Part shown: positions 1-64,000 of the stretch, one piece after another
Layout: each line of letters begins with the position of its first letter
How positions within the stretch are numbered: the stretch's first letter is position 1
Source of the DNA: Arthrobacter sp. SO5
GTDB lineage: Bacteria > Actinomycetota > Actinomycetes > Actinomycetales > Micrococcaceae
Direction: 5' to 3'
DNA length: 64,000 nucleotides
NCBI RefSeq assembly: GCF_020532805.1
Contig: NZ_MQTQ01000053.1
Coordinates: 51,228-115,227 of the forward strand
The notes under the pieces: model-generated
Database searches by the model: none
What the model was told of the DNA's origin: nothing
The model's input: only the letters and a program-made list of their open reading frames with translations
Program-made: the position numbers and the translations under genes

Positions 1-1
1 G

Positions 2-1639
2 ACCACCATCAATGAGGTCAAGGCCGACATGGAGCGCGAGATCCCCATGGACCGGCTGATCTCCGGCGACGTCGGCTACGGCAAGACCGAGATCGCGGTC
101 CGGGCCGCGTTCAAGGCGGTCCAGGACGGCAAGCAGGTCGCCATCCTCGTGCCGACCACCCTGCTGGCCCAGCAGCACTACGAGACGTTCACCGAACGCT
201 TTTCCGGCTTCCCGCTCGTCGTCAAGCCGCTGTCCCGCTTCCAGGGCGCGAAGGAAACCAAGGAGACCGCGGAGGGGGTCAAGAACGGCTCGGTCGACGT
301 CGTGATCGGCACGCACCGCCTGCTCTCCAAGGACTTCGCCTTCAAGGACCTCGGCCTCGTGGTGGTGGACGAGGAGCAACGCTTCGGCGTCGAACACAAG
401 GAGGCGCTCAAGAAGATGCGCACCAACGTGGACGTCCTGGCCATGAGCGCCACTCCCATACCCCGGACCCTGGAGATGTCGCTGACCGGCATCCGGGAGA
501 CCTCCACGCTGGCCACCCCGCCGGAGGAACGCCACCCGGTGCTGACCTATGTGGGCCCCTACACGGACAAGCAGACGTCAGCGGCGATCCGCCGCGAACT
601 GATGCGCGAAGGCCAGGTGTTCTTCGTCCACAACCGGGTCTCCACGATCGACCGCACAGCGGCGAAGATCCGCGAGCTGGTCCCGGAGGCCCGCGTGGAA
701 GTGGCGCACGGACAGATGTCCGAGAGCCGGCTGGAACAGATCATCGTGGACTTCTGGGAAAAGCGCTTCGACGTGCTGGTCTGCACCACCATTATCGAGA
801 CCGGCCTGGACATCTCCAACGCCAACACCCTGATCGTGGACGGCGCCGACAAGTACGGGCTCTCCCAGCTCCACCAGCTGCGCGGACGCGTCGGCCGCGG
901 CCGCGAACGCGCCTACGCGTACTTCCTGTATGCCGCGGAAAAGCCGCTCGGTGAGGTGGCGCTGGAACGGCTCAAGGCCGTCGCCACCCACAACGAGCTC
1001 GGCGCGGGCATGCAGCTGGCCATGAAGGACCTTGAGATCCGCGGCGCCGGCAACCTGCTCGGCGGCGAGCAGTCCGGCCACATCCAGGGCGTGGGCTTTG
1101 ACCTCTACATCCGGCTGGTCGGCGAGGCCGTGGCGGAGTACCGCGGCGACGCCGAGGAGAAGGCCGCCGAAATGAAGATCGAACTGCCGGTCAACGCGCA
1201 CCTGCCGCATGACTACGTGCCGGGAGAGCGGCTGCGCCTCGAGGCGTACCGGAAGCTCGCGGGCGCCATCTCCTATGAGGGGATTGACGAGGTCCTCGCC
1301 GAGCTGGTGGACCGCTATGGCGAACTGCCGCTGCCCGCGAAGAACCTGATCGACGTCGCCCGCTTCAGGGTGGGGGCCCGCGAGGCCGGGCTCAGCGACG
1401 TCGCGCTGCAGGGCAATTTCATCAAGTTCTCCCCGGCCCAGCTGCCGGAGTCCAAGCTCATGCGGCTCACCCGGATGTACCCCGGCGCGCAGTCCAAGCC
1501 CGCCCTGGACGCGGTGCTCATTCCGAAGCCCAAGACCGCCCGGATCGGCGGCCGGGACCTCCAGGACGCCGAGATCCTCGAGTGGGCCAACGGGGTCATC
1601 CGCAACATCTTCTCCGACGCGCAGCTCGCGGTGAAGTAG
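2..1639 (+). CDS. mfd: Transcription-repair coupling factor Mfd (3' part)
   Basis: This is the C-terminal 545 residues of a roughly 1200-residue protein; the frame is open to the left window edge, so the true start lies outside. Mfd removes RNA polymerase stalled at DNA lesions and recruits the UvrABC excision machinery. Visible motifs are Walker A ([10 protein letters not shown]), the [12 protein letters not shown] box typical of Mfd and Rec[19 protein letters not shown], and a QLRGRVGRG helicase motif. The C-terminal inhibitory (D7) region follows. The stop is only 3 bases before the next ORF, suggesting co-transcription. The family assignment is secure. Confidence 0.97.
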
Positions 1640-1642
1640 AGA

Positions 1643-2476
1643 ATGATGGGAGGCCATCACGCCGCGTCGGGAGCCGCGGCGTGGGTAGCTATCGCCTCGA
1701 CCGGGCCCTACGCGCTGGGCTGGTACCCGCTGGACCCCACGGGAATCGTGATCGGCGCCATGGCGACGGCGGGGACCGCGCTGGTCTGCGACTGGGACCA
1801 CCGCGCCAGCACGGTGGCACACGCGCTGCCGCCGCTGTCCAACCTGGTGGCGCGCGGCATTGAGAACGTCAGCGGCGGCCACCGGCAGGGCACGCATTCG
1901 GTGCTGGGCGCGGCGTTCTTCGTGCTGCTGGCCACGATCGCCGGGCAAGTGCAGGTGCAGACCCAGTGGGGGCTGCTGTCCGTGGGGGCCGGCCTGCTGT
2001 GCATGTTCATGATCAACATCGCGGCGAAGGCCCTCAAACTGTTTCCGAAGCACGGCTGGCTCAGCAACTGGGTCTTCGCACTGCTCATGGCGGCCCTGGT
2101 GACGTGGTTCGCGCCGCACCAGTGGACCTGGCTGCCGGTCTCGATGCTCACCGGTGTGCTGGTGCACATCGCGGGGGACATGATCACCACCGGGGGAGTG
2201 CCGCTGCTCTGGCCGCTGGTGATCAAGCCGCCGAAGGCCCTGCGCAAGGTGCCGCTGCTCAAGAACGTCTGGAAAGCCAACGGCGCGTTCTCCCTCCCGC
2301 TGCTGGGCCGGGCGGGATCGCGGCGGGAATGGTTCGTCCTCATCCCGGTGAGCGGCTACGCGCTGGTGGGCATGTTCGGCGCGGGACTGGCCGTGGCCGA
2401 GACGCACTTCCCGGCCGCCCTGGCGCTGGGCACGGGGCTGGTCAGGAGCCTCTTCGCGCTGGCGGCCGCCACCTGA
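1643..2476 (+). CDS. YdjM/DUF457-like membrane metal-dependent hydrolase
   Basis: A 277-residue protein. The N-terminus (MMGGHHAASGAAAW) and the internal HRQGTHS motif match the pattern of the YdjM/DUF457 family of membrane-bound putative metal-dependent hydrolases, whose conserved histidines and aspartates are thought to bind metal. Four or five hydrophobic segments are visible, at about residues 33-50, 92-108, 112-132, 152-175 and 235-260. The gene starts 3 bases after the mfd stop. No strong ribosome-binding site is visible, and the second ATG at 1646 is an alternative start. The biochemical function of the family is not established. Confidence 0.75.
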   Translation: MMGGHHAASGAAAWVAIASTGPYALGWYPLDPTGIVIGAMATAGTALVCDWDHRASTVAHALPPLSNLVARGIENVSGGHRQGTHSVLGAAFFVLLATIAGQVQVQTQWGLLSVGAGLLCMFMINIAAKALKLFPKHGWLSNWVFALLMAALVTWFAPHQWTWLPVSMLTGVLVHIAGDMITTGGVPLLWPLVIKPPKALRKVPLLKNVWKANGAFSLPLLGRAGSRREWFVLIPVSGYALVGMFGAGLAVAETHFPAALALGTGLVRSLFALAAAT

Positions 2477-2522
2477 TCCGTCGTACCCGCGGCGCTTCCG
2501 CTATCACCGGCGTCGGACATCG

Positions 2523-2550
2523 TTGCTTTCTGCTTGTGCGGCGGTACTGT
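2523..2550 (+). promoter_or_regulatory. Leaderless promoter of the VOC gene
   Basis: A TTGCTT at 2523-2528 and TACTGT at 2545-2550 are spaced by 16 bases. The -10 hexamer ends 7 bases before the ATG at 2558, so transcription would start at or next to the start codon. Confidence 0.55.
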
Positions 2551-2557
2551 GAGGCGC

Positions 2558-2953
2558 ATGGAGATGCATCTTGAGGTTGTACAAGTGCCGGTGGCCGATG
2601 TCGGAGCGTCAAAGTCGTTCTATACGGAGAAGCTGGGCTTCGTCCTGGACCATGACGTGGAGCACATCCCCGGAATGAGGGTCGTTCAGCTGACACCGCC
2701 GGGTTCCGCCGCTTCGATCGTCATTGGCACGGGCATGACCGGCATGCAGCCTGGCAGTCTGGAGGGGTTGCAGCTGGTTGTCACCGATATCGTCGGGGTG
2801 CGCGCCGAACTCCTGGGCCGGGGCGCCGCAATCAGCGAGATTCAAGACCTGGGGGGAGTGCAATTTGCCTTCTTCGCCGACCCCGATGGCAACCGCTGGG
2901 TCATCCAGGGCGCGACGCCGCCCGCTCTCAGGGATGCACATCTGGACCGGTAG
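2558..2953 (+). CDS. VOC (glyoxalase/bleomycin-resistance fold) family protein
   Basis: A 131-residue single-domain vicinal-oxygen-chelate protein. The start of the fold (LEVVQVPVADVGASKSFYTE) and the closing FFADPDGNRWVIQGAT motif are typical. Such proteins are metal-dependent isomerases, dioxygenases or antibiotic-binding proteins; the substrate cannot be read from sequence. I chose the ATG at 2558 over an in-frame TTG at 2534 because a -10-like TACTGT lies exactly 7 bases upstream. The gene is followed 17 bases later by the TspO homologue and may be co-transcribed with it. Confidence 0.85.
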   Translation: MEMHLEVVQVPVADVGASKSFYTEKLGFVLDHDVEHIPGMRVVQLTPPGSAASIVIGTGMTGMQPGSLEGLQLVVTDIVGVRAELLGRGAAISEIQDLGGVQFAFFADPDGNRWVIQGATPPALRDAHLDR

Positions 2954-2970
2954 CGAAAAAGGGAGCAGCG

Positions 2971-3471
2971 ATGAAACTGGTGACAGTGGTGTGGACGGCG
3001 GCTGCGACCGCCGCAACGGCGGCGGCCGGCGGAGTGGCAACGGATCCCGACGGCGCCTGGTATCGGCAGCTGCGCAAACCCCACTGGCAGCCGCCCGCCG
3101 TTGCGTTTCCCGTGGTCTGGACAGCACTTTACGCGGACCTCGCCGTGAGTTCCGCCGTCGCGCTGGACAGCAACGGTGCGCCCGACGCCGCCGGCGGCAA
3201 ACGCCGACAACAGGAAATAGCCGCTTACCGGGGTGCCCTGGCGGCCAACCTCGTTCTCAACGCCTTGTGGAGCTGGCTCTTCTGGCGCGCCCGCCGGCCA
3301 TGGGTGGCCGCGGCGGAGTGCGCCGTCCTGACAGCGAGCAGTGCCGACCTGGTGCGGCGGACGTACAAGCTGAACCGCAGCGCCGGCGTGGCCCTTGCCC
3401 CCTACGCCGTGTGGTGCGGATTCGCCACCGCATTGTCGACGGCAGTCGCGAAACTCAACCCCCTTAAATGA
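2971..3471 (+). CDS. tspO: TspO/MBR family tryptophan-rich sensory protein
   Basis: A 166-residue membrane protein. The motif AWYRQLRKPHWQPPAVAFPVVWTALY near residues 28-53 (given here only as a landmark, key residues WY, KP, WQPP and VW) is the TspO/MBR signature, and NLVLNALWSWLFW is the conserved helix that follows. TspO proteins bind tetrapyrroles and sterol-like ligands and take part in stress and porphyrin signalling. Five transmembrane helices are expected. A GGGAG ribosome-binding site precedes the ATG. The gene ends in a strong terminator. The family call is secure, the ligand is not known. Confidence 0.9.
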   Translation: MKLVTVVWTAAATAATAAAGGVATDPDGAWYRQLRKPHWQPPAVAFPVVWTALYADLAVSSAVALDSNGAPDAAGGKRRQQEIAAYRGALAANLVLNALWSWLFWRARRPWVAAAECAVLTASSADLVRRTYKLNRSAGVALAPYAVWCGFATALSTAVAKLNPLK

Positions 3472-3500
3472 CTGAAGCCCCGGACATCCGGAGCTTCAGT
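3471..3500 (+). terminator. Intrinsic terminator after tspO
   Basis: ACTGAAGC and CCGG pair with CCGG and GCTTCAGT around an ACAT loop, followed by GTTTTG. The hairpin begins on the last base of the tspO stop codon and separates it from a gene on the opposite strand. Confidence 0.8.
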
Positions 3501-3513
3501 GTTTTGCGGAAGC

Positions 3514-3744
3514 CTAGTTTTCGCCGGCCGAATCCGAGCGGCCCAGAATGGTCTGCGGAATCCAGAAGGCCGCGGCGAAGAGGATCAGGCAGGCGGCCAT
3601 CGGCCACGGGTTGCTGAGGGTCAGGAAGGACAGCGAGTAGAGGGAGGCCAGAAACAGGACCATCATCAGGACGAAGAGGATGATGGTGGAACCAAGCTTG
3701 TTCTCGGTCTGCGGCGTCTGGGTCTCGACGGTGTTACTGGACAT
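3514..3744 (-). CDS. Small two-helix membrane protein, unknown function
   Basis: A 76-residue protein with a polar N-terminus and two hydrophobic helices, at about residues 19-42 (STIILFVLMMVLFLASLYSL) and 48-66. An excellent GGAGG ribosome-binding site lies 5 bases before the ATG, which supports it as a real gene. It lies downstream of deoC on the same strand across a 53-base gap. I do not recognise the family; it resembles small conserved membrane proteins of actinobacteria. Confidence 0.7.
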   Translation of the reverse strand: MSSNTVETQTPQTENKLGSTIILFVLMMVLFLASLYSLSFLTLSNPWPMAACLILFAAAFWIPQTILGRSDSAGEN

Positions 3745-3797
3745 TCGTTCCTCCTCGGCCCCGTGGGGCTCAAAACTGTGGCGGCTGCCGGAGCGGA

Positions 3798-4514
3798 TCA
3801 GTACGCGGATGAACCCTGTTCACCCTTGACGATCGCAATGCCGGAGCTGGCGCCAATACGTGTTGCACCTGCAGCAATCATAGCCTGTGCATCTGCGAGC
3901 GACCGCACCCCGCCGGAGGCCTTGACGCCGAGGTCCGGGCCGACTGCGCGGCGCATCAGGGCGACGTCCCCGGCGGTGGCCCCGCCGCCGTTGAATCCGG
4001 TCGAGGTCTTCACGAAATCCGCTCCGGCCTCGACTGCGGCTTCGCAGGCCAGGACCTTCTGGGCATCGTCCAGCAACGCCGTTTCGATGATGACCTTCAG
4101 GATGGCCCCGCCGTCGTGGACGGCGTCGGCGACTGCGGCGATGTCATCGACGAGGGCGCCCCTGTCGTTCGCCCGGGCTGCGGCGATGTTGATGACCATG
4201 TCCACCTCTTCGGCGCCGTCGAGGACCGCCCCGCGGGCCTCGAAGGCCTTGACGTCGCTCGGGGTGGCGCCCTGGGGGAAGCCCACCACGGAGCACGTCA
4301 GCACGCCGGAGCCTTTGAGGGCCTTCTTGACGGTCTTGACCCAGATCGGATTGACGCAGACCGACTTGAACCGGTACTCGGCAGCCTCGGCGCAGACCCC
4401 GAGGATCTCGGCCTCGCTCGCCTCCGGCTTGAGCAGGGTGTGGTCGATGTAGGAGGCGATGTTGCTCCCGCTGCCCGACGTGGCGGGGGCAGCGGTGGAG
4501 GCTTCGTTGCTCAT
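3798..4514 (-). CDS. deoC: Deoxyribose-phosphate aldolase
   Basis: A 238-residue cytoplasmic class I aldolase that cleaves 2-deoxyribose 5-phosphate into acetaldehyde and glyceraldehyde 3-phosphate, the last step of deoxynucleoside catabolism. DHTLLKP opens the barrel. [11 protein letters not shown] carries the Schiff-base lysine (K169), and GVKASGGVR carries the second catalytic lysine (K198). The length matches the family. An AAGGGA ribosome-binding site precedes the ATG. The phosphosugar mutase and purine nucleoside phosphorylase genes lie a few kb away on the same strand, fitting one nucleoside-salvage neighbourhood. Confidence 0.96.
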
Positions 4515-4601
4515 GGTGGTCCCTTTCCTGGCTTCTCAGGTGTCCATCTTGCCACAACTGGGGCTCCAGCCGGCGGGCCCGGGCGGTCCCTCTGGGCGGC
4601 C

Positions 4602-5495
4602 TTAGGCGGCCTCGGCGAGGGGTTCGGCGAGCAGGGCCTGAAGTAGCTGGGAGGCGCAGACGGACGCGGCGGAAGCGGCGGCCACCAGCAGCCCCAGCCG
4701 GACGCCGTCGAACACGGCAGCATCGCCGATGGCCCAGATCCCCGGCACGGAGGTGCGGAAGTCCTGGCCGATCACGATGCCGCCCCGGCGTTCAGTCTTG
4801 AGCCCGGCGCTCACAGCGAGGGCGTCACAGGCGATCCGTTCCTCGGCCAGCACCACAAGGTCACCGGCCATGCTTGAGCCGTCCGCGAAGACGATCCCGG
4901 CCGCCGGCAGGAGGGAGCCGGCCAGGTTCGGCACAACGGCGGTGGGGCGCAGGGTTGTGCGGATCGGCCGGACGCCGCGGGAAAGCAGCACTGCCTCCGC
5001 CTGGCCCGCGGCTGTGCCGGTTCCCACGAGGATACCGAGCGGTCGCCGGCCAAGGACGCGGGTGACGTCCCGCACGGCGTCGCCGAGTCGGCTTGCGTCA
5101 TCGATCGTGGCGTAGCTCAGGCAGCGGCCTTCGCCTTCCAGCGGCGCGCCTACGGGAGAAGCTCCGGTGGCGATGACCAGTTGGTCGTAGCTGAATTCCA
5201 GGCCGTCTGCGGTGGTCACATAGCGGCTGTCCGGATCGATGTAGCTGGCCGGCTGGCCGAACCGGACGGAGACCTGCGGGAGGGCGGCCAGTTCCAGGAG
5301 CCCGGCGGGGGCGTCGTCGCGGTTGCTGAGCACCGTGATGCCGCCGGCGAAGTCGCGGTTGCTGAGCACCGTGATGCCGCCGGCGAAAGGGGTCCTGGTG
5401 AGCTGGCGGACCAGGGCCTGGGCGGCCGGACCCGCACCCGCGATGACGATCCGGGGGCGGTCCGGGGAATCGGGGGTAATGCTGGTGGCAGACAT
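4602..5495 (-). CDS. FAD-dependent pyridine nucleotide-disulfide oxidoreductase-like protein
   Basis: A 297-residue protein of the Pyr_redox_2 type, related to the FAD domains of nitrite reductases and ferredoxin reductases. It has an N-terminal dinucleotide motif (IVIAGAGPAAQ), an LVIATGASPVG motif, a GILVGTGTAAGQAE second dinucleotide site and a closing GIWAIGDAA motif. It is shorter than the usual 380-410 residues and lacks a C-terminal interface domain, so it may be degenerate. Residues 37-48 and 49-60 (FAGGITVLSNRD) are an exact repeat caused by a 36-bp tandem duplication. The ATG at 5495 has an AAAGG ribosome-binding site; upstream in-frame starts run into the intergenic palindrome. Confidence 0.75.
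   Translation of the reverse strand: MSATSITPDSPDRPRIVIAGAGPAAQALVRQLTRTPFAGGITVLSNRDFAGGITVLSNRDDAPAGLLELAALPQVSVRFGQPASYIDPDSRYVTTADGLEFSYDQLVIATGASPVGAPLEGEGRCLSYATIDDASRLGDAVRDVTRVLGRRPLGILVGTGTAAGQAEAVLLSRGVRPIRTTLRPTAVVPNLAGSLLPAAGIVFADGSSMAGDLVVLAEERIACDALAVSAGLKTERRGGIVIGQDFRTSVPGIWAIGDAAVFDGVRLGLLVAAASAASVCASQLLQALLAEPLAEAA
5316..5387 (-). repeat. Perfect 36-bp tandem duplication inside a coding region
   Basis: Positions 5316-5351 and 5352-5387 are identical. The unit is a multiple of three, so the reading frame is kept and 12 residues (FAGGITVLSNRD) are doubled in the Rossmann fold of the FAD oxidoreductase. Absolute identity suggests a recent event or an assembly error. Confidence 0.95.
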
Positions 5496-5636
5496 GGTGG
5501 CCTTTCGCTGGTGGCCGTGGGTGTGGCCGGTTCTGCTGATGGACCCCAGCGTAGACGTATGTTTTTTCGGGCATGTTTCCCGGGTGTTGCCGTTTTTTCG
5601 CACCCCGTTCGCCACTGTTAACGAGCCGGTAACACG

Positions 5637-5701
5637 GCAACGCGGGGTCACTTAGCGCCCGAAAATGACGGTTGGATGGGCGCTAAGTGACCCCGCGTTG
5701 C
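5637..5701. repeat. Dispersed intergenic palindrome, copy 1 of 6
   Basis: Two perfect 24-bp arms (5637-5660 and 5678-5701, outer edge GCAACGCGGGGTCACTTAGC) enclose a 17-base spacer. The element sits 35 bases downstream of the mutase stop codon and could end its transcript. The same outer edge recurs at 18644, 20727, 40625, 44776 and 55622. Confidence 0.9.
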
Positions 5702-5736
5702 GGTTGGATCCGGACCAGGTACATGGAGCTCGCGCT

Positions 5737-7491
5737 CTAGAGTCCCAATGCCTCGCGGACGTCCGCCAGGACGCTGTCGAGCGCGGCACGGGCCTCGTGC
5801 CGCGCCGCCGGCAGTTCCGCGGCGGAACCGACGCTGCGGATGACTTCCAGGTAGCACTTGAGCTTAGGCTCCGTCCCGCTGGGGCGGATGATGATGCGGC
5901 TGAGGTCCCGCGTGAGGTACAGCAGGCCCTCGGTCGGCGGGAGGTTTTCGCTGCCTTCGGCCAGGTCGGTGACCGTCTCGACGGCGGAGCCGCCGAAGGA
6001 CTCCGGCGGGCTGACGCGCAGCCGGTTCATCATGGCATCCAGCAGGCCCAGGTCCGCGACCCGGATGCTGAGCTGGTCGCTCGCGTGCAGGCCATGCACA
6101 AGGGACAGCTCATCCAGGGTGTCGAAGATCGTCTTTTCCGCGGCCTTCGCCGTTGCCGCGAATTCGGCGATCAGCACGGCCGCGGAGATCCCGTCCTTGT
6201 CCCGGACCAGGGACGGCGCGACGCAGTAGCCCAGCGCCTCCTCGTAGCCGTAAAGCAGGCCGGGGACGCGTGCGATCCATTTGAAGCCTGTGAGGGTTTC
6301 CTCGTGGGCGTAGCCCGCCGCGGCAGCGATGCGCGCGAGCAGCCGCGAGGACACGATCGAATTCGCGAAGACCCCTCCCGGAGCCTCGCCGCCGGCTGCA
6401 TCTTCACCGGCTGCCAGCCGGGCCACCATGTGGGCGCCCAGCAGGGCGCCGACCTCGTCCCCGCGCAGCATCCGCCAGGCTCCGGTGTCCGGATCCTTGG
6501 CGGCCACCGCGGCGCGGTCGGCGTCGGGGTCGTTGGCGATGACGATGTCCGCGTCCACGCGGGCCGCCGTTTCGAGGGCCAGGTCCAGGGCGCCCGGTTC
6601 TTCGGGGTTCGGGAAGTTCACGGTGGGGAAGTCGGGGTCCGGCTCGGCCTGTTCGGTGACCAGCGTGACGTCGGTGAAGCCGGCTGCGTGCAGGACGGCC
6701 ACCGCCGTCTCCCCGCCGACGCCGTGCATGGGGGTGAGGACAATCTTCAGCTCGCGCGCCGGGAAGTGCTCCGGAACGGCCAGGGCCGCGACGGCGGACT
6801 CGTAATCGGTGGCAATGGAGCGCTCCAGCACGGTCCACCCCTGGGTCGCGAGGGCAATGGTGTCCAGCGCGCCGACGGCGTCGATCTTGGCGGCGATCCG
6901 GGCGTCGTACGGCGCCACGATCTGCGCGCCGCGGCCACTGTCCTCGACGGCGTGCCGGCCCAGGTAGACCTTGTAGCCGTTGTCCTGCGGCGGGTTATGG
7001 CTGGCCGTGACCATCACGCCGCCGTCGCAGTCCAGGGCCCGCACCGCGTAGGCGAGCAGCGGCGTGGGGAGCGCAGCCGGCATCAGGAACGTCTCGACGC
7101 CGGCGGCGGTGAGGATGGCCGCGGTTTCCTCGGCGAAAATCTCGGAGTTGTAGCGGGCGTCATAGCCGACGACGGCGCGCGGCCGGGTGCCGGGGGCGGC
7201 GTGGCCCACGGCGTCGGTCAGGAAGGCCGTGAAGCCGGCTGCGGCGCGGCGCACCACGACGCGGTTCATCCGGTTCGGGCCCGGGCCCAGGGCAGCCCGG
7301 AGGCCGGCGGTACCAAACTGCAGGGTGCCACTGAAGCTGTCCGCCAGCTCCTGGCGGGCCGCTGCAACGCCGTCGTCCGCAAGCTGGATCAGCCCGCTGA
7401 GGGTGGCGGCGGTGGCGGGGTCCGGGTCCTGTGCGGCCCACGTGCGGGCTTCGTTCAGGAGGCGGCTGAGTTCGGCATCAGGAGACGTCAT
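5737..7491 (-). CDS. Phosphomannomutase/phosphoglucomutase family phosphosugar mutase
   Basis: A 584-residue alpha-D-phosphohexomutase family enzyme. VTASHNPPQDNGYKVY holds the phosphoserine loop, NDPDADR the metal-binding loop, GYEEALGYCV the sugar-binding loop and RPSGTEPKLKCYLE the phosphate-binding loop, so all four family signatures are intact. The length and the nearby punA match the actinobacterial pmmB-deoD arrangement, suggesting ribose-1-phosphate or hexose-1-phosphate isomerisation. I chose the ATG at 7491 over an in-frame TTG at 7536: no ribosome-binding site fits either, but TAGCTT lies exactly 7 bases upstream of the ATG, indicating a leaderless message. Confidence 0.92.
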   Translation of the reverse strand: MTSPDAELSRLLNEARTWAAQDPDPATAATLSGLIQLADDGVAAARQELADSFSGTLQFGTAGLRAALGPGPNRMNRVVVRRAAAGFTAFLTDAVGHAAPGTRPRAVVGYDARYNSEIFAEETAAILTAAGVETFLMPAALPTPLLAYAVRALDCDGGVMVTASHNPPQDNGYKVYLGRHAVEDSGRGAQIVAPYDARIAAKIDAVGALDTIALATQGWTVLERSIATDYESAVAALAVPEHFPARELKIVLTPMHGVGGETAVAVLHAAGFTDVTLVTEQAEPDPDFPTVNFPNPEEPGALDLALETAARVDADIVIANDPDADRAAVAAKDPDTGAWRMLRGDEVGALLGAHMVARLAAGEDAAGGEAPGGVFANSIVSSRLLARIAAAAGYAHEETLTGFKWIARVPGLLYGYEEALGYCVAPSLVRDKDGISAAVLIAEFAATAKAAEKTIFDTLDELSLVHGLHASDQLSIRVADLGLLDAMMNRLRVSPPESFGGSAVETVTDLAEGSENLPPTEGLLYLTRDLSRIIIRPSGTEPKLKCYLEVIRSVGSAAELPAARHEARAALDSVLADVREALGL

Positions 7492-7498
7492 GGGTACC

Positions 7499-7504
7499 AA
7501 GCTA
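7499..7504 (-). promoter_or_regulatory. -10 element of the mutase gene (leaderless)
   Basis: TAGCTT on the minus strand is separated from the ATG at 7491 by 7 bases (GGTACCC). The surrounding GGCAC-TAGCTTG-GTACC sequence is shared with the punA promoter. Confidence 0.6.
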
Positions 7505-7599
7505 GTGCCATTTGCCGCGGAAACCTCCCCCGACAAGCGAGAGGAGCCTCACAGGTCCGCAACGCCGGGACCTGGGACGGTAGCTGCCCCGCGAGGAGG

Positions 7600-7640
7600 C
7601 ACTTCACGGCAATGCCGAACGCCGGCATTGCCGTGAAGTG
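7600..7640. repeat. Perfect intergenic palindrome (second family)
   Basis: Perfect 18-bp arms CACTTCACGGCAATGCCG (7600-7617) and its complement (7623-7640) enclose a 5-base loop. The element lies between two divergent promoters, those of the mutase and the Rrf2 gene, so it is not a simple terminator. Confidence 0.85.
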
Positions 7641-7663
7641 TCCCCCCGAAGGCGGCCGGGCCC

Positions 7664-7693
7664 TTGACACCCATTTTTCCGGACACGTAACGT
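7664..7693 (+). promoter_or_regulatory. Leaderless sigma-70-type promoter of the Rrf2 gene
   Basis: TTGACA at 7664-7669 and TAACGT at 7688-7693 are spaced by 18 bases. Seven bases then lead to the ATG at 7701, so the transcript should begin at the start codon. This is the best complete promoter in the window. Confidence 0.75.
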
Positions 7694-7700
7694 CTGGAAT

Positions 7701-8183
7701 ATGAAGACGGGCCGTGGGGTGGAGTGGGCGGTGCACAGCTGCGTCAACATGGCGTGGACACCGGCAGGGGAAGCAGTCAATAGCGCCCGGCTGGCGGCGT
7801 ACTACAAGCTCCCCGGCGCCTACCTGAACAAACAGCTCCAGGCGCTGGTGCACGCCGGCGTCCTGGACTCAGTTTCGGGCCCCCGCGGCGGCTTCCACCT
7901 GGCCCGCCGGCCGGAGCACATCACGGTGCTTGACGTCGTCCTGGCACTTGAGGGTCCGGAGCCGGCGTTCCGCTGTGAAGGCATCCTGGGCAATGTCCCT
8001 GATGCGGATCAGGAACAGAACTACGTCCGCACGTGCCTCATCTCGCAGACCATGCGCCAGGCCGAGCTCGCGTGGCGGCAGGCGCTGGCGCGGCAGACCA
8101 TCGCCGGGATCGCCGACTCGATGGAACGCCGGTTCCCGCAGGACAGGGTAAAAGCCGTGAGCTACCTGGCCGCAGGGACCTAG
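7701..8183 (+). CDS. Rrf2 family transcriptional regulator
   Basis: A 160-residue regulator. The N-terminal winged helix includes EWAVHSCVNMAW, the helix-turn-helix LAAYYKLPGAYLNKQLQALV and the wing GPRGGFHLARRPEHITVLDVVLALEG, all typical of Rrf2/IscR/NsrR proteins. Cysteines are present near residues 14, 92 and 112, but the compact three-cysteine iron-sulfur cluster motif of NsrR and IscR is not, so the signal sensed is uncertain. It is transcribed divergently from the mutase gene and convergently with punA. A leaderless promoter precedes it. Confidence 0.88.
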   Translation: MKTGRGVEWAVHSCVNMAWTPAGEAVNSARLAAYYKLPGAYLNKQLQALVHAGVLDSVSGPRGGFHLARRPEHITVLDVVLALEGPEPAFRCEGILGNVPDADQEQNYVRTCLISQTMRQAELAWRQALARQTIAGIADSMERRFPQDRVKAVSYLAAGT

Positions 8184-8184
8184 G

Positions 8185-8208
8185 CCCCGCGGGACTGAAC
8201 CCGCGGGG
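8185..8208. terminator. Bidirectional terminator between Rrf2 gene and punA
   Basis: A 9-bp perfect stem CCCCGCGGG / CCCGCGGGG with an ACTGAA loop lies in the 33-base gap between two convergent genes. There is no long T-run, so efficiency is uncertain. Confidence 0.6.
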
Positions 8209-8216
8209 ACCCGGCC

Positions 8217-9035
8217 TCAGAGCTTGGCGATGATCTCCGCGAGCAGCTTGGAGATGCGCGGACCTGCGGCTTCACCGGCTTCGAGGACTTCCTCATGGCT
8301 CAGCGGCACCGGGCTAATGCCTGCGGCGAGGTTGGTCACGAGCGAAATGCCGAAGACTTCCATGCCGGCGTGCCGGCCGGCGATGGCTTCCAGCGCCGTG
8401 GACATGCCCACCAGGGATGCGCCGATGTGCTTGGCGTACTGCACCTCGGCAGGAGTCTCGTAATGCGGTCCGGTGAACTGGGCGTACACACCCTCATCGA
8501 GGGAGGGATCGACCTCGCGGGCCAGGGCACGGATCCGTGCGGAATACAGGTCGGTGAGGTCCACGAACGTGGCGCCCTCGAGCGGGGAGGTGGCGGTGAG
8601 GTTGATGTGGTCGCTGATCAGCACGGGCGTGCCGGGGTTCCAGTCCTCGTTCAGGCCGCCACAGCCGTTGGTCAGGACCAGCGTCTTGCAGCCGGCCGCC
8701 GCGGCCGTGCGCACGCCGTGGACCACGGCGCGGACTCCCTTGCCCTCGTAGTAGTGGGTGCGGGCGCCCAGGACCAGGGCCCGCTTGCCGTCCTTGGTGA
8801 GCACGGAGCGGATGGTGCCCACGTGCCCCACCACCGAGGGGGAGGAGAATCCGGGGACCTCGTCCGCGGACAGGGTGGCGGTGGTCTGGCCGATCAGATG
8901 GGCGGCGTCGCCCCAGCCCGAACCAAGTACCAGGGCCACGTCGTGGGTATCAACCCCCGTCTCCTCGGCTATGTAGGCGGCGGCGTCGCGGGCCGCGTTG
9001 AAGGGATCCGAGTTCAGGAATTCTGTATGACTCAC
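8217..9035 (-). CDS. punA: Purine-nucleoside phosphorylase
   Basis: A 272-residue trimeric-type (class II) purine nucleoside phosphorylase. It converts purine nucleosides plus phosphate into the base and (deoxy)ribose 1-phosphate. LVLGSGWGDAA is the phosphate-binding loop. LTNGCGGLN, FTGPHYETPAEV and GMSTALEAI are base- and sugar-binding segments seen in the family. The GTG at 9035 is preceded by TAGCTT 6 bases upstream and by no ribosome-binding site, indicating a leaderless message. The mutase gene upstream on the same strand, separated by the Rrf2 gene, handles the sugar-phosphate product. Confidence 0.95.
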   Translation of the reverse strand: MSHTEFLNSDPFNAARDAAAYIAEETGVDTHDVALVLGSGWGDAAHLIGQTTATLSADEVPGFSSPSVVGHVGTIRSVLTKDGKRALVLGARTHYYEGKGVRAVVHGVRTAAAAGCKTLVLTNGCGGLNEDWNPGTPVLISDHINLTATSPLEGATFVDLTDLYSARIRALAREVDPSLDEGVYAQFTGPHYETPAEVQYAKHIGASLVGMSTALEAIAGRHAGMEVFGISLVTNLAAGISPVPLSHEEVLEAGEAAGPRISKLLAEIIAKL

Positions 9036-9041
9036 TGGTAC

Positions 9042-9047
9042 AAGCTA
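9042..9047 (-). promoter_or_regulatory. -10 element of punA (leaderless)
   Basis: TAGCTT on the minus strand, 6 bases before the GTG start at 9035, within the same GGCAC...TAGCTTG.GTACC context as the mutase promoter. Confidence 0.55.
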
Positions 9048-9140
9048 TCGTGCCGGTGCCGTGATGCCCAGCACCGCACGCGGCACGGTGCACGCCCCGA
9101 TTCTTGGAGCGCCGGGGCGGATAGGGGACAATAGACGATT

Positions 9141-10556
9141 GTGACTACGCATCCCGATTTCAGCTCCCCCCGCATTGCAATCCTCGGAGGCGGCCCCGGT
9201 GGCTACGAAGCCGCCATGGTCGCAGCCTCACTGGGGGCCCAGGTAACCATCATCGAACGCGCGGGGCTCGGCGGCTCGGCGGTGCTGACCGACGTCGTAC
9301 CGTCCAAAACGCTGATCGCGACGGCGGACCTCATGACCCGCGTGGGCGAGGCCGGTGAGCTGGGCGTGAAGTTCGACGTCGACGGCGGCGAGTTCGCCCC
9401 GGTCATGCGTGCTGACCTCAAGCACATCAACGACCGCCTGCTGGGCCTGGCACGCAAGCAGTCCGACGACATCCGCGCAGGCCTGGAAAACCAGGGCGTC
9501 CGGATCCTCATCGGCTCCGGCAAGATGCTGGACAACCACACCATCGAGGTCCTCACCATCGACGGCACCGAAACCGTCGAGGCCGACGCGATCCTGCTGG
9601 CCGTCGGCGCCCACCCGCGTGAGCTCCCCACCGCGCGGCCGGACGGCATCCGCATCCTGAACTGGGCCCAGATCTACAACCTGGACGAGCTGCCGGAGGA
9701 CCTCATCGTGGTGGGCTCCGGCGTCACCGGGGCAGAGTTCGCCTCCGCGTACAACGGCCTGGGCTCCAAGGTCACGCTGATTTCCAGCCGCGACCGGGTG
9801 CTGCCGGGCTCGGACACCGACGCCGCCGAGGTCCTGGAGGGCGTCTTCGAACGCCGCGGCCTTAAAGTGCTGTCCCGCTCGCGCGCCGAGACGGTGGAAC
9901 GCACTGAAGACGGCGTCGTCGTCACCCTCGGGGATGGCTCCACCGTGACCGGCAGCCACTGCCTCGTCTGCGTCGGCTCCATCCCGAACACTGACGGGAT
10001 CGGCCTCGAGGAGGCCGGCGTGGCCGTCACCGAGAGCGGCCACATCAAAGTCGACGGCGTCTCCCGGACCACCGCGCCGAACATCTACGCGGCCGGCGAC
10101 TGCACCGGGGTCCTCGCGCTGGCCTCCGTCGCCGCCATGCAGGGCCGGATCGCGATTGCCCACTTCCTGGGCGACAGTGTGATGCCGCTCAAGCTGCACC
10201 AGGTCGCCTCGAACATCTTCACCTCGCCCGAGATCGCCAACGTGGGCGTCTCCGAAGCCGAGATCGAGTCCGGCAAGTATCAGGCCGACGTCGTCAAGCT
10301 GTCCCTGAAGAGCAACGCCCGCGCCAAGATGCGCAACCACCGGGACGGCTTCGTCAAGATCTTCGCCCGCAAGGGCTCGGGCACCGTGATCGGCGGCGTC
10401 GTCGTGGGCCCGAACGCCTCCGAACTGATCTTCGCCATCTCCCTCGCGGTGACCCAGAAACTGCACGTCGACGACGTCGCCAGCACGTTTACGGTGTACC
10501 CGTCACTTAGCGGTTCCATCTCCGAGGCCGCACGGCGCCTGCACGTCCATATGTAG
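9141..10556 (+). CDS. lpdA: LpdA-like NAD(P)H:quinone reductase lacking the redox disulfide
   Basis: A 471-residue flavoprotein disulfide reductase-fold enzyme with two dinucleotide-binding motifs (ILGGGPGGYEA near residue 14; VVGSGVTGAEFASA), a conserved IYAAGDCTG FAD motif and a C-terminal dimerisation domain. The usual GGTCLNVGC disulfide site reads GGSAVLTDV, so both cysteines are replaced (A47, V52). The catalytic HPT of dihydrolipoamide dehydrogenases reads VYPSLSG. This matches the mycobacterial Rv3303c (LpdA) type, reported as a quinone reductase, rather than a lipoamide dehydrogenase. Adjacency to punA and the mutase mirrors the mycobacterial order. The start is GTG. Confidence 0.88.
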   Translation: MTTHPDFSSPRIAILGGGPGGYEAAMVAASLGAQVTIIERAGLGGSAVLTDVVPSKTLIATADLMTRVGEAGELGVKFDVDGGEFAPVMRADLKHINDRLLGLARKQSDDIRAGLENQGVRILIGSGKMLDNHTIEVLTIDGTETVEADAILLAVGAHPRELPTARPDGIRILNWAQIYNLDELPEDLIVVGSGVTGAEFASAYNGLGSKVTLISSRDRVLPGSDTDAAEVLEGVFERRGLKVLSRSRAETVERTEDGVVVTLGDGSTVTGSHCLVCVGSIPNTDGIGLEEAGVAVTESGHIKVDGVSRTTAPNIYAAGDCTGVLALASVAAMQGRIAIAHFLGDSVMPLKLHQVASNIFTSPEIANVGVSEAEIESGKYQADVVKLSLKSNARAKMRNHRDGFVKIFARKGSGTVIGGVVVGPNASELIFAISLAVTQKLHVDDVASTFTVYPSLSGSISEAARRLHVHM

Positions 10557-10704
10557 CCTTTCGTCGGCGGGCCGCGCAGGTCCGGCGGTGCACGCCCACC
10601 GGCTCGCATGAACGCGGCGAAAATTCTCACTGTCCACCGGGTATTTTCGGCCGCCTACGGCCCTAGGATGAGTCTCGTCATTCGCACTCATTTAAGGGGA
10701 CTAC

Positions 10705-11178
10705 ATGAGCTATCCGCAGCAGCAACCCGCGTTCTCGCCCGCGACCGGCGAAACACCGCTCTGGGCGCCGCTCTACGGGGCCAGCTTCCAGCAGGCCGTC
10801 CAGCGATTCTTCAAAAAGTACACCACGTTCTCCGGCCGGGCCAGCCGCAGCGAGTACTGGTGGTGGGCCCTGGTGTCCTTCGCAGTCAGCATCGTCATCA
10901 ATGTCTTGACCAGCACCGGTATGACGACTGCAGCGTCCGGGGCAACCGCTCTGGGCCCCGGTGCCGTTGTCGGACTCATCCTTGGTGTGATCTGGGTGCT
11001 GGCGACGATCGTTCCGTCCCTGGCCCTCCTGGCCCGGCGCCTGCATGACGTAAACCTCAGCGCCTGGCTGATCCTGGTGGTCCTGGTGCCGTTCCTCGGC
11101 GGCCTGGCGCTCTTGGTGATGACAATCCTGCCAACCAACCCGGCCGGCCAGAGGTTCGACCAGCCCTCCGGCTACTAG
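10705..11178 (+). CDS. DUF805 family membrane protein
   Basis: A 157-residue protein. FFKKYTTFSGRASRSEYWWW is the hallmark entry of DUF805, followed by three hydrophobic helices near residues 52-70, 86-112 and 121-142, and by LARRLHDVNLSAW, also conserved in the family. The N-terminus is Gln/Pro-rich and cytoplasmic. An AAGGGG ribosome-binding site precedes the ATG, and a TAGGAT -10 element lies about 35 bases upstream. The family function is unknown. The gene is monocistronic, with a strong terminator behind it. Confidence 0.88.
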   Translation: MSYPQQQPAFSPATGETPLWAPLYGASFQQAVQRFFKKYTTFSGRASRSEYWWWALVSFAVSIVINVLTSTGMTTAASGATALGPGAVVGLILGVIWVLATIVPSLALLARRLHDVNLSAWLILVVLVPFLGGLALLVMTILPTNPAGQRFDQPSGY

Positions 11179-11228
11179 CAAAACGCCTCCCGAACGCAAG
11201 CAGTCGGTTCTTGCATGGGAAAGCGGTG

Positions 11229-11258
11229 AACCCCTGCCCGGGAATCCGGGCAGGGGTT
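11229..11258 (+). terminator. Terminator hairpin after the DUF805 gene
   Basis: A perfect 13-bp stem AACCCCTGCCCGG (11229-11241) and its complement (11246-11258) with a GAAT loop. Confidence 0.75.
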
Positions 11259-11324
11259 CTGCCCATTAAGCGCCGGGGACGTTGGACCCTAGCCTCTCCA
11301 CCGCCAGTTCGGACACACTGAACC

Positions 11325-11876
11325 ATGGCCAACATCTACATCCCGTACGGGACCGTCGAAGGACAGACAGCCCAGATTGCTGAGTACATGGCCGAGTTGA
11401 TCCGTTCGCACGGGCACCAGGCAGAGACGGCGGACCTCAAACATGCCGGCGACACCCTTCCGGCCGGCTACGACGGCGTGATCGTGGCGGCCTCCGTTCA
11501 CATGGGCAACCACGAGGCGTATGTCACGGACTTTGTTCAGAAGAACCGGAGCGAGCTCGAGCGGCTCCCGTCTGCCTTGGTTTCGGTCAGCATGTCCGCC
11601 CACGGAGACCAGGAAAATGCGGAGGGCTACGTGGAGAAGTTCAAGGACCAAACGGGATGGCGGCCTTCGCACGTCGGGTTGTTCGCCGGTGCGCTGCTCT
11701 ACACGCACTACGGGTTTATCAAGAAGCACGTGATGAAGAAAATTACCCGCGACAAAGGCTCCCAGGACACGGACACTACCCGCGACTACGTCTACACCGA
11801 GTGGGACGGCGTCCGGCGCTTCACGGAGGATTTCCTGGCCGGGCTGGCTACTCTGCAGGCTCAGGAACAGGCATAG
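11325..11876 (+). CDS. HemG-like flavodoxin-domain protein
   Basis: A 183-residue protein with a flavodoxin fold. PYGTVEGQTAQIAEYMAE is the FMN phosphate-binding loop and VIVAASVHMGNHEAYVTDFV resembles the second flavin loop. The C-terminal GETDT-like region (SQDTDTTRDYVYTEWDGVRRF) is characteristic of the menaquinone-dependent protoporphyrinogen oxidase HemG family. Actinobacteria usually make heme by the coproporphyrin route, so a role as a general FMN-dependent reductase is as likely as one in heme synthesis. Its 3' end overlaps the convergent gene by 16 bases. Confidence 0.8.
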   Translation: MANIYIPYGTVEGQTAQIAEYMAELIRSHGHQAETADLKHAGDTLPAGYDGVIVAASVHMGNHEAYVTDFVQKNRSELERLPSALVSVSMSAHGDQENAEGYVEKFKDQTGWRPSHVGLFAGALLYTHYGFIKKHVMKKITRDKGSQDTDTTRDYVYTEWDGVRRFTEDFLAGLATLQAQEQA

Positions 11877-12562
11877 GGCGGAACGGCGTCGCCAGGGGTG
11901 AACGGCGTGAACCAGTGCTCGAAGTCCAGCATCCCGTCGTTGACGTGTCCCGCAGGACTGCCGCCGTCGGCGTCTTCATAGAGCGCCTCACTGTCCGCGC
12001 CGTCGAGCAGCACGTCCTCAACGCGCGCCCGCCAATCCTCCGGCAGGTCCAGTTCGTAGATGTCCTCGGTGAGTTCCGCCTGGTCGAGCAGGCAACGGAC
12101 CGCCAGTTCGGCGGCGAGGCAGCCGGGGGCGGTCCAGCCGCGGACCAGGGATGCGGTGACGTCGGCGGCGACGGCGATGAACTTCTGGGTGAATTTCGCG
12201 TCGTAGCCGGCGGCGAACTGCGGCGGCAGCGAGGACAGGACCGAGGTCCCGGCGATGTCGGACGGGGTGACGGCTTCCAGATTGCTCAGCGTTCCCAGAT
12301 CACGGAAGAGCTGGCCGATGAGGATGCCCGAGGAGTTCCACAGGAGGCCTGCCAGCAGGCGGGTCTGGCTCACGGCCTTCGTGCGCTCGCCCGGCGTGAC
12401 GGCGGCCATCTCGGCCAGGTCCTCGGAATCAAACTGGAGCCGCTGCTCTGCCGTCATGTCATCGGGATGCGGGTCGAGACCCAGGAGCTCAAGGCTCAGC
12501 CCGGTGAGCTTCGCGGCGTCGGCCAGTAGTTCTTCGGTAATGTCATCGTCATCGGCGCTCAT
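11861..12562 (-). CDS. Hypothetical acidic protein
   Basis: A 233-residue acidic, mostly helical protein with no signal peptide or membrane segment. I do not recognise a domain. The last residues are encoded in a 16-base overlap with the HemG-like gene on the other strand. I chose the ATG at 12562 because the longer frame to 12838 has non-coding character and because TAGCAT lies exactly 7 bases upstream of this ATG. Conserved-looking segments include LLAGLLWNSSGILIGQLFRD, suggesting a helical packing domain. Confidence 0.7.
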   Translation of the reverse strand: MSADDDDITEELLADAAKLTGLSLELLGLDPHPDDMTAEQRLQFDSEDLAEMAAVTPGERTKAVSQTRLLAGLLWNSSGILIGQLFRDLGTLSNLEAVTPSDIAGTSVLSSLPPQFAAGYDAKFTQKFIAVAADVTASLVRGWTAPGCLAAELAVRCLLDQAELTEDIYELDLPEDWRARVEDVLLDGADSEALYEDADGGSPAGHVNDGMLDFEHWFTPFTPGDAVPPYACS

Positions 12563-12569
12563 GGCCCCG

Positions 12570-12575
12570 ATGCTA
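12570..12575 (-). promoter_or_regulatory. -10 element of the hypothetical acidic protein gene (leaderless)
   Basis: TAGCAT on the minus strand, 7 bases before the ATG at 12562. Confidence 0.55.
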
Positions 12576-12905
12576 CCGGGCTTATGTGGCCTGCCCGATT
12601 CCTGTGATGTGGACGTGTGCGGCGGATTGTCAGCGGGGCGGTAGCTCCCCTTCGAAGGAGGAATGACGGCCCTGACTTTGACCTTCCTCGTCTGACAACC
12701 TGAGAATGGCCCGCCGTGGGCTGGACGGAGTTCCCGATCGGCCTGAACTCCGAATTTTTTAGGCCCTGGTCCGAAGAGGCCCCGCGCGGTTCCTGCCCAT
12801 GATCTGCGACGACGGGCGAGGACCCTACTGGCGACCACTACCGCACGGGCAATCAGGGAGTAAGACCTCTATCTCCGGGCGTGTCGCATATGGGATAGTG
12901 ACGGA
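12576..12905. other. Intergenic region without recognisable gene
   Basis: About 330 bases between two divergent genes. I see no credible ORF, RNA or repeat. A GATAGT about 6 bases before the ATG at 12906 could be a -10 element for the right-hand gene. Confidence 0.5.
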
Positions 12906-13265
12906 ATGTTCCTTTTCGTGATATTGGCCATCTTTCTACTGGCCGTGTTTTGGCAATACATCTTGGCGGGGCTCGTCCTTTGGGTGCTCGTCCACACCAT
13001 GCGCGCCGTGATCACCTGGACGGTGGCCGACGTGAAGCCGAACTACCGCCGGAGGCCGGTCCAGACCCGGCCTGTGGCCAGGCCCGTCCAGACCAGGCCC
13101 GCGCCCAAGCCTGCCCGCGAGCTGCCCGCGCCCGGCTACCTGCCCAGGTGGAATGCCGGCCGCCGGCTGGAGGCTGGCCGCGAGCTTGCCCAGTGGCAGA
13201 AGGAGTTCGACCAAGCAGCGTATTTTGCTAAGACCCTGCCGGGCTGGGGGTCCAAAACGGGCTAG
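12906..13265 (+). CDS. Hypothetical single-pass membrane protein with basic Pro-rich tail
   Basis: A 119-residue protein. Residues 2-38 are strongly hydrophobic, one long or two short helices. A basic, proline-rich segment with a short internal repeat (RPVQTRPV then RPVQTRPA) follows near residues 49-68, and then a charged C-terminus. The topology suggests a membrane anchor with a cytoplasmic basic tail. I do not recognise the family. No good ribosome-binding site is seen, so the start rests on the hydrophobic N-terminus and a possible -10 just upstream. Confidence 0.6.
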   Translation: MFLFVILAIFLLAVFWQYILAGLVLWVLVHTMRAVITWTVADVKPNYRRRPVQTRPVARPVQTRPAPKPARELPAPGYLPRWNAGRRLEAGRELAQWQKEFDQAAYFAKTLPGWGSKTG

Positions 13266-13449
13266 CGCGGTCGCACCGGAGTCCGCCGACGGGTATTCCA
13301 CCCCGGGCATCGGAGCCACGGCGAGCGCTGCGGCCCCTTGACGTGGGACGAACGGCGCGGCTGCGACGTTCGTAGCCGGCGCGTTGGTGGCGGTGTGAGC
13401 GTCGACGTGTGGCGTAGGGTGATGAGCATCACGCGAGACACTCTCGTGC

Positions 13450-13484
13450 GTCCAAATAGTGGACCGCATGTCCAGTGAATGGAC
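13450..13484 (+). promoter_or_regulatory. Twin palindromic operator upstream of an MHS transporter
   Basis: Two 15-bp palindromes, GTCCAAATAGTGGAC (13450-13464) and GTCCAGTGAATGGAC (13470-13484), have their centres 20 bases apart, about two helical turns. They lie about 90 bases upstream of the transporter start, with AT-rich TATTAT just downstream at 13494. This looks like tandem sites for one dimeric regulator. The regulator is not encoded next to it. Confidence 0.65.
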
Positions 13485-13572
13485 GGCGGGAACTATTATC
13501 AGACGTATACGAATCCCCCTAGCCGGACGGTCTCAAGCGCCAGGAGTCCGGTCTTCATGAAAGTGCTACTAC

Positions 13573-14985
13573 ATGTCATCAACCGCCACTTCAACGGAGC
13601 CCGGGTCCGCCAAGCCGGTGAACTCGCGCGGCCGCGTCATCGTCGCCAGCCTGATCGGCACCACCGTTGAGTTCTACGACTTCTACGTCTACGCCACGGC
13701 CGCCGTCCTCGTTTTCCCGAAGCTATTCTTCCCGGGCCAGAGCGAGACCACCCAGCTGCTGAGCTCCTTCGCCGTGTTCGGCGTCGCCTTCATCGCGCGC
13801 CCGCTGGGTTCGATCGTCTTCGGCCACTTCGGGGACAAGTTCGGCCGCAAGGGCACACTGGTCGCCTCGCTGCTGACCATGGGTATTGCCACTTTCCTCA
13901 TCGGCTGCCTCCCGACGGCGCTCGTCCCGGGCTGGACTTTCTGGGCCCCGGCCCTGCTCGTCGTGATGCGCTTCGCCCAGGGCCTTGCCCTCGGCGGCGA
14001 GTGGAGCGGCGCCGCATTGCTGGCCACGGAGAACGCCCCGTCCAACAAACGGGCCATCTACGGCACGTTCCCGCAGCTGGGTGCGCCGATCGGCTTCATC
14101 ATCGCGAACGTGATCTTCCTGGTCTTCAGCTACACCCTGACGCCGGCTGCGTTTGAGGCCTGGGGCTGGCGCGTGCCGTTCCTGCTCAGCGCCGTCATGG
14201 TGATTATCGGCCTCTACGTCCGGCTCAAGCTGATCGAAACCCCCGCCTTCACCAAGGTCCTCGAATCCAAAGAAGTCGCCAAGCTGCCGCTTGCCCGGGT
14301 CTTCAAGACCAGCGGGCGCCAGCTGATCCTGGGCACGTTCATCATGCTCGCCACCTACGTGCTCTTCTACCTGATGACCACGTTCACGCTGACCTACGGC
14401 ACCCGCGCCGCCAGCCTGGACGCCGCCAAGGCAGCTGCAGAGAAGGCCGGAAAGCCGATGACAGAGGCCGCCGCGGCCGCCTTCGTTCCCGGCCTGGGCT
14501 TCACCCGCAACGACTTCCTCTGGATGCTGATCGCCGGCGTCGTGTTCTTCGGCATCTTCACCCTGGTCTCGGGCCCGCTGGCCGAAAAGTTCGGCCGCCG
14601 CAAGATGCTGATCGCCGTGACCCTCGGCATCTTCGCCTTCGGCCTGCTCTTCGTACCGCTGTTCAGCGGCGGTTTCGTCGGCACCATGGCCCTGCTGATC
14701 GTCGGCTTCTCTCTGATGGGCCTGACCTTCGGGCCCATGGGTGCGCTGCTGCCGGAGCTGTTCCCGACGAACGTCCGGTACACCGGCTCGGCCATCAGCT
14801 ACAACTTCTCCAGCATTCTCGGTGCGGCGGTGGCCCCTTTCATCGCCGTCTGGCTCTGGGAAATGGCGAAGGGCAGCCCCGTGCTGGTCGGCGTCTACCT
14901 CTCTGCCATGTCGGTCCTGACGCTCGTGGCGCTGTTCCTGAGCAAGGAAACCCGCGACCTGGACTACGAGAACAACGTGGCCTGA
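13573..14985 (+). CDS. MHS family MFS transporter
   Basis: A 470-residue, 12-helix major facilitator of the metabolite:H+ symporter family. TTVEFYDFYVYATAAVLVFP is the family's first helix. GHFGDKFGRKGTL is the loop 2-3 motif, FAQGLALGGEWSGAALL the helix 4 motif and TRDLDYEN the tail. Substrates in this family include proline/betaine, shikimate and dicarboxylates, and cannot be set from sequence. A paralogue lies at 59668. The twin palindrome upstream suggests substrate-dependent control. It ends at a strong hairpin. Confidence 0.92.
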   Translation: MSSTATSTEPGSAKPVNSRGRVIVASLIGTTVEFYDFYVYATAAVLVFPKLFFPGQSETTQLLSSFAVFGVAFIARPLGSIVFGHFGDKFGRKGTLVASLLTMGIATFLIGCLPTALVPGWTFWAPALLVVMRFAQGLALGGEWSGAALLATENAPSNKRAIYGTFPQLGAPIGFIIANVIFLVFSYTLTPAAFEAWGWRVPFLLSAVMVIIGLYVRLKLIETPAFTKVLESKEVAKLPLARVFKTSGRQLILGTFIMLATYVLFYLMTTFTLTYGTRAASLDAAKAAAEKAGKPMTEAAAAAFVPGLGFTRNDFLWMLIAGVVFFGIFTLVSGPLAEKFGRRKMLIAVTLGIFAFGLLFVPLFSGGFVGTMALLIVGFSLMGLTFGPMGALLPELFPTNVRYTGSAISYNFSSILGAAVAPFIAVWLWEMAKGSPVLVGVYLSAMSVLTLVALFLSKETRDLDYENNVA

Positions 14986-15032
14986 CAGCCCGGGACCGCG
15001 TGGCCTGACCAGCCTCCCCATTTGCCGACGGA

Positions 15033-15067
15033 AACGCCCGGTGTGTTCGCTGAACACGCCGGGCGTT
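15033..15067 (+). terminator. Terminator after the MHS transporter
   Basis: A 16-bp stem AACGCCCGGTGTGTTC / GAACACGCCGGGCGTT with one G-T pair and a 3-base loop. Confidence 0.75.
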
Positions 15068-15132
15068 GCCGTGTCGGGAGCCGAATGCGCGGACGCAGCC
15101 GGGCAGGAGCGCAGGCCGCCGGCCGGGGACGC

Positions 15133-15864
15133 CTAGTTCGCGTACCTCTCCACGAAGTTCCGGAGGATCTTCATCGGTTCCGTGGCGACAAACCGCCTGG
15201 CGTCCTCCATCAGCATGTCGGCCGATTCCGGCGGGAAGTAGCCGGCGTGGCGGTAGATATCGATCCTGGTCACCAGCCCTTCGGCATCAAGCTCGGGGTG
15301 GAACTGGGTGGCGTACAGGTTGTTCTTGATCCGGAACATGTGAACCGGGCAGGCGGCGGAGCTGGCCAGAAGAACGGCATGGGAGGGCAGGACGGTGCAG
15401 GCCTCCTTGTGGCCGGTGAAGGCCGTAAAGCTCTCCGGCAGCCCGCGCAGGAGGGGATCCAGCAGCCCTTCTTCCGTCAGCTTGATGGCCACGCCGCCGA
15501 GCCCTTCGCCGTAGGTCCGGTCGATCACGGCGCCCTGGTGCCGGCCCAGCGTGCCGACCCCGTAACAGGCGCCCAGGAAGGGGTAATCCTCCGCAACGAT
15601 CCGGTCCAACAACGCCGCGAGCTCGTGCTCCACCCGGTGCTGGACGTCGCTTTTCTGCCCGGCCGGGTCGCTGGAGGTGAACGGGCTCCCGCCCACAATC
15701 ACGCCGGAGTATCCGGAGAGCTCCAGCTCGGGCAACGGTCCCGCTTCCATCCGAATGCGCCGCAGCTGGCCGGGTTCGAGCCCGCCGTAACGCAGGTAGG
15801 CGCGGTATTCGTCGTCGGCGGCGTCGTCCTCGGCGCGGGAGGCGAGGAGCAGGAATGGCTTCAC
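15133..15864 (-). CDS. Class I glutamine amidotransferase-like protein (GMP synthase type)
   Basis: A 243-residue stand-alone class I glutamine amidotransferase domain. GACYGVGTLG carries the nucleophilic cysteine, and TQFHPELD carries the catalytic histidine and glutamate. The GYSGVIVGGSPFTSSD motif is the oxyanion strand. Such stand-alone proteins are often annotated as glutamine amidotransferase or GMP synthase-like; the acceptor is unknown. I chose the GTG at 15864 (VKPFLLLASR) because the longer frame overlaps the carboxylase gene. A CAGACT lies 6 bases upstream. Confidence 0.85.
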   Translation of the reverse strand: MKPFLLLASRAEDDAADDEYRAYLRYGGLEPGQLRRIRMEAGPLPELELSGYSGVIVGGSPFTSSDPAGQKSDVQHRVEHELAALLDRIVAEDYPFLGACYGVGTLGRHQGAVIDRTYGEGLGGVAIKLTEEGLLDPLLRGLPESFTAFTGHKEACTVLPSHAVLLASSAACPVHMFRIKNNLYATQFHPELDAEGLVTRIDIYRHAGYFPPESADMLMEDARRFVATEPMKILRNFVERYAN

Positions 15865-15946
15865 AGACCAAGTCTGCACGGGCGGGACACAGGGGCGCCA
15901 GAGGCGCGCCCGCGTCCCGCCCGGCGGGGACTTCCGGGGGCCAGAG

Positions 15947-17812
<1,866 letters not shown>

Positions 17813-17936
17813 GGCGTCTCCTTCTTTCCTTCAGGGAGCCTAGCGCGGTTTTGTGGGGTCCGCCGATATTACTTGCGGAATCCGCGCGTAAAGCGTCCCG
17901 CCTTTGTAGGGTTGCTACAAAGTTCTGCGAATTGGC

Positions 17937-18617
17937 TCACTCTGCGCGCAGGACCGCCGGATCGGCGGCACCGCCGGTCCACAGTTCGGTGATGCCCACC
18001 TGCGCTTGGCCCAGCAGGCCGCGGAGGGTGGAAATGGACAGCCCGACGACGGCGTGCGGGTCGCCGTCGACCTTCCGGATGAACGCGCCGCCGTAGCCGT
18101 CGATCGTGAAGGAGCCGGCGCACTGCAGCGGCTCGCCCGTGACGATATAGGCATCGATTTCCTCAGCGCTCATCTCCATGAAATGCACCTCGGCGGACGT
18201 GACGTGGCCCAGGGTCGCGCCGGTGCCGGCGGTCTCTGTGGTGTCGCCATCGGCGTCCGTGTCCCTGCAGTCGACCAGCCAGTGGCCGGTGTGCAGCACG
18301 CCCATGCTGCCGCTCATCCGGAGCATCCGCTCCCTGGCGACCTCGGCGGTGTAGGGCTTGCCGTGCGCCTCGCCGTCGAACTCGAAGACCGAATCGCAGC
18401 CGATCACCAGGGCCCCATCGGCCTCCGGCAGCGAGGCGACGGCCTCGGCCTTGGCCCGGGCCAGAAGCAGTGCGGTGTCGTGCGGGTCGGTCACGCCGTA
18501 GCGGGCCTGGACAGCGTCCTCATCGACATCCGAGACGAGGATCTCGTGCTTGATGCCGGCGTCGGTGAGCAGCTTGGTGCGGGCGGGGGACTGGGAGGCA
18601 AGAATGAGGCGGGTCAC
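17937..18617 (-). CDS. maf: Maf family nucleotide pyrophosphatase
   Basis: A 226-residue house-cleaning pyrophosphatase that hydrolyses non-canonical nucleoside triphosphates. LILASQSPARTKLL is the N-terminal nucleotide loop, GCDSVFEFDGEAHGKP the second loop and GCAGSFTIDGYGG-like sequence (CAGSFTIDGYG) the third. An inserted stretch near residues 110-140 (DADGDTTETAG) is longer than in E. coli Maf, as is common in actinobacteria. The GTG start has a leaderless TAGGCT 6 bases upstream. It is 124 bases upstream of accA3 on the same strand. Confidence 0.93.
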   Translation of the reverse strand: MTRLILASQSPARTKLLTDAGIKHEILVSDVDEDAVQARYGVTDPHDTALLLARAKAEAVASLPEADGALVIGCDSVFEFDGEAHGKPYTAEVARERMLRMSGSMGVLHTGHWLVDCRDTDADGDTTETAGTGATLGHVTSAEVHFMEMSAEEIDAYIVTGEPLQCAGSFTIDGYGGAFIRKVDGDPHAVVGLSISTLRGLLGQAQVGITELWTGGAADPAVLRAE

Positions 18618-18623
18618 CGCTCC

Positions 18624-18629
18624 AGCCTA
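18624..18629 (-). promoter_or_regulatory. -10 element of maf (leaderless)
   Basis: TAGGCT on the minus strand, 6 bases before the GTG at 18617. Confidence 0.6.
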
Positions 18630-18643
18630 GTTCACCGCAGCAG

Positions 18644-18710
18644 AGCAACGCGGGGTCACTTAGCGCCCATCCGGAGGGGAGTAATGGGCGGTAAGTGACC
18701 CCGCGTTGCT
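18644..18710. repeat. Dispersed intergenic palindrome, copy 2 of 6
   Basis: Arms 18644-18670 and 18684-18710 pair at 26 of 27 positions. The 67 bases match copy 3 (20727-20793) at 66 positions, in the same orientation and with the same internal mismatch. The two copies bracket the cytochrome b cassette. Confidence 0.9.
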
Positions 18711-18824
18711 GGTGCGGGCCGGACGCCTGCGAGCCTGCGCCGGGCCGGGGGGCAAAAGACTCTAGCTGCGGACATCCGGCCGTGATGGGCTGGAATCGTG
18801 ACTCCCTAGAGAATCGAGCAGCCC

Positions 18825-18992
18825 ATGAGCGGATGGCTTGTCGCAGGCGCTGGCACGCTGGGTGTCGGAACCTATTTTGGCTGGGATGGCTTCACCATCC
18901 AGTCGGGAAACCTAGTGGTGATCGTGGTGATGATCATCCTGTTCGTTCTGGCCCTGGTCGTTCCGTTTCCCGGCGGGAAGCGGCGCAAATGA
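18825..18992 (+). CDS. Small membrane protein at the head of the cytochrome b cassette
   Basis: A 55-residue ORF, MSGWLVAGAGTLGVGTYFG to PFPGGKRRK, with one strong transmembrane helix at about residues 28-48 and a basic C-terminus, so N-out/C-in is likely. Its TGA overlaps the ATG of the cytochrome b gene (ATGA), a sign of translational coupling and of a real gene. I do not recognise a family. By analogy with the small single-helix subunits of cytochrome complexes it may stabilise the assembly; this is inference. Confidence 0.7.
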   Translation: MSGWLVAGAGTLGVGTYFGWDGFTIQSGNLVVIVVMIILFVLALVVPFPGGKRRK

Positions 18993-19747
18993 GCGCCCAG
19001 ACCAAACCGGCACAGGGGTTGCCGGCGGACGACGACGCGCACACCTGGACCGGCAAGGCCCGCAGGTGGATGCTCGGGAAGCTCCCCCCGGACAAGCTCT
19101 TGCCCGAGGACCAGCCGAGCTATGTCATGTCGTGGGCCTATGTCTTCGGCATGGGGGCTATCGCTTCGCTGCTCTGGATCATCGTTTCCGGGGCCGTGCT
19201 GGGATTGAACGGACCCCAGTGGTACCACGTGTCCTCACTGGGCAGCTTCGTCAACAGCACCCACTTGTGGAGCGTGGAACTGTTCTTCATCTTCATGGTG
19301 GTGCACCTGTGGCTGAAGTTCTGGATGGCGGCCTGGCGCGGTGGGCGGGTTCTGACCTGGGTCACGGGGATGCTCTCCTTCGTCGTCTCCATCGTGGCTG
19401 CTTTCACCGGGTATCTGCTTCAGACGAACTTCGATTCCCAGTGGATTGCCTTCGAAGCCAAGGACGCGCTGAACTCCGTGGGAGTGGGCGCCTGGTTCAA
19501 CGTGGCCAACGTCGGACAGATCTTCGTGTGGCACATCACCTTGCTGCCCCTGGCAGTGGGCGCCGTGGTGGTCCTGCATGTCCTGCTGGTCCGGGTCCAC
19601 GGGGTTGTCCCACCGCTGGAGGCCGCCGAGGGCGACGCCCAACTGCTCGACGCCAGCCCGGCGCCCGGCCATCCTCCGGGGCCCAGCCATCCTCTAGAGT
19701 CCGCCAACTCTCAGGATTCCGCCGAACCTAGGGACGCAGCGCGATGA
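18989..19747 (+). CDS. Cytochrome b N-terminal-domain (b6-like) protein
   Basis: A 252-residue membrane protein with four transmembrane helices (about residues 48-70, 95-112, 124-146 and 178-203). Two histidine pairs, H92/H106 (spacing 14) and H182/H197 (spacing 15), fit the bis-heme ligands of cytochrome b; the 15-residue second spacing is the b6 rather than the bc1 pattern. AFTGYLLQTNFDSQW resembles the helix C to cd-loop of the family. The C-terminal 45 residues are Pro/Ser-rich and disordered. Start and stop overlap both neighbours (ATGA), so the three genes form one operon. No cytochrome c or Rieske gene is adjacent. Confidence 0.85.
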   Translation: MSAQTKPAQGLPADDDAHTWTGKARRWMLGKLPPDKLLPEDQPSYVMSWAYVFGMGAIASLLWIIVSGAVLGLNGPQWYHVSSLGSFVNSTHLWSVELFFIFMVVHLWLKFWMAAWRGGRVLTWVTGMLSFVVSIVAAFTGYLLQTNFDSQWIAFEAKDALNSVGVGAWFNVANVGQIFVWHITLLPLAVGAVVVLHVLLVRVHGVVPPLEAAEGDAQLLDASPAPGHPPGPSHPLESANSQDSAEPRDAAR

Positions 19748-20700
19748 CCACCAGGAGCAGCAGCACCACCTCGTGGCGCAGGAAGGACGACATTGCCGGC
19801 AGGCCGTGGATCGGCCGTGTCCGCGAATACGACCTTCTCAAAGAACTCACCATTGGCGTTGTGGTGGTCGGACTGCTTGTGCTCGGGGTGTCCGCCATCT
19901 TCGGGTCACCCGATGAGCCCAGCGTGAGTCTCAAGGCGTGGGCAAGTGCCGCCCCGGCGGATTTCGTCGCCACGGCCTCAAAAGAACTCGGCGGCACAAG
20001 CGACACCGCAGGTTACGGGCCGCCCTATAGCTCAACTCAGGACGCCGCGCAGACAATCGGTCCCATCGACCTCCAAAGTCTTTCGGGGGTCCGTCTTCCG
20101 ATCGAAACGGCCAATGACTTCGTGATTGCGCCGCTTGAGACGTTGCCGTCCCCGCCGGCCGCCGTTGCCGAGTGGACGGCTGCGACGGATCAACAACGCT
20201 CCGACTGGACAGCCGCTTATTCCGACGCTCTTGCGGCTGCCCCTGACAACGACCCGGCCAACGTGGCCGACGCAGACTATGGCCCGGTTCCGGCATTGAC
20301 CGGTGCTCTGCTGGACATGGCACGGCAGGGCACGCTGGACGGCGTGCTGCAGAGCGGCGGAAACTTCTACAACATGGACTACACCCGGAGCCTCCTGTTT
20401 CTGGGAGACGGCAGCTATTTTCCGGATCTTGCGGCCAGCCAGCACCTCACCGGCGATCAGTGGGGCGTGATGAACGAGACGGGCGACACGCCAGGGCAGT
20501 CCTGGCTCTGGCTCTTCTCGCTCCTCTACCAGGTGGAACCATTCAAGTCCTCGCCGAGTGTCGACGCCCTGGTGGTGGTCACCATGGTTGTCCTGACTGC
20601 GTTGCTGACCCTCCTGCCGTTCATCCCGGGGCTGAGGGCCCTGCCACGGAAGATTCCCCTGCATCGCTTGATCTGGAAGGACTACTACCGCAATCGCTGA
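19744..20700 (+). CDS. Two-helix membrane protein of the cytochrome b cassette, unknown function
   Basis: A 318-residue protein with helices at about residues 35-53 and 273-293 and roughly 215 residues between them, probably outside the membrane. It contains no cysteine at all, so it binds no c-type heme or cysteine-ligated cluster, and it has no PEWY quinol-oxidation motif. The end IPLHRLIWKDYYR loosely recalls the C-terminal end of subunit IV/QcrB-type proteins; this is a weak resemblance. The ATGA overlap with the cytochrome b gene shows coupling. It may be the extracytoplasmic partner replacing subunit IV. Confidence 0.7.
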   Translation: MTTRSSSTTSWRRKDDIAGRPWIGRVREYDLLKELTIGVVVVGLLVLGVSAIFGSPDEPSVSLKAWASAAPADFVATASKELGGTSDTAGYGPPYSSTQDAAQTIGPIDLQSLSGVRLPIETANDFVIAPLETLPSPPAAVAEWTAATDQQRSDWTAAYSDALAAAPDNDPANVADADYGPVPALTGALLDMARQGTLDGVLQSGGNFYNMDYTRSLLFLGDGSYFPDLAASQHLTGDQWGVMNETGDTPGQSWLWLFSLLYQVEPFKSSPSVDALVVVTMVVLTALLTLLPFIPGLRALPRKIPLHRLIWKDYYRNR

Positions 20701-20726
20701 GCGGCAGCCCCGCCGTCGCACTCCAG

Positions 20727-20793
20727 AGCAACGCGGGGTCACTTAGCGCCCATCCGGAGGGGATTAATGGGCGGTAAGTGACCCCGCGTTGCT
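20727..20793. repeat. Dispersed intergenic palindrome, copy 3 of 6
   Basis: Arms 20727-20753 and 20767-20793, 26 of 27 paired. It is a near-exact direct copy of 18644-18710 and closes the cytochrome b cassette, 26 bases after its last stop codon. Confidence 0.9.
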
Positions 20794-20808
20794 TTAGTGG
20801 GCGGGCTG

Positions 20809-23352
20809 TCAGTGGGCGGTGACTTCCGCGGGCTCGGCAGGGGAGCCTTCGCCCGCCGCCTTGCCCGGCTGCCGGAGCTTGGCGCCTTCAACATCCACGT
20901 CCGGCAGGATCCGGTCCAGCCAGCGCGGCAGCCACCAGGCTTTCTCGCCCAGCAGGTACATCACGGCCGGGACGATCGTCATGCGCACCACGAACGCGTC
21001 GATCAGCACGCCGAAGGCCATGGCGAAGCCCAACGGCCGGACCATATTCAGGTGCGAGAAGATGAAGCCCGAGAACACGCTGACCATGATGATCGCGGCG
21101 GCGGTGACCACGGCGGAGGCGTGGCTGAAGCCGGACCGGACCGCCTGCTTGGCGGACTCGCCGTGCATGAAGGACTCGCGCATCCCGGAGGCGATGAACA
21201 CCTGGTAGTCCATGGCCAGGCCGAACAGCACGCCGATCAGGATGATGGGCAGGAAGCTCAGCACAGCGCCCGGGTTCTCGACGCCGAAGAATGCGCCCAG
21301 CCAGCCCCACTGGTAGACCGCGACGACGGCTCCGAAGGCGGCGGCGAGCGAGAGCAGGAAGCCGCCGGTGGCCAGCAGCGGCACCACGATGGAACGGAAC
21401 ACGAGCAACAGCAGGATCAGCGAGAGTCCGACCACGATCGCCAGGTACGGGGGGAGGGCGTCGCCGAGCTTGGTGGACACATCGACGTTGCCGGCGGTCT
21501 GGCCGGTGAGCCCGATGCTGACCCCGGTGGCGTCCGTGATCTGGCCTTTTTCGGCGCGCAGCTGGGAGACCACCGTGACGGTGCTTGCGCTGGCCGGACC
21601 CTCCCGGGGAATGACCTGGAATACTGCGGTGCGGCGGTCCTCGCTGAGGGCCACGGGGACGGCTGCGGAGACGTTGTCGGTGCCACGCAGGATGTCCGCG
21701 ACGTCGAGCTGCTTGGCCTGGGCCTCGGCCGCACTGAGTCCTGCGGGGAAGTCGCCCACCACCACGATCGGGCCGGTCATGCCTTCACCGAAGCTGCGGC
21801 CGGTGGCCTCGTAGGCCTTGTACGCCTGCGACTCGACGGGTTCGGACCCGCCGTCGGGCAGTGCGAGCCGCAACTGGCTGGCCGGGAGGGCCAGGATGCC
21901 CAGCAGCAGGACGCCGGCGAGCGTCGCCAGGACCGGATGCCGGGTGACCAGCCCGCCCCAGCCGTGGCTACTGCGTCGTTCGTCCGTGGCGCGGTCCTCG
22001 GTCTCGTGGCCGGGGGCGGCGTTGTGCCGCTCCGCTTTGGCCCAGGCGCGCTGGGAGATCAGTTTGCGGCCCACGAGGGAGAGCACGGCCGGAGTCAGGG
22101 TCAGGGCGACGACGACGGCGACCGCCACCGTAGCGGCCGCGGAGAGGCCCATGACTGCCAGGAACGGCAGTCCCGGGATGACGAGGGCGGCGAGGGCGAT
22201 GATGACGGTCAGGCCGGCGAACAGCACCGCGTTGCCCGAGGTCCCCGTGGCGAGGGCAACGGATTCTTCACCGTCCATGCCCGCCAGGAGCTGGCCGCGG
22301 TGGCGGTTGACGATGAAGAGGGAGTAATCGATGCCCACGGCCAGGCCCAGCATGAGAGCGAGCATCGGGGAGATGGAGCTCATGTCGAAGACTCCGCTGA
22401 GGGCGAAGGTGCCGCCCACGCCCACTCCGACGCCCACGAGGGCCATGAGCAGCGGGAGTCCGGCAGCGATCAGGGTGCCGAGCATGATGATCAGCACCAG
22501 GGCCGCGACGGCGATGCCGAGGATCTCGGAGATGCCGAAGAGCTCCGAGACGTCCTCGGTGATTTCCTTGCTCGCATAGGCGGTGACCCCGGCGGACGAG
22601 ACCTCCTGGGCGATGTCCTGGACCTGCTGCCGGACCTCGGGGGCAAGGCCATTGATGGAGGTCTTGAACTGCACCTGGGCGATAGCGGCCTTGCCGTCTT
22701 CGGAGACGAAGCGCATGCCCTGCGAGGCGGCGAGCTGGCGCTTGGCGAGGGCGAGCTTGGTGGCGCCGGCCTCGAGCTCCCGGGTGCCGGCGTCGAGCTT
22801 TGCCTGCCCTGCGGCGAGGGCCGCCTTCTGCTGGCCGAGCTGTGCTTCGACGGCGGCGGGCGGCATCCCGGCGGCGGTCATCTGCTGCTCGGCGGCGGCC
22901 AGCCGGGCCTTGCCGGCGCTGAGTTCCGCGGCGGACTGGTCCAGTTGCGCCTGGCCCGCGGCGGCCTGCTGTTCACCGGCGGCGAGGTCCGTGGAAGCCT
23001 TCTCCAACTGGGCCTGCGTGGCGAACGGGTCGACCGTTCCCTGGACCTGGGGAAGGGTCTTGAGTTTGGCCAGTGCCGCGGTGACGGCGTCCTTGCCGGC
23101 CTGGCTGAACCGGTCGTCCTTGGCTTCGAACACGATGCCTGCCGTGCCGCCCGAGGACTTGGGCAGCTCCTTCTTCAGCTTGTCCGCCATCTGCTGGGTT
23201 TCGGTGCCCGGGATCTGGAAGTTGTTGGACATGGTGCCGTGGAAGGCGGCCGCGGCACCGCCGACTGCCAGCATGACCGCGAGCCATACGGTGATGACCA
23301 GCCAGCGGTGCCGGTAGGAGAATTTTCCGAGACGGTAGAGCAGAAGTGCCAT
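20809..23352 (-). CDS. MMPL family RND-type exporter
   Basis: An 847-residue transporter with the MMPL layout of two repeated halves, each with one helix, a large extracytoplasmic domain and a cluster of about five helices. GIDYSLFIVNRHR and GLAMDYQVFIASGMRES are the conserved MMPL helix motifs with their aspartates. Residues about 115-215 of the first periplasmic domain form an Ala/Gln-rich coiled coil (for example LDQSAAELSAGKARLAAAEQQ-like heptads). Substrates may be drugs, lipids or siderophores. The ATG lies one base after the stop of the TetR gene, so the two form an operon and the exporter is likely under its control. Confidence 0.92.
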   Translation of the reverse strand: MALLLYRLGKFSYRHRWLVITVWLAVMLAVGGAAAAFHGTMSNNFQIPGTETQQMADKLKKELPKSSGGTAGIVFEAKDDRFSQAGKDAVTAALAKLKTLPQVQGTVDPFATQAQLEKASTDLAAGEQQAAAGQAQLDQSAAELSAGKARLAAAEQQMTAAGMPPAAVEAQLGQQKAALAAGQAKLDAGTRELEAGATKLALAKRQLAASQGMRFVSEDGKAAIAQVQFKTSINGLAPEVRQQVQDIAQEVSSAGVTAYASKEITEDVSELFGISEILGIAVAALVLIIMLGTLIAAGLPLLMALVGVGVGVGGTFALSGVFDMSSISPMLALMLGLAVGIDYSLFIVNRHRGQLLAGMDGEESVALATGTSGNAVLFAGLTVIIALAALVIPGLPFLAVMGLSAAATVAVAVVVALTLTPAVLSLVGRKLISQRAWAKAERHNAAPGHETEDRATDERRSSHGWGGLVTRHPVLATLAGVLLLGILALPASQLRLALPDGGSEPVESQAYKAYEATGRSFGEGMTGPIVVVGDFPAGLSAAEAQAKQLDVADILRGTDNVSAAVPVALSEDRRTAVFQVIPREGPASASTVTVVSQLRAEKGQITDATGVSIGLTGQTAGNVDVSTKLGDALPPYLAIVVGLSLILLLLVFRSIVVPLLATGGFLLSLAAAFGAVVAVYQWGWLGAFFGVENPGAVLSFLPIILIGVLFGLAMDYQVFIASGMRESFMHGESAKQAVRSGFSHASAVVTAAAIIMVSVFSGFIFSHLNMVRPLGFAMAFGVLIDAFVVRMTIVPAVMYLLGEKAWWLPRWLDRILPDVDVEGAKLRQPGKAAGEGSPAEPAEVTAH

Positions 23353-23353
23353 G

Positions 23354-24061
23354 TCAGTGCCGATCTGGGGAAGGTGTAGCGGGGGGCTGGGAAGCGAAAC
23401 CGGAGCCGAGGAGGCTCATGGAATCGATGAGGAGTTGGCGCAGGACGGACAGGGACGCCGGACTGAGGTCGCCGCCGCAGCGGGCGAACCACACGTCCAT
23501 GGCGGCTTTTCCGCAGGAAATGACAGAACCGGCGAGGGCGCGAAGGTAGAGCTCGTCGATCCCGGTGCCGGGGTTCTCGGCGAAGCGTTCGCGGGCGGCA
23601 TCGATGATCTCAACGGTGCAGTGGTCCCACGCTTCCAGCTCGGAACGGCTGAGGGAGGGATTCGCCTGGCCCAGGCTGTAGAGCTCGGCCATGGGGGCCA
23701 CTGTCATGGGGTCGGCCAGTTCAACCAGCGCCGCCCGCGCGGATTCCAGAATGGGCTCGCCAGCCGGGCGGAGCCGGAACTTCTGGAGCGCCTTGTCCAG
23801 GAATCCGTGGGTCACCGAGGCAATGGCCACCTCGGTGCTGCTGAAGTAGTTGAAGAAGGTGCGGCGGGAAATCCCGGCGGCCTCGGCAATGTCCTCCACC
23901 GTGAAGTTTCCGGGACCCCGCGTCCGGAGCAAATCCATGGCGGCGTGCGTGATGGCCTGCCGGGTGGCCGCCTTGTTCAGTTCCCGGCGTGAGCGCGGAG
24001 GGGCGCCGGGGGCGGCGTCAGGAGCGCCGGTGGCTGCCGTGGACAAAGAAGCGGTGGGCAT
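23354..24061 (-). CDS. TetR/AcrR family regulator
   Basis: A 235-residue repressor. The N-terminal helix-turn-helix (ITHAAMDLLRTRGPGNFTV then EDIAEAAGISRRTFFNYF) is typical, and the C-terminal ligand domain is divergent. It is immediately upstream of, and co-transcribed with, the MMPL exporter, the usual arrangement for a self-regulated export operon. Its own promoter carries an imperfect palindrome overlapping the -10 element, a good candidate operator. Confidence 0.9.
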   Translation of the reverse strand: MPTASLSTAATGAPDAAPGAPPRSRRELNKAATRQAITHAAMDLLRTRGPGNFTVEDIAEAAGISRRTFFNYFSSTEVAIASVTHGFLDKALQKFRLRPAGEPILESARAALVELADPMTVAPMAELYSLGQANPSLSRSELEAWDHCTVEIIDAARERFAENPGTGIDELYLRALAGSVISCGKAAMDVWFARCGGDLSPASLSVLRQLLIDSMSLLGSGFASQPPATPSPDRH

Positions 24062-24063
24062 AT

Positions 24064-24090
24064 GAGTACACTACGTGCATGTTTGCACTC
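24064..24090 (-). promoter_or_regulatory. Promoter and candidate operator of the TetR-MMPL operon
   Basis: An imperfect 27-bp palindrome with GAGTACAC and its near-complement GTTTGCACTC at the ends overlaps TAGTGT (24068-24073 on the minus strand). That hexamer is 6 bases before the ATG at 24061, so the message is probably leaderless and bound repressor would block it. Confidence 0.55.
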
Positions 24091-24173
24091 CGGGCAAGCT
24101 TTTCCCGGCGGCCGGAGCCGGCGGCCGGCGCGCGGCGCTCCCCACGGCGCTCCCCGAGGCGCCCGGCAGGGGT

Positions 24174-24569
24174 TCACTCGCGGCGGTCCCCCTGCTGCGC
24201 CGTCCTCGTCAGGTGGAGCGACTGAGCCGTGGCGCCCGGTTCGCCGTCGGCCAGCGGAACGGCGAAAACGGCCGTCCCGTACGCGCAGATATCCGACCAG
24301 CTGTTGGCCATATGCGATGTCTCGAAGCGCATCGCGACAATCGCGTTCGCGCCGCGCTGCTCGGCCTCGGTGACCATCCGCGCCATGACCTCCTGCCGGC
24401 TGTCATAGAGCACCTGGGTCAGTTCCCGCAGCTCGCCGCCCGCCAGGGAACGGAAGCCGGCCGCGACCTGGCCGCCGATGTCCCGGGAGCGGACGGTGAG
24501 GCCCATGACCTCGCCGAAGACGGCGTCGATACGGTGGCCGGGGATGTCGTTGGACGTTACGATCAGCAT
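24174..24569 (-). CDS. YbjQ/UPF0145 family protein
   Basis: A 131-residue protein. MLIVTSNDIPGHRIDAVFGEVMG at the start, then RDIGGQVAAGFRSLAGGELRE, and then ARMVTEAEQRGANAIVAMRFE are the conserved blocks of the YbjQ family, which forms pentamers and has been suggested to bind metals or small molecules. The last 25 residues are a variable tail. The message appears leaderless, with TAGGCT 6 bases before the ATG. The biological role is unknown. Confidence 0.9.
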   Translation of the reverse strand: MLIVTSNDIPGHRIDAVFGEVMGLTVRSRDIGGQVAAGFRSLAGGELRELTQVLYDSRQEVMARMVTEAEQRGANAIVAMRFETSHMANSWSDICAYGTAVFAVPLADGEPGATAQSLHLTRTAQQGDRRE

Positions 24570-24575
24570 GCACCG

Positions 24576-24581
24576 AGCCTA
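24576..24581 (-). promoter_or_regulatory. -10 element of the YbjQ gene (leaderless)
   Basis: TAGGCT on the minus strand, 6 bases before the ATG at 24569; identical hexamer and spacing to the maf promoter. Confidence 0.6.
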
Positions 24582-24772
24582 CCCACGTTCGGGGCCGCGG
24601 AACCGGAAGCGGAACACCCTCATGAACAGTCCGGCGGGATGATTCACAGGAAGATGAAAGGTTCCCGACAGCTCCCCGCGGACCTGACGGGGCACACTGG
24701 AATCGCTGCCTCTTGAAAGAGACACAGCACCAGCACGCAGCCGTCACACACGGCAGACCCAGGAGACACCAC

Positions 24773-25360
24773 ATGTCACGTACGAAGAGAATCACGCTCA
24801 CCATCAGTGCAGCGGCCCTGGCACTCGGCGCCGGCCTTGGAGTCACCGGGATGGCGTCCGCCACGACACCGGCCCCCACACCCAGCTCCAGCACCCCGGC
24901 GGATGCGAATGCCACGCCGGGCGACGGCCAGGGCATGGACGAGGGCCAGGACATGCGCGGCGGCCACGGCCACGGCCGAGGCATGCGCGGCGGCTTCGGC
25001 GGCGTTCACGCGGCGGAACTGGCTACCAAGCTCGGCGTCGACCAGGCCAAGCTCACGGAGGCCCTGAAGGCATTCCGCGACGCCAACAAGCCGACCACCC
25101 CGCCGGCAGAAGGGACGAAGCCGGACCGGGCGGCGAGGGAGGCAGCCCTGGCCAAGTCCCTGGCAGCCTCGCTGGGCATTGACGAGTCCAAGGTCACCGC
25201 CGCACTCGAGGAAATCCGGACCGCGGAACAGGCCGGCCGTGCGGCAGCGCTGAAGACCAAGCTGGACAAGGCTGTCACCGACGGCACCCTGACCCAGGCC
25301 GAGGCCGACGCTGTCACCAAGGCGGTCGAGAAGGGCGTCATCGGCGGCGGCCGCCGCTAG
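24773..25360 (+). CDS. Secreted hypothetical protein with Gly/His-rich linker and helical repeats
   Basis: A 195-residue protein. Residues 1-30 form a signal peptide (basic KRITLTISAAALALGAG core ending in ASA). A Pro/Ser/Thr-rich spacer and a Gly/His/Arg/Met-rich stretch (RGGHGHGRGMRGGFGG) follow; the latter could bind metal ions. Two related helical units (ELATKLGVDQAKLTEALKAF and SLAASLGIDESKVTAALEEI) come next. An AGGAG ribosome-binding site lies 8 bases before the ATG. Function unknown. It ends 43 bases before a strong bidirectional terminator. Confidence 0.75.
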   Translation: MSRTKRITLTISAAALALGAGLGVTGMASATTPAPTPSSSTPADANATPGDGQGMDEGQDMRGGHGHGRGMRGGFGGVHAAELATKLGVDQAKLTEALKAFRDANKPTTPPAEGTKPDRAAREAALAKSLAASLGIDESKVTAALEEIRTAEQAGRAAALKTKLDKAVTDGTLTQAEADAVTKAVEKGVIGGGRR

Positions 25361-25403
25361 GCCACCCCCCGCGTCTCACAGGCCACGCCTGGCGCGGCAC
25401 ACG

Positions 25404-25436
25404 AAGAAGTCCCCGGGAGATCCCCGGGGACTTCTT
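25404..25436. terminator. Bidirectional terminator
   Basis: A perfect 14-bp stem AAGAAGTCCCCGGG / CCCGGGGACTTCTT with a 5-base loop, flanked by A- and T-rich ends, between two convergent genes. Confidence 0.88.
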
Positions 25437-25457
25437 TGTGTGAACGCGATGAGGCGG

Positions 25458-26924
25458 CTAGGCCTTGGCGTCTGCCAGTTCGCGGCCCTCGGGCGCTGCT
25501 GCCGGAGAAACGGCTGCGGACGGGTCGACGGCGGGGGAGCCGGCGGCGTCAGGGACAGTGTCATCGGCGTCGTCCGCGAACGGGTCGCCGTTGCGCGGGG
25601 CGTTGAACAGCGCCTCATCCAGGATGCCCTGGCGCTTCGCCACGATGGTGGGGATGAGCGCCTGCCCGGCCACGTTCACCGCGGTGCGGCCCATGTCCAG
25701 GATCGGATCGATCGCCAGCAGGAGCCCGACGCCGGCCAGCGGCAATCCCAGCGTGGAGAGCGTCAGCGTGAGCATCACGACGGCGCCGGTGGTGCCGGCG
25801 GTCGCGGCCGAGCCCAGCACGGAGACGAGGGCGATCAGCAGATACTGGGTGAAGTCCAGCTGGATGCCGAAGAACTGGGCCACGAAGATCGCGGAGATGG
25901 CCGGGTAGATCGCGGCGCAGCCGTCCATCTTGGTGGTGGCGCCCAGCGGCACGGCGAAGGAGGCGTAGGCGCGGGGGACGCCCAGGCTGCGTTCGGTAAC
26001 ACGCTGGGTCAGCGGCAGGGTGCCCACCGAGGACCGTGACACGAAGGCCAGCTGGACGGCCGGCCAGACGCCCGAGAAGTACTGCTTGACGGAGAGGCCG
26101 TGGCTGCGGATCAGGACCGGGTAGACCACGAACAGAACGAGCGCCAGGCCCACGTAGATGGCGAAGGTGAACTTGCCCAGGGAACCGATGGTGTCCCAGC
26201 CGTAGATCGCCACGGCATTTCCGATCAGGCCGACAGTCCCGAGCGGGGCGACCCGGATGATCCACCAGAGGACCTTCTGGATCACGGCGAGGGCGGAGGC
26301 ATTGAGGTTCAGGAAAGGCTCGGCGGCCTTCCCGACCTTCAGTGCTGCGACGCCGACGGCGACCGCGATCACCAGGATCTGCAGGACGTTGAAGCTCACG
26401 GCCGTGGTGGCAACGCCGTCGGTCACGGTGGTGCTGGCGCCGAGGCCGAGGAAATTCTTCGGGAACAGCCCGGTCAGGAAGGCCCACCAGTCACCGGACT
26501 TGCCCGCGTACTTGGCTTCCTGGGTGATGCCGGTATTGGCGCCGGGCTGCAGGAGCACGCCCAGGCCGATGCCGATCAGCACGGCGATCAATGCGGTGAT
26601 GGCGAACCAGAGCAGCGTGTTCCAGGCCAGCCGGGCGGCGTTGGAGACGGCGCGCAGGTTGGAGATGGAGCTGACCACGGCGGTGAAGATGAGGGGCACG
26701 ACGGCGGTCTGCAGCAGCGAGACGTAGCTCGAGCCGATGGTCTGCAGGGTCGCGCCGAGGGCGTTGGGGTTCGCCTTGGTGCTGCCCGTGTACTTAGCCA
26801 GGAGGCCGAGGCCCAGGCCTACGATCAGGGCGGCGATGATCTGGAAGCCGAACGAGCCGGCCCATTTGGGCAACTGGAAGCCGGTCTTTCCGGCGGGTGT
26901 GGGGGTGCTTGTCTGAGTGCTCAC
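25458..26924 (-). CDS. Dicarboxylate/amino acid:cation symporter (DAACS family)
   Basis: A 488-residue transporter of the GltP/DctA/SstT fold, about eight helices plus two re-entrant hairpins. FVSRSSVGTLPLT is the serine-rich hairpin motif, PLGATTKMDGCAAIY the family signature and DPILDMGRTAVNVAG the substrate-binding helix. It takes up glutamate, aspartate or C4-dicarboxylates with H+ or Na+. The last 50 residues are an acidic Ala/Pro-rich tail. The GTG start has a leaderless TAGCGT 6 bases upstream. Confidence 0.93.
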   Translation of the reverse strand: MSTQTSTPTPAGKTGFQLPKWAGSFGFQIIAALIVGLGLGLLAKYTGSTKANPNALGATLQTIGSSYVSLLQTAVVPLIFTAVVSSISNLRAVSNAARLAWNTLLWFAITALIAVLIGIGLGVLLQPGANTGITQEAKYAGKSGDWWAFLTGLFPKNFLGLGASTTVTDGVATTAVSFNVLQILVIAVAVGVAALKVGKAAEPFLNLNASALAVIQKVLWWIIRVAPLGTVGLIGNAVAIYGWDTIGSLGKFTFAIYVGLALVLFVVYPVLIRSHGLSVKQYFSGVWPAVQLAFVSRSSVGTLPLTQRVTERSLGVPRAYASFAVPLGATTKMDGCAAIYPAISAIFVAQFFGIQLDFTQYLLIALVSVLGSAATAGTTGAVVMLTLTLSTLGLPLAGVGLLLAIDPILDMGRTAVNVAGQALIPTIVAKRQGILDEALFNAPRNGDPFADDADDTVPDAAGSPAVDPSAAVSPAAAPEGRELADAKA

Positions 26925-26930
26925 CTGAAC

Positions 26931-26936
26931 ACGCTA
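26931..26936 (-). promoter_or_regulatory. -10 element of the symporter gene (leaderless)
   Basis: TAGCGT on the minus strand, 6 bases before the GTG at 26924. Confidence 0.58.
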
Positions 26937-27090
26937 GGACCGATGCCATTATCACGGCGAACGAATGTTGAGAAATGTTACGGCGCCAGGAATGGGCCCG
27001 GCCGCCGGATCCCCTGAAATCCGGCGCCAGGCAAGGACTATGTGAAGTTATTCCGCAGTCCAATGTGGCGATTGTCTCGCGCCGAGTGTG

Positions 27091-27131
27091 CAGTTCGCGG
27101 CAATGTTTTCGAAAAACACTGCCGCGAACTG
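27091..27131. repeat. Intergenic palindrome (third family)
   Basis: Arms CAGTTCGCGGCAATGTTTT (27091-27109) and its complement (27113-27131, one mismatch) enclose a 3-base loop. Weaker pairing continues outward (GCGC.GAGT / ACTCGCGC). It lies downstream of the DUF885 gene and may end its transcript. Confidence 0.8.
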
Positions 27132-27174
27132 CCAACTCGCGCATGTCCCGGGGCTGCACCACACGAGTCCCGGC

Positions 27175-28869
27175 TTATCCCAGCAGCGCCCGCTTGAGGG
27201 TGTCCAGGCCTACCGACCCCATGTTGAGCGCCTTGGAGTGGAAGGCCTTGAGGTCGAAGCCGGGGCGGGATTCGAGCTCGGCGCGGATCTGCTCCCAGAG
27301 CCGCTGGCCCACCTTGTACGACGGCGCCTGCCCGGGCCAGCCGAGGTAGCGGGTGAACTCGAAGTTGAGCTGGCCCTCGCTGATGGCGAGGTTTTGCTTG
27401 AGGAACCCGTAGCCCTTCTCCGGCGTCCAGGTGCCGGAACCCCAGCGTTCGGGGACCTCCAACTCCAGGTGCACGCCAATGTCGAACACCACGCGGGCGG
27501 CCCGCATCCGCTGCATGTCCAGCATGCCCATGTGGTCGCCGGGATCCTTGAGGTAGCCCAGTTCCTGCATGAGCTTCTCCGCATAGAGCGCCCAGCCCTC
27601 GCCGTGCCCGGAGGTCCAGCAGACGTTGCGGCGCCACTTGTTGAGGAGCTCGCGCCGGTAGGTGGCTGTGGCGACTTGCAGGTGGTGGCCCGGGACGCCC
27701 TCGTGGTAGACCGTGGTGGTCTCGGCCCACGTGGTGAAGGTGTCCTCGCCCGGCGGCACGGACCACCACATCCGGCCCGGCCGGCTGAAGTCATCCGAGG
27801 GACCGGTGTAGTAGATGCCGCCTTCCTGGGTCGGGGCAATTTTGCACTCGAGGGTCTTCATGACGTCCGGGATGTCGAAGTGCACCCCGGCGAGATCGGC
27901 CACCGCCTTGTCCGAGAGCTCCTGCATCCAGGCCTTGAGGGCGTCGGTGCCTTTGAGCTGGCGGGCGGGATCGTTGTCCAGGATCTCCTTGGCTTCCTCG
28001 ATCGTGGCGCCCGGACGGATCTCGCCGGCCACGCGCTCCTGCTCGGCAATCAGGCGATCGAGTTCCTGCACGCCCCACGCGTAGGTTTCCTCGAGGTCCA
28101 CCGTGGCGCCCAGGAAGGCGCGGGAGGCCAGCGAGTAGCGCTCGCGGCCCACGGCGTCCTTGTCGGGGGCAACGGACAGCAACTCGGATTCGAGGAAGCC
28201 GGCCAGCCGGGAGTAGGCGACGCGCGCGGAGGCGGCGCCGGCGTCGAGCCTGGACTGCACGTCCTCGGGCAGCGGCCCTTCGGCGGTCTTGGCTTCGGCG
28301 GCCAGCTTGGCGAAGAAACCGTCCTCCGCGGCATGGTTGGTGGTCTGTTCGATCACGATCCTGACCTGGCGGGCGGCGGCAACTTTGCCGTTCTCCATGG
28401 CGGTGCGCAGTGACACGATGTAACCGTCCAGCGCGGCGGGGACGTTGTGCGCGCGTCCGGCGATGTGCTCCCACTGCGCCGCGGTATCCGTCGGCATGAG
28501 GTCGAAAATCGCGCGGATATCCTGGGCGGGGGAGGCGATGTTGTTCAGCTCGGCGAGGTCCCAGCCGGAGTCGTGGATTTCCAGCTCCAGGCCCAGTCGC
28601 TCGCGCATGGCGTCCAGCGTGACGGCGTCGACGTCGTCAGCCGGCTCCAGGCCGTCCAGGGCGGCGAGGGTCTCGCGGGCGGCGGCGGCGAATTCCTCCT
28701 GCCCGGCGGGGGAGAAGTCCTGGTATTCGGTCTCGTGCCCGGGCAGGCCGAGTTCGGTGGCGAAGCTGGGGTTCAGCCGGATCAGTGTGTCCGTGAAGGC
28801 GTCGGCTACGGCGTCGATGGCCGTTTGCGGGCGCCGGGGGGCAGTGTCTTCAGTGGTTTCGGTAGTCAC
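27175..28869 (-). CDS. DUF885 family putative metallopeptidase
   Basis: A 564-residue protein. TTVYHEGVPGHHLQVATATY is the HExxxH-like zinc motif conserved in DUF885. It is followed by SGHGEGWALYAEKLMQELGY, which supplies the glutamate ligand, and by GWPGQAPSYKVGQ near the C-terminus. No signal peptide is visible, so the enzyme is probably cytoplasmic. The family resembles M32-type carboxypeptidases; the substrate is unknown. The GTG start has TAGTCT 7 bases upstream and no ribosome-binding site. It is on the same strand as accE-accD but separated by 80 bases and its own promoter. Confidence 0.88.
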   Translation of the reverse strand: MTTETTEDTAPRRPQTAIDAVADAFTDTLIRLNPSFATELGLPGHETEYQDFSPAGQEEFAAAARETLAALDGLEPADDVDAVTLDAMRERLGLELEIHDSGWDLAELNNIASPAQDIRAIFDLMPTDTAAQWEHIAGRAHNVPAALDGYIVSLRTAMENGKVAAARQVRIVIEQTTNHAAEDGFFAKLAAEAKTAEGPLPEDVQSRLDAGAASARVAYSRLAGFLESELLSVAPDKDAVGRERYSLASRAFLGATVDLEETYAWGVQELDRLIAEQERVAGEIRPGATIEEAKEILDNDPARQLKGTDALKAWMQELSDKAVADLAGVHFDIPDVMKTLECKIAPTQEGGIYYTGPSDDFSRPGRMWWSVPPGEDTFTTWAETTTVYHEGVPGHHLQVATATYRRELLNKWRRNVCWTSGHGEGWALYAEKLMQELGYLKDPGDHMGMLDMQRMRAARVVFDIGVHLELEVPERWGSGTWTPEKGYGFLKQNLAISEGQLNFEFTRYLGWPGQAPSYKVGQRLWEQIRAELESRPGFDLKAFHSKALNMGSVGLDTLKRALLG

Positions 28870-28876
28870 CCGAAAG

Positions 28877-28882
28877 AGACTA
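28877..28882 (-). promoter_or_regulatory. -10 element of the DUF885 gene (leaderless)
   Basis: TAGTCT on the minus strand, 7 bases before the GTG at 28869. Confidence 0.55.
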
Positions 28883-28949
28883 GCCGGGCCACAGCGGTTA
28901 TGAAAGGGTTACTGAACTTTTCCCTCGGACACTCACGCTGCGGTGGAAT

Positions 28950-29204
28950 CTACCCGCGGCTGCGCTTCCACGAGCCGGGGCCGGGCCTGGGCGCCAGCTG
29001 CAGTTGCTGCCGGCGGACCCAGTGCCGGGCGCCCGGGTTCTCCGGCGCCGCGGGTTCGGCGCCGCCGAGGGACAGGACGACGGCGGTCAGTGCCGCCAGT
29101 TCCTCCGCCGTCGGCTCGCCCTTGACCACGGCAAAGACGGGCCCGGTGCTCTCCGCCGCTGGCTCAACCGCAGATACCTCCGCCGATTTTTCCGCCGGCG
29201 TCAC
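28950..29204 (-). CDS. accE: Acyl-CoA carboxylase epsilon subunit
   Basis: An 84-residue protein. [20 protein letters not shown] is the conserved core of actinobacterial AccE proteins, the small subunits that bind AccD and stimulate the complex. It ends in a basic Pro/Arg-rich tail with conserved tryptophans ([14 protein letters not shown]). Its GTG start overlaps the accD stop (GTGA), so translation is coupled and the stoichiometry is matched. Confidence 0.88.
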
Positions 29205-30784
29205 AGCGGGATGTTCCCGTGCTTCTTGGCGGGCAGGCTGGCGCGCTTGTCCCGCAGGGCACGCAGTCCCTTGATGATCTGCACGCGGGTCTCGGACGGG
29301 GCGATGACGGCGTCGACGTAACCGAGCTGGGCGGCCTGGTACGGGTTGAGCAGCTCGTCCTCGTACTGCCGGATAACCTCGGCGCGCTTGGCCTCGACGT
29401 CCCCGCCGGTCTCGGCCACCGCGGCGAGTTCGCGGCGGTACAGGATGTTGACCGCGCCCTGGGCGCCCATGACGCCGATCTGGGCGGTGGGCCAGGCGAG
29501 GTTGAGGTCCGCACCCAGCTTCTTGGAGCCCATCACGATGTACGCTCCGCCGTAGGCCTTGCGGGTGATGACCGTCAGCTTGGGCACGGTGGCCTCGGCA
29601 AAGGCATAGAGGAGCTTCGCGCCGCGGCGGATAATGCCCTGGAACTCCTGGTCCTTGCCCGGCAGGAAGCCGGGCACATCCACCAGCGTGATGATCGGGA
29701 TGTTGAAGGCGTCGCAGTGCCGGACAAAGCGGGCGGCCTTCTCCGAGGCGGCGATGTCCAGGGTGCCGGCGAACTGCATGGGCTGGTTCGCGACGATGCC
29801 GACGGTGTGCCCTTCGACCCGGCCGTAGCCGATCATGACGTTCGGCGCGTAGAGCGACTGCATCTCCAGGAAGTGCGCATCGTCGACGACCTGCTCGATC
29901 ACCTTGCGCATGTCGTAGGGCTGGTTGGCGGAGTCCGGGATGAGGGCATCGAGGGCGAGGTCGTCGTCGTCGAGCTCCAGTTCCTGCTGGTGCTCCAGCA
30001 CGGGGGCTTCGGCGAGGTTGTTGGAGGGCAGGAAGTCCAGCAGTTCACGGACGAACTCGATCGCATCTGCCTCGTCGGCGGCGAGATAGGTGGAGGTTCC
30101 CGTGGTGGCGTTGTGCTGGCGCGCGCCGCCGAGGGTCTCCATGTCCACGTCCTCTCCCGTGACGGTCTTGATGACGTCCGGGCCGGTGATGAACATGTGC
30201 GAGGTCTTGTCCACCATGACCACAAAGTCGGTCAGGGCGGGGGAGTAGGCAGCGCCGCCGGCGGAGGGGCCCATGATGAGGGAGACCTGCGGGACGACGC
30301 CGGACGCGTGGACGTTGTTGCGGAAGATGTCCGCGAACATCGCCAGCGAGGCCACGCCTTCCTGGATGCGGGCGCCGCCGCCGTCGAGGATGCCGACCAC
30401 GGGGCAGCCGTTGCGCAGCGCGAACTCCTGGACCTTGACGATCTTCTCGCCGTTGACCTGGCTCAGCGAGCCGCCATAGACGGAGAAGTCCTGGCTGTAC
30501 ACCGCTACCGGGCGGCCGTCGACAGTGCCGTAGCCGGAGACCAGGCCGTCACCGAGCGGCTTCTTCTTCTCCATGCCGAAGGCGGTGGAGCGGTGCACGG
30601 CCAGCGCATCGAACTCGACGAAGGATCCGGCGTCCAGCAGCAGGTCGATGCGCTCGCGGGCCGTGTTCTTGCCCCGGGCATGCTGCTTCTGGATCGCTTC
30701 CGGGCCGGAGGGCTGCTCAGCACGGGCCTGGCGGTCGCGGAAGTCGGCAATCTTTCCCGCAGTCGTGGTCAGATCGTGGCTCAT
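29201..30784 (-). CDS. accD: Acyl-CoA carboxylase beta chain (carboxyltransferase)
   Basis: A 527-residue carboxyltransferase of the propionyl/acetyl-CoA type. It transfers CO2 from the carboxybiotin of the alpha chain to the acyl-Co[21 protein letters not shown] is the N-terminal crotonase-like oxyanion loop, and [17 protein letters not shown] and [21 protein letters not shown] are the paired acyl-CoA and biotin pockets. I chose the ATG at 30784, with GGAG 7-8 bases upstream, over the preceding TTG. It is cotranscribed with accE. Confidence 0.96.
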
Positions 30785-31044
30785 CAAGTATCTCCGGCTC
30801 TGTTGCTGGTTATTCTGGCGTTCAGTGGCGCTTCCCCGCGGGGCGGTTTAGTCGGATTCCGCAAATTCCGGCGAATCCTGCGGGCCATGATGGCAAGTCT
30901 AGTGACGGACGCGGCCCAGACCGCTGTAGAAACCCTACAATTTTCGCTCCTACCCTCACGGTGACCGCAACGGGCGGCCGGGCAGAGTGCAGTGCAGTGC
31001 GGCAGCGCGGCAGTGCGGCAGTGCGGGGCGGCGGCACGCCCGCA

Positions 31045-31064
31045 ATGTTACTCGTGAGTAACAT
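31045..31064 (+). promoter_or_regulatory. TetR-type operator in the SDR promoter
   Basis: A 20-bp palindrome ATGTTACTC-GT-GAGTAACAT with 9-bp perfect arms lies where the -35 region of the SDR promoter should be. The TTACTC-nn-GAGTAA core is the kind of site bound by TetR-family regulators of lipid metabolism. The cognate regulator is not next to it. Confidence 0.7.
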
Positions 31065-31072
31065 AAGTCGGC

Positions 31073-31078
31073 TAGAGT
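31073..31078 (+). promoter_or_regulatory. -10 element of the SDR gene (leaderless)
   Basis: TAGAGT, 6 bases before the ATG at 31085 and 8 bases after the palindromic operator. Confidence 0.6.
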
Positions 31079-31084
31079 GTCCTC

Positions 31085-31990
31085 ATGACTTCGAGCAATG
31101 ATGCTTCGGGCACCGCCCCTCACTCCCAGCAACCAGGGCCGTACCAGGCCGCCGGTTCCCTCCAGGGCCGCACCATCCTCATCTCCGGGGGGAGCCGCGG
31201 CATCGGCCTGGCAATCGCCACCCGCGCCGCGCAGGACGGTGCCAACATCGTCCTGATGGCCAAGACCGGCCAGCCGCACGCCAAGCTGGCGGGCACGGTG
31301 TACTCCGCCGCCGAACAGATCGAGGCGGCCGGCGGACAGGCGCTGCCGCTGGTCGGCGATGTGCGCAATGACGACGACGTCGCCGGGGCGGTTGCCGCCG
31401 CCGTCGAACGTTTCGGCGGGATCGACATCGTCATCAACAACGCCTCCGCGATCGACCTGTCCAAGACCGACCACGTCGACATGAAGCGCTACGACCTCAT
31501 GCAGGACATCAACGTCCGCGGCACGTTCCTGCTCTCCAAGCTGGCCCTGCCCGCGCTGCGGGAGTCCGGCGCCGGGCAGATCCTGACACTGTCCCCGCCG
31601 CTGAACCTCGATCCCAAATGGGCCGGCATGCACCTGGCGTACACCATGGCCAAGTACGGCATGAGCCTGACCACCCTGGGCCTGGCCGAGGAACTCAAGG
31701 TGGACGGCGTCAGCGTCAACTCCCTATGGCCCTGCACCCTGATCGACACCGCCGCCATCCGCAACATGCCGGGCGGGGAACAGATCGTCAAGGGTGCCCG
31801 CGGCCCCGGGATCATGGCGGACGCGGCGCATGCCGTGCTGACGAACAGCAACGCGATCCCGGAATCGGGCAGCTGGAGCGGAAACTTCTACACCGACGAG
31901 CAGGTCCTGGCCGCTGCCGGCGTCACGGACTTCAGCCCGTACAGCCTCGGCGCGCCGGAAAACCGGCTGGTGCCTGACATTTTCCTCTGA
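31085..31990 (+). CDS. SDR family oxidoreductase (HSDL2-like)
   Basis: A 301-residue short-chain dehydrogenase. ILISGGSRGIGLAIA is the NAD(P)-binding loop, VINNASAIDL the NNAG-type motif and AYTMAKYGM the catalytic YxxxK. LTLSPPLNLDPKWAG after the catalytic serine is the pattern of the hydroxysteroid dehydrogenase-like 2 (HSDL2) group, which is linked to fatty-acid or sterol metabolism. The first 28 residues are an extra polar extension. It is divergent from accD and under a palindromic operator typical of lipid-responsive TetR repressors. Confidence 0.88.
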   Translation: MTSSNDASGTAPHSQQPGPYQAAGSLQGRTILISGGSRGIGLAIATRAAQDGANIVLMAKTGQPHAKLAGTVYSAAEQIEAAGGQALPLVGDVRNDDDVAGAVAAAVERFGGIDIVINNASAIDLSKTDHVDMKRYDLMQDINVRGTFLLSKLALPALRESGAGQILTLSPPLNLDPKWAGMHLAYTMAKYGMSLTTLGLAEELKVDGVSVNSLWPCTLIDTAAIRNMPGGEQIVKGARGPGIMADAAHAVLTNSNAIPESGSWSGNFYTDEQVLAAAGVTDFSPYSLGAPENRLVPDIFL

Positions 31991-32048
31991 GTTTCCTGCG
32001 GATCCGGGCTCGGGCCGGTTCGCCCCGGACGCCGGTGCGGTAACTCGG

Positions 32049-32054
32049 TAGGAT
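32049..32054 (+). promoter_or_regulatory. -10 element of birA (leaderless)
   Basis: TAGGAT, 7 bases before the ATG at 32062. Confidence 0.6.
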
Positions 32055-32061
32055 TCTAAGC

Positions 32062-33021
32062 ATGGAAGCCGCGCAGGAAGCCCCGGAACGTCCGCCCCTT
32101 GACCTGAATGAACTCAGCGACGAGGGGTTCCTGTCCGCCACTGGCATTCCGCAGCTCACAGTGGTGGAGTCCACCGGATCCACCAACGCGGATCTGCTGC
32201 GCGGTGTCACCGAGGATCCCAGCGCCTACCCTGACCTCACCGTGCTGGCCGCCGAATACCAGAGCGCTGCCCGCGGCCGCCTGGACCGCCGCTGGGAAGC
32301 ACCCGCCCGCAGCTCCGTCTCTGTCTCGCTGGTGCTCCGTCCGGTCAACGCCGAGGGCCGGCCGCTGCCCACCCAAAGCTACTCCTGGCTTTCGCTGCTC
32401 GCGGCCCTGGCCCTCCGGGAGGCGCTCCTGGACACGGCAGGTCTCCCCGCCGAGCTCAAATGGCCCAACGACGTGCTGGTCCGCGGCAAGAAGATCGCCG
32501 GCATCCTCGCCCAGCTTGGGCCGCTGGACGCCGGCGCGGTGCCTCCGGTGGTGCTCGGCACCGGGCTGAACGTCACCCTCACCGGGGCCGAACTGCCGGT
32601 CCCCACCGCCACCTCCGTGCTCCTGGAACACCCGACGACGGCGGACCGGACGCTCCTGCTGAAGAGCTATCTCTCCCGTTTCGCCACGCTCTACCGCAGC
32701 TTCTGCAACGCCGACGGCGACCCCACCGCCGGAATGTCCGGCGGCCCCTCGCTGCATAAGCGGGTGGAGCACCTCCTGACCACCCTCGGCAAGCAGGTGC
32801 GCGCCCAGCTCCCCGGCGACCACGAAATCATCGGCCATGCCACGCGCCTGGACGACTACGGTTCCCTCATGGTGGTTGACGCCGGGGGCCACGAGCACGT
32901 GGTCACCGCCGGCGACGTGGTGCACCTGCGTCCGTGGACTCCGCCGGGGCAGGGGAACGAGGGCACCGGCGGGAACTCCGGCGGAAAGAGCGCCCGCAGC
33001 GACGAAAGCGGCTATGCGTAA
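32062..33021 (+). CDS. birA: Biotin-[acetyl-CoA-carboxylase] ligase
   Basis: A 319-residue biotin protein ligase that activates biotin with ATP and attaches it to the carrier lysine of the carboxylase alpha chain. ESTGSTNADLL begins the ligase domain, ARGRLDRRWEAP is the biotinoyl-AMP loop (GRGRxxRxW variant) and LKWPNDVLV the KWPND motif. A C-terminal SH3-like domain (HATRLDDYGSLMVVD) follows. There is no N-terminal DNA-binding domain, so it is the monofunctional, non-repressor type. The stop overlaps the next gene by 8 bases. Confidence 0.95.
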   Translation: MEAAQEAPERPPLDLNELSDEGFLSATGIPQLTVVESTGSTNADLLRGVTEDPSAYPDLTVLAAEYQSAARGRLDRRWEAPARSSVSVSLVLRPVNAEGRPLPTQSYSWLSLLAALALREALLDTAGLPAELKWPNDVLVRGKKIAGILAQLGPLDAGAVPPVVLGTGLNVTLTGAELPVPTATSVLLEHPTTADRTLLLKSYLSRFATLYRSFCNADGDPTAGMSGGPSLHKRVEHLLTTLGKQVRAQLPGDHEIIGHATRLDDYGSLMVVDAGGHEHVVTAGDVVHLRPWTPPGQGNEGTGGNSGGKSARSDESGYA

Positions 33022-33619
33022 AGAGCTCCTCCCGGGCGAGCAAGTGATTGTGGTGACCCGCCCGCAGCCCCGGACCCTGATTGTTCCGGCGCTGGTGTTC
33101 ATTGCTGTTCCTGCCCTGGCCGCCTATGCCTGCGCCTGGATTGTGAAGGGCGGCCCGGCCAGGCTGGCCCCGATCATCGCGAAGGAGACGAAGGACCAGA
33201 CTCCGTGGCTGATCGGAGTCTGCGTGGGAGTGGCTGCCTGGGTGCTGCTGGGCTACTGCCTGCCCCGGGTCATGTCCTGGCACGCCACGAGGTACACCCT
33301 GACCAGCCAGCGGCTCATTGCCCGGTACGGCATGCTCAGGCGGCGCGACCAGCAGGTTTCGCTGCCCGCCGTCCGACATGTGGTCATCCATCAGTCGTTG
33401 CTCCAACGCTTAGTGCGTTCAGGGAACATATCCTTGGATACCGGGTACCCCTCCAGCACGGTGGTTCCCGACGTCCCGGAAGCCGCGACGTTCCGAAATT
33501 ACCTTCTCGACGCCATCAACGACCTCCCGCGGGAGGCTCCTGGGGCCGGAGACCTGATGCACAACCCCGATGCGGCCTGGCCGTGGGAGACGAGAGAAGG
33601 TGGAAGAGATGAGCGCTGA
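33014..33619 (+). CDS. PH-domain (bPH2) membrane protein
   Basis: A 201-residue protein with two transmembrane helices (about residues 22-44 and 66-88) followed by a bacterial PH domain. HATRYTLTSQRLIARYGMLRR is the start of that domain, and QVSLPAVRHVVIHQSLLQR and GNISLDTG continue it. An orthologous gene follows birA in mycobacteria (Rv3278c position). It overlaps both birA upstream (8 bases) and the cyclase downstream (11 bases), so the three genes are co-translated. Function unknown. Confidence 0.88.
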   Translation: MRKELLPGEQVIVVTRPQPRTLIVPALVFIAVPALAAYACAWIVKGGPARLAPIIAKETKDQTPWLIGVCVGVAAWVLLGYCLPRVMSWHATRYTLTSQRLIARYGMLRRRDQQVSLPAVRHVVIHQSLLQRLVRSGNISLDTGYPSSTVVPDVPEAATFRNYLLDAINDLPREAPGAGDLMHNPDAAWPWETREGGRDER

Positions 33620-34961
33620 AAACGTTGACCGGGCAACCGGACTCCTGGCCGAAGAACCGTCCCAGGTTACGGACGCCGTCGTCGAGACCGCCAGCCTTGA
33701 AGCAGCCGTCCTCGATTCCGCCGCCGAAAACATCAGCGGCGGGCAGCCCGCCGTCGACCCAGCCGCCGACACCGCGGAAGTTGCCGCCGTGGACGTTGCC
33801 GCCGCGGAACCCGACGACGCCGATTCCGTCGACGCCGACTCGGACCCCGCCGACGCCGACACCGAAGCAGCCCCCGAAGGCACCCAGGCACCGGCCGCCG
33901 CGCCGCCCACCGGCACCATGTCAGCCGAACGCGTGGCCTTGAAGGCCCTGGAGCAACGGCTCCTCGGCGGGGAGCGCAAGCTCCGCCGCCGCGAGGTGGC
34001 CGCCGGCGCCGGGCTGTCCCTGCTGTCCGCCCGGAAACTCTGGCGTGCACTGGGCTTTCCCAACATCGGGGACGAGGATGTTGCCTTCACCGAAAACGAC
34101 CAGTCCGCGCTGAACACCATCGTGGACCTGGTCCGGGCCGGGAAACTCACCGAGGAAGCCGCGATTTCCGTCACCCGCGCGATCGGCCAGATGACGGACC
34201 GCATGGTGGTGTGGCAGATCGAGGCCCTCGTGGAGGACCTGGTCCACCAGCAGGACCTGACGGACGCCGTGGCCCGCAAGCGACTGGTCAGCGAGCTGCC
34301 GTCCCTCGTGGACGCGCTCGAGGACATGCTGGCCTACTCCTGGCGGCGCCAGCTCAACGCCGGGGTCCAGCGACTGGCCGTCCGGGCCGAGGCTGGTCTG
34401 GCGTCCAGCGAGGAAGGGCGCGAAGGGGACGAGGACGACGCACCCCTGCCGCTGGCCCGTGCGGTGGGATTCGCGGACCTGGTCTCCTATACAAGCCTGT
34501 CCCGCCGGATGAACGAAAAGACGCTGGCGCAGCTGGTGCAGCGCTTCGAGAACAAGTGCGCCGAGATCATTTCCGTCGGCGGCGGGCGCCTGGTGAAAAC
34601 GGTGGGCGATGAAGTCCTTTATATTGCCGAAACGCCGGCGGCGGGCGCCGAGATCTCGCTGGCCCTGTGCCAGGCCTTCACCGAGGACGAGATCCTGCCT
34701 GAGGCGCGGGTCGCCATGGTCTGGGGCCGCATCCTCTCCCGCCTGGGCGACATCTACGGGCCCACGGTGAACCTCGCGGCGCGGTTGACCGCCTTGGCCG
34801 ACCCGGGAACCGTTCTGGTGGACTCCATGACCGCAGCCGCCCTGGAAAACGACGAACGCTTCGTGCTGCTGCCCCGGCCGGCTGAGGATGTGCGGGGATT
34901 CGGCGAAATCCACCCGGTCCAGCTGCTGCGCGGAAGCGGCCGCGGACTGGTTCTTGACTAG
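33609..34961 (+). CDS. Class III adenylate/guanylate cyclase
   Basis: A 450-residue soluble enzyme. Residues 1-105 are an acidic Ala/Asp/Glu-rich disordered region. Residues about 105-270 form a helical regulatory domain resembling the autoinhibitory domain of Rv1264-type cyclases. Residues 285-450 form the catalytic domain, with metal-binding VGFADLVSYT, the GGGRLVKTVGDEVLYI loop that carries the second metal aspartate, and YGPTVNLAARLTALA with the conserved Asn and Arg. Catalysis looks intact. The ATG at 33609 overlaps the PH-domain gene. Whether ATP or GTP is preferred cannot be settled by eye. Confidence 0.9.
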   Translation: MSAENVDRATGLLAEEPSQVTDAVVETASLEAAVLDSAAENISGGQPAVDPAADTAEVAAVDVAAAEPDDADSVDADSDPADADTEAAPEGTQAPAAAPPTGTMSAERVALKALEQRLLGGERKLRRREVAAGAGLSLLSARKLWRALGFPNIGDEDVAFTENDQSALNTIVDLVRAGKLTEEAAISVTRAIGQMTDRMVVWQIEALVEDLVHQQDLTDAVARKRLVSELPSLVDALEDMLAYSWRRQLNAGVQRLAVRAEAGLASSEEGREGDEDDAPLPLARAVGFADLVSYTSLSRRMNEKTLAQLVQRFENKCAEIISVGGGRLVKTVGDEVLYIAETPAAGAEISLALCQAFTEDEILPEARVAMVWGRILSRLGDIYGPTVNLAARLTALADPGTVLVDSMTAAALENDERFVLLPRPAEDVRGFGEIHPVQLLRGSGRGLVLD

Positions 34962-35012
34962 GGTCCCGGACGAGGGTCCCGGACGAGGGTCCCGGACGAG
35001 GGTCCCGGACGA
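34961..35012 (+). repeat. Four perfect 13-bp tandem repeats
   Basis: The unit GGGTCCCGGACGA occurs four times without change (34961, 34974, 34987, 35000), starting on the last base of the cyclase stop codon and followed by GGACCCGG. Each unit contains GTCC/GGAC arms and could form small stems. Copy number is likely variable between strains. Confidence 0.95.
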
Positions 35013-35100
35013 GGACCCGGCACGCTCCGCGCGGGGCTCCCGGACTGCGCACGCACCGGCCCCGGAACGCCGCCGGCGGGCATTCCAGCCCGATCCCCGG

Positions 35101-35106
35101 TAGTAT
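35101..35106 (+). promoter_or_regulatory. Candidate -10 of the 47-aa ORF/PP2C operon
   Basis: TAGTAT, 51 bases before the ATG at 35158; the message would have a short leader with a GGGGAGG ribosome-binding site. Confidence 0.45.
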
Positions 35107-35157
35107 CCCGGTAACGCACGGCCCGGCCGCGGGCCACGGACAAGGGGAGGTCCCGGC

Positions 35158-35301
35158 ATGCCGAGCACGCTTGGGCTGATTCCCGCCGTCACCACACCGG
35201 ACGCGATCCGGACCGCCCTTGCGGCGGGGGAGCCCGCCCACGTCCGCGCAGGTTCCACCGTCCACTTCGGTGACCGCTCCTTCTACCTAGGACAGGCATG
35301 A
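35158..35301 (+). CDS. 47-residue ORF translationally coupled to the PP2C gene
   Basis: A 47-residue protein, MPSTLGLIPAVTTPDA to FGDRSFYLGQA. A very strong GGGGAGG ribosome-binding site lies 7 bases before the ATG, and the TGA overlaps the ATG of the phosphatase gene (ATGA). Together these support real translation. It has no membrane segment or known motif. It could be a small regulator or partner of the phosphatase, or a leader ORF that only couples translation. Confidence 0.65.
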   Translation: MPSTLGLIPAVTTPDAIRTALAAGEPAHVRAGSTVHFGDRSFYLGQA

Positions 35302-36269
35302 ATTCCCAGCCGGCCGCCGTTCCCTCCTCCGCTGATCCGGGCGCCTCCCCTGATCCAGGCGCATCCCCTGCGCCCGTGATCGCCCCGCTGAGCCTCCGGC
35401 TCAACTGCGGCTACGGCACGGACCGCGGCCTGCGCCGCGAAATGAACGAGGACTCCTTCATCGCCTCCGATCCCGTCTTCGCCGTGGCGGACGGCATGGG
35501 CGGCCACGAGGCCGGCGAGATCGCGAGCGGCATCTGCGTCCGGACCCTCGCCCGGATCCCCCAGCAGGCGAGCGGGGAGCGCGACGCAACCGCCGGCGTC
35601 GTGCAGGAGTATCTGCTCATGGCCGACGAGAGCATCCGGGAGGCCACCGGCTCCCGCGCCGGGACCACGCTCTCCGGCGTCGTGGTGGTGGAGCAGCTGG
35701 GAGTCCCGCACTGGCTGGTGCTGAACATCGGAGACTCCCGCACCTACCGGCTCAGCCAGGGCACGCTGAGCCAGGTCAGTGTGGACCACTCCGAGGTCCA
35801 GGAACTGGTGGACGCCGGGCAGATCACCCGGGCCCAGGCCGCCGTGCACCCGCGCCGCCACGTCGTCACCCGCGCCCTCGGCACCGGCGACGAGACGGCG
35901 GCCGACTACTGGCTCCTGCCTGTCGAGGACGGCGACCGGATCCTGGTCTGCTCCGACGGGCTTAACGGCGAACTCGACGACGAGCACATCTCCAACATCC
36001 TGCGCTCCCACGCGGACCCGCAGGGGGCAGTGGATGAGCTCATCCAGGCGGCGCTGCGCAGCGGCGGCCGGGACAACGTCACATGCATCGTCGTGGATGC
36101 CACCAATGTCGGGAACGACGACGGCGCCCGGACTGCGCCGCGCACCGCGGCCGCCGCGGTCACCGCGGAGCAGGAGGACACCCTGCCCCGGACGGATGCG
36201 CTGGACCTCACCCCCAGCGGCGAGCTGGCCACCGGCGCCGGTGCTGGCACGGATGATGGCAGGCAGTAA
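35298..36269 (+). CDS. PP2C-family serine/threonine phosphatase
   Basis: A 323-residue protein phosphatase. The metal-binding motifs are all present: MNEDSF, VADGMGGHEAG, LVCSDGLNGELDD and GGRDNVTCIVV. The N-terminal 30 residues and the C-terminal 55 residues are low-complexity tails, and there is no membrane helix, unlike the PstP of cell-division clusters. It would remove phosphate from Ser/Thr kinases' substrates or from FHA partners. Translation is coupled to the 47-residue ORF upstream. Confidence 0.92.
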   Translation: MNSQPAAVPSSADPGASPDPGASPAPVIAPLSLRLNCGYGTDRGLRREMNEDSFIASDPVFAVADGMGGHEAGEIASGICVRTLARIPQQASGERDATAGVVQEYLLMADESIREATGSRAGTTLSGVVVVEQLGVPHWLVLNIGDSRTYRLSQGTLSQVSVDHSEVQELVDAGQITRAQAAVHPRRHVVTRALGTGDETAADYWLLPVEDGDRILVCSDGLNGELDDEHISNILRSHADPQGAVDELIQAALRSGGRDNVTCIVVDATNVGNDDGARTAPRTAAAAVTAEQEDTLPRTDALDLTPSGELATGAGAGTDDGRQ

Positions 36270-36317
36270 ACCGCCGGCTGCAGTCCGCTACCAGCCCGGC
36301 AGCTTGGACACCCGTGA

Positions 36318-39448
<3,131 letters not shown>

Positions 39449-39525
39449 GGGCGCGCTCCTTGCGGGCGGCTGATAGTTCGATCACGGAAACTGCCGTTCG
39501 GGGGCATGCGCTGCGCGTCCGCCCG

Positions 39526-39531
39526 TAGCAT
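39526..39531 (+). promoter_or_regulatory. -10 element of the GNAT gene (leaderless)
   Basis: TAGCAT, 6 bases before the GTG at 39538. Confidence 0.58.
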
Positions 39532-39537
39532 GGACAC

Positions 39538-40056
39538 GTGCATGCCCAGATCCTCATCCGTCCCGCCGTTCCCGCCGACCACGACGCCATCGCGCGCATT
39601 ACCCGGGACGCCTATCTGGCCGCGGGCCACTTCGAGAGCGCCGACCACCCCTATATGCGCCAGATCCAGGACGTGGCCAGGCGGGCAGCGCAGGCCACCA
39701 TCTGGGTGGCGGAACGCGACGGCGCCGTCGTCGGCTCCGTGACCCTCGCCGTCGCCGGCGAACCCTACGCGGATATAGCCCGCGACGACGAGCTGGAATT
39801 CCGGATGCTCGTGGTGGATACGGCCGTGCAGCGCAGCGGTGCCGGCAAGGCGATGGTCCTGGCCATCCTGGAGCACGCCAGATCGCTGCCCGGCATCAAC
39901 GCCGTGGCGCTGACCACCGGCCTGACCTGGGAAAGCGCCCACGGGCTCTATCTCAAGACCGGCTTCCAGCGCGCGCCCGAGCGCGACTGGGTGGTGCCGG
40001 ACACCGACATCAAACTGCTCGTCTACCGCCAGGAGCTCGTCCGCACCGTGGGGTAG
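39538..40056 (+). CDS. GNAT family N-acetyltransferase
   Basis: A 172-residue acetyl-CoA-dependent acetyltransferase fold. The N-terminal strand-helix (IRPAVPADHDAIARITRDAY) is present. The acetyl-CoA pyrophosphate loop appears as LVVDTAVQRSGAGKAMVLAI (Q/RxxGxG/A pattern), and the C-terminal HGLYLKTGFQRAPERDW completes the fold. The acceptor is unknown. The GTG start has a leaderless TAGCAT promoter. Confidence 0.88.
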   Translation: MHAQILIRPAVPADHDAIARITRDAYLAAGHFESADHPYMRQIQDVARRAAQATIWVAERDGAVVGSVTLAVAGEPYADIARDDELEFRMLVVDTAVQRSGAGKAMVLAILEHARSLPGINAVALTTGLTWESAHGLYLKTGFQRAPERDWVVPDTDIKLLVYRQELVRTVG

Positions 40057-40102
40057 GGTTCTTCCAACCCGCACGCACAGGCAACGACTACCTGGAGGAC
40101 CC

Positions 40103-40624
40103 ATGGCACCGCACATCCCCGGCTCAATCGACGGGAAGCTCCTCGGCCTGTACCTTTCGGACCACCTGACCGGGGCCACTGCCGGCGTCTCCCGGATCCA
40201 GCGCATGGCCGAGGCCTTCGCGGACACCCCGGTGTCCGCCGAACTTTCCCGGGTCAGCGCGGAAATCACCAGGGAGCGCGACGTGCTCCTCGGTCTGATC
40301 CGGGACCTGGGCGTCCGGCAGCGCCCGCATCGCCAGGCTGCAGCCTGGCTGGCCGAGCACGCCGGCCGGCTGAAGCTGAACGGACGCATCGTGCGCCGGT
40401 CCCCGATGACCATGGTGCTGGAGGCCGAGCTGATGCGCGCCGCGATCCTGGGAAAGCTCGGCGGCTGGCAGACCCTGGAAGAGCTGGCACCCGAGCTCGG
40501 ACTGGACCCGGACACGTTCGTGAAGCTCGGCGAGGAGGCCCGCTCGCAGATAGAGGCCCTGAGCCGCGTCCACGAACACGCCCGCCGCAATGCCTTCCGC
40601 AAGCACGGGGACATCAGCGCCTGA
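40103..40624 (+). CDS. Hypothetical helical protein
   Basis: A 173-residue, almost entirely helical protein with no membrane segment. Segments such as DHLTGATAGVSRIQRMAEAF, RERDVLLGLIRDLG and MVLEAELMRAAILGKLGGW suggest a four-helix bundle, possibly ferritin-like, but no metal-ligand pattern is clear. A GGAGG ribosome-binding site lies 5 bases before the ATG. The coding region stops directly against palindrome copy 4. Confidence 0.75.
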   Translation: MAPHIPGSIDGKLLGLYLSDHLTGATAGVSRIQRMAEAFADTPVSAELSRVSAEITRERDVLLGLIRDLGVRQRPHRQAAAWLAEHAGRLKLNGRIVRRSPMTMVLEAELMRAAILGKLGGWQTLEELAPELGLDPDTFVKLGEEARSQIEALSRVHEHARRNAFRKHGDISA

Positions 40625-40693
40625 AAGCAACGCGGGGTCACTTGGCGCCCATCGTGGCGTCCCGGATGGGCCGTACGTGACCCTTCGTTGCTT
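40625..40693. repeat. Dispersed intergenic palindrome, copy 4 of 6 (degenerate)
   Basis: Arms 40625-40653 and 40665-40693 pair at 23 of 29 positions. The left arm keeps the family edge GCAACGCGGGGTCACTTGGC, while the right arm has diverged. It fills the gap between two convergent genes. Confidence 0.85.
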
Positions 40694-40702
40694 GGCAGGG
40701 GG

Positions 40703-41374
40703 TTAACGGCCCGACGCCGGCGGCAGGCCGTAGCGGTGCTCCGGCCGTCCGGTTGTGCCATACCGCAGCTGGATGTCGACGGCGCCGTCGTCCGCCAGTG
40801 ATGACAGGTACCGCTGGGCAGTGGCCCGGGAGACCCCCACCCGTGCGGCGACCTCGGCTGCCGAGTACTGTTCGCCTGGCACGAGCGACTCCAGCACCGC
40901 GGCCTCCGTCGCGGACCGGGGTTTTGCCGATGCCGTTACGTCACCGGGGATGAGGGCACGCTTCGCCCGTTCCACCGTGTCCTGGTCCACGGACCCCGGC
41001 TGCGCCAGGATCCGGCGGTAGCGCGCATAGGAGCGCAGCTGCTGGGAGAGAGATTCGGCCGTGAATGGCTTCAGCAGGTAGCCCAGCGCCCCGCGGCGGA
41101 ACGCGATCCGGAGGGACGCAGTGTCCGAGGCCGCGCTGAGGATCATGGTGTCCACATCCAGCTGGCGGAGCAGGTCAAGCCCCGAGGCATCCGGCAGGTA
41201 CACGTCCAGCAGCACCAGGTCCGGGCGCAGGCTGTGGATGGCCTGCAGCGCCAGCGACGCCGATCCGGCCGGCGGCAGGGCCAGGAAACCCGCCACCGAA
41301 TCCACATAGGCCGCATGCAGCTTGGCGACGTGGAAATCGTCATCCACAATCAGCACCCTGAAATCCTCAGACAT
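40703..41374 (-). CDS. CitB/DcuR-type response regulator
   Basis: A 223-residue response regulator. The receiver domain has acidic D11/D12, phosphoacceptor D57 (LVLLDVYLPD) and K102 (YLLKPF). The C-terminal helix-turn-helix (SAAEVAARVGVSRATAQRYL) is of the CitB family. It is encoded 3' of its kinase with an 8-base overlap, so they form one operon. It probably activates the divergent CitMHS transporter in response to citrate or another carboxylate. I chose the ATG at 41374; the longer frame runs into the kinase gene. Confidence 0.92.
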   Translation of the reverse strand: MSEDFRVLIVDDDFHVAKLHAAYVDSVAGFLALPPAGSASLALQAIHSLRPDLVLLDVYLPDASGLDLLRQLDVDTMILSAASDTASLRIAFRRGALGYLLKPFTAESLSQQLRSYARYRRILAQPGSVDQDTVERAKRALIPGDVTASAKPRSATEAAVLESLVPGEQYSAAEVAARVGVSRATAQRYLSSLADDGAVDIQLRYGTTGRPEHRYGLPPASGR

Positions 41375-43151
41375 CGCTGTCCCTTTCGATTGGCTCTGCG
41401 GCTGGCTCGGTGGCCGGTTGGGCGTCTGGCGCCCCCGTTGTCCCGGCTGTTGTCCCGGGCAGGGTGGCCACGAATACTGCCCCCGGCCCGCCGGGGGAGC
41501 CCGGATCCAGCACCCGTACGTCGCCGCCGCGGCGGCGCGCGAGCTGGCGGGACAGGGCCAGCCCGAGGCCCTGGCCGCCGCCGGCACGGGCGGGCCGCTC
41601 CGCCGTCGTGAATCCTTCCGCGAACACGGCCTCGCTGCCGACGGCCGCCACAGCCGGGCCCAGGCCATCGCCGGAATCGCCGACGACGACGTGCAGCGTG
41701 CCGGCACCGCCGCCCTCACCGGGTTCGTCCAGCACCTCCACCTCGACCCAGCGGTCCGTCGCGGAGCCGGCGACGGCGGCGTTGACGGCGTTGTCGATCA
41801 GGTTGCCCAGCACCGTGGTGACCTCCTGCGGCTCGGTGACGTGGCCGCGGACCAGCGTTTCCGGGCCCAGGCGCAGGCTCACGCCGCGCTCGTCCGCCTC
41901 CACGCCCTTGGCGCCCAGGAACGCCTGCAAGTACGGGTCCTGGAGCAGCTGGGCCTGGTCCACCGGGAAATTCAGCGGGCCGGTCGCCGCCAGCCGGGCC
42001 AGGTAGTCGCGGGCCTGCTGGTGCTGGCCGATGCTCATGAAGCCGGCGATCGTGTGGAGCTGGTTGGCGAATTCGTGGCGCTGGGCGCGGAGGGCGGTGG
42101 ACATGGTGCCCACGGCGTCGAGCTGGCGGGTCAGCTGCTGGAGTTCTGTCCGGTCACGGAGCATGACCACCCAGCCCAGGTCCTCGCGGCCGTGCAGGGC
42201 CTTGCGGGCACTGGCGACCAGGACGCGGCCGCCGGCGACGAGTTCCACCGCGTCGCCTTCCGCCGCGTCGGCGCGGGTCAGTGCCAGCAGCTGGGCCGGC
42301 ACCGGGGCATCGGCCCACGGCGCTCCGGTGAGATCGGGCTGGCCCAGCAAGCGCTGAGCGGCGGAGTTGAACACGCTGATCCGGCCGCCCGCGGCGACGC
42401 CGATCACGCCGTCGTCGACGCCCTGCAGGACCGCCACCTGGTCGTGGACCAGGGTGCTGATTTCCTCCGGTTCCAGTCCGAGCGTGAGCCGCTGGAGCCG
42501 GCGCCGGAGCAGGAAGGAGGCCAGGACGCCAACCAGCAGGGCACCGGCGGCGGTCAGGGCGATCGGGATGATGTCCCGGGCCAGGCTCTGGCCGATCGTC
42601 TCCGTGGAGTAACCCACGCTGACCTCGCCCACCACGGTGTCCGAGCCCGGGGCGAACACCGGGACCTTGGCCCCGGCGGAGGGGCCGAGGGTCCCCGTGT
42701 TCCGGGTGGTGACTTCCTTGCCGGCCAGGGCCTCGGACGGGTCGGTGCTGACCCGTTCGCCCAGCCGGTCGGCGTCGGGGTGCGCCAGCCGCAGGCCGGT
42801 CTCGTCGGTGATGACCACGAAGAGGGCTCCGGTGCGGGTGCGGGCACCCTCGGCCGCGGCCATCAGCGGGCCGGCCAGCAGCTCGGCGGCCGGGGGAGTG
42901 CCCGGCTGGGCGCTGATCTGCTGCACTTCGGCCCGCACCTGCGGGTCCGAGGCCACGGTCCGGGCCAGGGTCAGTGCCTGGTTCTCCGCCTCGCGTCCCA
43001 GCCGGTCGTAGGTGAGCCAGCCGTGGACGGCGCTCGTCAGGAGCACCACGAGGGCCACGACCGCCAGCTGGAGCAGCAGGGTCTGCGTGGAGAACCGCAG
43101 GGGAGTGCGGCTGGTTAAGCGGCCGATGATGCGGCCGGTTAGGCGGGGCAC
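41367..43151 (-). CDS. CitA/DcuS-type sensor histidine kinase
   Basis: A 594-residue membrane kinase. A helix at about residues 21-43, an extracytoplasmic PDC/PAS sensor (44-194), a second helix (195-215) and a cytoplasmic PAS domain (230-335) come first. The SpoOB-like phosphoacceptor box RHEFANQLHTIAG (H359) and a HATPase domain (NLIDNAVNA; GDSGDGLGP; GGGQGLGLAL) follow. This is the CitA/DcuS architecture that senses citrate or C4-dicarboxylates outside the cell. The GTG start has a GGAGG ribosome-binding site. It is divergent from a citrate transporter gene. Confidence 0.93.
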   Translation of the reverse strand: MPRLTGRIIGRLTSRTPLRFSTQTLLLQLAVVALVVLLTSAVHGWLTYDRLGREAENQALTLARTVASDPQVRAEVQQISAQPGTPPAAELLAGPLMAAAEGARTRTGALFVVITDETGLRLAHPDADRLGERVSTDPSEALAGKEVTTRNTGTLGPSAGAKVPVFAPGSDTVVGEVSVGYSTETIGQSLARDIIPIALTAAGALLVGVLASFLLRRRLQRLTLGLEPEEISTLVHDQVAVLQGVDDGVIGVAAGGRISVFNSAAQRLLGQPDLTGAPWADAPVPAQLLALTRADAAEGDAVELVAGGRVLVASARKALHGREDLGWVVMLRDRTELQQLTRQLDAVGTMSTALRAQRHEFANQLHTIAGFMSIGQHQQARDYLARLAATGPLNFPVDQAQLLQDPYLQAFLGAKGVEADERGVSLRLGPETLVRGHVTEPQEVTTVLGNLIDNAVNAAVAGSATDRWVEVEVLDEPGEGGGAGTLHVVVGDSGDGLGPAVAAVGSEAVFAEGFTTAERPARAGGGQGLGLALSRQLARRRGGDVRVLDPGSPGGPGAVFVATLPGTTAGTTGAPDAQPATEPAAEPIERDSDV

Positions 43152-43310
43152 GGCGGTCCTCCTTCGGGTGTGAGCACAATGCGCAAAATGCGTCCAACAA
43201 GCAGTATGCCAATCAAATGAGGCAAAGGCCCGGCCGTGACGCGCGCCACTCTAACGTCTGTTGTACGCATCACACCGGGGTGGTGCGATTCAATGAAGAA
43301 GGAGCCGGCC

Positions 43311-44753
43311 GTGCTGGTATTACTAGGATTCGCCATGATCGCGGTTTTCATGATGCTGATCATGACGAAGAAGCTGACGCCAGTGCTGGCGCTCATCATC
43401 GTCCCCACAGTCTTCGGACTCTTCGCCGGCGCCGGACTGGGCATCGGCCCCATGGTCATGGACTCCATGAAGTCGATGACGTCCACGGCAGCCCTGCTGA
43501 TGTTCGCCATCATCTACTTCGGCCTGATGATCGACGTCGGGCTCTTTGACCGGCTGGTCCGGTTCATCCTGCGCAAGCTCGGCAACGACCCCGCCAAGGT
43601 GGTCCTCGGCACGGCCATCCTCGCGGCGGCAGTGTCCCTCGACGGCGACGGCTCCACCACCTTCATCCTCACCACCGCGGCCATGCTGCCGGTCTACCTG
43701 CGGCTCAAAATGAGCCCCGTGGTCCTCACCTGTGTCGCCGGCCTCGCCAACGGCACCATGAACATCCTGCCCTGGGGCGGCCCCACCGCCCGTGCCGCAA
43801 CCGCGCTGAAGATCGACGTCAACGATGTCTTCTTTCCGATGATCCCCTCGCTCATTGCCGGACTCGTTGTGGTCTTCGTTTTCGCCTGGCTCCTGGGCCT
43901 GCAGGAACGCAACCGGCTGCGCGCCGTGGCCCCGGAAATCTGGGACACCAACAACACGATCGACGGCGGCTCGCCCCAGGGCGGCACCGGCGGCCGGCGC
44001 AAGACCACCCGACCCTCCGGTGGAGCCCCCGCCGGCAGCGGCTCGGTCGCTGTCCTGGAACGCACCGAGGTGCTCGTGGACGATCGCGATTCCGCCATGG
44101 CGGACACCGCGCTGGACCCCAACCGCTCCACGCTGCGTCCCAAGCTGTTCTGGTTCAACCTGGGCCTGACGGTTGCAGTCATGGTGACGCTCGTCGCCAA
44201 CATCATTCCGCTCCCGTTCGTCTTTATGGTGGGTTCCGCCGTCGCCCTGCTGGTCAACTTCCCGAAGGTCAAGGACCAGGGTGCCCAGCTGATCGCGCAC
44301 GCACCGTCGATCGTCGCCGTCGTCAGCATGGTCTTGGCCGCCGCGGTCCTCACCGGTGTCCTCAACGGCACGGGCATGGTCAAGGCAATGTCGGAATGGC
44401 TCGTCGCCATCATCCCCTCCGATATGGGTCCGTTCATGGCCATCATCACCGGCGTGCTGAGCATCCCGATGACGTTCTTCATGAGCAACGACGCCTTCTA
44501 CTTCGGCGTCCTGCCCGTGCTCAGCGAGACGGCGGCCCACTACGGGGTCAGCGCCGCGGACATGGCACGCGCCTCCATCACAGGCCAGCCCTTCCACCTG
44601 CAGAGCCCGCTGGTCCCCGCGATCCTGCTCCTGGTTTCCCTCGCCAAGGTGGACCTGGGTGACCACCACAAGAAGGTCCTCTGGCGCACCGCCGTCATAT
44701 CCTTGGTCATGCTCGGGGTAGGTGTCCTGACCGGAGCCATCGGCATCGGCTGA
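43311..44753 (+). CDS. CitMHS family citrate:metal transporter
   Basis: A 480-residue, roughly 12-helix transporter that takes up citrate complexed to a divalent metal. The N-terminus after a GTG start (LVLLGFAMIAVFMMLIMTKK) is characteristic, as are SLDGDGSTTFILTTAAMLP, NILPWGGPTARAA and SNDAFYFGVLPVL. I chose the GTG at 43311 because AAGGAG lies 6 bases upstream and homologues begin there; the ATG at 43293 overlaps that site. A hydrophilic loop near residues 215-270 is Gly/Pro-rich. The divergent CitA/CitB-type pair is its likely regulator; TAACGT at 43252 may be the -10. Confidence 0.93.
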   Translation: MLVLLGFAMIAVFMMLIMTKKLTPVLALIIVPTVFGLFAGAGLGIGPMVMDSMKSMTSTAALLMFAIIYFGLMIDVGLFDRLVRFILRKLGNDPAKVVLGTAILAAAVSLDGDGSTTFILTTAAMLPVYLRLKMSPVVLTCVAGLANGTMNILPWGGPTARAATALKIDVNDVFFPMIPSLIAGLVVVFVFAWLLGLQERNRLRAVAPEIWDTNNTIDGGSPQGGTGGRRKTTRPSGGAPAGSGSVAVLERTEVLVDDRDSAMADTALDPNRSTLRPKLFWFNLGLTVAVMVTLVANIIPLPFVFMVGSAVALLVNFPKVKDQGAQLIAHAPSIVAVVSMVLAAAVLTGVLNGTGMVKAMSEWLVAIIPSDMGPFMAIITGVLSIPMTFFMSNDAFYFGVLPVLSETAAHYGVSAADMARASITGQPFHLQSPLVPAILLLVSLAKVDLGDHHKKVLWRTAVISLVMLGVGVLTGAIGIG

Positions 44754-44775
44754 CACCCCACGCACCAGCAGCAAG

Positions 44776-44838
44776 CAAAGCGGGGTCACTTACGGCCCGT
44801 TCCGGACCTCCGGACGGGCCGTAAGTGACCCCGCGTTG
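44776..44838. repeat. Dispersed intergenic palindrome, copy 5 of 6
   Basis: Arms 44776-44800 and 44814-44838 pair at 24 of 25 positions, with a CCGG/CCGG inner stem. It lies between the transporter and gatC, both on the plus strand. The inner segment differs from copies 1-3 (ACGGCCCGT instead of AGCGCCCAT) but still pairs. Confidence 0.88.
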
Positions 44839-44931
44839 TTTGTCGCAGTCCTTCCAGGTGCCGGAGAGTAACGGCAGTTCAACCCACGTAGACTGGGACG
44901 GAAAATAATCCATACCTTGCAGGGGAGATCC

Positions 44932-45228
44932 ATGGCTGCGATCAACCGCGACGACGTCGCGCATCTCGCGCGACTCGCGCACATCGAGATGAGTGCTGAA
45001 GAGCTGGACAGGATGGCCGGCGAACTCGCCGTCATCGTTGATTCAGTGAAGTCCGTAAGTGAAGCCGCCGGTGATGACGTCCCGGCCACGTCCCACCCCA
45101 TCCCGCTGACGAATGTGTTCCGCGAGGACGTTGTGGGCCACACTTTCACGGCCGAGCAGGCACTCTCCGGCGCCCCCGACGCGTACGAAGGCCGCTTCAA
45201 GGTCCCGGCAATCCTGGATGAGGGCTAA
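44932..45228 (+). CDS. gatC: Asp/Glu-tRNA amidotransferase subunit C
   Basis: A 98-residue subunit. [21 protein letters not shown] is the conserved N-terminal helix region and [12 protein letters not shown] the C-terminal strand. GatC wraps around GatA and stabilises the amidotransferase. The ATG at 44932 has a GGGGAG ribosome-binding site. It is the first gene of the gatCAB operon. Confidence 0.95.
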
Positions 45229-45232
45229 GAAC

Positions 45233-46785
<1,553 letters not shown>

Positions 46786-46786
<1 letters not shown>

Positions 46787-48291
46787 TGACTGACGCAACC
46801 CTCAGCTTCGAAGAGGCGATGGAGAAATACGATCCCGTCCTCGGCTTCGAGGTCCACGTGGAGCTCAACACCAAAACGAAGATGTTCTCCTCCGCGCCGA
46901 ACGTGTTCGGTGACGAGCCCAACACCAACGTCAACGAGGTGGACCTCGGCATGCCCGGCGTGCTGCCCGTGGTGAACAGGACCGCGATCGAGTCCTCGAT
47001 CAAGATCGGCCTGGCGCTGAACTGCAAGATCGCCGAGACCTGCCGCTTCGCCCGGAAGAACTACTTCTACCCGGACACCCCGAAGAACTTCCAGACCTCC
47101 CAGTACGACGAGCCGATCGCGTACGACGGCTACCTGGACGTCGAGCTCTCCGACGGCACGATCTTCCGCGTCGAAATCGAACGCGCGCACATGGAGGAGG
47201 ACGCCGGCAAGCTGACCCACATGGGCGGCGCCACCGGCCGTATCCAGGGCGCGGACTACTCCCTGGTGGACTACAACCGCTCCGGTGTGCCGCTGGTCGA
47301 GATCGTCACGAAGCCGATCGAGGGCGCCGGGTCCCGCGCGCCCGAGCTCGCGAAGGCGTACGTCGCCGCGGTCCGCGAGATCGTCAAGAACCTCGGCGTC
47401 TCGGACGCGAAGATGGAACGCGGCAACGTCCGCTGCGACGCGAATGTCTCGCTGCGCCCGCACGGGCGCGAACGCTTCGGCATCCGCTCTGAGACGAAGA
47501 ACGTCAACTCCCTGCGCGCAGTCGAACACGCCGTCCGCTACGAGATCCAGCGGCACGCCGCCGTCCTGGACTCCGGCGAGCCAATCGTCCAGGAGACCCG
47601 CCACTGGCACGAGGACACCCGGACCACGACGTCGGGCCGGCCCAAGTCCGACGCCGATGACTACCGCTACTTCCCGGAACCGGACCTGGTGCCGATTGTC
47701 GCCTCACGCGAGTGGGTCGAGGAGCTCCGGGCCACGCTGCCCGAGCCGCCGGCCGCCCGCCGCAAGCGGCTGCAGGCTGACTGGGGCTACTCCGACCTGG
47801 AATTCCGCGACGTCGTCAACGCCGGCGTGATGGACGAGATCGAGGAAACCATCGCCGCCGGCGCCACCGCCACGGTGGCCCGCAAGTGGTGGATGGGCGA
47901 GATCGTGGGACGCGCCAAGAACGCCGACGTCGACCCCGGCCAGCTCGGCGTCGCCCCGGCCACCATCGTGGAACTGAACCGGATGGTTGAGGACGGCAAG
48001 ATCAACAACAAGATGGCCACCGAGGTCCTCGACGGCGTCCTCGCCGGCGAAGGTACCCCGGCGGAAATCGTGGCTAAGCGCGGCCTCGCCGTGGTCTCCG
48101 ACGACGGGCCCCTGCTTGAAGCGATCGACGCGGCCCTCGCCGCCCAGCCCGGCGTCGCGGACAAGATCCGCGCCGGCAAGCTCCAGGCGGTCGGCGCGAT
48201 CGTCGGCGGCGTCATGAAGGCCACCCGCGGGCAGGCCGACGCCGGCCGCGTCAAGGAGCTGATCCTGCAGCGCCTCGGCGTCGAAGGCTAA
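46786..48291 (+). CDS. gatB: Asp/Glu-tRNA amidotransferase subunit B
   Basis: A 501-residue subunit that binds the tRNA and phosphorylates the misacylated residue before amidation. LGFEVHVELNTKTKMFS opens the cradle domain. GIRSETKNVNSLRAVEHAV and the DDYRYFPEPDL motif are conserved, and a C-terminal YqeY-like domain binds tRNA. Its stop is only 3 bases from the end of the convergent LysR gene. Confidence 0.96.
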
Positions 48292-48294
48292 GCC

Positions 48295-49203
48295 CTAGCC
48301 GCCCACCAAATCGGTCATGATGGTCTGCAGTGCGTCGCAGACCATCATGACCGATCGGCGTTTAAGGTTCTCCGGCCGGGCCAGGATGTCGATCCTGCGC
48401 CGGGTGCTAATGCCCTCCAGCGGCTTGAGCACAATCGACGGGTTCAGCACGGGCCGCGCGGTGTGCCGCGGCAGCAGGCCGATCACGCTGCCGGTTGCCA
48501 CGAGCGCCGCGACCGTCGAGTAGTCGTTGATCCGGTGCACGATGTTCAGCTCGCGGCTTGAGACGGCGGCTACGGCGGAGAGCACGTCCGCGGGGGAGTA
48601 GCCGGCGTGGCTGGTCACCCAGGGTTCGCCGACGACGTCATCCGCGGTCACCGCACGCTGGCCCGCCAGCCGGTGCGCGGCCGGCAGCGCGACGTCCAGC
48701 GGCTCGTGCGCGAGCGGGATCACCGCGACACGCTCCTGGGGCCAGCGCGGGCTGTGGTCCATCCGGTGCGCCAGCACCAGGTCATAGCGGGCCGTGAGGG
48801 CCGGGAAGTCCTGCTGGGCCACGTCCTCGTCGGAGAGCAGGATCCGCGGCTGTCCCGGGGCAGCCAGGGCCCGGGCGAGCGGGGCGAACAATGCCTGCCC
48901 GGCGCTGTGGAAGCCGCTGAGCGTCACCGGCGCCACCGGTGAGCCGTGGTAGGTGCCGATTGCCGTCCGGGCATCCGCCATGGCGCTGACGACGGCGGCC
49001 CCGGCGTCCGCGAGCACCTGGCCGGCCTCGGTCAGCACCAGGTTGCGGCCTTCCTTGCGGGTCAGCGGAACCTCGACGGTCTTCTGCAGGGCGGCGAGCT
49101 GCTGGGACACCGCCGAAGGGGTGACACGCAGGGTGTCGGCGACGGCCTTGACGCTGCCCAGAGCCCCGAGTTCCCGGAGCATCTCCAGCTGATGGATTTC
49201 CAT
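48295..49203 (-). CDS. LysR family transcriptional regulator
   Basis: A 302-residue regulator. The helix-turn-helix (QLEMLRELGALGSVKAVADT then LRVTPSAVSQQLAALQ) and a type-2 periplasmic-binding effector domain are present. It is divergent from tdh and kbl, so it may control threonine catabolism. The 3' end of the coding region is folded into a 19-bp perfect inverted repeat. The ATG at 49203 has TAGACT 7 bases upstream (leaderless). Confidence 0.9.
   Translation of the reverse strand: MEIHQLEMLRELGALGSVKAVADTLRVTPSAVSQQLAALQKTVEVPLTRKEGRNLVLTEAGQVLADAGAAVVSAMADARTAIGTYHGSPVAPVTLSGFHSAGQALFAPLARALAAPGQPRILLSDEDVAQQDFPALTARYDLVLAHRMDHSPRWPQERVAVIPLAHEPLDVALPAAHRLAGQRAVTADDVVGEPWVTSHAGYSPADVLSAVAAVSSRELNIVHRINDYSTVAALVATGSVIGLLPRHTARPVLNPSIVLKPLEGISTRRRIDILARPENLKRRSVMMVCDALQTIMTDLVGG
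48310..48355. terminator. 19-bp perfect hairpin inside LysR coding end, probable gatCAB terminator
   Basis: Arms 48310-48328 (ATCGGTCATGATGGTCTGC) and 48337-48355 are exact complements with an 8-base loop. The stem starts 18 bases after the gatB stop and encodes the segment VMMVCDALQTIMTDL of the LysR protein on the other strand. It probably ends gatCAB transcription. There is no clear T-run. Confidence 0.75.
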
Positions 49204-49210
49204 GCAAACC

Positions 49211-49216
49211 AGTCTA
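49211..49216 (-). promoter_or_regulatory. -10 element of the LysR gene (leaderless)
   Basis: TAGACT on the minus strand, 7 bases before the ATG at 49203. Confidence 0.55.
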
Positions 49217-49350
49217 AGCACGAGCCAAAGCTAAATCGTCGATTGAGAAGAATCTGTTTGTGCTAATGCTTTATCTCCGGGTCTAATGGGGTGAGTTGTC
49301 GCACACGTGCCGCCGCGAAGGCCGCGGCCCCATCACAGTTAGGCAGGCCC

Positions 49351-50397
49351 ATGAAGGCTCTCTACAAGGCCGGCGCGCACGCAGGATTCGAGCTGGTGGA
49401 CCGTCCCGAGCCGGAGACCGGCCCCGGAGACGTCAAGATCCGCGTCATCACCACCGGCATTTGTGGCACCGACCTGCATATCCAGGCCTGGGACGCCTGG
49501 GCTCAGGGCATCATCAACGCCCCGCTGATCGCAGGCCACGAGTTCTACGGCGAAGTCGTCGAGACCGGCGGGGACGTCCTGGACGTCCGGGTCGGGGACC
49601 GCGTCTCCGGCGAAGGCCACATCGTCTGCGGGATCTGCCGCAACTGCCGGGCCGGCCGCAAGCAGATGTGCATCAACACCGTCAGCGTCGGCGTGCAGCG
49701 CGACGGCGCGTTCGCCGAATACGTCGTCATCCCCGAAACCAACGTCTGGGTCCACCAGGACCCCTCCGTGACGCCGGAACTCGGTGCCATCTTCGACCCC
49801 TTCGGCAACGCCGTCCACACCGCGCTCAGCTTCCCGCTCGTCGGCGAGGACGTCCTGATCACCGGCGCGGGCCCCATCGGGCTCATGGCGATCGCCGTCG
49901 CACGCCACGCCGGCGCGCGGAAGATCGCCATCACGGACATCTCCGCCCCGCGGCTGGCGCTGGCCCGGGCCCTCGGCGTCGACCTCGCGATCGACGTCTC
50001 GAAGATGCGCGTCAAGGACGCCCAGCGTGAACTGGGCATGCGCGAGGGGTTCGACATCGGCATGGAAATGTCGGGACACCCCACGGCACTGCCTGAGATG
50101 ATCGAGAACATGAACCACGGCGGCCGGATCGCGATGCTGGGACTGCCCAGCCAGTCCATCGACATCGACTGGGGCAAAGTGGTCACGCATATGCTGACCA
50201 TGAAAGGCATCTACGGCCGCGAAATGTTCGAGACCTGGTACGCCATGAGCGCCATGCTGTCCTCCAGCCCGGTCCTGCACGCCAACATCTCGGCCGTCGT
50301 GACGGACACCCTGCCCGCCACGGACTGGGAAAAGGGCTTCGAGATCGCCCGCGCCGGCGTCGGCGGCAAGGTGGTCCTCGACTGGACCTGCTTCTAA
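49351..50397 (+). CDS. tdh: L-threonine 3-dehydrogenase
   Basis: A 348-residue zinc alcohol dehydrogenase-fold enzyme that oxidises threonine to 2-amino-3-ketobutyrate with NAD+. [11 protein letters not shown] carries the catalytic zinc cysteine, [10 protein letters not shown] the GHE motif and [15 protein letters not shown] the structural zinc cysteines. [18 protein letters not shown] is the NAD loop. [14 protein letters not shown] is specific to threonine dehydrogenases. I chose the ATG at 49351. It forms an operon with kbl 50 bases downstream. Confidence 0.95.
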
Positions 50398-50447
50398 CCC
50401 GCCACCGTTCCGGCCCACCGACCCCACCAGCTGAGGAGCCCACCGCA

Positions 50448-51662
50448 ATGTATTCAGCCATCAAGGACCAGTTGCAGCACGAACTCGAAGAGATCCGCAA
50501 CGCCGGCCTGTTCAAGACCGAGCGGCACATTGATTCGCCCCAGGCCAACCGCGTCAAGGCCGGCCGGATCGGCGAGTCCGGTGCGGACGTCCTGAACTTC
50601 TGCGCCAACAACTACCTCGGCCTCGCGGACCACCCGGAGATCATCGCAGCCGCCAAGACGGCCATGGACGAGCGCGGGTTCGGCATGGCCAGCGTGCGCT
50701 TCATCTGCGGCACCCAGGACCTGCACCTGGCCTTGGAAAAGCGCGTCTCGCAGTTCCTCGGCACCGAGGACACCATCCTGTTCTCCAGCTGCTTCGACGC
50801 CAACGGCGGCGTGTTCGAATCTCTCTTCGGCCCGGAAGACGCCGTCATCTCCGACGCGCTGAACCACGCCTCGATCATCGACGGCATCCGGCTCTGCAAG
50901 GCCCAGCGCTTCCGCTACGCCAACCAGGACATGGCGGACCTCGAAGCCAGGCTGGTCGAGGCCACCACGCAGGAGAACCCGGCCCGCCGCAAGATCATCG
51001 TCACCGACGGCGTCTTCTCGATGGACGGCTTCCTCGCCCCGCTCGAGGCCATCTGCGACCTTGCCGAGAAGTACGACGCCATGGTCATGGTGGACGATTC
51101 CCACGCCGTCGGCTTCATGGGAGCCACCGGGGCCGGCACTCCGGAGCACGCCGGCGTCTCGGAACGCGTGGACATCTACACCGGCACCTTCGGCAAGGCC
51201 CTGGGCGGCGCCTCCGGCGGCTACGTCTCCGGCCGCCGCGAGGTTGTGGCCATGCTCCGCCAGAAGGCGCGCCCGTACTTGTTCTCCAACTCACTCGCCC
51301 CGGCGATCGTGGCCGCCACGCTCAAGGCACTGGACCTCGTGGAGGGCTCCGGCGAACTGCGCAGCCGGCTCTTCGCCAACGCGGAGCTCTTCCGGAACCG
51401 GATGAGCGAGGAAGGCTTCGAGCTGCTTCCCGGCGAACACGCCATTGTCCCGGTCATGTTCGGGGACGCCGTCATGGCCGCGAAGGTGGCCGATGCCATG
51501 CTGCACCACGGCGTCTTCGTGACCGCGTTCAGCTACCCGGTGGTACCCAAGGGTGCGGCCCGGATCCGCGTCCAGCTCTCCGCCGCGCACAGCGCCGAAG
51601 ACGTGGAGTCCTGTGTCCGGGCCTTCGTGCGCAGCCGCGAGACGGTGGCCGCCAACTCGTAG
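50448..51662 (+). CDS. kbl: 2-amino-3-ketobutyrate CoA ligase
   Basis: A 404-residue PLP enzyme of the alpha-oxoamine synthase family. It splits the Tdh product with CoA into glycine and acetyl-Co[15 protein letters not shown] is the N-terminal signature, [11 protein letters not shown] supplies the PLP-binding Asp/His, and [14 protein letters not shown] carries the Schiff-base lysine K250. The ribosome-binding site is GAGGAG. It follows tdh and is co-transcribed. Confidence 0.96.
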
Positions 51663-51726
51663 GGCTCTGCCGCCCGCGGTGCGGAAAGTGCTGACGCGAC
51701 CTCCTGTCGGGTGCAAGGATGGAGGC

Positions 51727-52842
51727 ATGTCAGCTAAATACGATGTCGTGATCGTGGGCGGCGGAATTGCCGGCCTGTCCCTTGCCTCCGCCCTCGCCGG
51801 CAAATGCAGCGTGGCACTGGTCGAAGCCGAGCAGTCGCTGGGGTACCACACCTCTGCCCGCTCGGCCCGGCAGCTGATTCCCAGCTACGGGCCGCCGGTG
51901 GTCCGGGACCTGACCATGCGCACGCTGGACCTTATCGGCACCCGCGAGGGTACGCGGCCTGAACCTGTGCTCTCACCGCGCCGGTTCATGCTGATCGGCG
52001 ACGAGGACGCCGTCCAGCAGCAGGCCAGCGGCTTCATGCACCGGATCAGCCATGCCGAAGCCCTGAAAATCTGCCCGGCGCTCAGACCGGATTCCTTCTC
52101 CGCCGCCGGCCTCGACTCCGGATCCTTCGCCTGCAACGCGTCCTTGCTGCTGGAAGACCACCGGGAGTGGGCGGTGGAGGGCGGCGTGGACATCATCACC
52201 GGCGCGAAGGTCCACTCGGCGCAGCGGCTCGGCTCCGGCTGGGAGCTGGGCGCCGGGCAGGAAGGCATCCAGGCCGCCGTCGTGGTCAATGCCGCCGGCG
52301 CCTGGGCGGACGAATTCGCGGTGCTCAGCGGCGTCGAGAAGCTCGGGCTCCAGCCCTACCGCCGCACCGCCGCAATCGTCGACGTCGAGCATCCCCTCCC
52401 GCAGGGCTGCCCGATGGTGGCCGCCGCGGACGAAAGCTTCTACTTCCGGACGGACGGACGGCGTCAGGTGCTGATTTCCCCGTCCGAAGCCGTGCCGAGC
52501 GGCCCTGAGGACGCCCGGCCCCATCCGGGCGACATCGAGGCGCTGATCACCCGGCTCAACACCGTCACCACGATGGGGATCGGCGGTATCAGCCGGGCCT
52601 GGACCGGACTGCGGACCGAAGCCGCCGACGGCATCCCCGTGGTGGGGTTCGACGCCGAAGCCCCCGGATTCTTCTGGCTCGCCGGCCAGGGCGGCTACGG
52701 TTTCCAGACCTCGTCCGGCATCGCCGAACTGGCCGCCGGGCTGATCCTGGCGGGGCAGGGGACAGCCACCGGTGAAGCTGCCGGTCCGGCATCCCGGACA
52801 GCGGACGCGCTGGCGGCGACCCGCTGGTCCATCCGGCGCTGA
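51727..52842 (+). CDS. DauA-like FAD-dependent D-amino acid dehydrogenase
   Basis: A 371-residue DAO-superfamily flavoprotein. VVIVGGGIAGLSLASALAG is the FAD dinucleotide motif. GYHTSARSARQLIPSYGPP, LGLQPYRRTA, DESFYFRTDGR and FFWLAGQGGYGFQTS align well by eye with catabolic D-arginine dehydrogenase DauA. It would oxidatively deaminate a D-amino acid, passing electrons to the respiratory chain or oxygen. The ATG at 51727 is preceded by AAGGAT 6 bases upstream, a weak leaderless-type element. It lies between kbl and hutI, in an amino-acid catabolism neighbourhood. Confidence 0.82.
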   Translation: MSAKYDVVIVGGGIAGLSLASALAGKCSVALVEAEQSLGYHTSARSARQLIPSYGPPVVRDLTMRTLDLIGTREGTRPEPVLSPRRFMLIGDEDAVQQQASGFMHRISHAEALKICPALRPDSFSAAGLDSGSFACNASLLLEDHREWAVEGGVDIITGAKVHSAQRLGSGWELGAGQEGIQAAVVVNAAGAWADEFAVLSGVEKLGLQPYRRTAAIVDVEHPLPQGCPMVAAADESFYFRTDGRRQVLISPSEAVPSGPEDARPHPGDIEALITRLNTVTTMGIGGISRAWTGLRTEAADGIPVVGFDAEAPGFFWLAGQGGYGFQTSSGIAELAAGLILAGQGTATGEAAGPASRTADALAATRWSIRR

Positions 52843-52853
52843 AGAATGGACCC

Positions 52854-54059
52854 ATGAGCACCCTGATCACCAACATCGCCGAACTGATGACCCAGGACGC
52901 GGAACACCGCGTCCTCCGCGCAGCCGCCGTGGTGATCGAGGGCGAGCGGATCGCGTGGCTTGGTGCCGCCGAGGACGCGCCGGCCGCCGATGAGGCCGTC
53001 GACGCCGGCGGCCGGGCCCTGCTGCCGGGCTGGGTCGATTCCCATACGCACCTGATCTTCGCCGGGGACCGGACGGCGGAGTTCGAGGCCCGGATGGCGG
53101 GAGAGAGCTACAGCGCCGGCGGCATCGCCGTGACCACCGGCGCCACCCGGAGCACCAGCGATTTCGACCTCACCCGGCTGGCGATGGGCCGGGTGGCCGA
53201 GGCCGTCGCCCAGGGCACCACCTACCTCGAAACCAAGACCGGGTACGGCCTCGACGTCGAGAACGAGGCCCGCAGCGCCCGGATAGCCTCCACCGTGGCC
53301 GATGAGGTCACCTTCCTCGGCGCCCATCTGGTGCCCGCCGGGATGGACGCCGGAGAGTACACGGAGCTGGTCTGCGGGCCGATGCTATCCGCCGTCCGGC
53401 CGTTCGTGCGCTGGGCCGACGTCTTCTGCGAGCGGGGCGCCTTCACAGAGGACCAGTCCCGGCGCGTGCTCCGGGCCTGCAAGGACGCCGGGCTGGGCCT
53501 GCGGGTGCACGGCAACCAGCTCGGCGAGGGCCCCGGCGTGCGGCTCGCGGTCGAGTTCGGCGCCGCCAGCGTAGACCACGTGAACTACCTGTCCTCGGCG
53601 GACATCGACGCCCTCGCGGCGAGCTGGTCCGGCTGGGACGCGGGAACCGGCCGGCATGGAACCGTGGCGACCTGCCTGCCGGCCTGCGACCTGTCCACCC
53701 GCCAGCCCCTGGCACCGGGCCGGGAACTGCTCGACGCCGGCGTGCAGCTCGCGCTGGCGTCCAACTGCAACCCGGGCACCTCCTACACCAGCTCCATGGC
53801 GTTCTGCGTCACCACCGCGGTGCTGCAGATGCGGCTCAGCGTCCACGAGGCCGTCCGGGCCGCGACGTACGGCGGCGCGCTGGCCCTCGGCCGGGAGGCC
53901 GGGAACGACGCCGACGGCGAACGCGCGGTGGGCTCGATCGCCGTCGGACACCGCGCGGACCTGCACCTGCTCAAGGCGCCGTCCGCCACGCACCTGGCCT
54001 ACCGGCCCGGCATTCCGCTGACCCACGCCGTCTGGCGGGCGGGAGTGCGCGCACGCTGA
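52854..54059 (+). CDS. hutI: Imidazolonepropionase
   Basis: A 401-residue amidohydrolase that opens imidazolonepropionate to formiminoglutamate in histidine degradation. WVDSHTHLIFAGDRTAEFE gives the metal histidines and the family-specific continuation. GTTYLETKTGYGLD and LALASNCNPGTSYTSSM are diagnostic for HutI. No hutH, hutU or hutG lies in the window, so it is separated from the rest of the pathway. An AAGAAT 6 bases before the ATG could be the -10. Confidence 0.94.
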   Translation: MSTLITNIAELMTQDAEHRVLRAAAVVIEGERIAWLGAAEDAPAADEAVDAGGRALLPGWVDSHTHLIFAGDRTAEFEARMAGESYSAGGIAVTTGATRSTSDFDLTRLAMGRVAEAVAQGTTYLETKTGYGLDVENEARSARIASTVADEVTFLGAHLVPAGMDAGEYTELVCGPMLSAVRPFVRWADVFCERGAFTEDQSRRVLRACKDAGLGLRVHGNQLGEGPGVRLAVEFGAASVDHVNYLSSADIDALAASWSGWDAGTGRHGTVATCLPACDLSTRQPLAPGRELLDAGVQLALASNCNPGTSYTSSMAFCVTTAVLQMRLSVHEAVRAATYGGALALGREAGNDADGERAVGSIAVGHRADLHLLKAPSATHLAYRPGIPLTHAVWRAGVRAR

Positions 54060-54080
54060 ATCCGGAGTCAGCCCCGCCCG

Positions 54081-54761
54081 CTAGAAGACCATCGGCGGGG
54101 CATCCAGGACGGTCTCATCGACGCGGCGGGCCTCCCACTGACTGAACGCCTTGTCGAGGTCGTATTTGCCGTCCGCGCTGCGGTACAGGGTGCGGACCTC
54201 CGCGTTGTCCGGGTTGTTGAGGGATTCGAAGTACTCCACCGACCAGTGGAACCAGCGCATGCAGAACAGCCGCATGGTCAGCCCGTGCGTCACGAACAGC
54301 GCGTTGGGGGCGTAGTCCGGCCGGGACCAGTGCCGGTAGAGGGTTTCCATGAAGGAGGACACCCGGTCATAGACATCGGAGCCGGACTCGCCTTCCCGGA
54401 AGCGGTAGAAGAAGTGGCCGTAGGCATTGCGGAGCTCTTTCTGGTCCTCGATCTCCCCGGCGATCTGGAAGTTGGCCCAGTCCTGCTCCCGCAGCCTCGG
54501 CTCCTCGATGACCCGCTCCACCAGCGGACCGAGGTTGAGCGCCTCGAGGGTCTGGTAGGCGCGCAGGTAGGGCGAGACGTACACACAGGCCGGCCGGCCG
54601 TCCAGGAGCCGCCGGACCTGCTCGCCGGCCGTCCGGGCCTGTTGCACGCCGAGTTCGGTCAGCGGGATCCGGTAGTCGGGCACCCGGTTGTAGATCGACG
54701 TGTCGGCGTTGGCGGCAGACTGGCCGTGCCGGATCATGATGATTTTTCCGGGCGCACTCAT
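54081..54761 (-). CDS. Histidine phosphatase (phosphoglycerate mutase-like) family protein
   Basis: A 226-residue phosphatase. IIMIRHGQSAANAD is the RHG catalytic motif, REQDWANFQ carries the conserved glutamate region and LFVTHGLTMRLFCMRW the second catalytic histidine. The GEIEDQKELRNAYGHFFYRF segment is typical of the actinobacterial/plant subgroup. The substrate is unknown. The ATG at 54761 has TATGCT 8 bases upstream. It converges with hutI and diverges from the CPBP gene. Confidence 0.88.
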   Translation of the reverse strand: MSAPGKIIMIRHGQSAANADTSIYNRVPDYRIPLTELGVQQARTAGEQVRRLLDGRPACVYVSPYLRAYQTLEALNLGPLVERVIEEPRLREQDWANFQIAGEIEDQKELRNAYGHFFYRFREGESGSDVYDRVSSFMETLYRHWSRPDYAPNALFVTHGLTMRLFCMRWFHWSVEYFESLNNPDNAEVRTLYRSADGKYDLDKAFSQWEARRVDETVLDAPPMVF

Positions 54762-54848
54762 AAGACCCAAGCATAGGCCCGGGCGCGGCGCATCCCCGGC
54801 AACGGGACGGTTCAGGCAACTGCCGGAAACTACGGGCAAGATAGGAAC

Positions 54849-55604
54849 ATGTTCGTTCCTTCCCGCCGCCGGCTGCGGATAGAAGTCTGGATTGTCCTGG
54901 GCCTGTCACTGGGACAGTCAGCGGTCTATTCGATCGTGCAGCTGCTGGACAAGATGACCCGGGCGCCGCTGGCGGAGGGCACGTCCACACTGAACCGCTC
55001 GCAAAGCCCCCGCGAGTACTTTGACCTGACCTACCAGCTGCTGGACATCTTCTTCGCGCTGGTGCCGGTGGCCTTGGTGATCTTCCTTCTGTCCGAGCAC
55101 CGCACGGCAGCCGCGGCCTGCGCGAAGCTGGGCTTCAATTTTGCCCGGCCCGGCAAGGACCTGCTGCAAGGGGTGGGCCTGGCGGCGCTGATCGGGATCC
55201 CCTCGCTGGGGCTCTACGCCGCCGGACGGGCGCTCGGGATCACCACCGCCATCATTCCCAGCGGACTCGACACTTATTGGTGGACCGTGCCGGTGCTCAT
55301 CCTCTCCGCGATCCGGCACGCGGTTGTGGAGGAAGTGATTGTGGTGGGCTACCTGCTGGACCGGCTGCCCAAGCTCGGCTGGAGCCTGCCGCTGGCGATC
55401 TTCGCGAGTGCCATGCTGCGCGGCAGCTACCACCTGTACCAGGGCTTCGGGCCGTTCATCGGCAACGCGGTCATGGGAGTGGTCTTCGCGCTGGTTTACA
55501 CCCGGACCCGCCGGGTGATGCCGCTGGTAGTCGCCCACGCCCTGCTGGACATTGTCGCGTTCGTCGGCTTCAGCCTCTTCGGCAAGGCGATCGGCCTGGG
55601 CTGA
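54849..55604 (+). CDS. CPBP family intramembrane metalloprotease
   Basis: A 251-residue membrane protein with about seven or eight helices. The Rce1/CAAX-protease-like (CPBP) motifs are intact: E161-E162 in VVEEVIVVGYL, RGSYHLYQG with H195, and HALLD with H230. Bacterial members are linked to processing of peptides or to self-immunity. There is no bacteriocin-like gene nearby. CAAGAT 6 bases before the ATG is a weak -10 candidate. It ends just before palindrome copy 6. Confidence 0.9.
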   Translation: MFVPSRRRLRIEVWIVLGLSLGQSAVYSIVQLLDKMTRAPLAEGTSTLNRSQSPREYFDLTYQLLDIFFALVPVALVIFLLSEHRTAAAACAKLGFNFARPGKDLLQGVGLAALIGIPSLGLYAAGRALGITTAIIPSGLDTYWWTVPVLILSAIRHAVVEEVIVVGYLLDRLPKLGWSLPLAIFASAMLRGSYHLYQGFGPFIGNAVMGVVFALVYTRTRRVMPLVVAHALLDIVAFVGFSLFGKAIGLG

Positions 55605-55621
55605 ATCGGCACCAGCACAAA

Positions 55622-55686
55622 GCAACGCGGGGTCACTTCGCGCCCATCCGGAGGCTCCGGACCGGCGCGATGTGACCCCGCGTTGC
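55622..55686. repeat. Dispersed intergenic palindrome, copy 6 of 6
   Basis: Arms 55622-55644 and 55664-55686 pair at 22 of 23 positions, with an inner CCGG/CCGG stem. It lies between two convergent genes and shares the GCAACGCGGGGTCACTT edge with copies 1-4. Confidence 0.88.
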
Positions 55687-55765
55687 CTTAATGAATTCGG
55701 CCGCCATCGAGGGGTGACGTCATTGGCACCCGCTGATGGCGGCCGAAGTGTGGGGCGGTGGAGGG

Positions 55766-56398
55766 TCAGATGGTGACGGCCCCGGCGGCTGTCTCGAACG
55801 TGACGGAGAGGATGCCGGGTGTCCCGTGCGGGGCCAGCCAGTTCACGGCCACGTCTTCCAGCGGCTTTTCCACCGGTTCGCCCAGCCATTGGGTGACGCG
55901 CTCGGCTGAGCCGGCGATGGTGAGCGCGGACATCTTGACATTGCTCTCGTAGGCCTTGGACGGGTGGAGTTCCGGATCGCCCTCCCACTTGAGCATGTAC
56001 GGGACCTGGGGATCGGCGATGAGCCCGAGGATGCCGATCTGCTTCCAGACCAGCTCCCGGCCGTCCGGGAACTTGCGGTTGCCGTTCGCGGCGGCGCGGC
56101 CGAGCCTCTCCTCGAACGGGGCGAGGTCGTCTACCTCGACGCACCAGCCCATCCAGCCGCCGCCTGCTTCGGAGCGGGCGCGGACGGCCTGGCCGAAGGG
56201 CGCCTTGTCCGAGGCCGGGTGGTTCAGGACCTCCACGACCTCGACATACTTGTGTCCCGCAAGCGGAATGATCATGTTGCGGGTCCCGAAACGGGGGTGT
56301 ACTCCGCCCTTCACGGCTTCAACGCCGAGGGCAGACGCGATTCGTTCGGTGGTGGCTGCCAAGCCATCTTTTTCGGAGGCGTAAGAGATGTGATCCAT
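55766..56398 (-). CDS. VOC family (glyoxalase-like domain) protein
   Basis: A roughly 210-residue protein with a long glyoxalase-like domain. MDHISYASEKDGLAATTERI opens the fold, HPRFGTRNMIIPLAGHKYVE is the family segment and GNRKFPDGRELVWKQIGI continues it. Function unknown; related proteins are annotated glyoxalase-like. I chose the ATG at 56398, preceded by GAGGG 7 bases upstream; an ATG two codons earlier (56404) is possible. Confidence 0.85.
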   Translation of the reverse strand: MDHISYASEKDGLAATTERIASALGVEAVKGGVHPRFGTRNMIIPLAGHKYVEVVEVLNHPASDKAPFGQAVRARSEAGGGWMGWCVEVDDLAPFEERLGRAAANGNRKFPDGRELVWKQIGILGLIADPQVPYMLKWEGDPELHPSKAYESNVKMSALTIAGSAERVTQWLGEPVEKPLEDVAVNWLAPHGTPGILSVTFETAAGAVTI

Positions 56399-56595
56399 GC
56401 GCATGCCCTCATCTTGGCACTTTGTGATGAAGCTCTCAGCTTAGGGTGCCCTAACCCCCAGGGGATGTCCTTTTCGACCCCGTTCAGCCCCGCCCCCGCG
56501 GCGGTCACGTGCATGCCGGCCGCTGCCAGGACGGCCCCCGGGCGCCCGCAGCTTCATCTTTGTCACAAAGCTATCCAAGCCACGGCCGCCCTTCC

Positions 56596-56601
56596 TAGAC
56601 T
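56596..56601 (+). promoter_or_regulatory. -10 element of the metY riboswitch transcript
   Basis: TAGACT, 7 bases before the riboswitch begins; no clear -35 is seen. Confidence 0.5.
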
Positions 56602-56607
56602 GACATC

Positions 56608-56717
56608 AGGTCATGAGTGCCAGCGCATAGCCCCGGCTTGCTGGCCGGCAACCCTCGTATCGCGGTGGGGTGCCCCGGGTGAAGACCTGGCCCTCCTGCG
56701 CCCGCCGGAGGGCAAGC
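56608..56717 (+). ncRNA. SAM-IV-type riboswitch upstream of metY
   Basis: The stretch begins GGTCATGAGTGCCAGC and continues CCCCGGCTTGCTGGCCGGCA and GGGGTGCCCCGGGTGAAGACC, with P1 closed by GGTC...GACC. A further hairpin (CCCTCCTGCG...CGGAGGGCAAGC) follows. These blocks are the conserved SAM-binding core of SAM-IV riboswitches, found mostly in actinobacteria. The metY start lies 70 bases further on, so S-adenosylmethionine should repress it. Confidence 0.85.
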
Positions 56718-56786
56718 GCGGCGCCTGTGCCGTCCCCGGGCCGATGGCTCCGGGGCGAGGGTGCCCAGTCCTTGAGGAGCATCCCG

Positions 56787-58103
56787 ATGTCCAATGCCTG
56801 GTCCTTCGAAACCCGCCAGATCCATGCCGGCCAAGCGCCTGACAGCGCCACCGGCGCACGGTCACTGCCGATTTACCAGACGACGTCGTTCGTCTTCCCC
56901 AGCGCCGAAAGCGCGGCGAACCGGTTCGCCCTCGCGGAGCTCGCCCCGATCTACACGCGAATCGGCAACCCCACCCAGGACGCCGTGGAGCAGCGCGTCG
57001 CCAGCCTGGAAGGCGGGCTTGCGGCGCTGCTGCTGAGCTCCGGCCAGGCCGCGGAGACCCTTGCGATCCTGAACGTCGCCGAAGCCGGCGACCACGTGGT
57101 GGCCAGCCCCAGCCTCTACGGCGGAACCTACAATCTGCTGGCGCACACGCTGAAGAAGTTCGGCATCTCCGTGACCTTCGTGGCGGATCCGGACAACCTG
57201 ACGCAGTGGCGCGACGCCGTCCGGCCCAACACCAAGCTCTTCTTCGGCGAGGTGGTGTCCAACCCGCGCCAGGACGTGCTGGACCTCGAGGGCATCTCGG
57301 CGGTGGCCCACGAGGCCGGGGTGCCGCTGATCGTGGACAATACCCTGTCCACCCCTTACCTGATTCGGCCCCTCGAGTGGGGCGCGGACATCGTGGTCCA
57401 CTCCGCCACCAAATACCTCGGCGGCCACGGATCCGCGATCGCCGGCGTGATCGTGGACTCCGGCAATTTCGACTTCGGCAAGGACCCGGAGCGCTTCCCC
57501 GGCTTCAACACCCCGGACCCCACCTACAACGGACTCGTCTATGCCAGGGACCTCGGCGCGGACGGCGCCCTCGGCGCCAACCTCTCCTACATCCTCAAGG
57601 CCCGCGTCCAGTTGCTGCGCGATCTCGGCTCGGCGGTGTCCCCGTTCAACGCCTTCCTCATCGCCCAGGGCCTCGAGACGCTGAGCCTGCGCGTGGAGCG
57701 CCATGTTGCCAACGCCACCAGGGTGGCCGAATGGCTGGAGGCAAGGGCCGACGTCGAATCCGTCGCCTACGCGGGGCTGCCGTCCAGTCCCTGGTACGAG
57801 CGCGGCCGCAAGTACGGGCCCAAGGGGACCGGCGCCGTCGTCGCCTTCAACATCGCCGGGGGAGCGGAGGCCGGCAAGCGCTTCGTTGACGCCCTGGAAC
57901 TGCACTCGCACGTGGCGAACATCGGCGACGTGCGCTCGCTGGTCATCCACCCGGCGTCGACCACCCACAGCCAGCTTTCGCCGGAACAGCAGGCTGTTGC
58001 CGGGGTTAACCCCGGCCTCGTGCGGCTCTCGGTGGGCCTGGAGCACATTGATGACATCCTCGCGGACCTCGACGCCGGATTCCGCGCAGCCAAGAACGCC
58101 TGA
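56787..58103 (+). CDS. metY: O-acetylhomoserine aminocarboxypropyltransferase
   Basis: A 438-residue PLP enzyme of the Cys/Met metabolism family. It makes homocysteine from O-acetylhomoserine and sulfide. SLPIYQTTSFVFPSAESAANRF and IYTRIGNPTQDAVEQR are typical, and HSATKYLGGHGSAIAG carries the PLP lysine K209. A C-terminal VSVGLEHIDD-like end (RLSVGLEHIDDIL) is conserved. A GAGGAG ribosome-binding site precedes the ATG. It is controlled by a SAM-IV-type riboswitch and followed by metX, which makes its substrate. Confidence 0.96.
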   Translation: MSNAWSFETRQIHAGQAPDSATGARSLPIYQTTSFVFPSAESAANRFALAELAPIYTRIGNPTQDAVEQRVASLEGGLAALLLSSGQAAETLAILNVAEAGDHVVASPSLYGGTYNLLAHTLKKFGISVTFVADPDNLTQWRDAVRPNTKLFFGEVVSNPRQDVLDLEGISAVAHEAGVPLIVDNTLSTPYLIRPLEWGADIVVHSATKYLGGHGSAIAGVIVDSGNFDFGKDPERFPGFNTPDPTYNGLVYARDLGADGALGANLSYILKARVQLLRDLGSAVSPFNAFLIAQGLETLSLRVERHVANATRVAEWLEARADVESVAYAGLPSSPWYERGRKYGPKGTGAVVAFNIAGGAEAGKRFVDALELHSHVANIGDVRSLVIHPASTTHSQLSPEQQAVAGVNPGLVRLSVGLEHIDDILADLDAGFRAAKNA

Positions 58104-58198
58104 ACACGGCAGGCTTCCGGCGCCCCGCCCGTTGACCTGGGTGGGCGCCGGGAGTCATAGGGGCGTCACAATCTTCGCCACAACGGCGCCGCAGTTCG

Positions 58199-58204
58199 TA
58201 CACT
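58199..58204 (+). promoter_or_regulatory. -10 element of the metX riboswitch transcript
   Basis: TACACT, 7 bases before the second riboswitch; shows metX has its own promoter rather than relying on read-through from metY. Confidence 0.5.
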
Positions 58205-58210
58205 CATTGA

Positions 58211-58322
58211 AGGTCATGAGTGCCAGCAGATAGCCCCGGCTTGCTGGCCGGCAACCCTCCTTTTGCGGCGGGGTGCCCCGGGTGAAGACCTGGCCTGCCG
58301 GTCAGCTGACGGCGGGCAAGCG
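58211..58322 (+). ncRNA. SAM-IV-type riboswitch upstream of metX
   Basis: It repeats the core of the metY element almost base for base (GGTCATGAGTGCCAGC; CCCCGGCTTGCTGGCCGGCA; GGGGTGCCCCGGGTGAAGACC). The variable P-arm (CCTTTTGCGG) and the downstream hairpin (GCCTGCCGGTCAGCTGACGG) differ but keep pairing. The metX start is only about 18 bases after the end, so control of translation initiation is likely. Confidence 0.85.
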
Positions 58323-58340
58323 CAAAGAATAGGTCCGCAC

Positions 58341-59489
58341 ATGAGCACTGCCGTCACCCGCAAGGGTGTACCCGAAAGCAAAACCTCCGCCCACCCTGCA
58401 CACGTCCCGGACGGAACCGTCCGGTACCTCCGGATTGGTGACCTCGGGCTCGAATCCGGCGGCCGCCTGCCGGACGTCACCCTCGCCTATGAGACGTGGG
58501 GGACACTCAATGCGGACCGTTCCAACGCCGTGCTGATCGAGCATGCGCTGACCGGGGACACCCACGTGACCCGCGGGGCCGGCGAGCAACCGGGCTGGTG
58601 GGAGCAGCTCGCAGGCCCCGGCGCCCCGGTGGACACGGAGAGGTACTTCGTCGTCTCGGTCAACATCCTCGGCGGCTGCTACGGCACCACCGGGCCCTCG
58701 ACGCCGGCCCCCGACGGGAAGCCGTGGGGCTCGCGGTTCCCGCTGGTCACCCTGCGGGACACCACCGCGGCCGAGGCGCGGCTGGCCGACGCCCTCGGCA
58801 TCGGCAGCTGGTACGCCGTACTGGGCGGCTCCCTCGGCGGGGCACGAGCCCTAGAATGGGCCGTCAGCTACCCGGACCGGGTTCGGCGCTGCGGCGTGAT
58901 TTCCATCGGCGCCAGCAGCACCGCCGAACAGATCGCCTTCGCCCAGGCGCAGACGCTCGCCATCCGCCAGGACCCCAACTTCAAGGGCGGGGACTACTAC
59001 GGCGGACCGGAACCGGAAGCAGGCCTGGCCCTGGCCCGGCGGATCGCGCACATCACCTACCGCTCGGCCGCAGAGCTGGACGGACGCTTCGGCCGGAACG
59101 CCCAGGAGTCCGAGGCGCCTTTGGAATCCGGGTCCCTCGCCGGGCGCGGGCGCTATCAGGTGGAGAGCTACTTGGACCACCAGGGCAGCAAGCTGGTCCG
59201 CCGCTTCGATGCGAACAGTTATATCGCCATCACCGAGGCGCTCATGAGCCATGACATCAGCCGGGGCCGCGGTGCCCTCCCGGAGGCCCTGGCTCCGGCC
59301 ACGGCCGAGTTCCTGGTGGCGGCCGTCGACTCGGACCGGCTGTACTTCCCGGCCCAGTCCCAGGCACTGGCCCGGGCCCTGCCGGGTGATGTTGTAGTGC
59401 ACACCATCGAGGCACCCATCGGCCACGATGGCTTCCTCACGGAGATCGGCCAGCTCAGCGGGCAGCTCCGGCAGTACTTCTTCGGGTAG
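58341..59489 (+). CDS. metX: Homoserine O-acetyltransferase
   Basis: A 382-residue alpha/beta-hydrolase-fold enzyme that acetylates homoserine with acetyl-CoA, committing it to methionine. LEHALTGDTHV is the conserved start of the fold, GGSLGGARALEWA the nucleophile elbow, AVDSDRLYFP the catalytic Asp and IGHDGFLTE the catalytic His. The ATG at 58341 closely follows a SAM-IV-type riboswitch. It supplies O-acetylhomoserine to MetY. Confidence 0.95.
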   Translation: MSTAVTRKGVPESKTSAHPAHVPDGTVRYLRIGDLGLESGGRLPDVTLAYETWGTLNADRSNAVLIEHALTGDTHVTRGAGEQPGWWEQLAGPGAPVDTERYFVVSVNILGGCYGTTGPSTPAPDGKPWGSRFPLVTLRDTTAAEARLADALGIGSWYAVLGGSLGGARALEWAVSYPDRVRRCGVISIGASSTAEQIAFAQAQTLAIRQDPNFKGGDYYGGPEPEAGLALARRIAHITYRSAAELDGRFGRNAQESEAPLESGSLAGRGRYQVESYLDHQGSKLVRRFDANSYIAITEALMSHDISRGRGALPEALAPATAEFLVAAVDSDRLYFPAQSQALARALPGDVVVHTIEAPIGHDGFLTEIGQLSGQLRQYFFG

Positions 59490-59524
59490 TCCCGCGTCCA
59501 AATGTGCCCCTTTTTGTGCATTTT

Positions 59525-59541
59525 TGCAGATGCGCTCTGCA
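59525..59541 (+). promoter_or_regulatory. Palindrome in the second MHS transporter upstream region
   Basis: TGCAGA-TGCGC-TCTGCA is a 6-5-6 palindrome, 36 bases after the metX stop and about 127 bases before the transporter start. It could be an operator or a weak terminator. Confidence 0.4.
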
Positions 59542-59667
59542 CTAATGGACGTTGAGGCCCGGACCGTATGCGTACATACTCGGGGGAATGGCGCCGCGTG
59601 TTTTATGTCACAGGCGCCCTCCTGCCATAGTCCATAGGGTGTCGAAGGCGACACCGAAGGAGTCGAA

Positions 59668-61050
59668 ATGAGTACGCAAAACGCCGCCGCCAGGCGCCCG
59701 GAAGAGGAAGACGTCAAGGCGTCCGGCCTTAAGAAAGTAGTAACGGCCTCCATGGCCGGCACCGTCGTCGAGTGGTACGAGTTCTTCCTCTACGCCTCCG
59801 CGGCGACCCTCGTCTTCGGCAAGACCTTCTTCCCCAACTCCGGCAGTGAGCTGGACGGCATCATCGCCGCCTTCCTCACGTACGCGGTTGGCTTCGTCGC
59901 CCGGCCCATCGGCGGCATCGTCTTCGGCCACTTCGGCGACAAGTTCGGCCGCAAGCAGTTGCTCCAGCTCAGCATCATCCTGGTGGGCGTCTCCACCTTC
60001 CTGATGGGCTGCCTGCCCACCTTCCAGCAGATCGGCTACTGGGCTCCGGCTCTCCTGGTGTTCCTGCGCTTCGCCCAGGGCTTCGCCGTCGGCGGTGAAT
60101 GGGGCGGCGCTGTCCTCCTCGTGGCCGAGCACAGCCCGAGCAAGTCCCGCGGTTTCTGGTCCGCGTGGCCGCAGTCGGCCGTTCCGCTCGGCAACCTGCT
60201 GGCCACGGCAGTGCTGTTCACCCTGTCCTCTGTGCTGTCCTCCGCCGACTTCCTCAGCTGGGGCTGGCGCGTGGCCTTCTGGCTCTCCGCTGTGATCGTG
60301 CTGGTGGGCTACTACATCCGGACCAAGGTCACGGACGCCCCCATCTTCCTGGAGGCCCAGAAGGAAGTCACCGTCGAGAAGAAGGGCTACGGCGTCGGCG
60401 AAGTGTTCCGCCGCTACCCGCGGGGCGTCTTCACCGCTATGGGCCTGCGCTTCGCGGAGAACATCCTCTACTACCTCGTGGTCACTTTCTCCATCACGTA
60501 CCTGAAGGTCATTGTCCAGACGGACACCGCCCGCATCCTCCTCCTGCTGCTCGTGGCGCACGCAATCCACTTCGCCGTGATCCCTATGGTCGGCAAGCTC
60601 TCCGACAACGTCGGCCGCAAACCGGTCTACATGGCCGGCGCTGTCCTTGGCGGTACCTGGGGCTTCTTCGCCTTCCCGATGATGGACACCAAGAACGACC
60701 TCATCATCCTCGCGGCGATCACCATCGGTCTGCTGTTCCACTCGCTCATGTACGCCGGCCAGCCGGCGATCATGGCCGAAATGTTCCCGACGCGGATGCG
60801 CTACTCCGGCGTCTCGCTGGGCTACCAGGTCACCTCGATCGTGGCCGGTTCGATGGCCCCGATCATCGCCGTCGCCTTGCTGAGCCAGTACAAGTCCTCC
60901 GTCCCGGTGGCCATCTATCTCCTGGGCGCCTGTGTGGTCACGATGGTGGCGGTGTACTTCCTGAAGGAAACCCGCGGAATTTCCCTGCACGACGTCGACG
61001 CCGCCGACGCCCAGGGCACCGCGGATCTTCTCGCCGCAGGCAAGAAGTAA
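59668..61050 (+). CDS. MHS family MFS transporter
   Basis: A 460-residue, 12-helix metabolite:H+ symporter. GTVVEWYEFFLYASAATLVF is the first helix, GHFGDKFGRKQLL the loop motif, FAQGFAVGGEWGGAVLLVAE the helix 4 motif and ETRGISLHDVD the tail. It is a paralogue of the transporter at 13573 and closest to the subgroup with EWYEFF. A GGAG ribosome-binding site lies 5 bases before the ATG. Substrate unknown. Confidence 0.92.
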   Translation: MSTQNAAARRPEEEDVKASGLKKVVTASMAGTVVEWYEFFLYASAATLVFGKTFFPNSGSELDGIIAAFLTYAVGFVARPIGGIVFGHFGDKFGRKQLLQLSIILVGVSTFLMGCLPTFQQIGYWAPALLVFLRFAQGFAVGGEWGGAVLLVAEHSPSKSRGFWSAWPQSAVPLGNLLATAVLFTLSSVLSSADFLSWGWRVAFWLSAVIVLVGYYIRTKVTDAPIFLEAQKEVTVEKKGYGVGEVFRRYPRGVFTAMGLRFAENILYYLVVTFSITYLKVIVQTDTARILLLLLVAHAIHFAVIPMVGKLSDNVGRKPVYMAGAVLGGTWGFFAFPMMDTKNDLIILAAITIGLLFHSLMYAGQPAIMAEMFPTRMRYSGVSLGYQVTSIVAGSMAPIIAVALLSQYKSSVPVAIYLLGACVVTMVAVYFLKETRGISLHDVDAADAQGTADLLAAGKK

Positions 61051-61158
61051 GCTCCACCGATACCACGCTGCCCGTGTCCGCGTTTCACCGCGGGCGCGGG
61101 CAGCACCCGTTTTCGGAGTCGTTTGCGGCTAACGGTTGCGGCTACTGCGTTGATGCGG

Positions 61159-61266
61159 TCAGGCGGGCTCGTCTGCGCGTCTGATGGCACGGCAGACGGT
61201 TGAACGCCCTACCGCGCAGAGTTCGGCGGGTTCCACCGTCGTGTGCGCCTGCCCGGTTAATGGAGA
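61159..61266 (-). pseudogene. Remnant of a serine recombinase (resolvase/invertase) C-terminal HTH
   Basis: A 35-codon frame with no start codon ends in a stop. It reads LTGQAHTTVEPAELCAVGRS and then TVCRAIRRADEPA, which resembles the Hin/resolvase helix-turn-helix tail (VGRSTVYRAL-like). The catalytic domain is absent. It is probably the scar of a mobile element. Confidence 0.5.
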
Positions 61267-61364
61267 CTAGGCGTGCTTCGCTTCCCTGAGTCCCGGCCCG
61301 GGCCCTGTCGTTGTGGTGCCGCTGGCGGTGGATGTACTTCCCCGACCGAGCGGAGGAATTGCGC

Positions 61365-61928
61365 TCAGCGCCTCGTCTCGTACCGGTTCAGGACCACGCC
61401 GCCGGGAAACGTCCGCGTCTCCACCAGGTTCAGGTTCACCCAGCTGTCCAGCGAGGTGAAGAACGGAGTGCCGCCGCCCACCAGGACCGGATGGGTGGCT
61501 AGCGCGTATTCATCGATCAGCCCGGCCCGCATGGCCGCGCCGGCGAGCGTTGCGCCGCCGACGCTCATCGGGCCGCCGTCCCCGGCCTTGAGCCGGGTGA
61601 TCTCACCGATCGCGTCGCCGGTGACCAGGCGGGTGTTCCAGTCGACCTTGTCGATCGTTGAGGAGAACACCACCTTCGGCGTGTCGCGCCAGTTCCGCGC
61701 GAACTCGATCTCCGCCGGCGTGGAGTTGGGCTGCTGGTCGCCGGTCGGCCAGTAGGAGCTCATGGTCTCCCAGAGCTTGCGGCCGTAAAGCGACAGGCTG
61801 CTAGCCCGCTCCTGGTCGAGCCACCACTGGAACAGTTCGTCGCTCGGCCCGCTCCAGCCGATGTCGTCGCCGACCGCGGCGATGTAGCCGTCCAGGGTCA
61901 GATTCATGCCGTAGATCAGTTTCCGCAC
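61365..61928 (-). CDS. Dihydrofolate reductase/RibD C-terminal-domain family protein
   Basis: A 187-residue DHFR-fold reductase of the YwjB/YyaP type. RKLIYGMNLTLDGYIA is the characteristic N-terminus and LYGRKLWETMSSYWP, PMSVGGATLAGAAM and HPVLVGGGTPFF are conserved blocks. Substrate unknown. The GTG at 61928 has GGAAGG 8 bases upstream. It lies at the edge of a decayed region. Confidence 0.88.
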   Translation of the reverse strand: MRKLIYGMNLTLDGYIAAVGDDIGWSGPSDELFQWWLDQERASSLSLYGRKLWETMSSYWPTGDQQPNSTPAEIEFARNWRDTPKVVFSSTIDKVDWNTRLVTGDAIGEITRLKAGDGGPMSVGGATLAGAAMRAGLIDEYALATHPVLVGGGTPFFTSLDSWVNLNLVETRTFPGGVVLNRYETRR

Positions 61929-62240
61929 GGCGCCAGCCTTCCGTCTCGTAATGGTCGAGGGCGTCATTGAACTCCGTCGTCCCGCTCATTATCAGCGGCA
62001 TCCTGTCCCTCATGGAGCCACCATAACTGCCCATGATCCGGATGCCATAGCCTTCGGTCCGCGATTCAATTGAGCGGCCCGGTGAAGGATCGATTGGTGA
62101 CACAGGCGGTGGCTCGCCCGCGGCTCCAGGAGTTCCCGGCGCCAGACGGCCTGTTAATCGCAGCGGTATTTGGCGCGCACTTAGTAGCGCCATGTAGCGC
62201 AACCCGTGCTGTAGGCTCCGATTCGAACCTTGGAGGGCTG
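61929..62240. other. Region without a convincing intact gene
   Basis: A minus-strand frame includes MRDRMPLIMSGTTEFNDALD, then HYETEGWRR, just upstream of the DHFR-like gene, but it has no recognisable start or family. The plus strand has a TAGGCT at about 62212, about 23 bases before the interrupted ORF at 62241. Base composition is less GC-rich than in the flanking genes. Confidence 0.4.
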
Positions 62241-62585
62241 ATGCTGAACAAAAGATGGATTGGCGAGGATGCGCTCCAGGCTTACCGACGCGAATATCCC
62301 GGCTGACGCTGCCCGGTACTGTCCGTCGTCCACCTTGTCCTCAGCCTCTGCGCTTTGGCGGCAGCAAGTGCCGCGGCCAGCCTGTGGGTTCCGATAGACA
62401 CGGACTTCATCACCCGCGCCGACAATGCGGGGTGGAAAATGACGATGCTCCTGCCGCACCAAAGGGAACTCTCGCTCGTCGTCAACGCGTCAGTTCTCAT
62501 AACATTTGTCCTCGTCGTGACCGCGTTCTATGGAGTACTGGCCTCACGCCGGTGGGCCAAAGACTTACCCGGAGCAAACGCATGA
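62241..62585 (+). pseudogene. Nonsense-interrupted two-helix membrane protein
   Basis: An ATG with a good GGAGG ribosome-binding site opens a frame reading MLNKRWIGEDALQAYRREYP and then G, where it meets TGA at 62304. The same frame then runs on open for 92 codons to 62585, encoding two hydrophobic helices (CPVLSVVHLVLSLCALAAAS and LSLVVNASVLITFVLVVTAF) and a normal ATGA overlap with the next ORF. This looks like a single roughly 114-residue membrane protein broken by one stop codon. A sequencing error or a separate 21-residue leader peptide are alternatives. Confidence 0.5.
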
Positions 62586-62692
62586 GCTACGAGCGGCACC
62601 TGGCCTTCACCCTCATGATGCGTGGGTAGTCCGAACCCGAGATCTTGCGGACGGCTCTGGGCATATCGTCGTCAAACGACGTCGGAAATTGA
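62582..62692 (+). pseudogene. Second nonsense-interrupted ORF
   Basis: It starts at an ATGA overlap with the preceding frame and reads MSYERHLAFTLMMRG, then TAG at 62627, then SEPEILRTALGI and 8 more codons to TGA. The combined reading resembles the N-terminus of small actinobacterial proteins of the type MSYERHL..RMRGLSEPEI, a recollection of pattern rather than a verified match. The rest of the gene is missing before the LysR gene begins at 62740. Confidence 0.4.
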
Positions 62693-62739
62693 CGGCCGCC
62701 GGGAACGCGGGCAGCCGCCGTAAACGCAGCGTGCCCGGC

Positions 62740-63648
62740 TCAGCCGGCGAGCACATCCTGGCGTTGGGCAATCTCGGTCCGGACCGCCGCCACCACGGCC
62801 TGCACCGGCGCCGAGCGCAGCGACTCGGCCCTGGCCACCGCCCAGATCGGCAGCTGCCGCTGGAAGTCGTCCGGCAGGACCGGCAGGAACCCGGGCTTCC
62901 CGACGACGAGAAAGTTGGGCAGCAGCCCGATCCCGGCGGCGCGGCGGACGGCCTCGAGCTGGGCGAAGATACTGGTGGCCTGGAAGCTGGAGCGCGGCAT
63001 CGGCAGCTGGGTGGAGCGGTGGCCCAGCTCCGCGACCTGGAGTGCCGATTCCACGTAAGAGACAAATCCGTGCTGCCGGACGTCGTCGAGCGTCAACGGA
63101 AGGCCGTGCTCCTGCGCGTAGTGCGGGCTCGCGTACAGCCGGAGGAAGTAGTTGGACAGGAAGATGGTCTGCGCGTTGCTGACCTCGAGGTTGCCCACCA
63201 CCACTTCGAGGTCCACCCCGGAGCGGTTCTGGCTGACCTTGCGGGTGGCGCTGAGCATCTCCACGTTGAGCTGCGGGTGGTCCTGCTGCAGCCGCACCAG
63301 CGCGGGCGTGAGGAACTCCGCGCCGAAGCCGTCGGGCGTGCTGACCCGGACCAGGCCGGCGAGCATATCCTCGCTGCGGGCGATGCTGTTGGACAGCGCA
63401 CCGAGGGTGCCCTCGATCGCCTCGGCCGCGGTCACCGCCTCGCTGCCGAGCTCCGTCAGCTCCCAGCCGTGCGGACTCCGCTCGAGGGTGCGGCCGCCGA
63501 GCTGCTTGTCCAGGGCCAGGATCCGCCGGGAGATGGTGGTGTGGGTGGTGCCGAGCGTCTCCGCCACCGCGTTGAAGCGGCCCAGCCGGGCCACGGTCAG
63601 CAGGATCAGCAGGTCATCCGGGCTCGGAAGCCGCCGCAGGTCCGCCAT
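62740..63648 (-). CDS. LysR family transcriptional regulator
   Basis: A 302-residue regulator. The helix-turn-helix (LLILLTVARLGRFNAVAETL then GTTHTTISRRILALDKQLGG) is clear, and the effector domain follows (LVRVSTPDGFGAEFLTPAL). An AGGAGA ribosome-binding site supports the ATG at 63648 over the one at 63675. It is divergent from the mmsB-type gene, so it probably regulates branched-chain amino acid or 3-hydroxy acid catabolism. The 164-base gap between them should hold both promoters. Confidence 0.9.
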   Translation of the reverse strand: MADLRRLPSPDDLLILLTVARLGRFNAVAETLGTTHTTISRRILALDKQLGGRTLERSPHGWELTELGSEAVTAAEAIEGTLGALSNSIARSEDMLAGLVRVSTPDGFGAEFLTPALVRLQQDHPQLNVEMLSATRKVSQNRSGVDLEVVVGNLEVSNAQTIFLSNYFLRLYASPHYAQEHGLPLTLDDVRQHGFVSYVESALQVAELGHRSTQLPMPRSSFQATSIFAQLEAVRRAAGIGLLPNFLVVGKPGFLPVLPDDFQRQLPIWAVARAESLRSAPVQAVVAAVRTEIAQRQDVLAG

Positions 63649-63812
63649 GGTTCTCCTGATTCCGGGCGTGTGCATTCATGCACATACCATCTGTAGTTTT
63701 TCGTCTTGATTGCACCTTAGCAGGGTGTGATGCTTGGCACAGACCCTCCGCATGAACCGGCCGGATCATGCGGACACGCAAAAGCAAGACGCAAAGCAAA
63801 GGAGCTTATGCC

Positions 63813-64000
63813 ATGGCAGTAATCGCCTGGATCGGACTGGGAAACATGGGCGGGTCCATGTCGGTGAACCTCGCCAAAGCCGGAAACGAGGTCCGCGGCT
63901 TTGACCTGAACCCCGAGGCCGTGGCGGCCGCCGAGGCCGGGGGAGTCAAGCCCGCCGGCAGCATCGCCGAGGCGGTTGAGGGTGCCGACGTCGTCTTCAC
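63813..64000 (+). CDS. mmsB: 3-hydroxyisobutyrate dehydrogenase family protein (5' part)
   Basis: The first 62 residues of a beta-hydroxyacid dehydrogenase; the gene runs off the window. IAWIGLGNMGGSMSVNLAKA is the NAD-binding GxGxMG motif, and GFDLNPEAVAAAEAGGVKPA continues the Rossmann fold in the 3-hydroxyisobutyrate dehydrogenase manner. An AAAGGAG ribosome-binding site lies 8 bases before the ATG. It is divergent from a LysR regulator. MmsB is the most likely identity, but tartronate semialdehyde reductase-like enzymes share the motif. Confidence 0.85.
   Translation, partial: MAVIAWIGLGNMGGSMSVNLAKAGNEVRGFDLNPEAVAAAEAGGVKPAGSIAEAVEGADVVF

Follow-up and report, generated by a model that had tools for sequence, protein, structure and literature searches.

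A single enzyme family, the RAYTs, accounts for REPINs. According to the available parts of two accounts, the gene of the REPIN/RAYT system is usually single-copy and vertically inherited with copies beside it, and the genomes bearing it are richer in copies, some copies being still held by gene-free genomes (PMC8049555, PMC8266576). The portion of the second account at hand gives no evidence for mobility of tnpA-REP (PMC8266576). AbiEi and Rv2827c, in the part of PMC7319586 available, autoregulate by binding paired 23-bp inverted repeats placed 3 or 13 bp apart.

The six palindromes described here lie in a 64-kb stretch of DNA from Arthrobacter sp. SO5 (the window, meaning the whole stretch that was analysed). 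They are members of a dispersed family of fixed length; in the explanation regarded as probable, their arms would be bound by a predicted nuclease that likely drives the spread. The data are best read as a mobile palindrome system that resembles REPIN/RAYT in its workings but relies on an unrelated nuclease.

The six palindromes and their family

The first-pass annotation had reported six inverted repeats of 60-70 bp. All are present, each is exactly 65 bp long and the starts lie 0-2 bases off those first given (Table 1). With as many as 3 mismatches allowed, the edge word GCAACGCGGGGTCACTT is found 12 times in the window, where shuffled sequence would lead one to expect 0.23. Folded as single-stranded DNA, the six copies have energies between -19.7 and -37.9 kcal/mol (z between -3.2 and -11.5), the weakest being the copy at 40627. 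Copies 2 and 3 are identical at 64 of 65 positions, at different sites, and bracket a block of two genes, the first of which is cytochrome b-like. An Rfam scan of the window at gathering score placed no curated RNA family at any palindrome copy; the matches in the window are two SAM-IV riboswitches, neither of them at a copy.

Table 1. Positions and settings of the six 65-bp palindromes in the window
Copy	Positions	Length	Gene setting	Remark
1	5637..5701	65 bp	phosphoglucomutase-like gene (5737-7491, -); copy 35 bp beyond its stop codon	
2	18645..18709	65 bp		direct orientation relative to copy 3
3	20728..20792	65 bp	flanked by two convergent gene ends	
4	40627..40691	65 bp	convergent gene ends; stop codons 2 and 11 bp off	one side with 3 mismatches to the edge word
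5	44775..44839	65 bp	tandem genes; stop codon 21 bp before the copy	
6	55622..55686	65 bp	convergent ends of an Rce1-like gene and a glyoxalase-like gene	

The window genome contains 61 copies of this family (family A). Across species the copy number ranges from 0 to 76 per genome, and copies were found in 36 of 60 genomes of the same genus versus none of 38 from other genera. Each palindrome consists of two arms of ~26 bp around a 13-bp centre, with a near-invariant outer arm of 13 bases and the half-site consensus GCAACGCGGGGTCACTTA[C/G][C/G]GCCCAT.

The inner arms of copy 5 (ACGGCCC) had been taken as altered while still pairing, hence as a sign of selection for structure. Pairing above chance is borne out genome-wide, with 0.818 of inner-arm positions pairing versus a mean of 0.747 when the halves are re-dealt (maximum 0.80 in 2000 deals), so that conserved pairing holds for the arms of family A. 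The word itself is no oddity, since CTTACGG is the commonest inner word in the window genome (19 of the 100 half-sites of the 50 copies listed). The centre shows no pairing excess (0.41 versus 0.39 for re-dealt halves).

In G000, G032 and G039, which have the A nuclease (frameshifted in G000), at least 81 of 105 copies have exact arms, compared with 13 of 31 in three genomes where it is absent or broken (G002, G058, G051). The Fisher value of 3e-4 was calculated with a miscounted 82/105; the comparison includes only genomes whose copies are individually listed and leaves out G008 (8 of 46 copies listed, all exact); no weight is put on this comparison as a sign of arm decay in the absence of the nuclease.

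The bracketed gene and its cognate palindromes

One gene carries family palindromes on both sides and forms with them a cassette of ~1.2 kb. Its product of ~306 aa is predicted to fold into an AbiEi-like half, with the two-domain DNA-binding architecture of AbiEi, and a half resembling Vsr/EDxHD homing endonucleases, in which E, D, H and D are invariant. Among 63 protein members, Pfam finds MTES_1575 in 33, DUF559 in 18 and no other family. Taken by itself, Foldseek finds nothing in the PDB at E <= 0.001 (the best match is 3r3p, 4.4e-3), which counts against the nuclease reading. In the window genome the A protein and the C protein are each split over two frames, through either a frameshift or an assembly error; that the family A copies are nonetheless pristine also counts against nuclease-driven spread. 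At the clade A loci read, the cassette neighbours are DNA glycosylase-like (AlkA-like) and acyl-CoA synthetase-like genes, and no AbiEii toxin partner gene lies beside the nuclease.

The AbiEi/Vsr-like nuclease is present in 148 of 296 sampled Actinomycete genomes. On plasmids it has six matches, all below 60%, and in phage one distant match (30.7%). The viral contigs searched hold no exact match to the palindrome, and a phage origin of the palindromes was rejected on these two phage results.

All 19 genomes with the A protein carry copies, 9-76 each. Copies also occur in 18 of 42 genomes that lack it, a point against spread by the nuclease. Copy number is higher with the protein (Mann-Whitney 6e-8 over 61 genomes, phylogeny ignored). 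Paralogs are bracketed by different palindromes, and protein and palindrome diverge together. At least one cognate palindrome stands at every locus examined (17 A, 10 B, 30 C and 5 D), and two at most of them. In clades A and C the 5' palindrome is mostly found 62-66 bp upstream of the start codon, and for the majority of clades B and D this distance is 40-54 bp (with start codons as chosen here); a second copy follows the stop codon. Clade E belongs to the same protein family at 50-55% identity; the 5' palindrome is absent in 8 of 8 genes examined, and only short 3' palindromes occur, in 5 of the 8.

The layout of gene plus palindromes recurs, with other palindrome letters, in further families of the class. 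Outside the genus, palindromes stand on both sides of 20 of 27 nuclease homologs, matching in 18 of these, whereas among 200 other genes taken as a control they do so in 7 and match in none. In the remaining 7 of 27 homologs a palindrome is missing from one side or from both; like the missing 5' palindromes of clade E, this counts against the proposed pairing. Homogenisation within cassettes, though expected, was not found: the two palindromes of a cassette are more alike to each other than to those of the nearest relative in 17 of 57, likewise a point against.

Placement, mobility and competing readings

The first-pass annotation had placed the palindromes between genes in convergent, tandem and divergent contexts. 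This is correct for the six, but family-wide, in a survey of 133 copies from fetched loci and the window, the dispersed copies are strongly biased to gene 3' ends and away from promoters. Classed by gene context, 118 copies comprise 67 convergent (10.8 expected), 43 tandem and 8 divergent.

This placement bears on whether the AbiEi-like protein binds the palindromes as operators, regulating its own and other genes or organising the chromosome, with copies kept by selection and not spread. We consider such a role unlikely. The paired 23-bp repeats through which AbiEi and Rv2827c autoregulate are close to the arms and centre found here, as far as the available part of PMC7319586 goes, but the Vsr-like half with its invariant residues would be superfluous in a regulator. 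The 5' palindrome upstream of the start codon at set distances suits an operator, yet the stop codon of the nuclease gene has a copy after it too, and the copies avoid promoters: a start codon lies within 30 bp of only 12 of 118 copies, a stop codon within 30 bp of 95. Near-invariant arms are compatible with selection in place, whereas the variation in copy number between species and the near identity of copies 2 and 3 at different sites are not expected from it.

The bias to 3' ends also fits terminators, which counts against spread by the nuclease. It is nevertheless improbable that the palindromes are a bidirectional intrinsic terminator in common use, which ordinary recombination would have spread and homogenised, with the nuclease association secondary. 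The excess of convergent sites, the median distance of 11 bp to the nearest stop codon and a GC-rich stem with a brief T-rich stretch after it (positions 0 to -3 mirrored) agree with this reading, but this T-run is short and mixed with G. The terminator reading of the first-pass annotation fits the placement and leaves unaccounted for the near-invariant 13-base outer arm, the fixed 65-bp length and the paired nuclease; moreover, in further families of the class, homologs of the gene have palindromes of different letters on either side.

Palindromes and cassettes are present or absent at orthologous sites, as the idea of a miniature mobile element had led one to look for; together with the copy count and the conserved pairing this supports that idea. 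A copy in Pseudarthrobacter albicanus L034 is likely orthologous to copy 1 (identity 0.92 in the inner arms and 0.92 in the centre, one flank aligned), and copy 5 has a centre identity of 1.00 at orthologous sites in two other genomes (L046, L094). In 20 relatives both flanks that lie outside copies 2 and 3 are near each other, with no copy there in 19 and a single copy in one (G050); a clean empty site for copy 3, sought in these 20, was not obtained, the junction bases not being cleanly aligned.

At one site the clade C cassette is an insertion of ~1.13 kb in five genomes, and the sequence of 14 others runs on uninterrupted there; overall this cassette lies at four different places. No flanking direct repeat was seen at the three filled clade C sites with both edges readable, a point against the proposal, although the 14 empty sites are only 76-82% identical and short or worn duplications could escape detection. 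The clade A cassette sits at one locus in 20 of 21 loci (the flank of the 21st is too short) and that of clade B in 10 of 10. Because each is fixed at one locus, the A and B cassettes are mostly inherited vertically, which speaks against mobility.

Inverted repeats of fixed length whose presence varies at orthologous sites would also be expected of MITEs belonging to an insertion sequence that encodes a DDE transposase at another place in the genome, with the nuclease cassette as another cargo. This reading is very improbable given the three readable filled sites without a direct repeat, the cognate palindrome at every A to D locus and the way in which palindrome and protein clade go together.

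In the mobile palindrome system proposed here, two nuclease subunits would bind the two arms, by analogy with AbiEi on its paired inverted repeats, and the nuclease halves would cut near the palindrome ends; three scars retain the outer GCAACG. The cut or extruded DNA would then be copied to new sites, and new copies would survive mostly just beyond stop codons. The need of the nuclease to read the arms would keep them almost unchanged, and the inner arms would co-vary because a stem or dyad must be kept, while the centre would drift freely. The cassette would act as the autonomous member of the system, and solo palindromes would be non-autonomous.

Relation to known systems

We lean, with somewhat less assurance, towards a new class of mobile element. 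AbiEi-EDxHD nucleases, widespread in Actinomycetes, would each recognise and multiply their own fixed-length palindrome, with autonomous cassettes and non-autonomous solos. The element would have come by convergence to live as REPIN/RAYT does, using a nuclease for double-strand DNA and not a HuH transposase. If so, a second, unrelated enzyme with its own palindromes would mean that the REPIN lifestyle evolved more than once; the pairs in question are clade-specific, several of them in one genus and others beyond it. Proteins currently named DUF559, very-short-patch-repair or endonuclease domain-containing would gain an assignable function. Because each nuclease gene has its predicted target next to it, recognition can be tested directly, and the large number of matched nuclease-palindrome pairs would constitute a natural library of DNA specificities.

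With insertion-sequence MITEs the palindromes share a short, fixed-length, terminally inverted and non-coding form, but no DDE transposase gene lies between them and no target-site duplication was seen at the three readable clade C sites. The AbiE antitoxin AbiEi has the same predicted type of two-domain DNA-binding protein; unlike it, the protein is fused to a Vsr-like half and the palindromes are dispersed genome-wide, and unlike the AbiE type IV toxin-antitoxin system no AbiEii partner occurs at the clade A loci read. The predicted Vsr-like catalytic fold with E, D, H and D recalls EDxHD homing endonucleases, whereas, in contrast to I-Bth0305I (EDxHD, Vsr fold), the gene is free-standing between palindromes and its product has an AbiEi-like N-terminal half.

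The likeness to REPIN/RAYT lies in dispersed non-coding hairpin-forming palindromes, in a vertically inherited, mostly single-copy gene with adjacent copies, and in a copy number that is higher where the gene is present, with some copies where it is absent. Membership was nonetheless rejected and the REPIN label of the first-pass annotation dropped, because the bracketed gene encodes an AbiEi-like plus Vsr/EDxHD-like protein, not the Y1/HuH TnpA-REP of REPIN/RAYT, and the half-site consensus is without the GTAG or CGTC tag of REP. Each copy here is one fixed-length palindrome of two ~26-base arms, and the clade C cassette occupies four places, whereas mobility of tnpA-REP is not evident in the available part of PMC8266576.

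Structure and placement of palindrome A

The six inverted repeats that the first-pass annotation described between genes of the window are real, all six being exactly 65 bp long. They belong to a larger family, palindrome A, and the genome-wide count proposed in that annotation finds 61 members in the genome that includes the window (104 contigs totalling 3.83 Mb) with the pattern CAACGCGGGGTCA-N37-TGACCCCGCGTTG at up to three mismatches over the 26 arm positions; all 50 copies listed have none. The reversed pattern, used as a control, gave no match. Palindrome A occurs in 36 of 60 other genomes of the genus, with 2 to 76 copies each, and, at the same tolerance, in none of 38 genomes from other genera of the order. 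Among the matches listed for the exact arm, the named holders are Arthrobacter, Pseudarthrobacter, Paenarthrobacter and one Micrococcaceae MAG; viral contigs contain no exact match.

The symmetrised half-site of 131 copies reads (A-rich) G CAACGCGGGGTCA CTTA[C/G][C/G] GCCCAT, followed by an unconserved 13-base centre. The invariance of positions 2-14 in this set is partly data selection, because its loci were mostly retrieved by the exact 13-base arm (at least 114 stretches). Two less biased samples agree with it: the copies of the window's genome, and those adjoining the nuclease gene described below, which were located via the gene and show 0-2 mismatches in 32 of 32 recognised (up to eight allowed). 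In orthologous copies with both flanks aligned, the arms are 0.92-1.00 identical (partly ascertainment), the centres 0.08 to 1.00 and the flanks 67-96%.

Genes were called with a purpose-written codon-usage script, and 118 of 133 copies could be placed (ten others lie at locus edges and five were classed inside): 67 are convergent, 43 tandem and 8 divergent. The same loci contain 36 convergent, 236 tandem and 121 divergent intergenic gaps that are free of the element and no shorter than 65 bp, and therefore 10.8 convergent copies would be expected, against the 67 observed. Of the 118 copies, 95 have a stop codon no more than 30 bp away and 12 a start codon at that distance; among tandem copies, the stop is nearer in 36 and the start in 7. 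A function of the palindromes as terminators is kept as a rival explanation.

Pairing and co-divergence of palindromes and predicted nuclease genes

Several loci contain pairs of copies 1047-1052 bp apart with a single gene between them. This gene encodes a predicted nuclease of about 306 aa, with an AbiEi-like half and a Vsr/EDxHD homing-endonuclease-like half in the predicted fold. Relatives are present in all 61 genomes of the genus set, and those bracketed by palindrome A (clade A) are the ones at least 67% identical, found in 19 genomes (in two pieces in that of the window, partial in G051). A recognised copy stands on both sides in 15 of the 17 clade A loci retrieved. All 19 genomes carry 9-76 copies, and 18 of the 42 others carry any, up to 31 (Fisher 8e-6, with species not independent and gene presence taken from the matches listed, where short fragments may be missed).

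Clades B, C and D have palindromes of their own (table), that of clade B having the N37 spacing and the core TCACTT.TGG.CCC in common with palindrome A. These are also dispersed, in 29, 33 and 46 of the 61 genomes, with up to 31, 79 and 31 copies, respectively. No 5' palindrome was found in eight genes examined from clade E (50-55% identity), and locus L182, an exception to the clade pairing, is without any palindrome. Measured from script-chosen start codons, the upstream palindrome lies mostly at 62-66 bp in clades A and C, and for most members of B and D the distance is 40-54 bp; a role of the palindromes as operators is likewise kept as a rival. The distance from the stop codon to the start of the downstream palindrome is mostly no more than about 12 bp; clade C usually shows an overlap of 6-15 bp between this palindrome and the end of the gene.

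Genes and palindromes diverge together: across 66 cassettes (nuclease gene with a palindrome on each side), palindrome similarity rises with protein identity (Spearman 0.59, reached by none of 2000 permutations), half-site similarity being 0.49-0.50 below 62% protein identity and 0.99 above 90%. The dispersed copies resemble the cassette of their own genome. CTTATGG, which is outside the eight leading words of the window's genome, makes up 20 of 32 half-sites in G039 and is also found in the G039 cassette. In the window's genome, the clade A and clade C nuclease genes are each split over two reading frames, the cause being either a frameshift or an error in the assembly, and the palindromes are intact.

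Coordinates and properties of the features
Feature	Position	Strand	Description
Copies 2 and 3 of palindrome A	window 18645-18709, 20728-20792		
Two genes between copies 2 and 3	window 18989-20700		first cytochrome b-like, second without Pfam match
SAM-IV riboswitch aptamer	window 56609-56724	+	precedes Cys/Met-metabolism PLP enzyme gene
SAM-IV riboswitch aptamer	window 58212-58328	+	precedes alpha/beta-hydrolase gene
Clade A nuclease, window's genome	C55:102649-103763 (L145)		two reading frames
Clade C nuclease, window's genome	C50:17133-18250		two reading frames
Clade A cassette site	between AlkA-like glycosylase and acyl-CoA synthetase-like gene		
Clade B cassette			protein identity 55-60%; GTTGCYCTATCA-N37-TGATAGRGCAAC; both sides in 8 of 10 loci, one side in 2
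Clade C cassette			protein identity 33-39%; CCCAACTGACTCGCA... and near variants; both sides in 26 of 30, one side in 4
Clade D cassette			protein identity 33-39%; CGATTGCTCCG...; both sides in 4 of 5, outer letters differing on the 3' side in the fifth
Distant nuclease homolog, 6.7-kb faecal phage record	MT837503.1 4971-5963		30.7% identity, 98% coverage

A family profile search (E <= 1e-20) found homologs in 148 of 296 Actinomycete genomes, three of the 148 belonging to the genus itself. Among the 27 extra-genus loci of 30 returned, a 5' palindrome is present in 23, a 3' one in 22 and both in 20, and the two agree at 12 or more of 14 bases in 18. Markov sequences gave palindromes on both sides in 0 of 81; 200 other genes, drawn from loci retrieved for carrying palindrome A, gave a 5' palindrome in 31, a 3' one in 72, both in 7 and matching ones in none. 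The extra-genus letters differ from those of the genus (GTTGATCATGGAGAA in several, for example). In one such genome of 7.16 Mb, 20 stretches totalling 400 kb contain five paired copies (four of 61 bp, one of 59 bp), with none in the control.

Presence, absence and decay at orthologous sites

The comparison of orthologous sites suggested in the first-pass annotation revealed filled and contiguous states. Clade C cassettes occupy a first place in 22 genomes, a second in 5, a third in 2 and a lone site in 1. The flank join of the second place, sought in 60 genomes, is contiguous in 14 at 76-82% identity, and 5 genomes carry the cassette, which measures about 1.13 kb wherever its two edges are readable; in the remaining 41 the halves are separated or one is found alone (two of these were looked at). 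No flanking direct repeat is visible at the three filled sites with both edges readable, and at this level of identity short or worn duplications may have escaped notice.

At the clade A site, the neighbours are still at most 0.9 kb apart in 16 of 30 loci from genomes without an intact A gene, and seven loci have a gap of 3-36 bp. Five of these short gaps are traceless (G034, G046, G031, G041, G037), by cassette loss or because none was ever present, and two keep a partial palindrome end (G015, G019), the G015 scar retaining GCAACG. G051 (L200) has a decaying cassette, in which the nuclease frame is open only in the C-terminal part and both palindromes are deleted, with the outer six bases GCAACG left at each. 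The site matching a solo copy (L103:2805) holds eight other bases in L139.

Copies 2 and 3 of the window are direct repeats, 64/65 identical, around a two-gene block. Among 20 relatives in which their outer flanks are close, G050 carries one palindrome without any intervening genes, and the other 19 have no A palindrome at the site; judged from G050, it is as if the block had entered at the palindrome. In L251, L253, L255 and L256, a different repeat (GGTGAGCGGGCG... and others like it) forms short arrays at the orthologous junction; these resemble the short palindromes 3' of clade E nucleases.

As a proposed mechanism, the nuclease would bind the palindromes and cut, and the palindromes would be copied. 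Among the open-licence papers searched, titles and abstract beginnings contained nothing on this nuclease-palindrome pairing, which may have been described elsewhere; to our knowledge, no other mobile element relies on such a nuclease alone.
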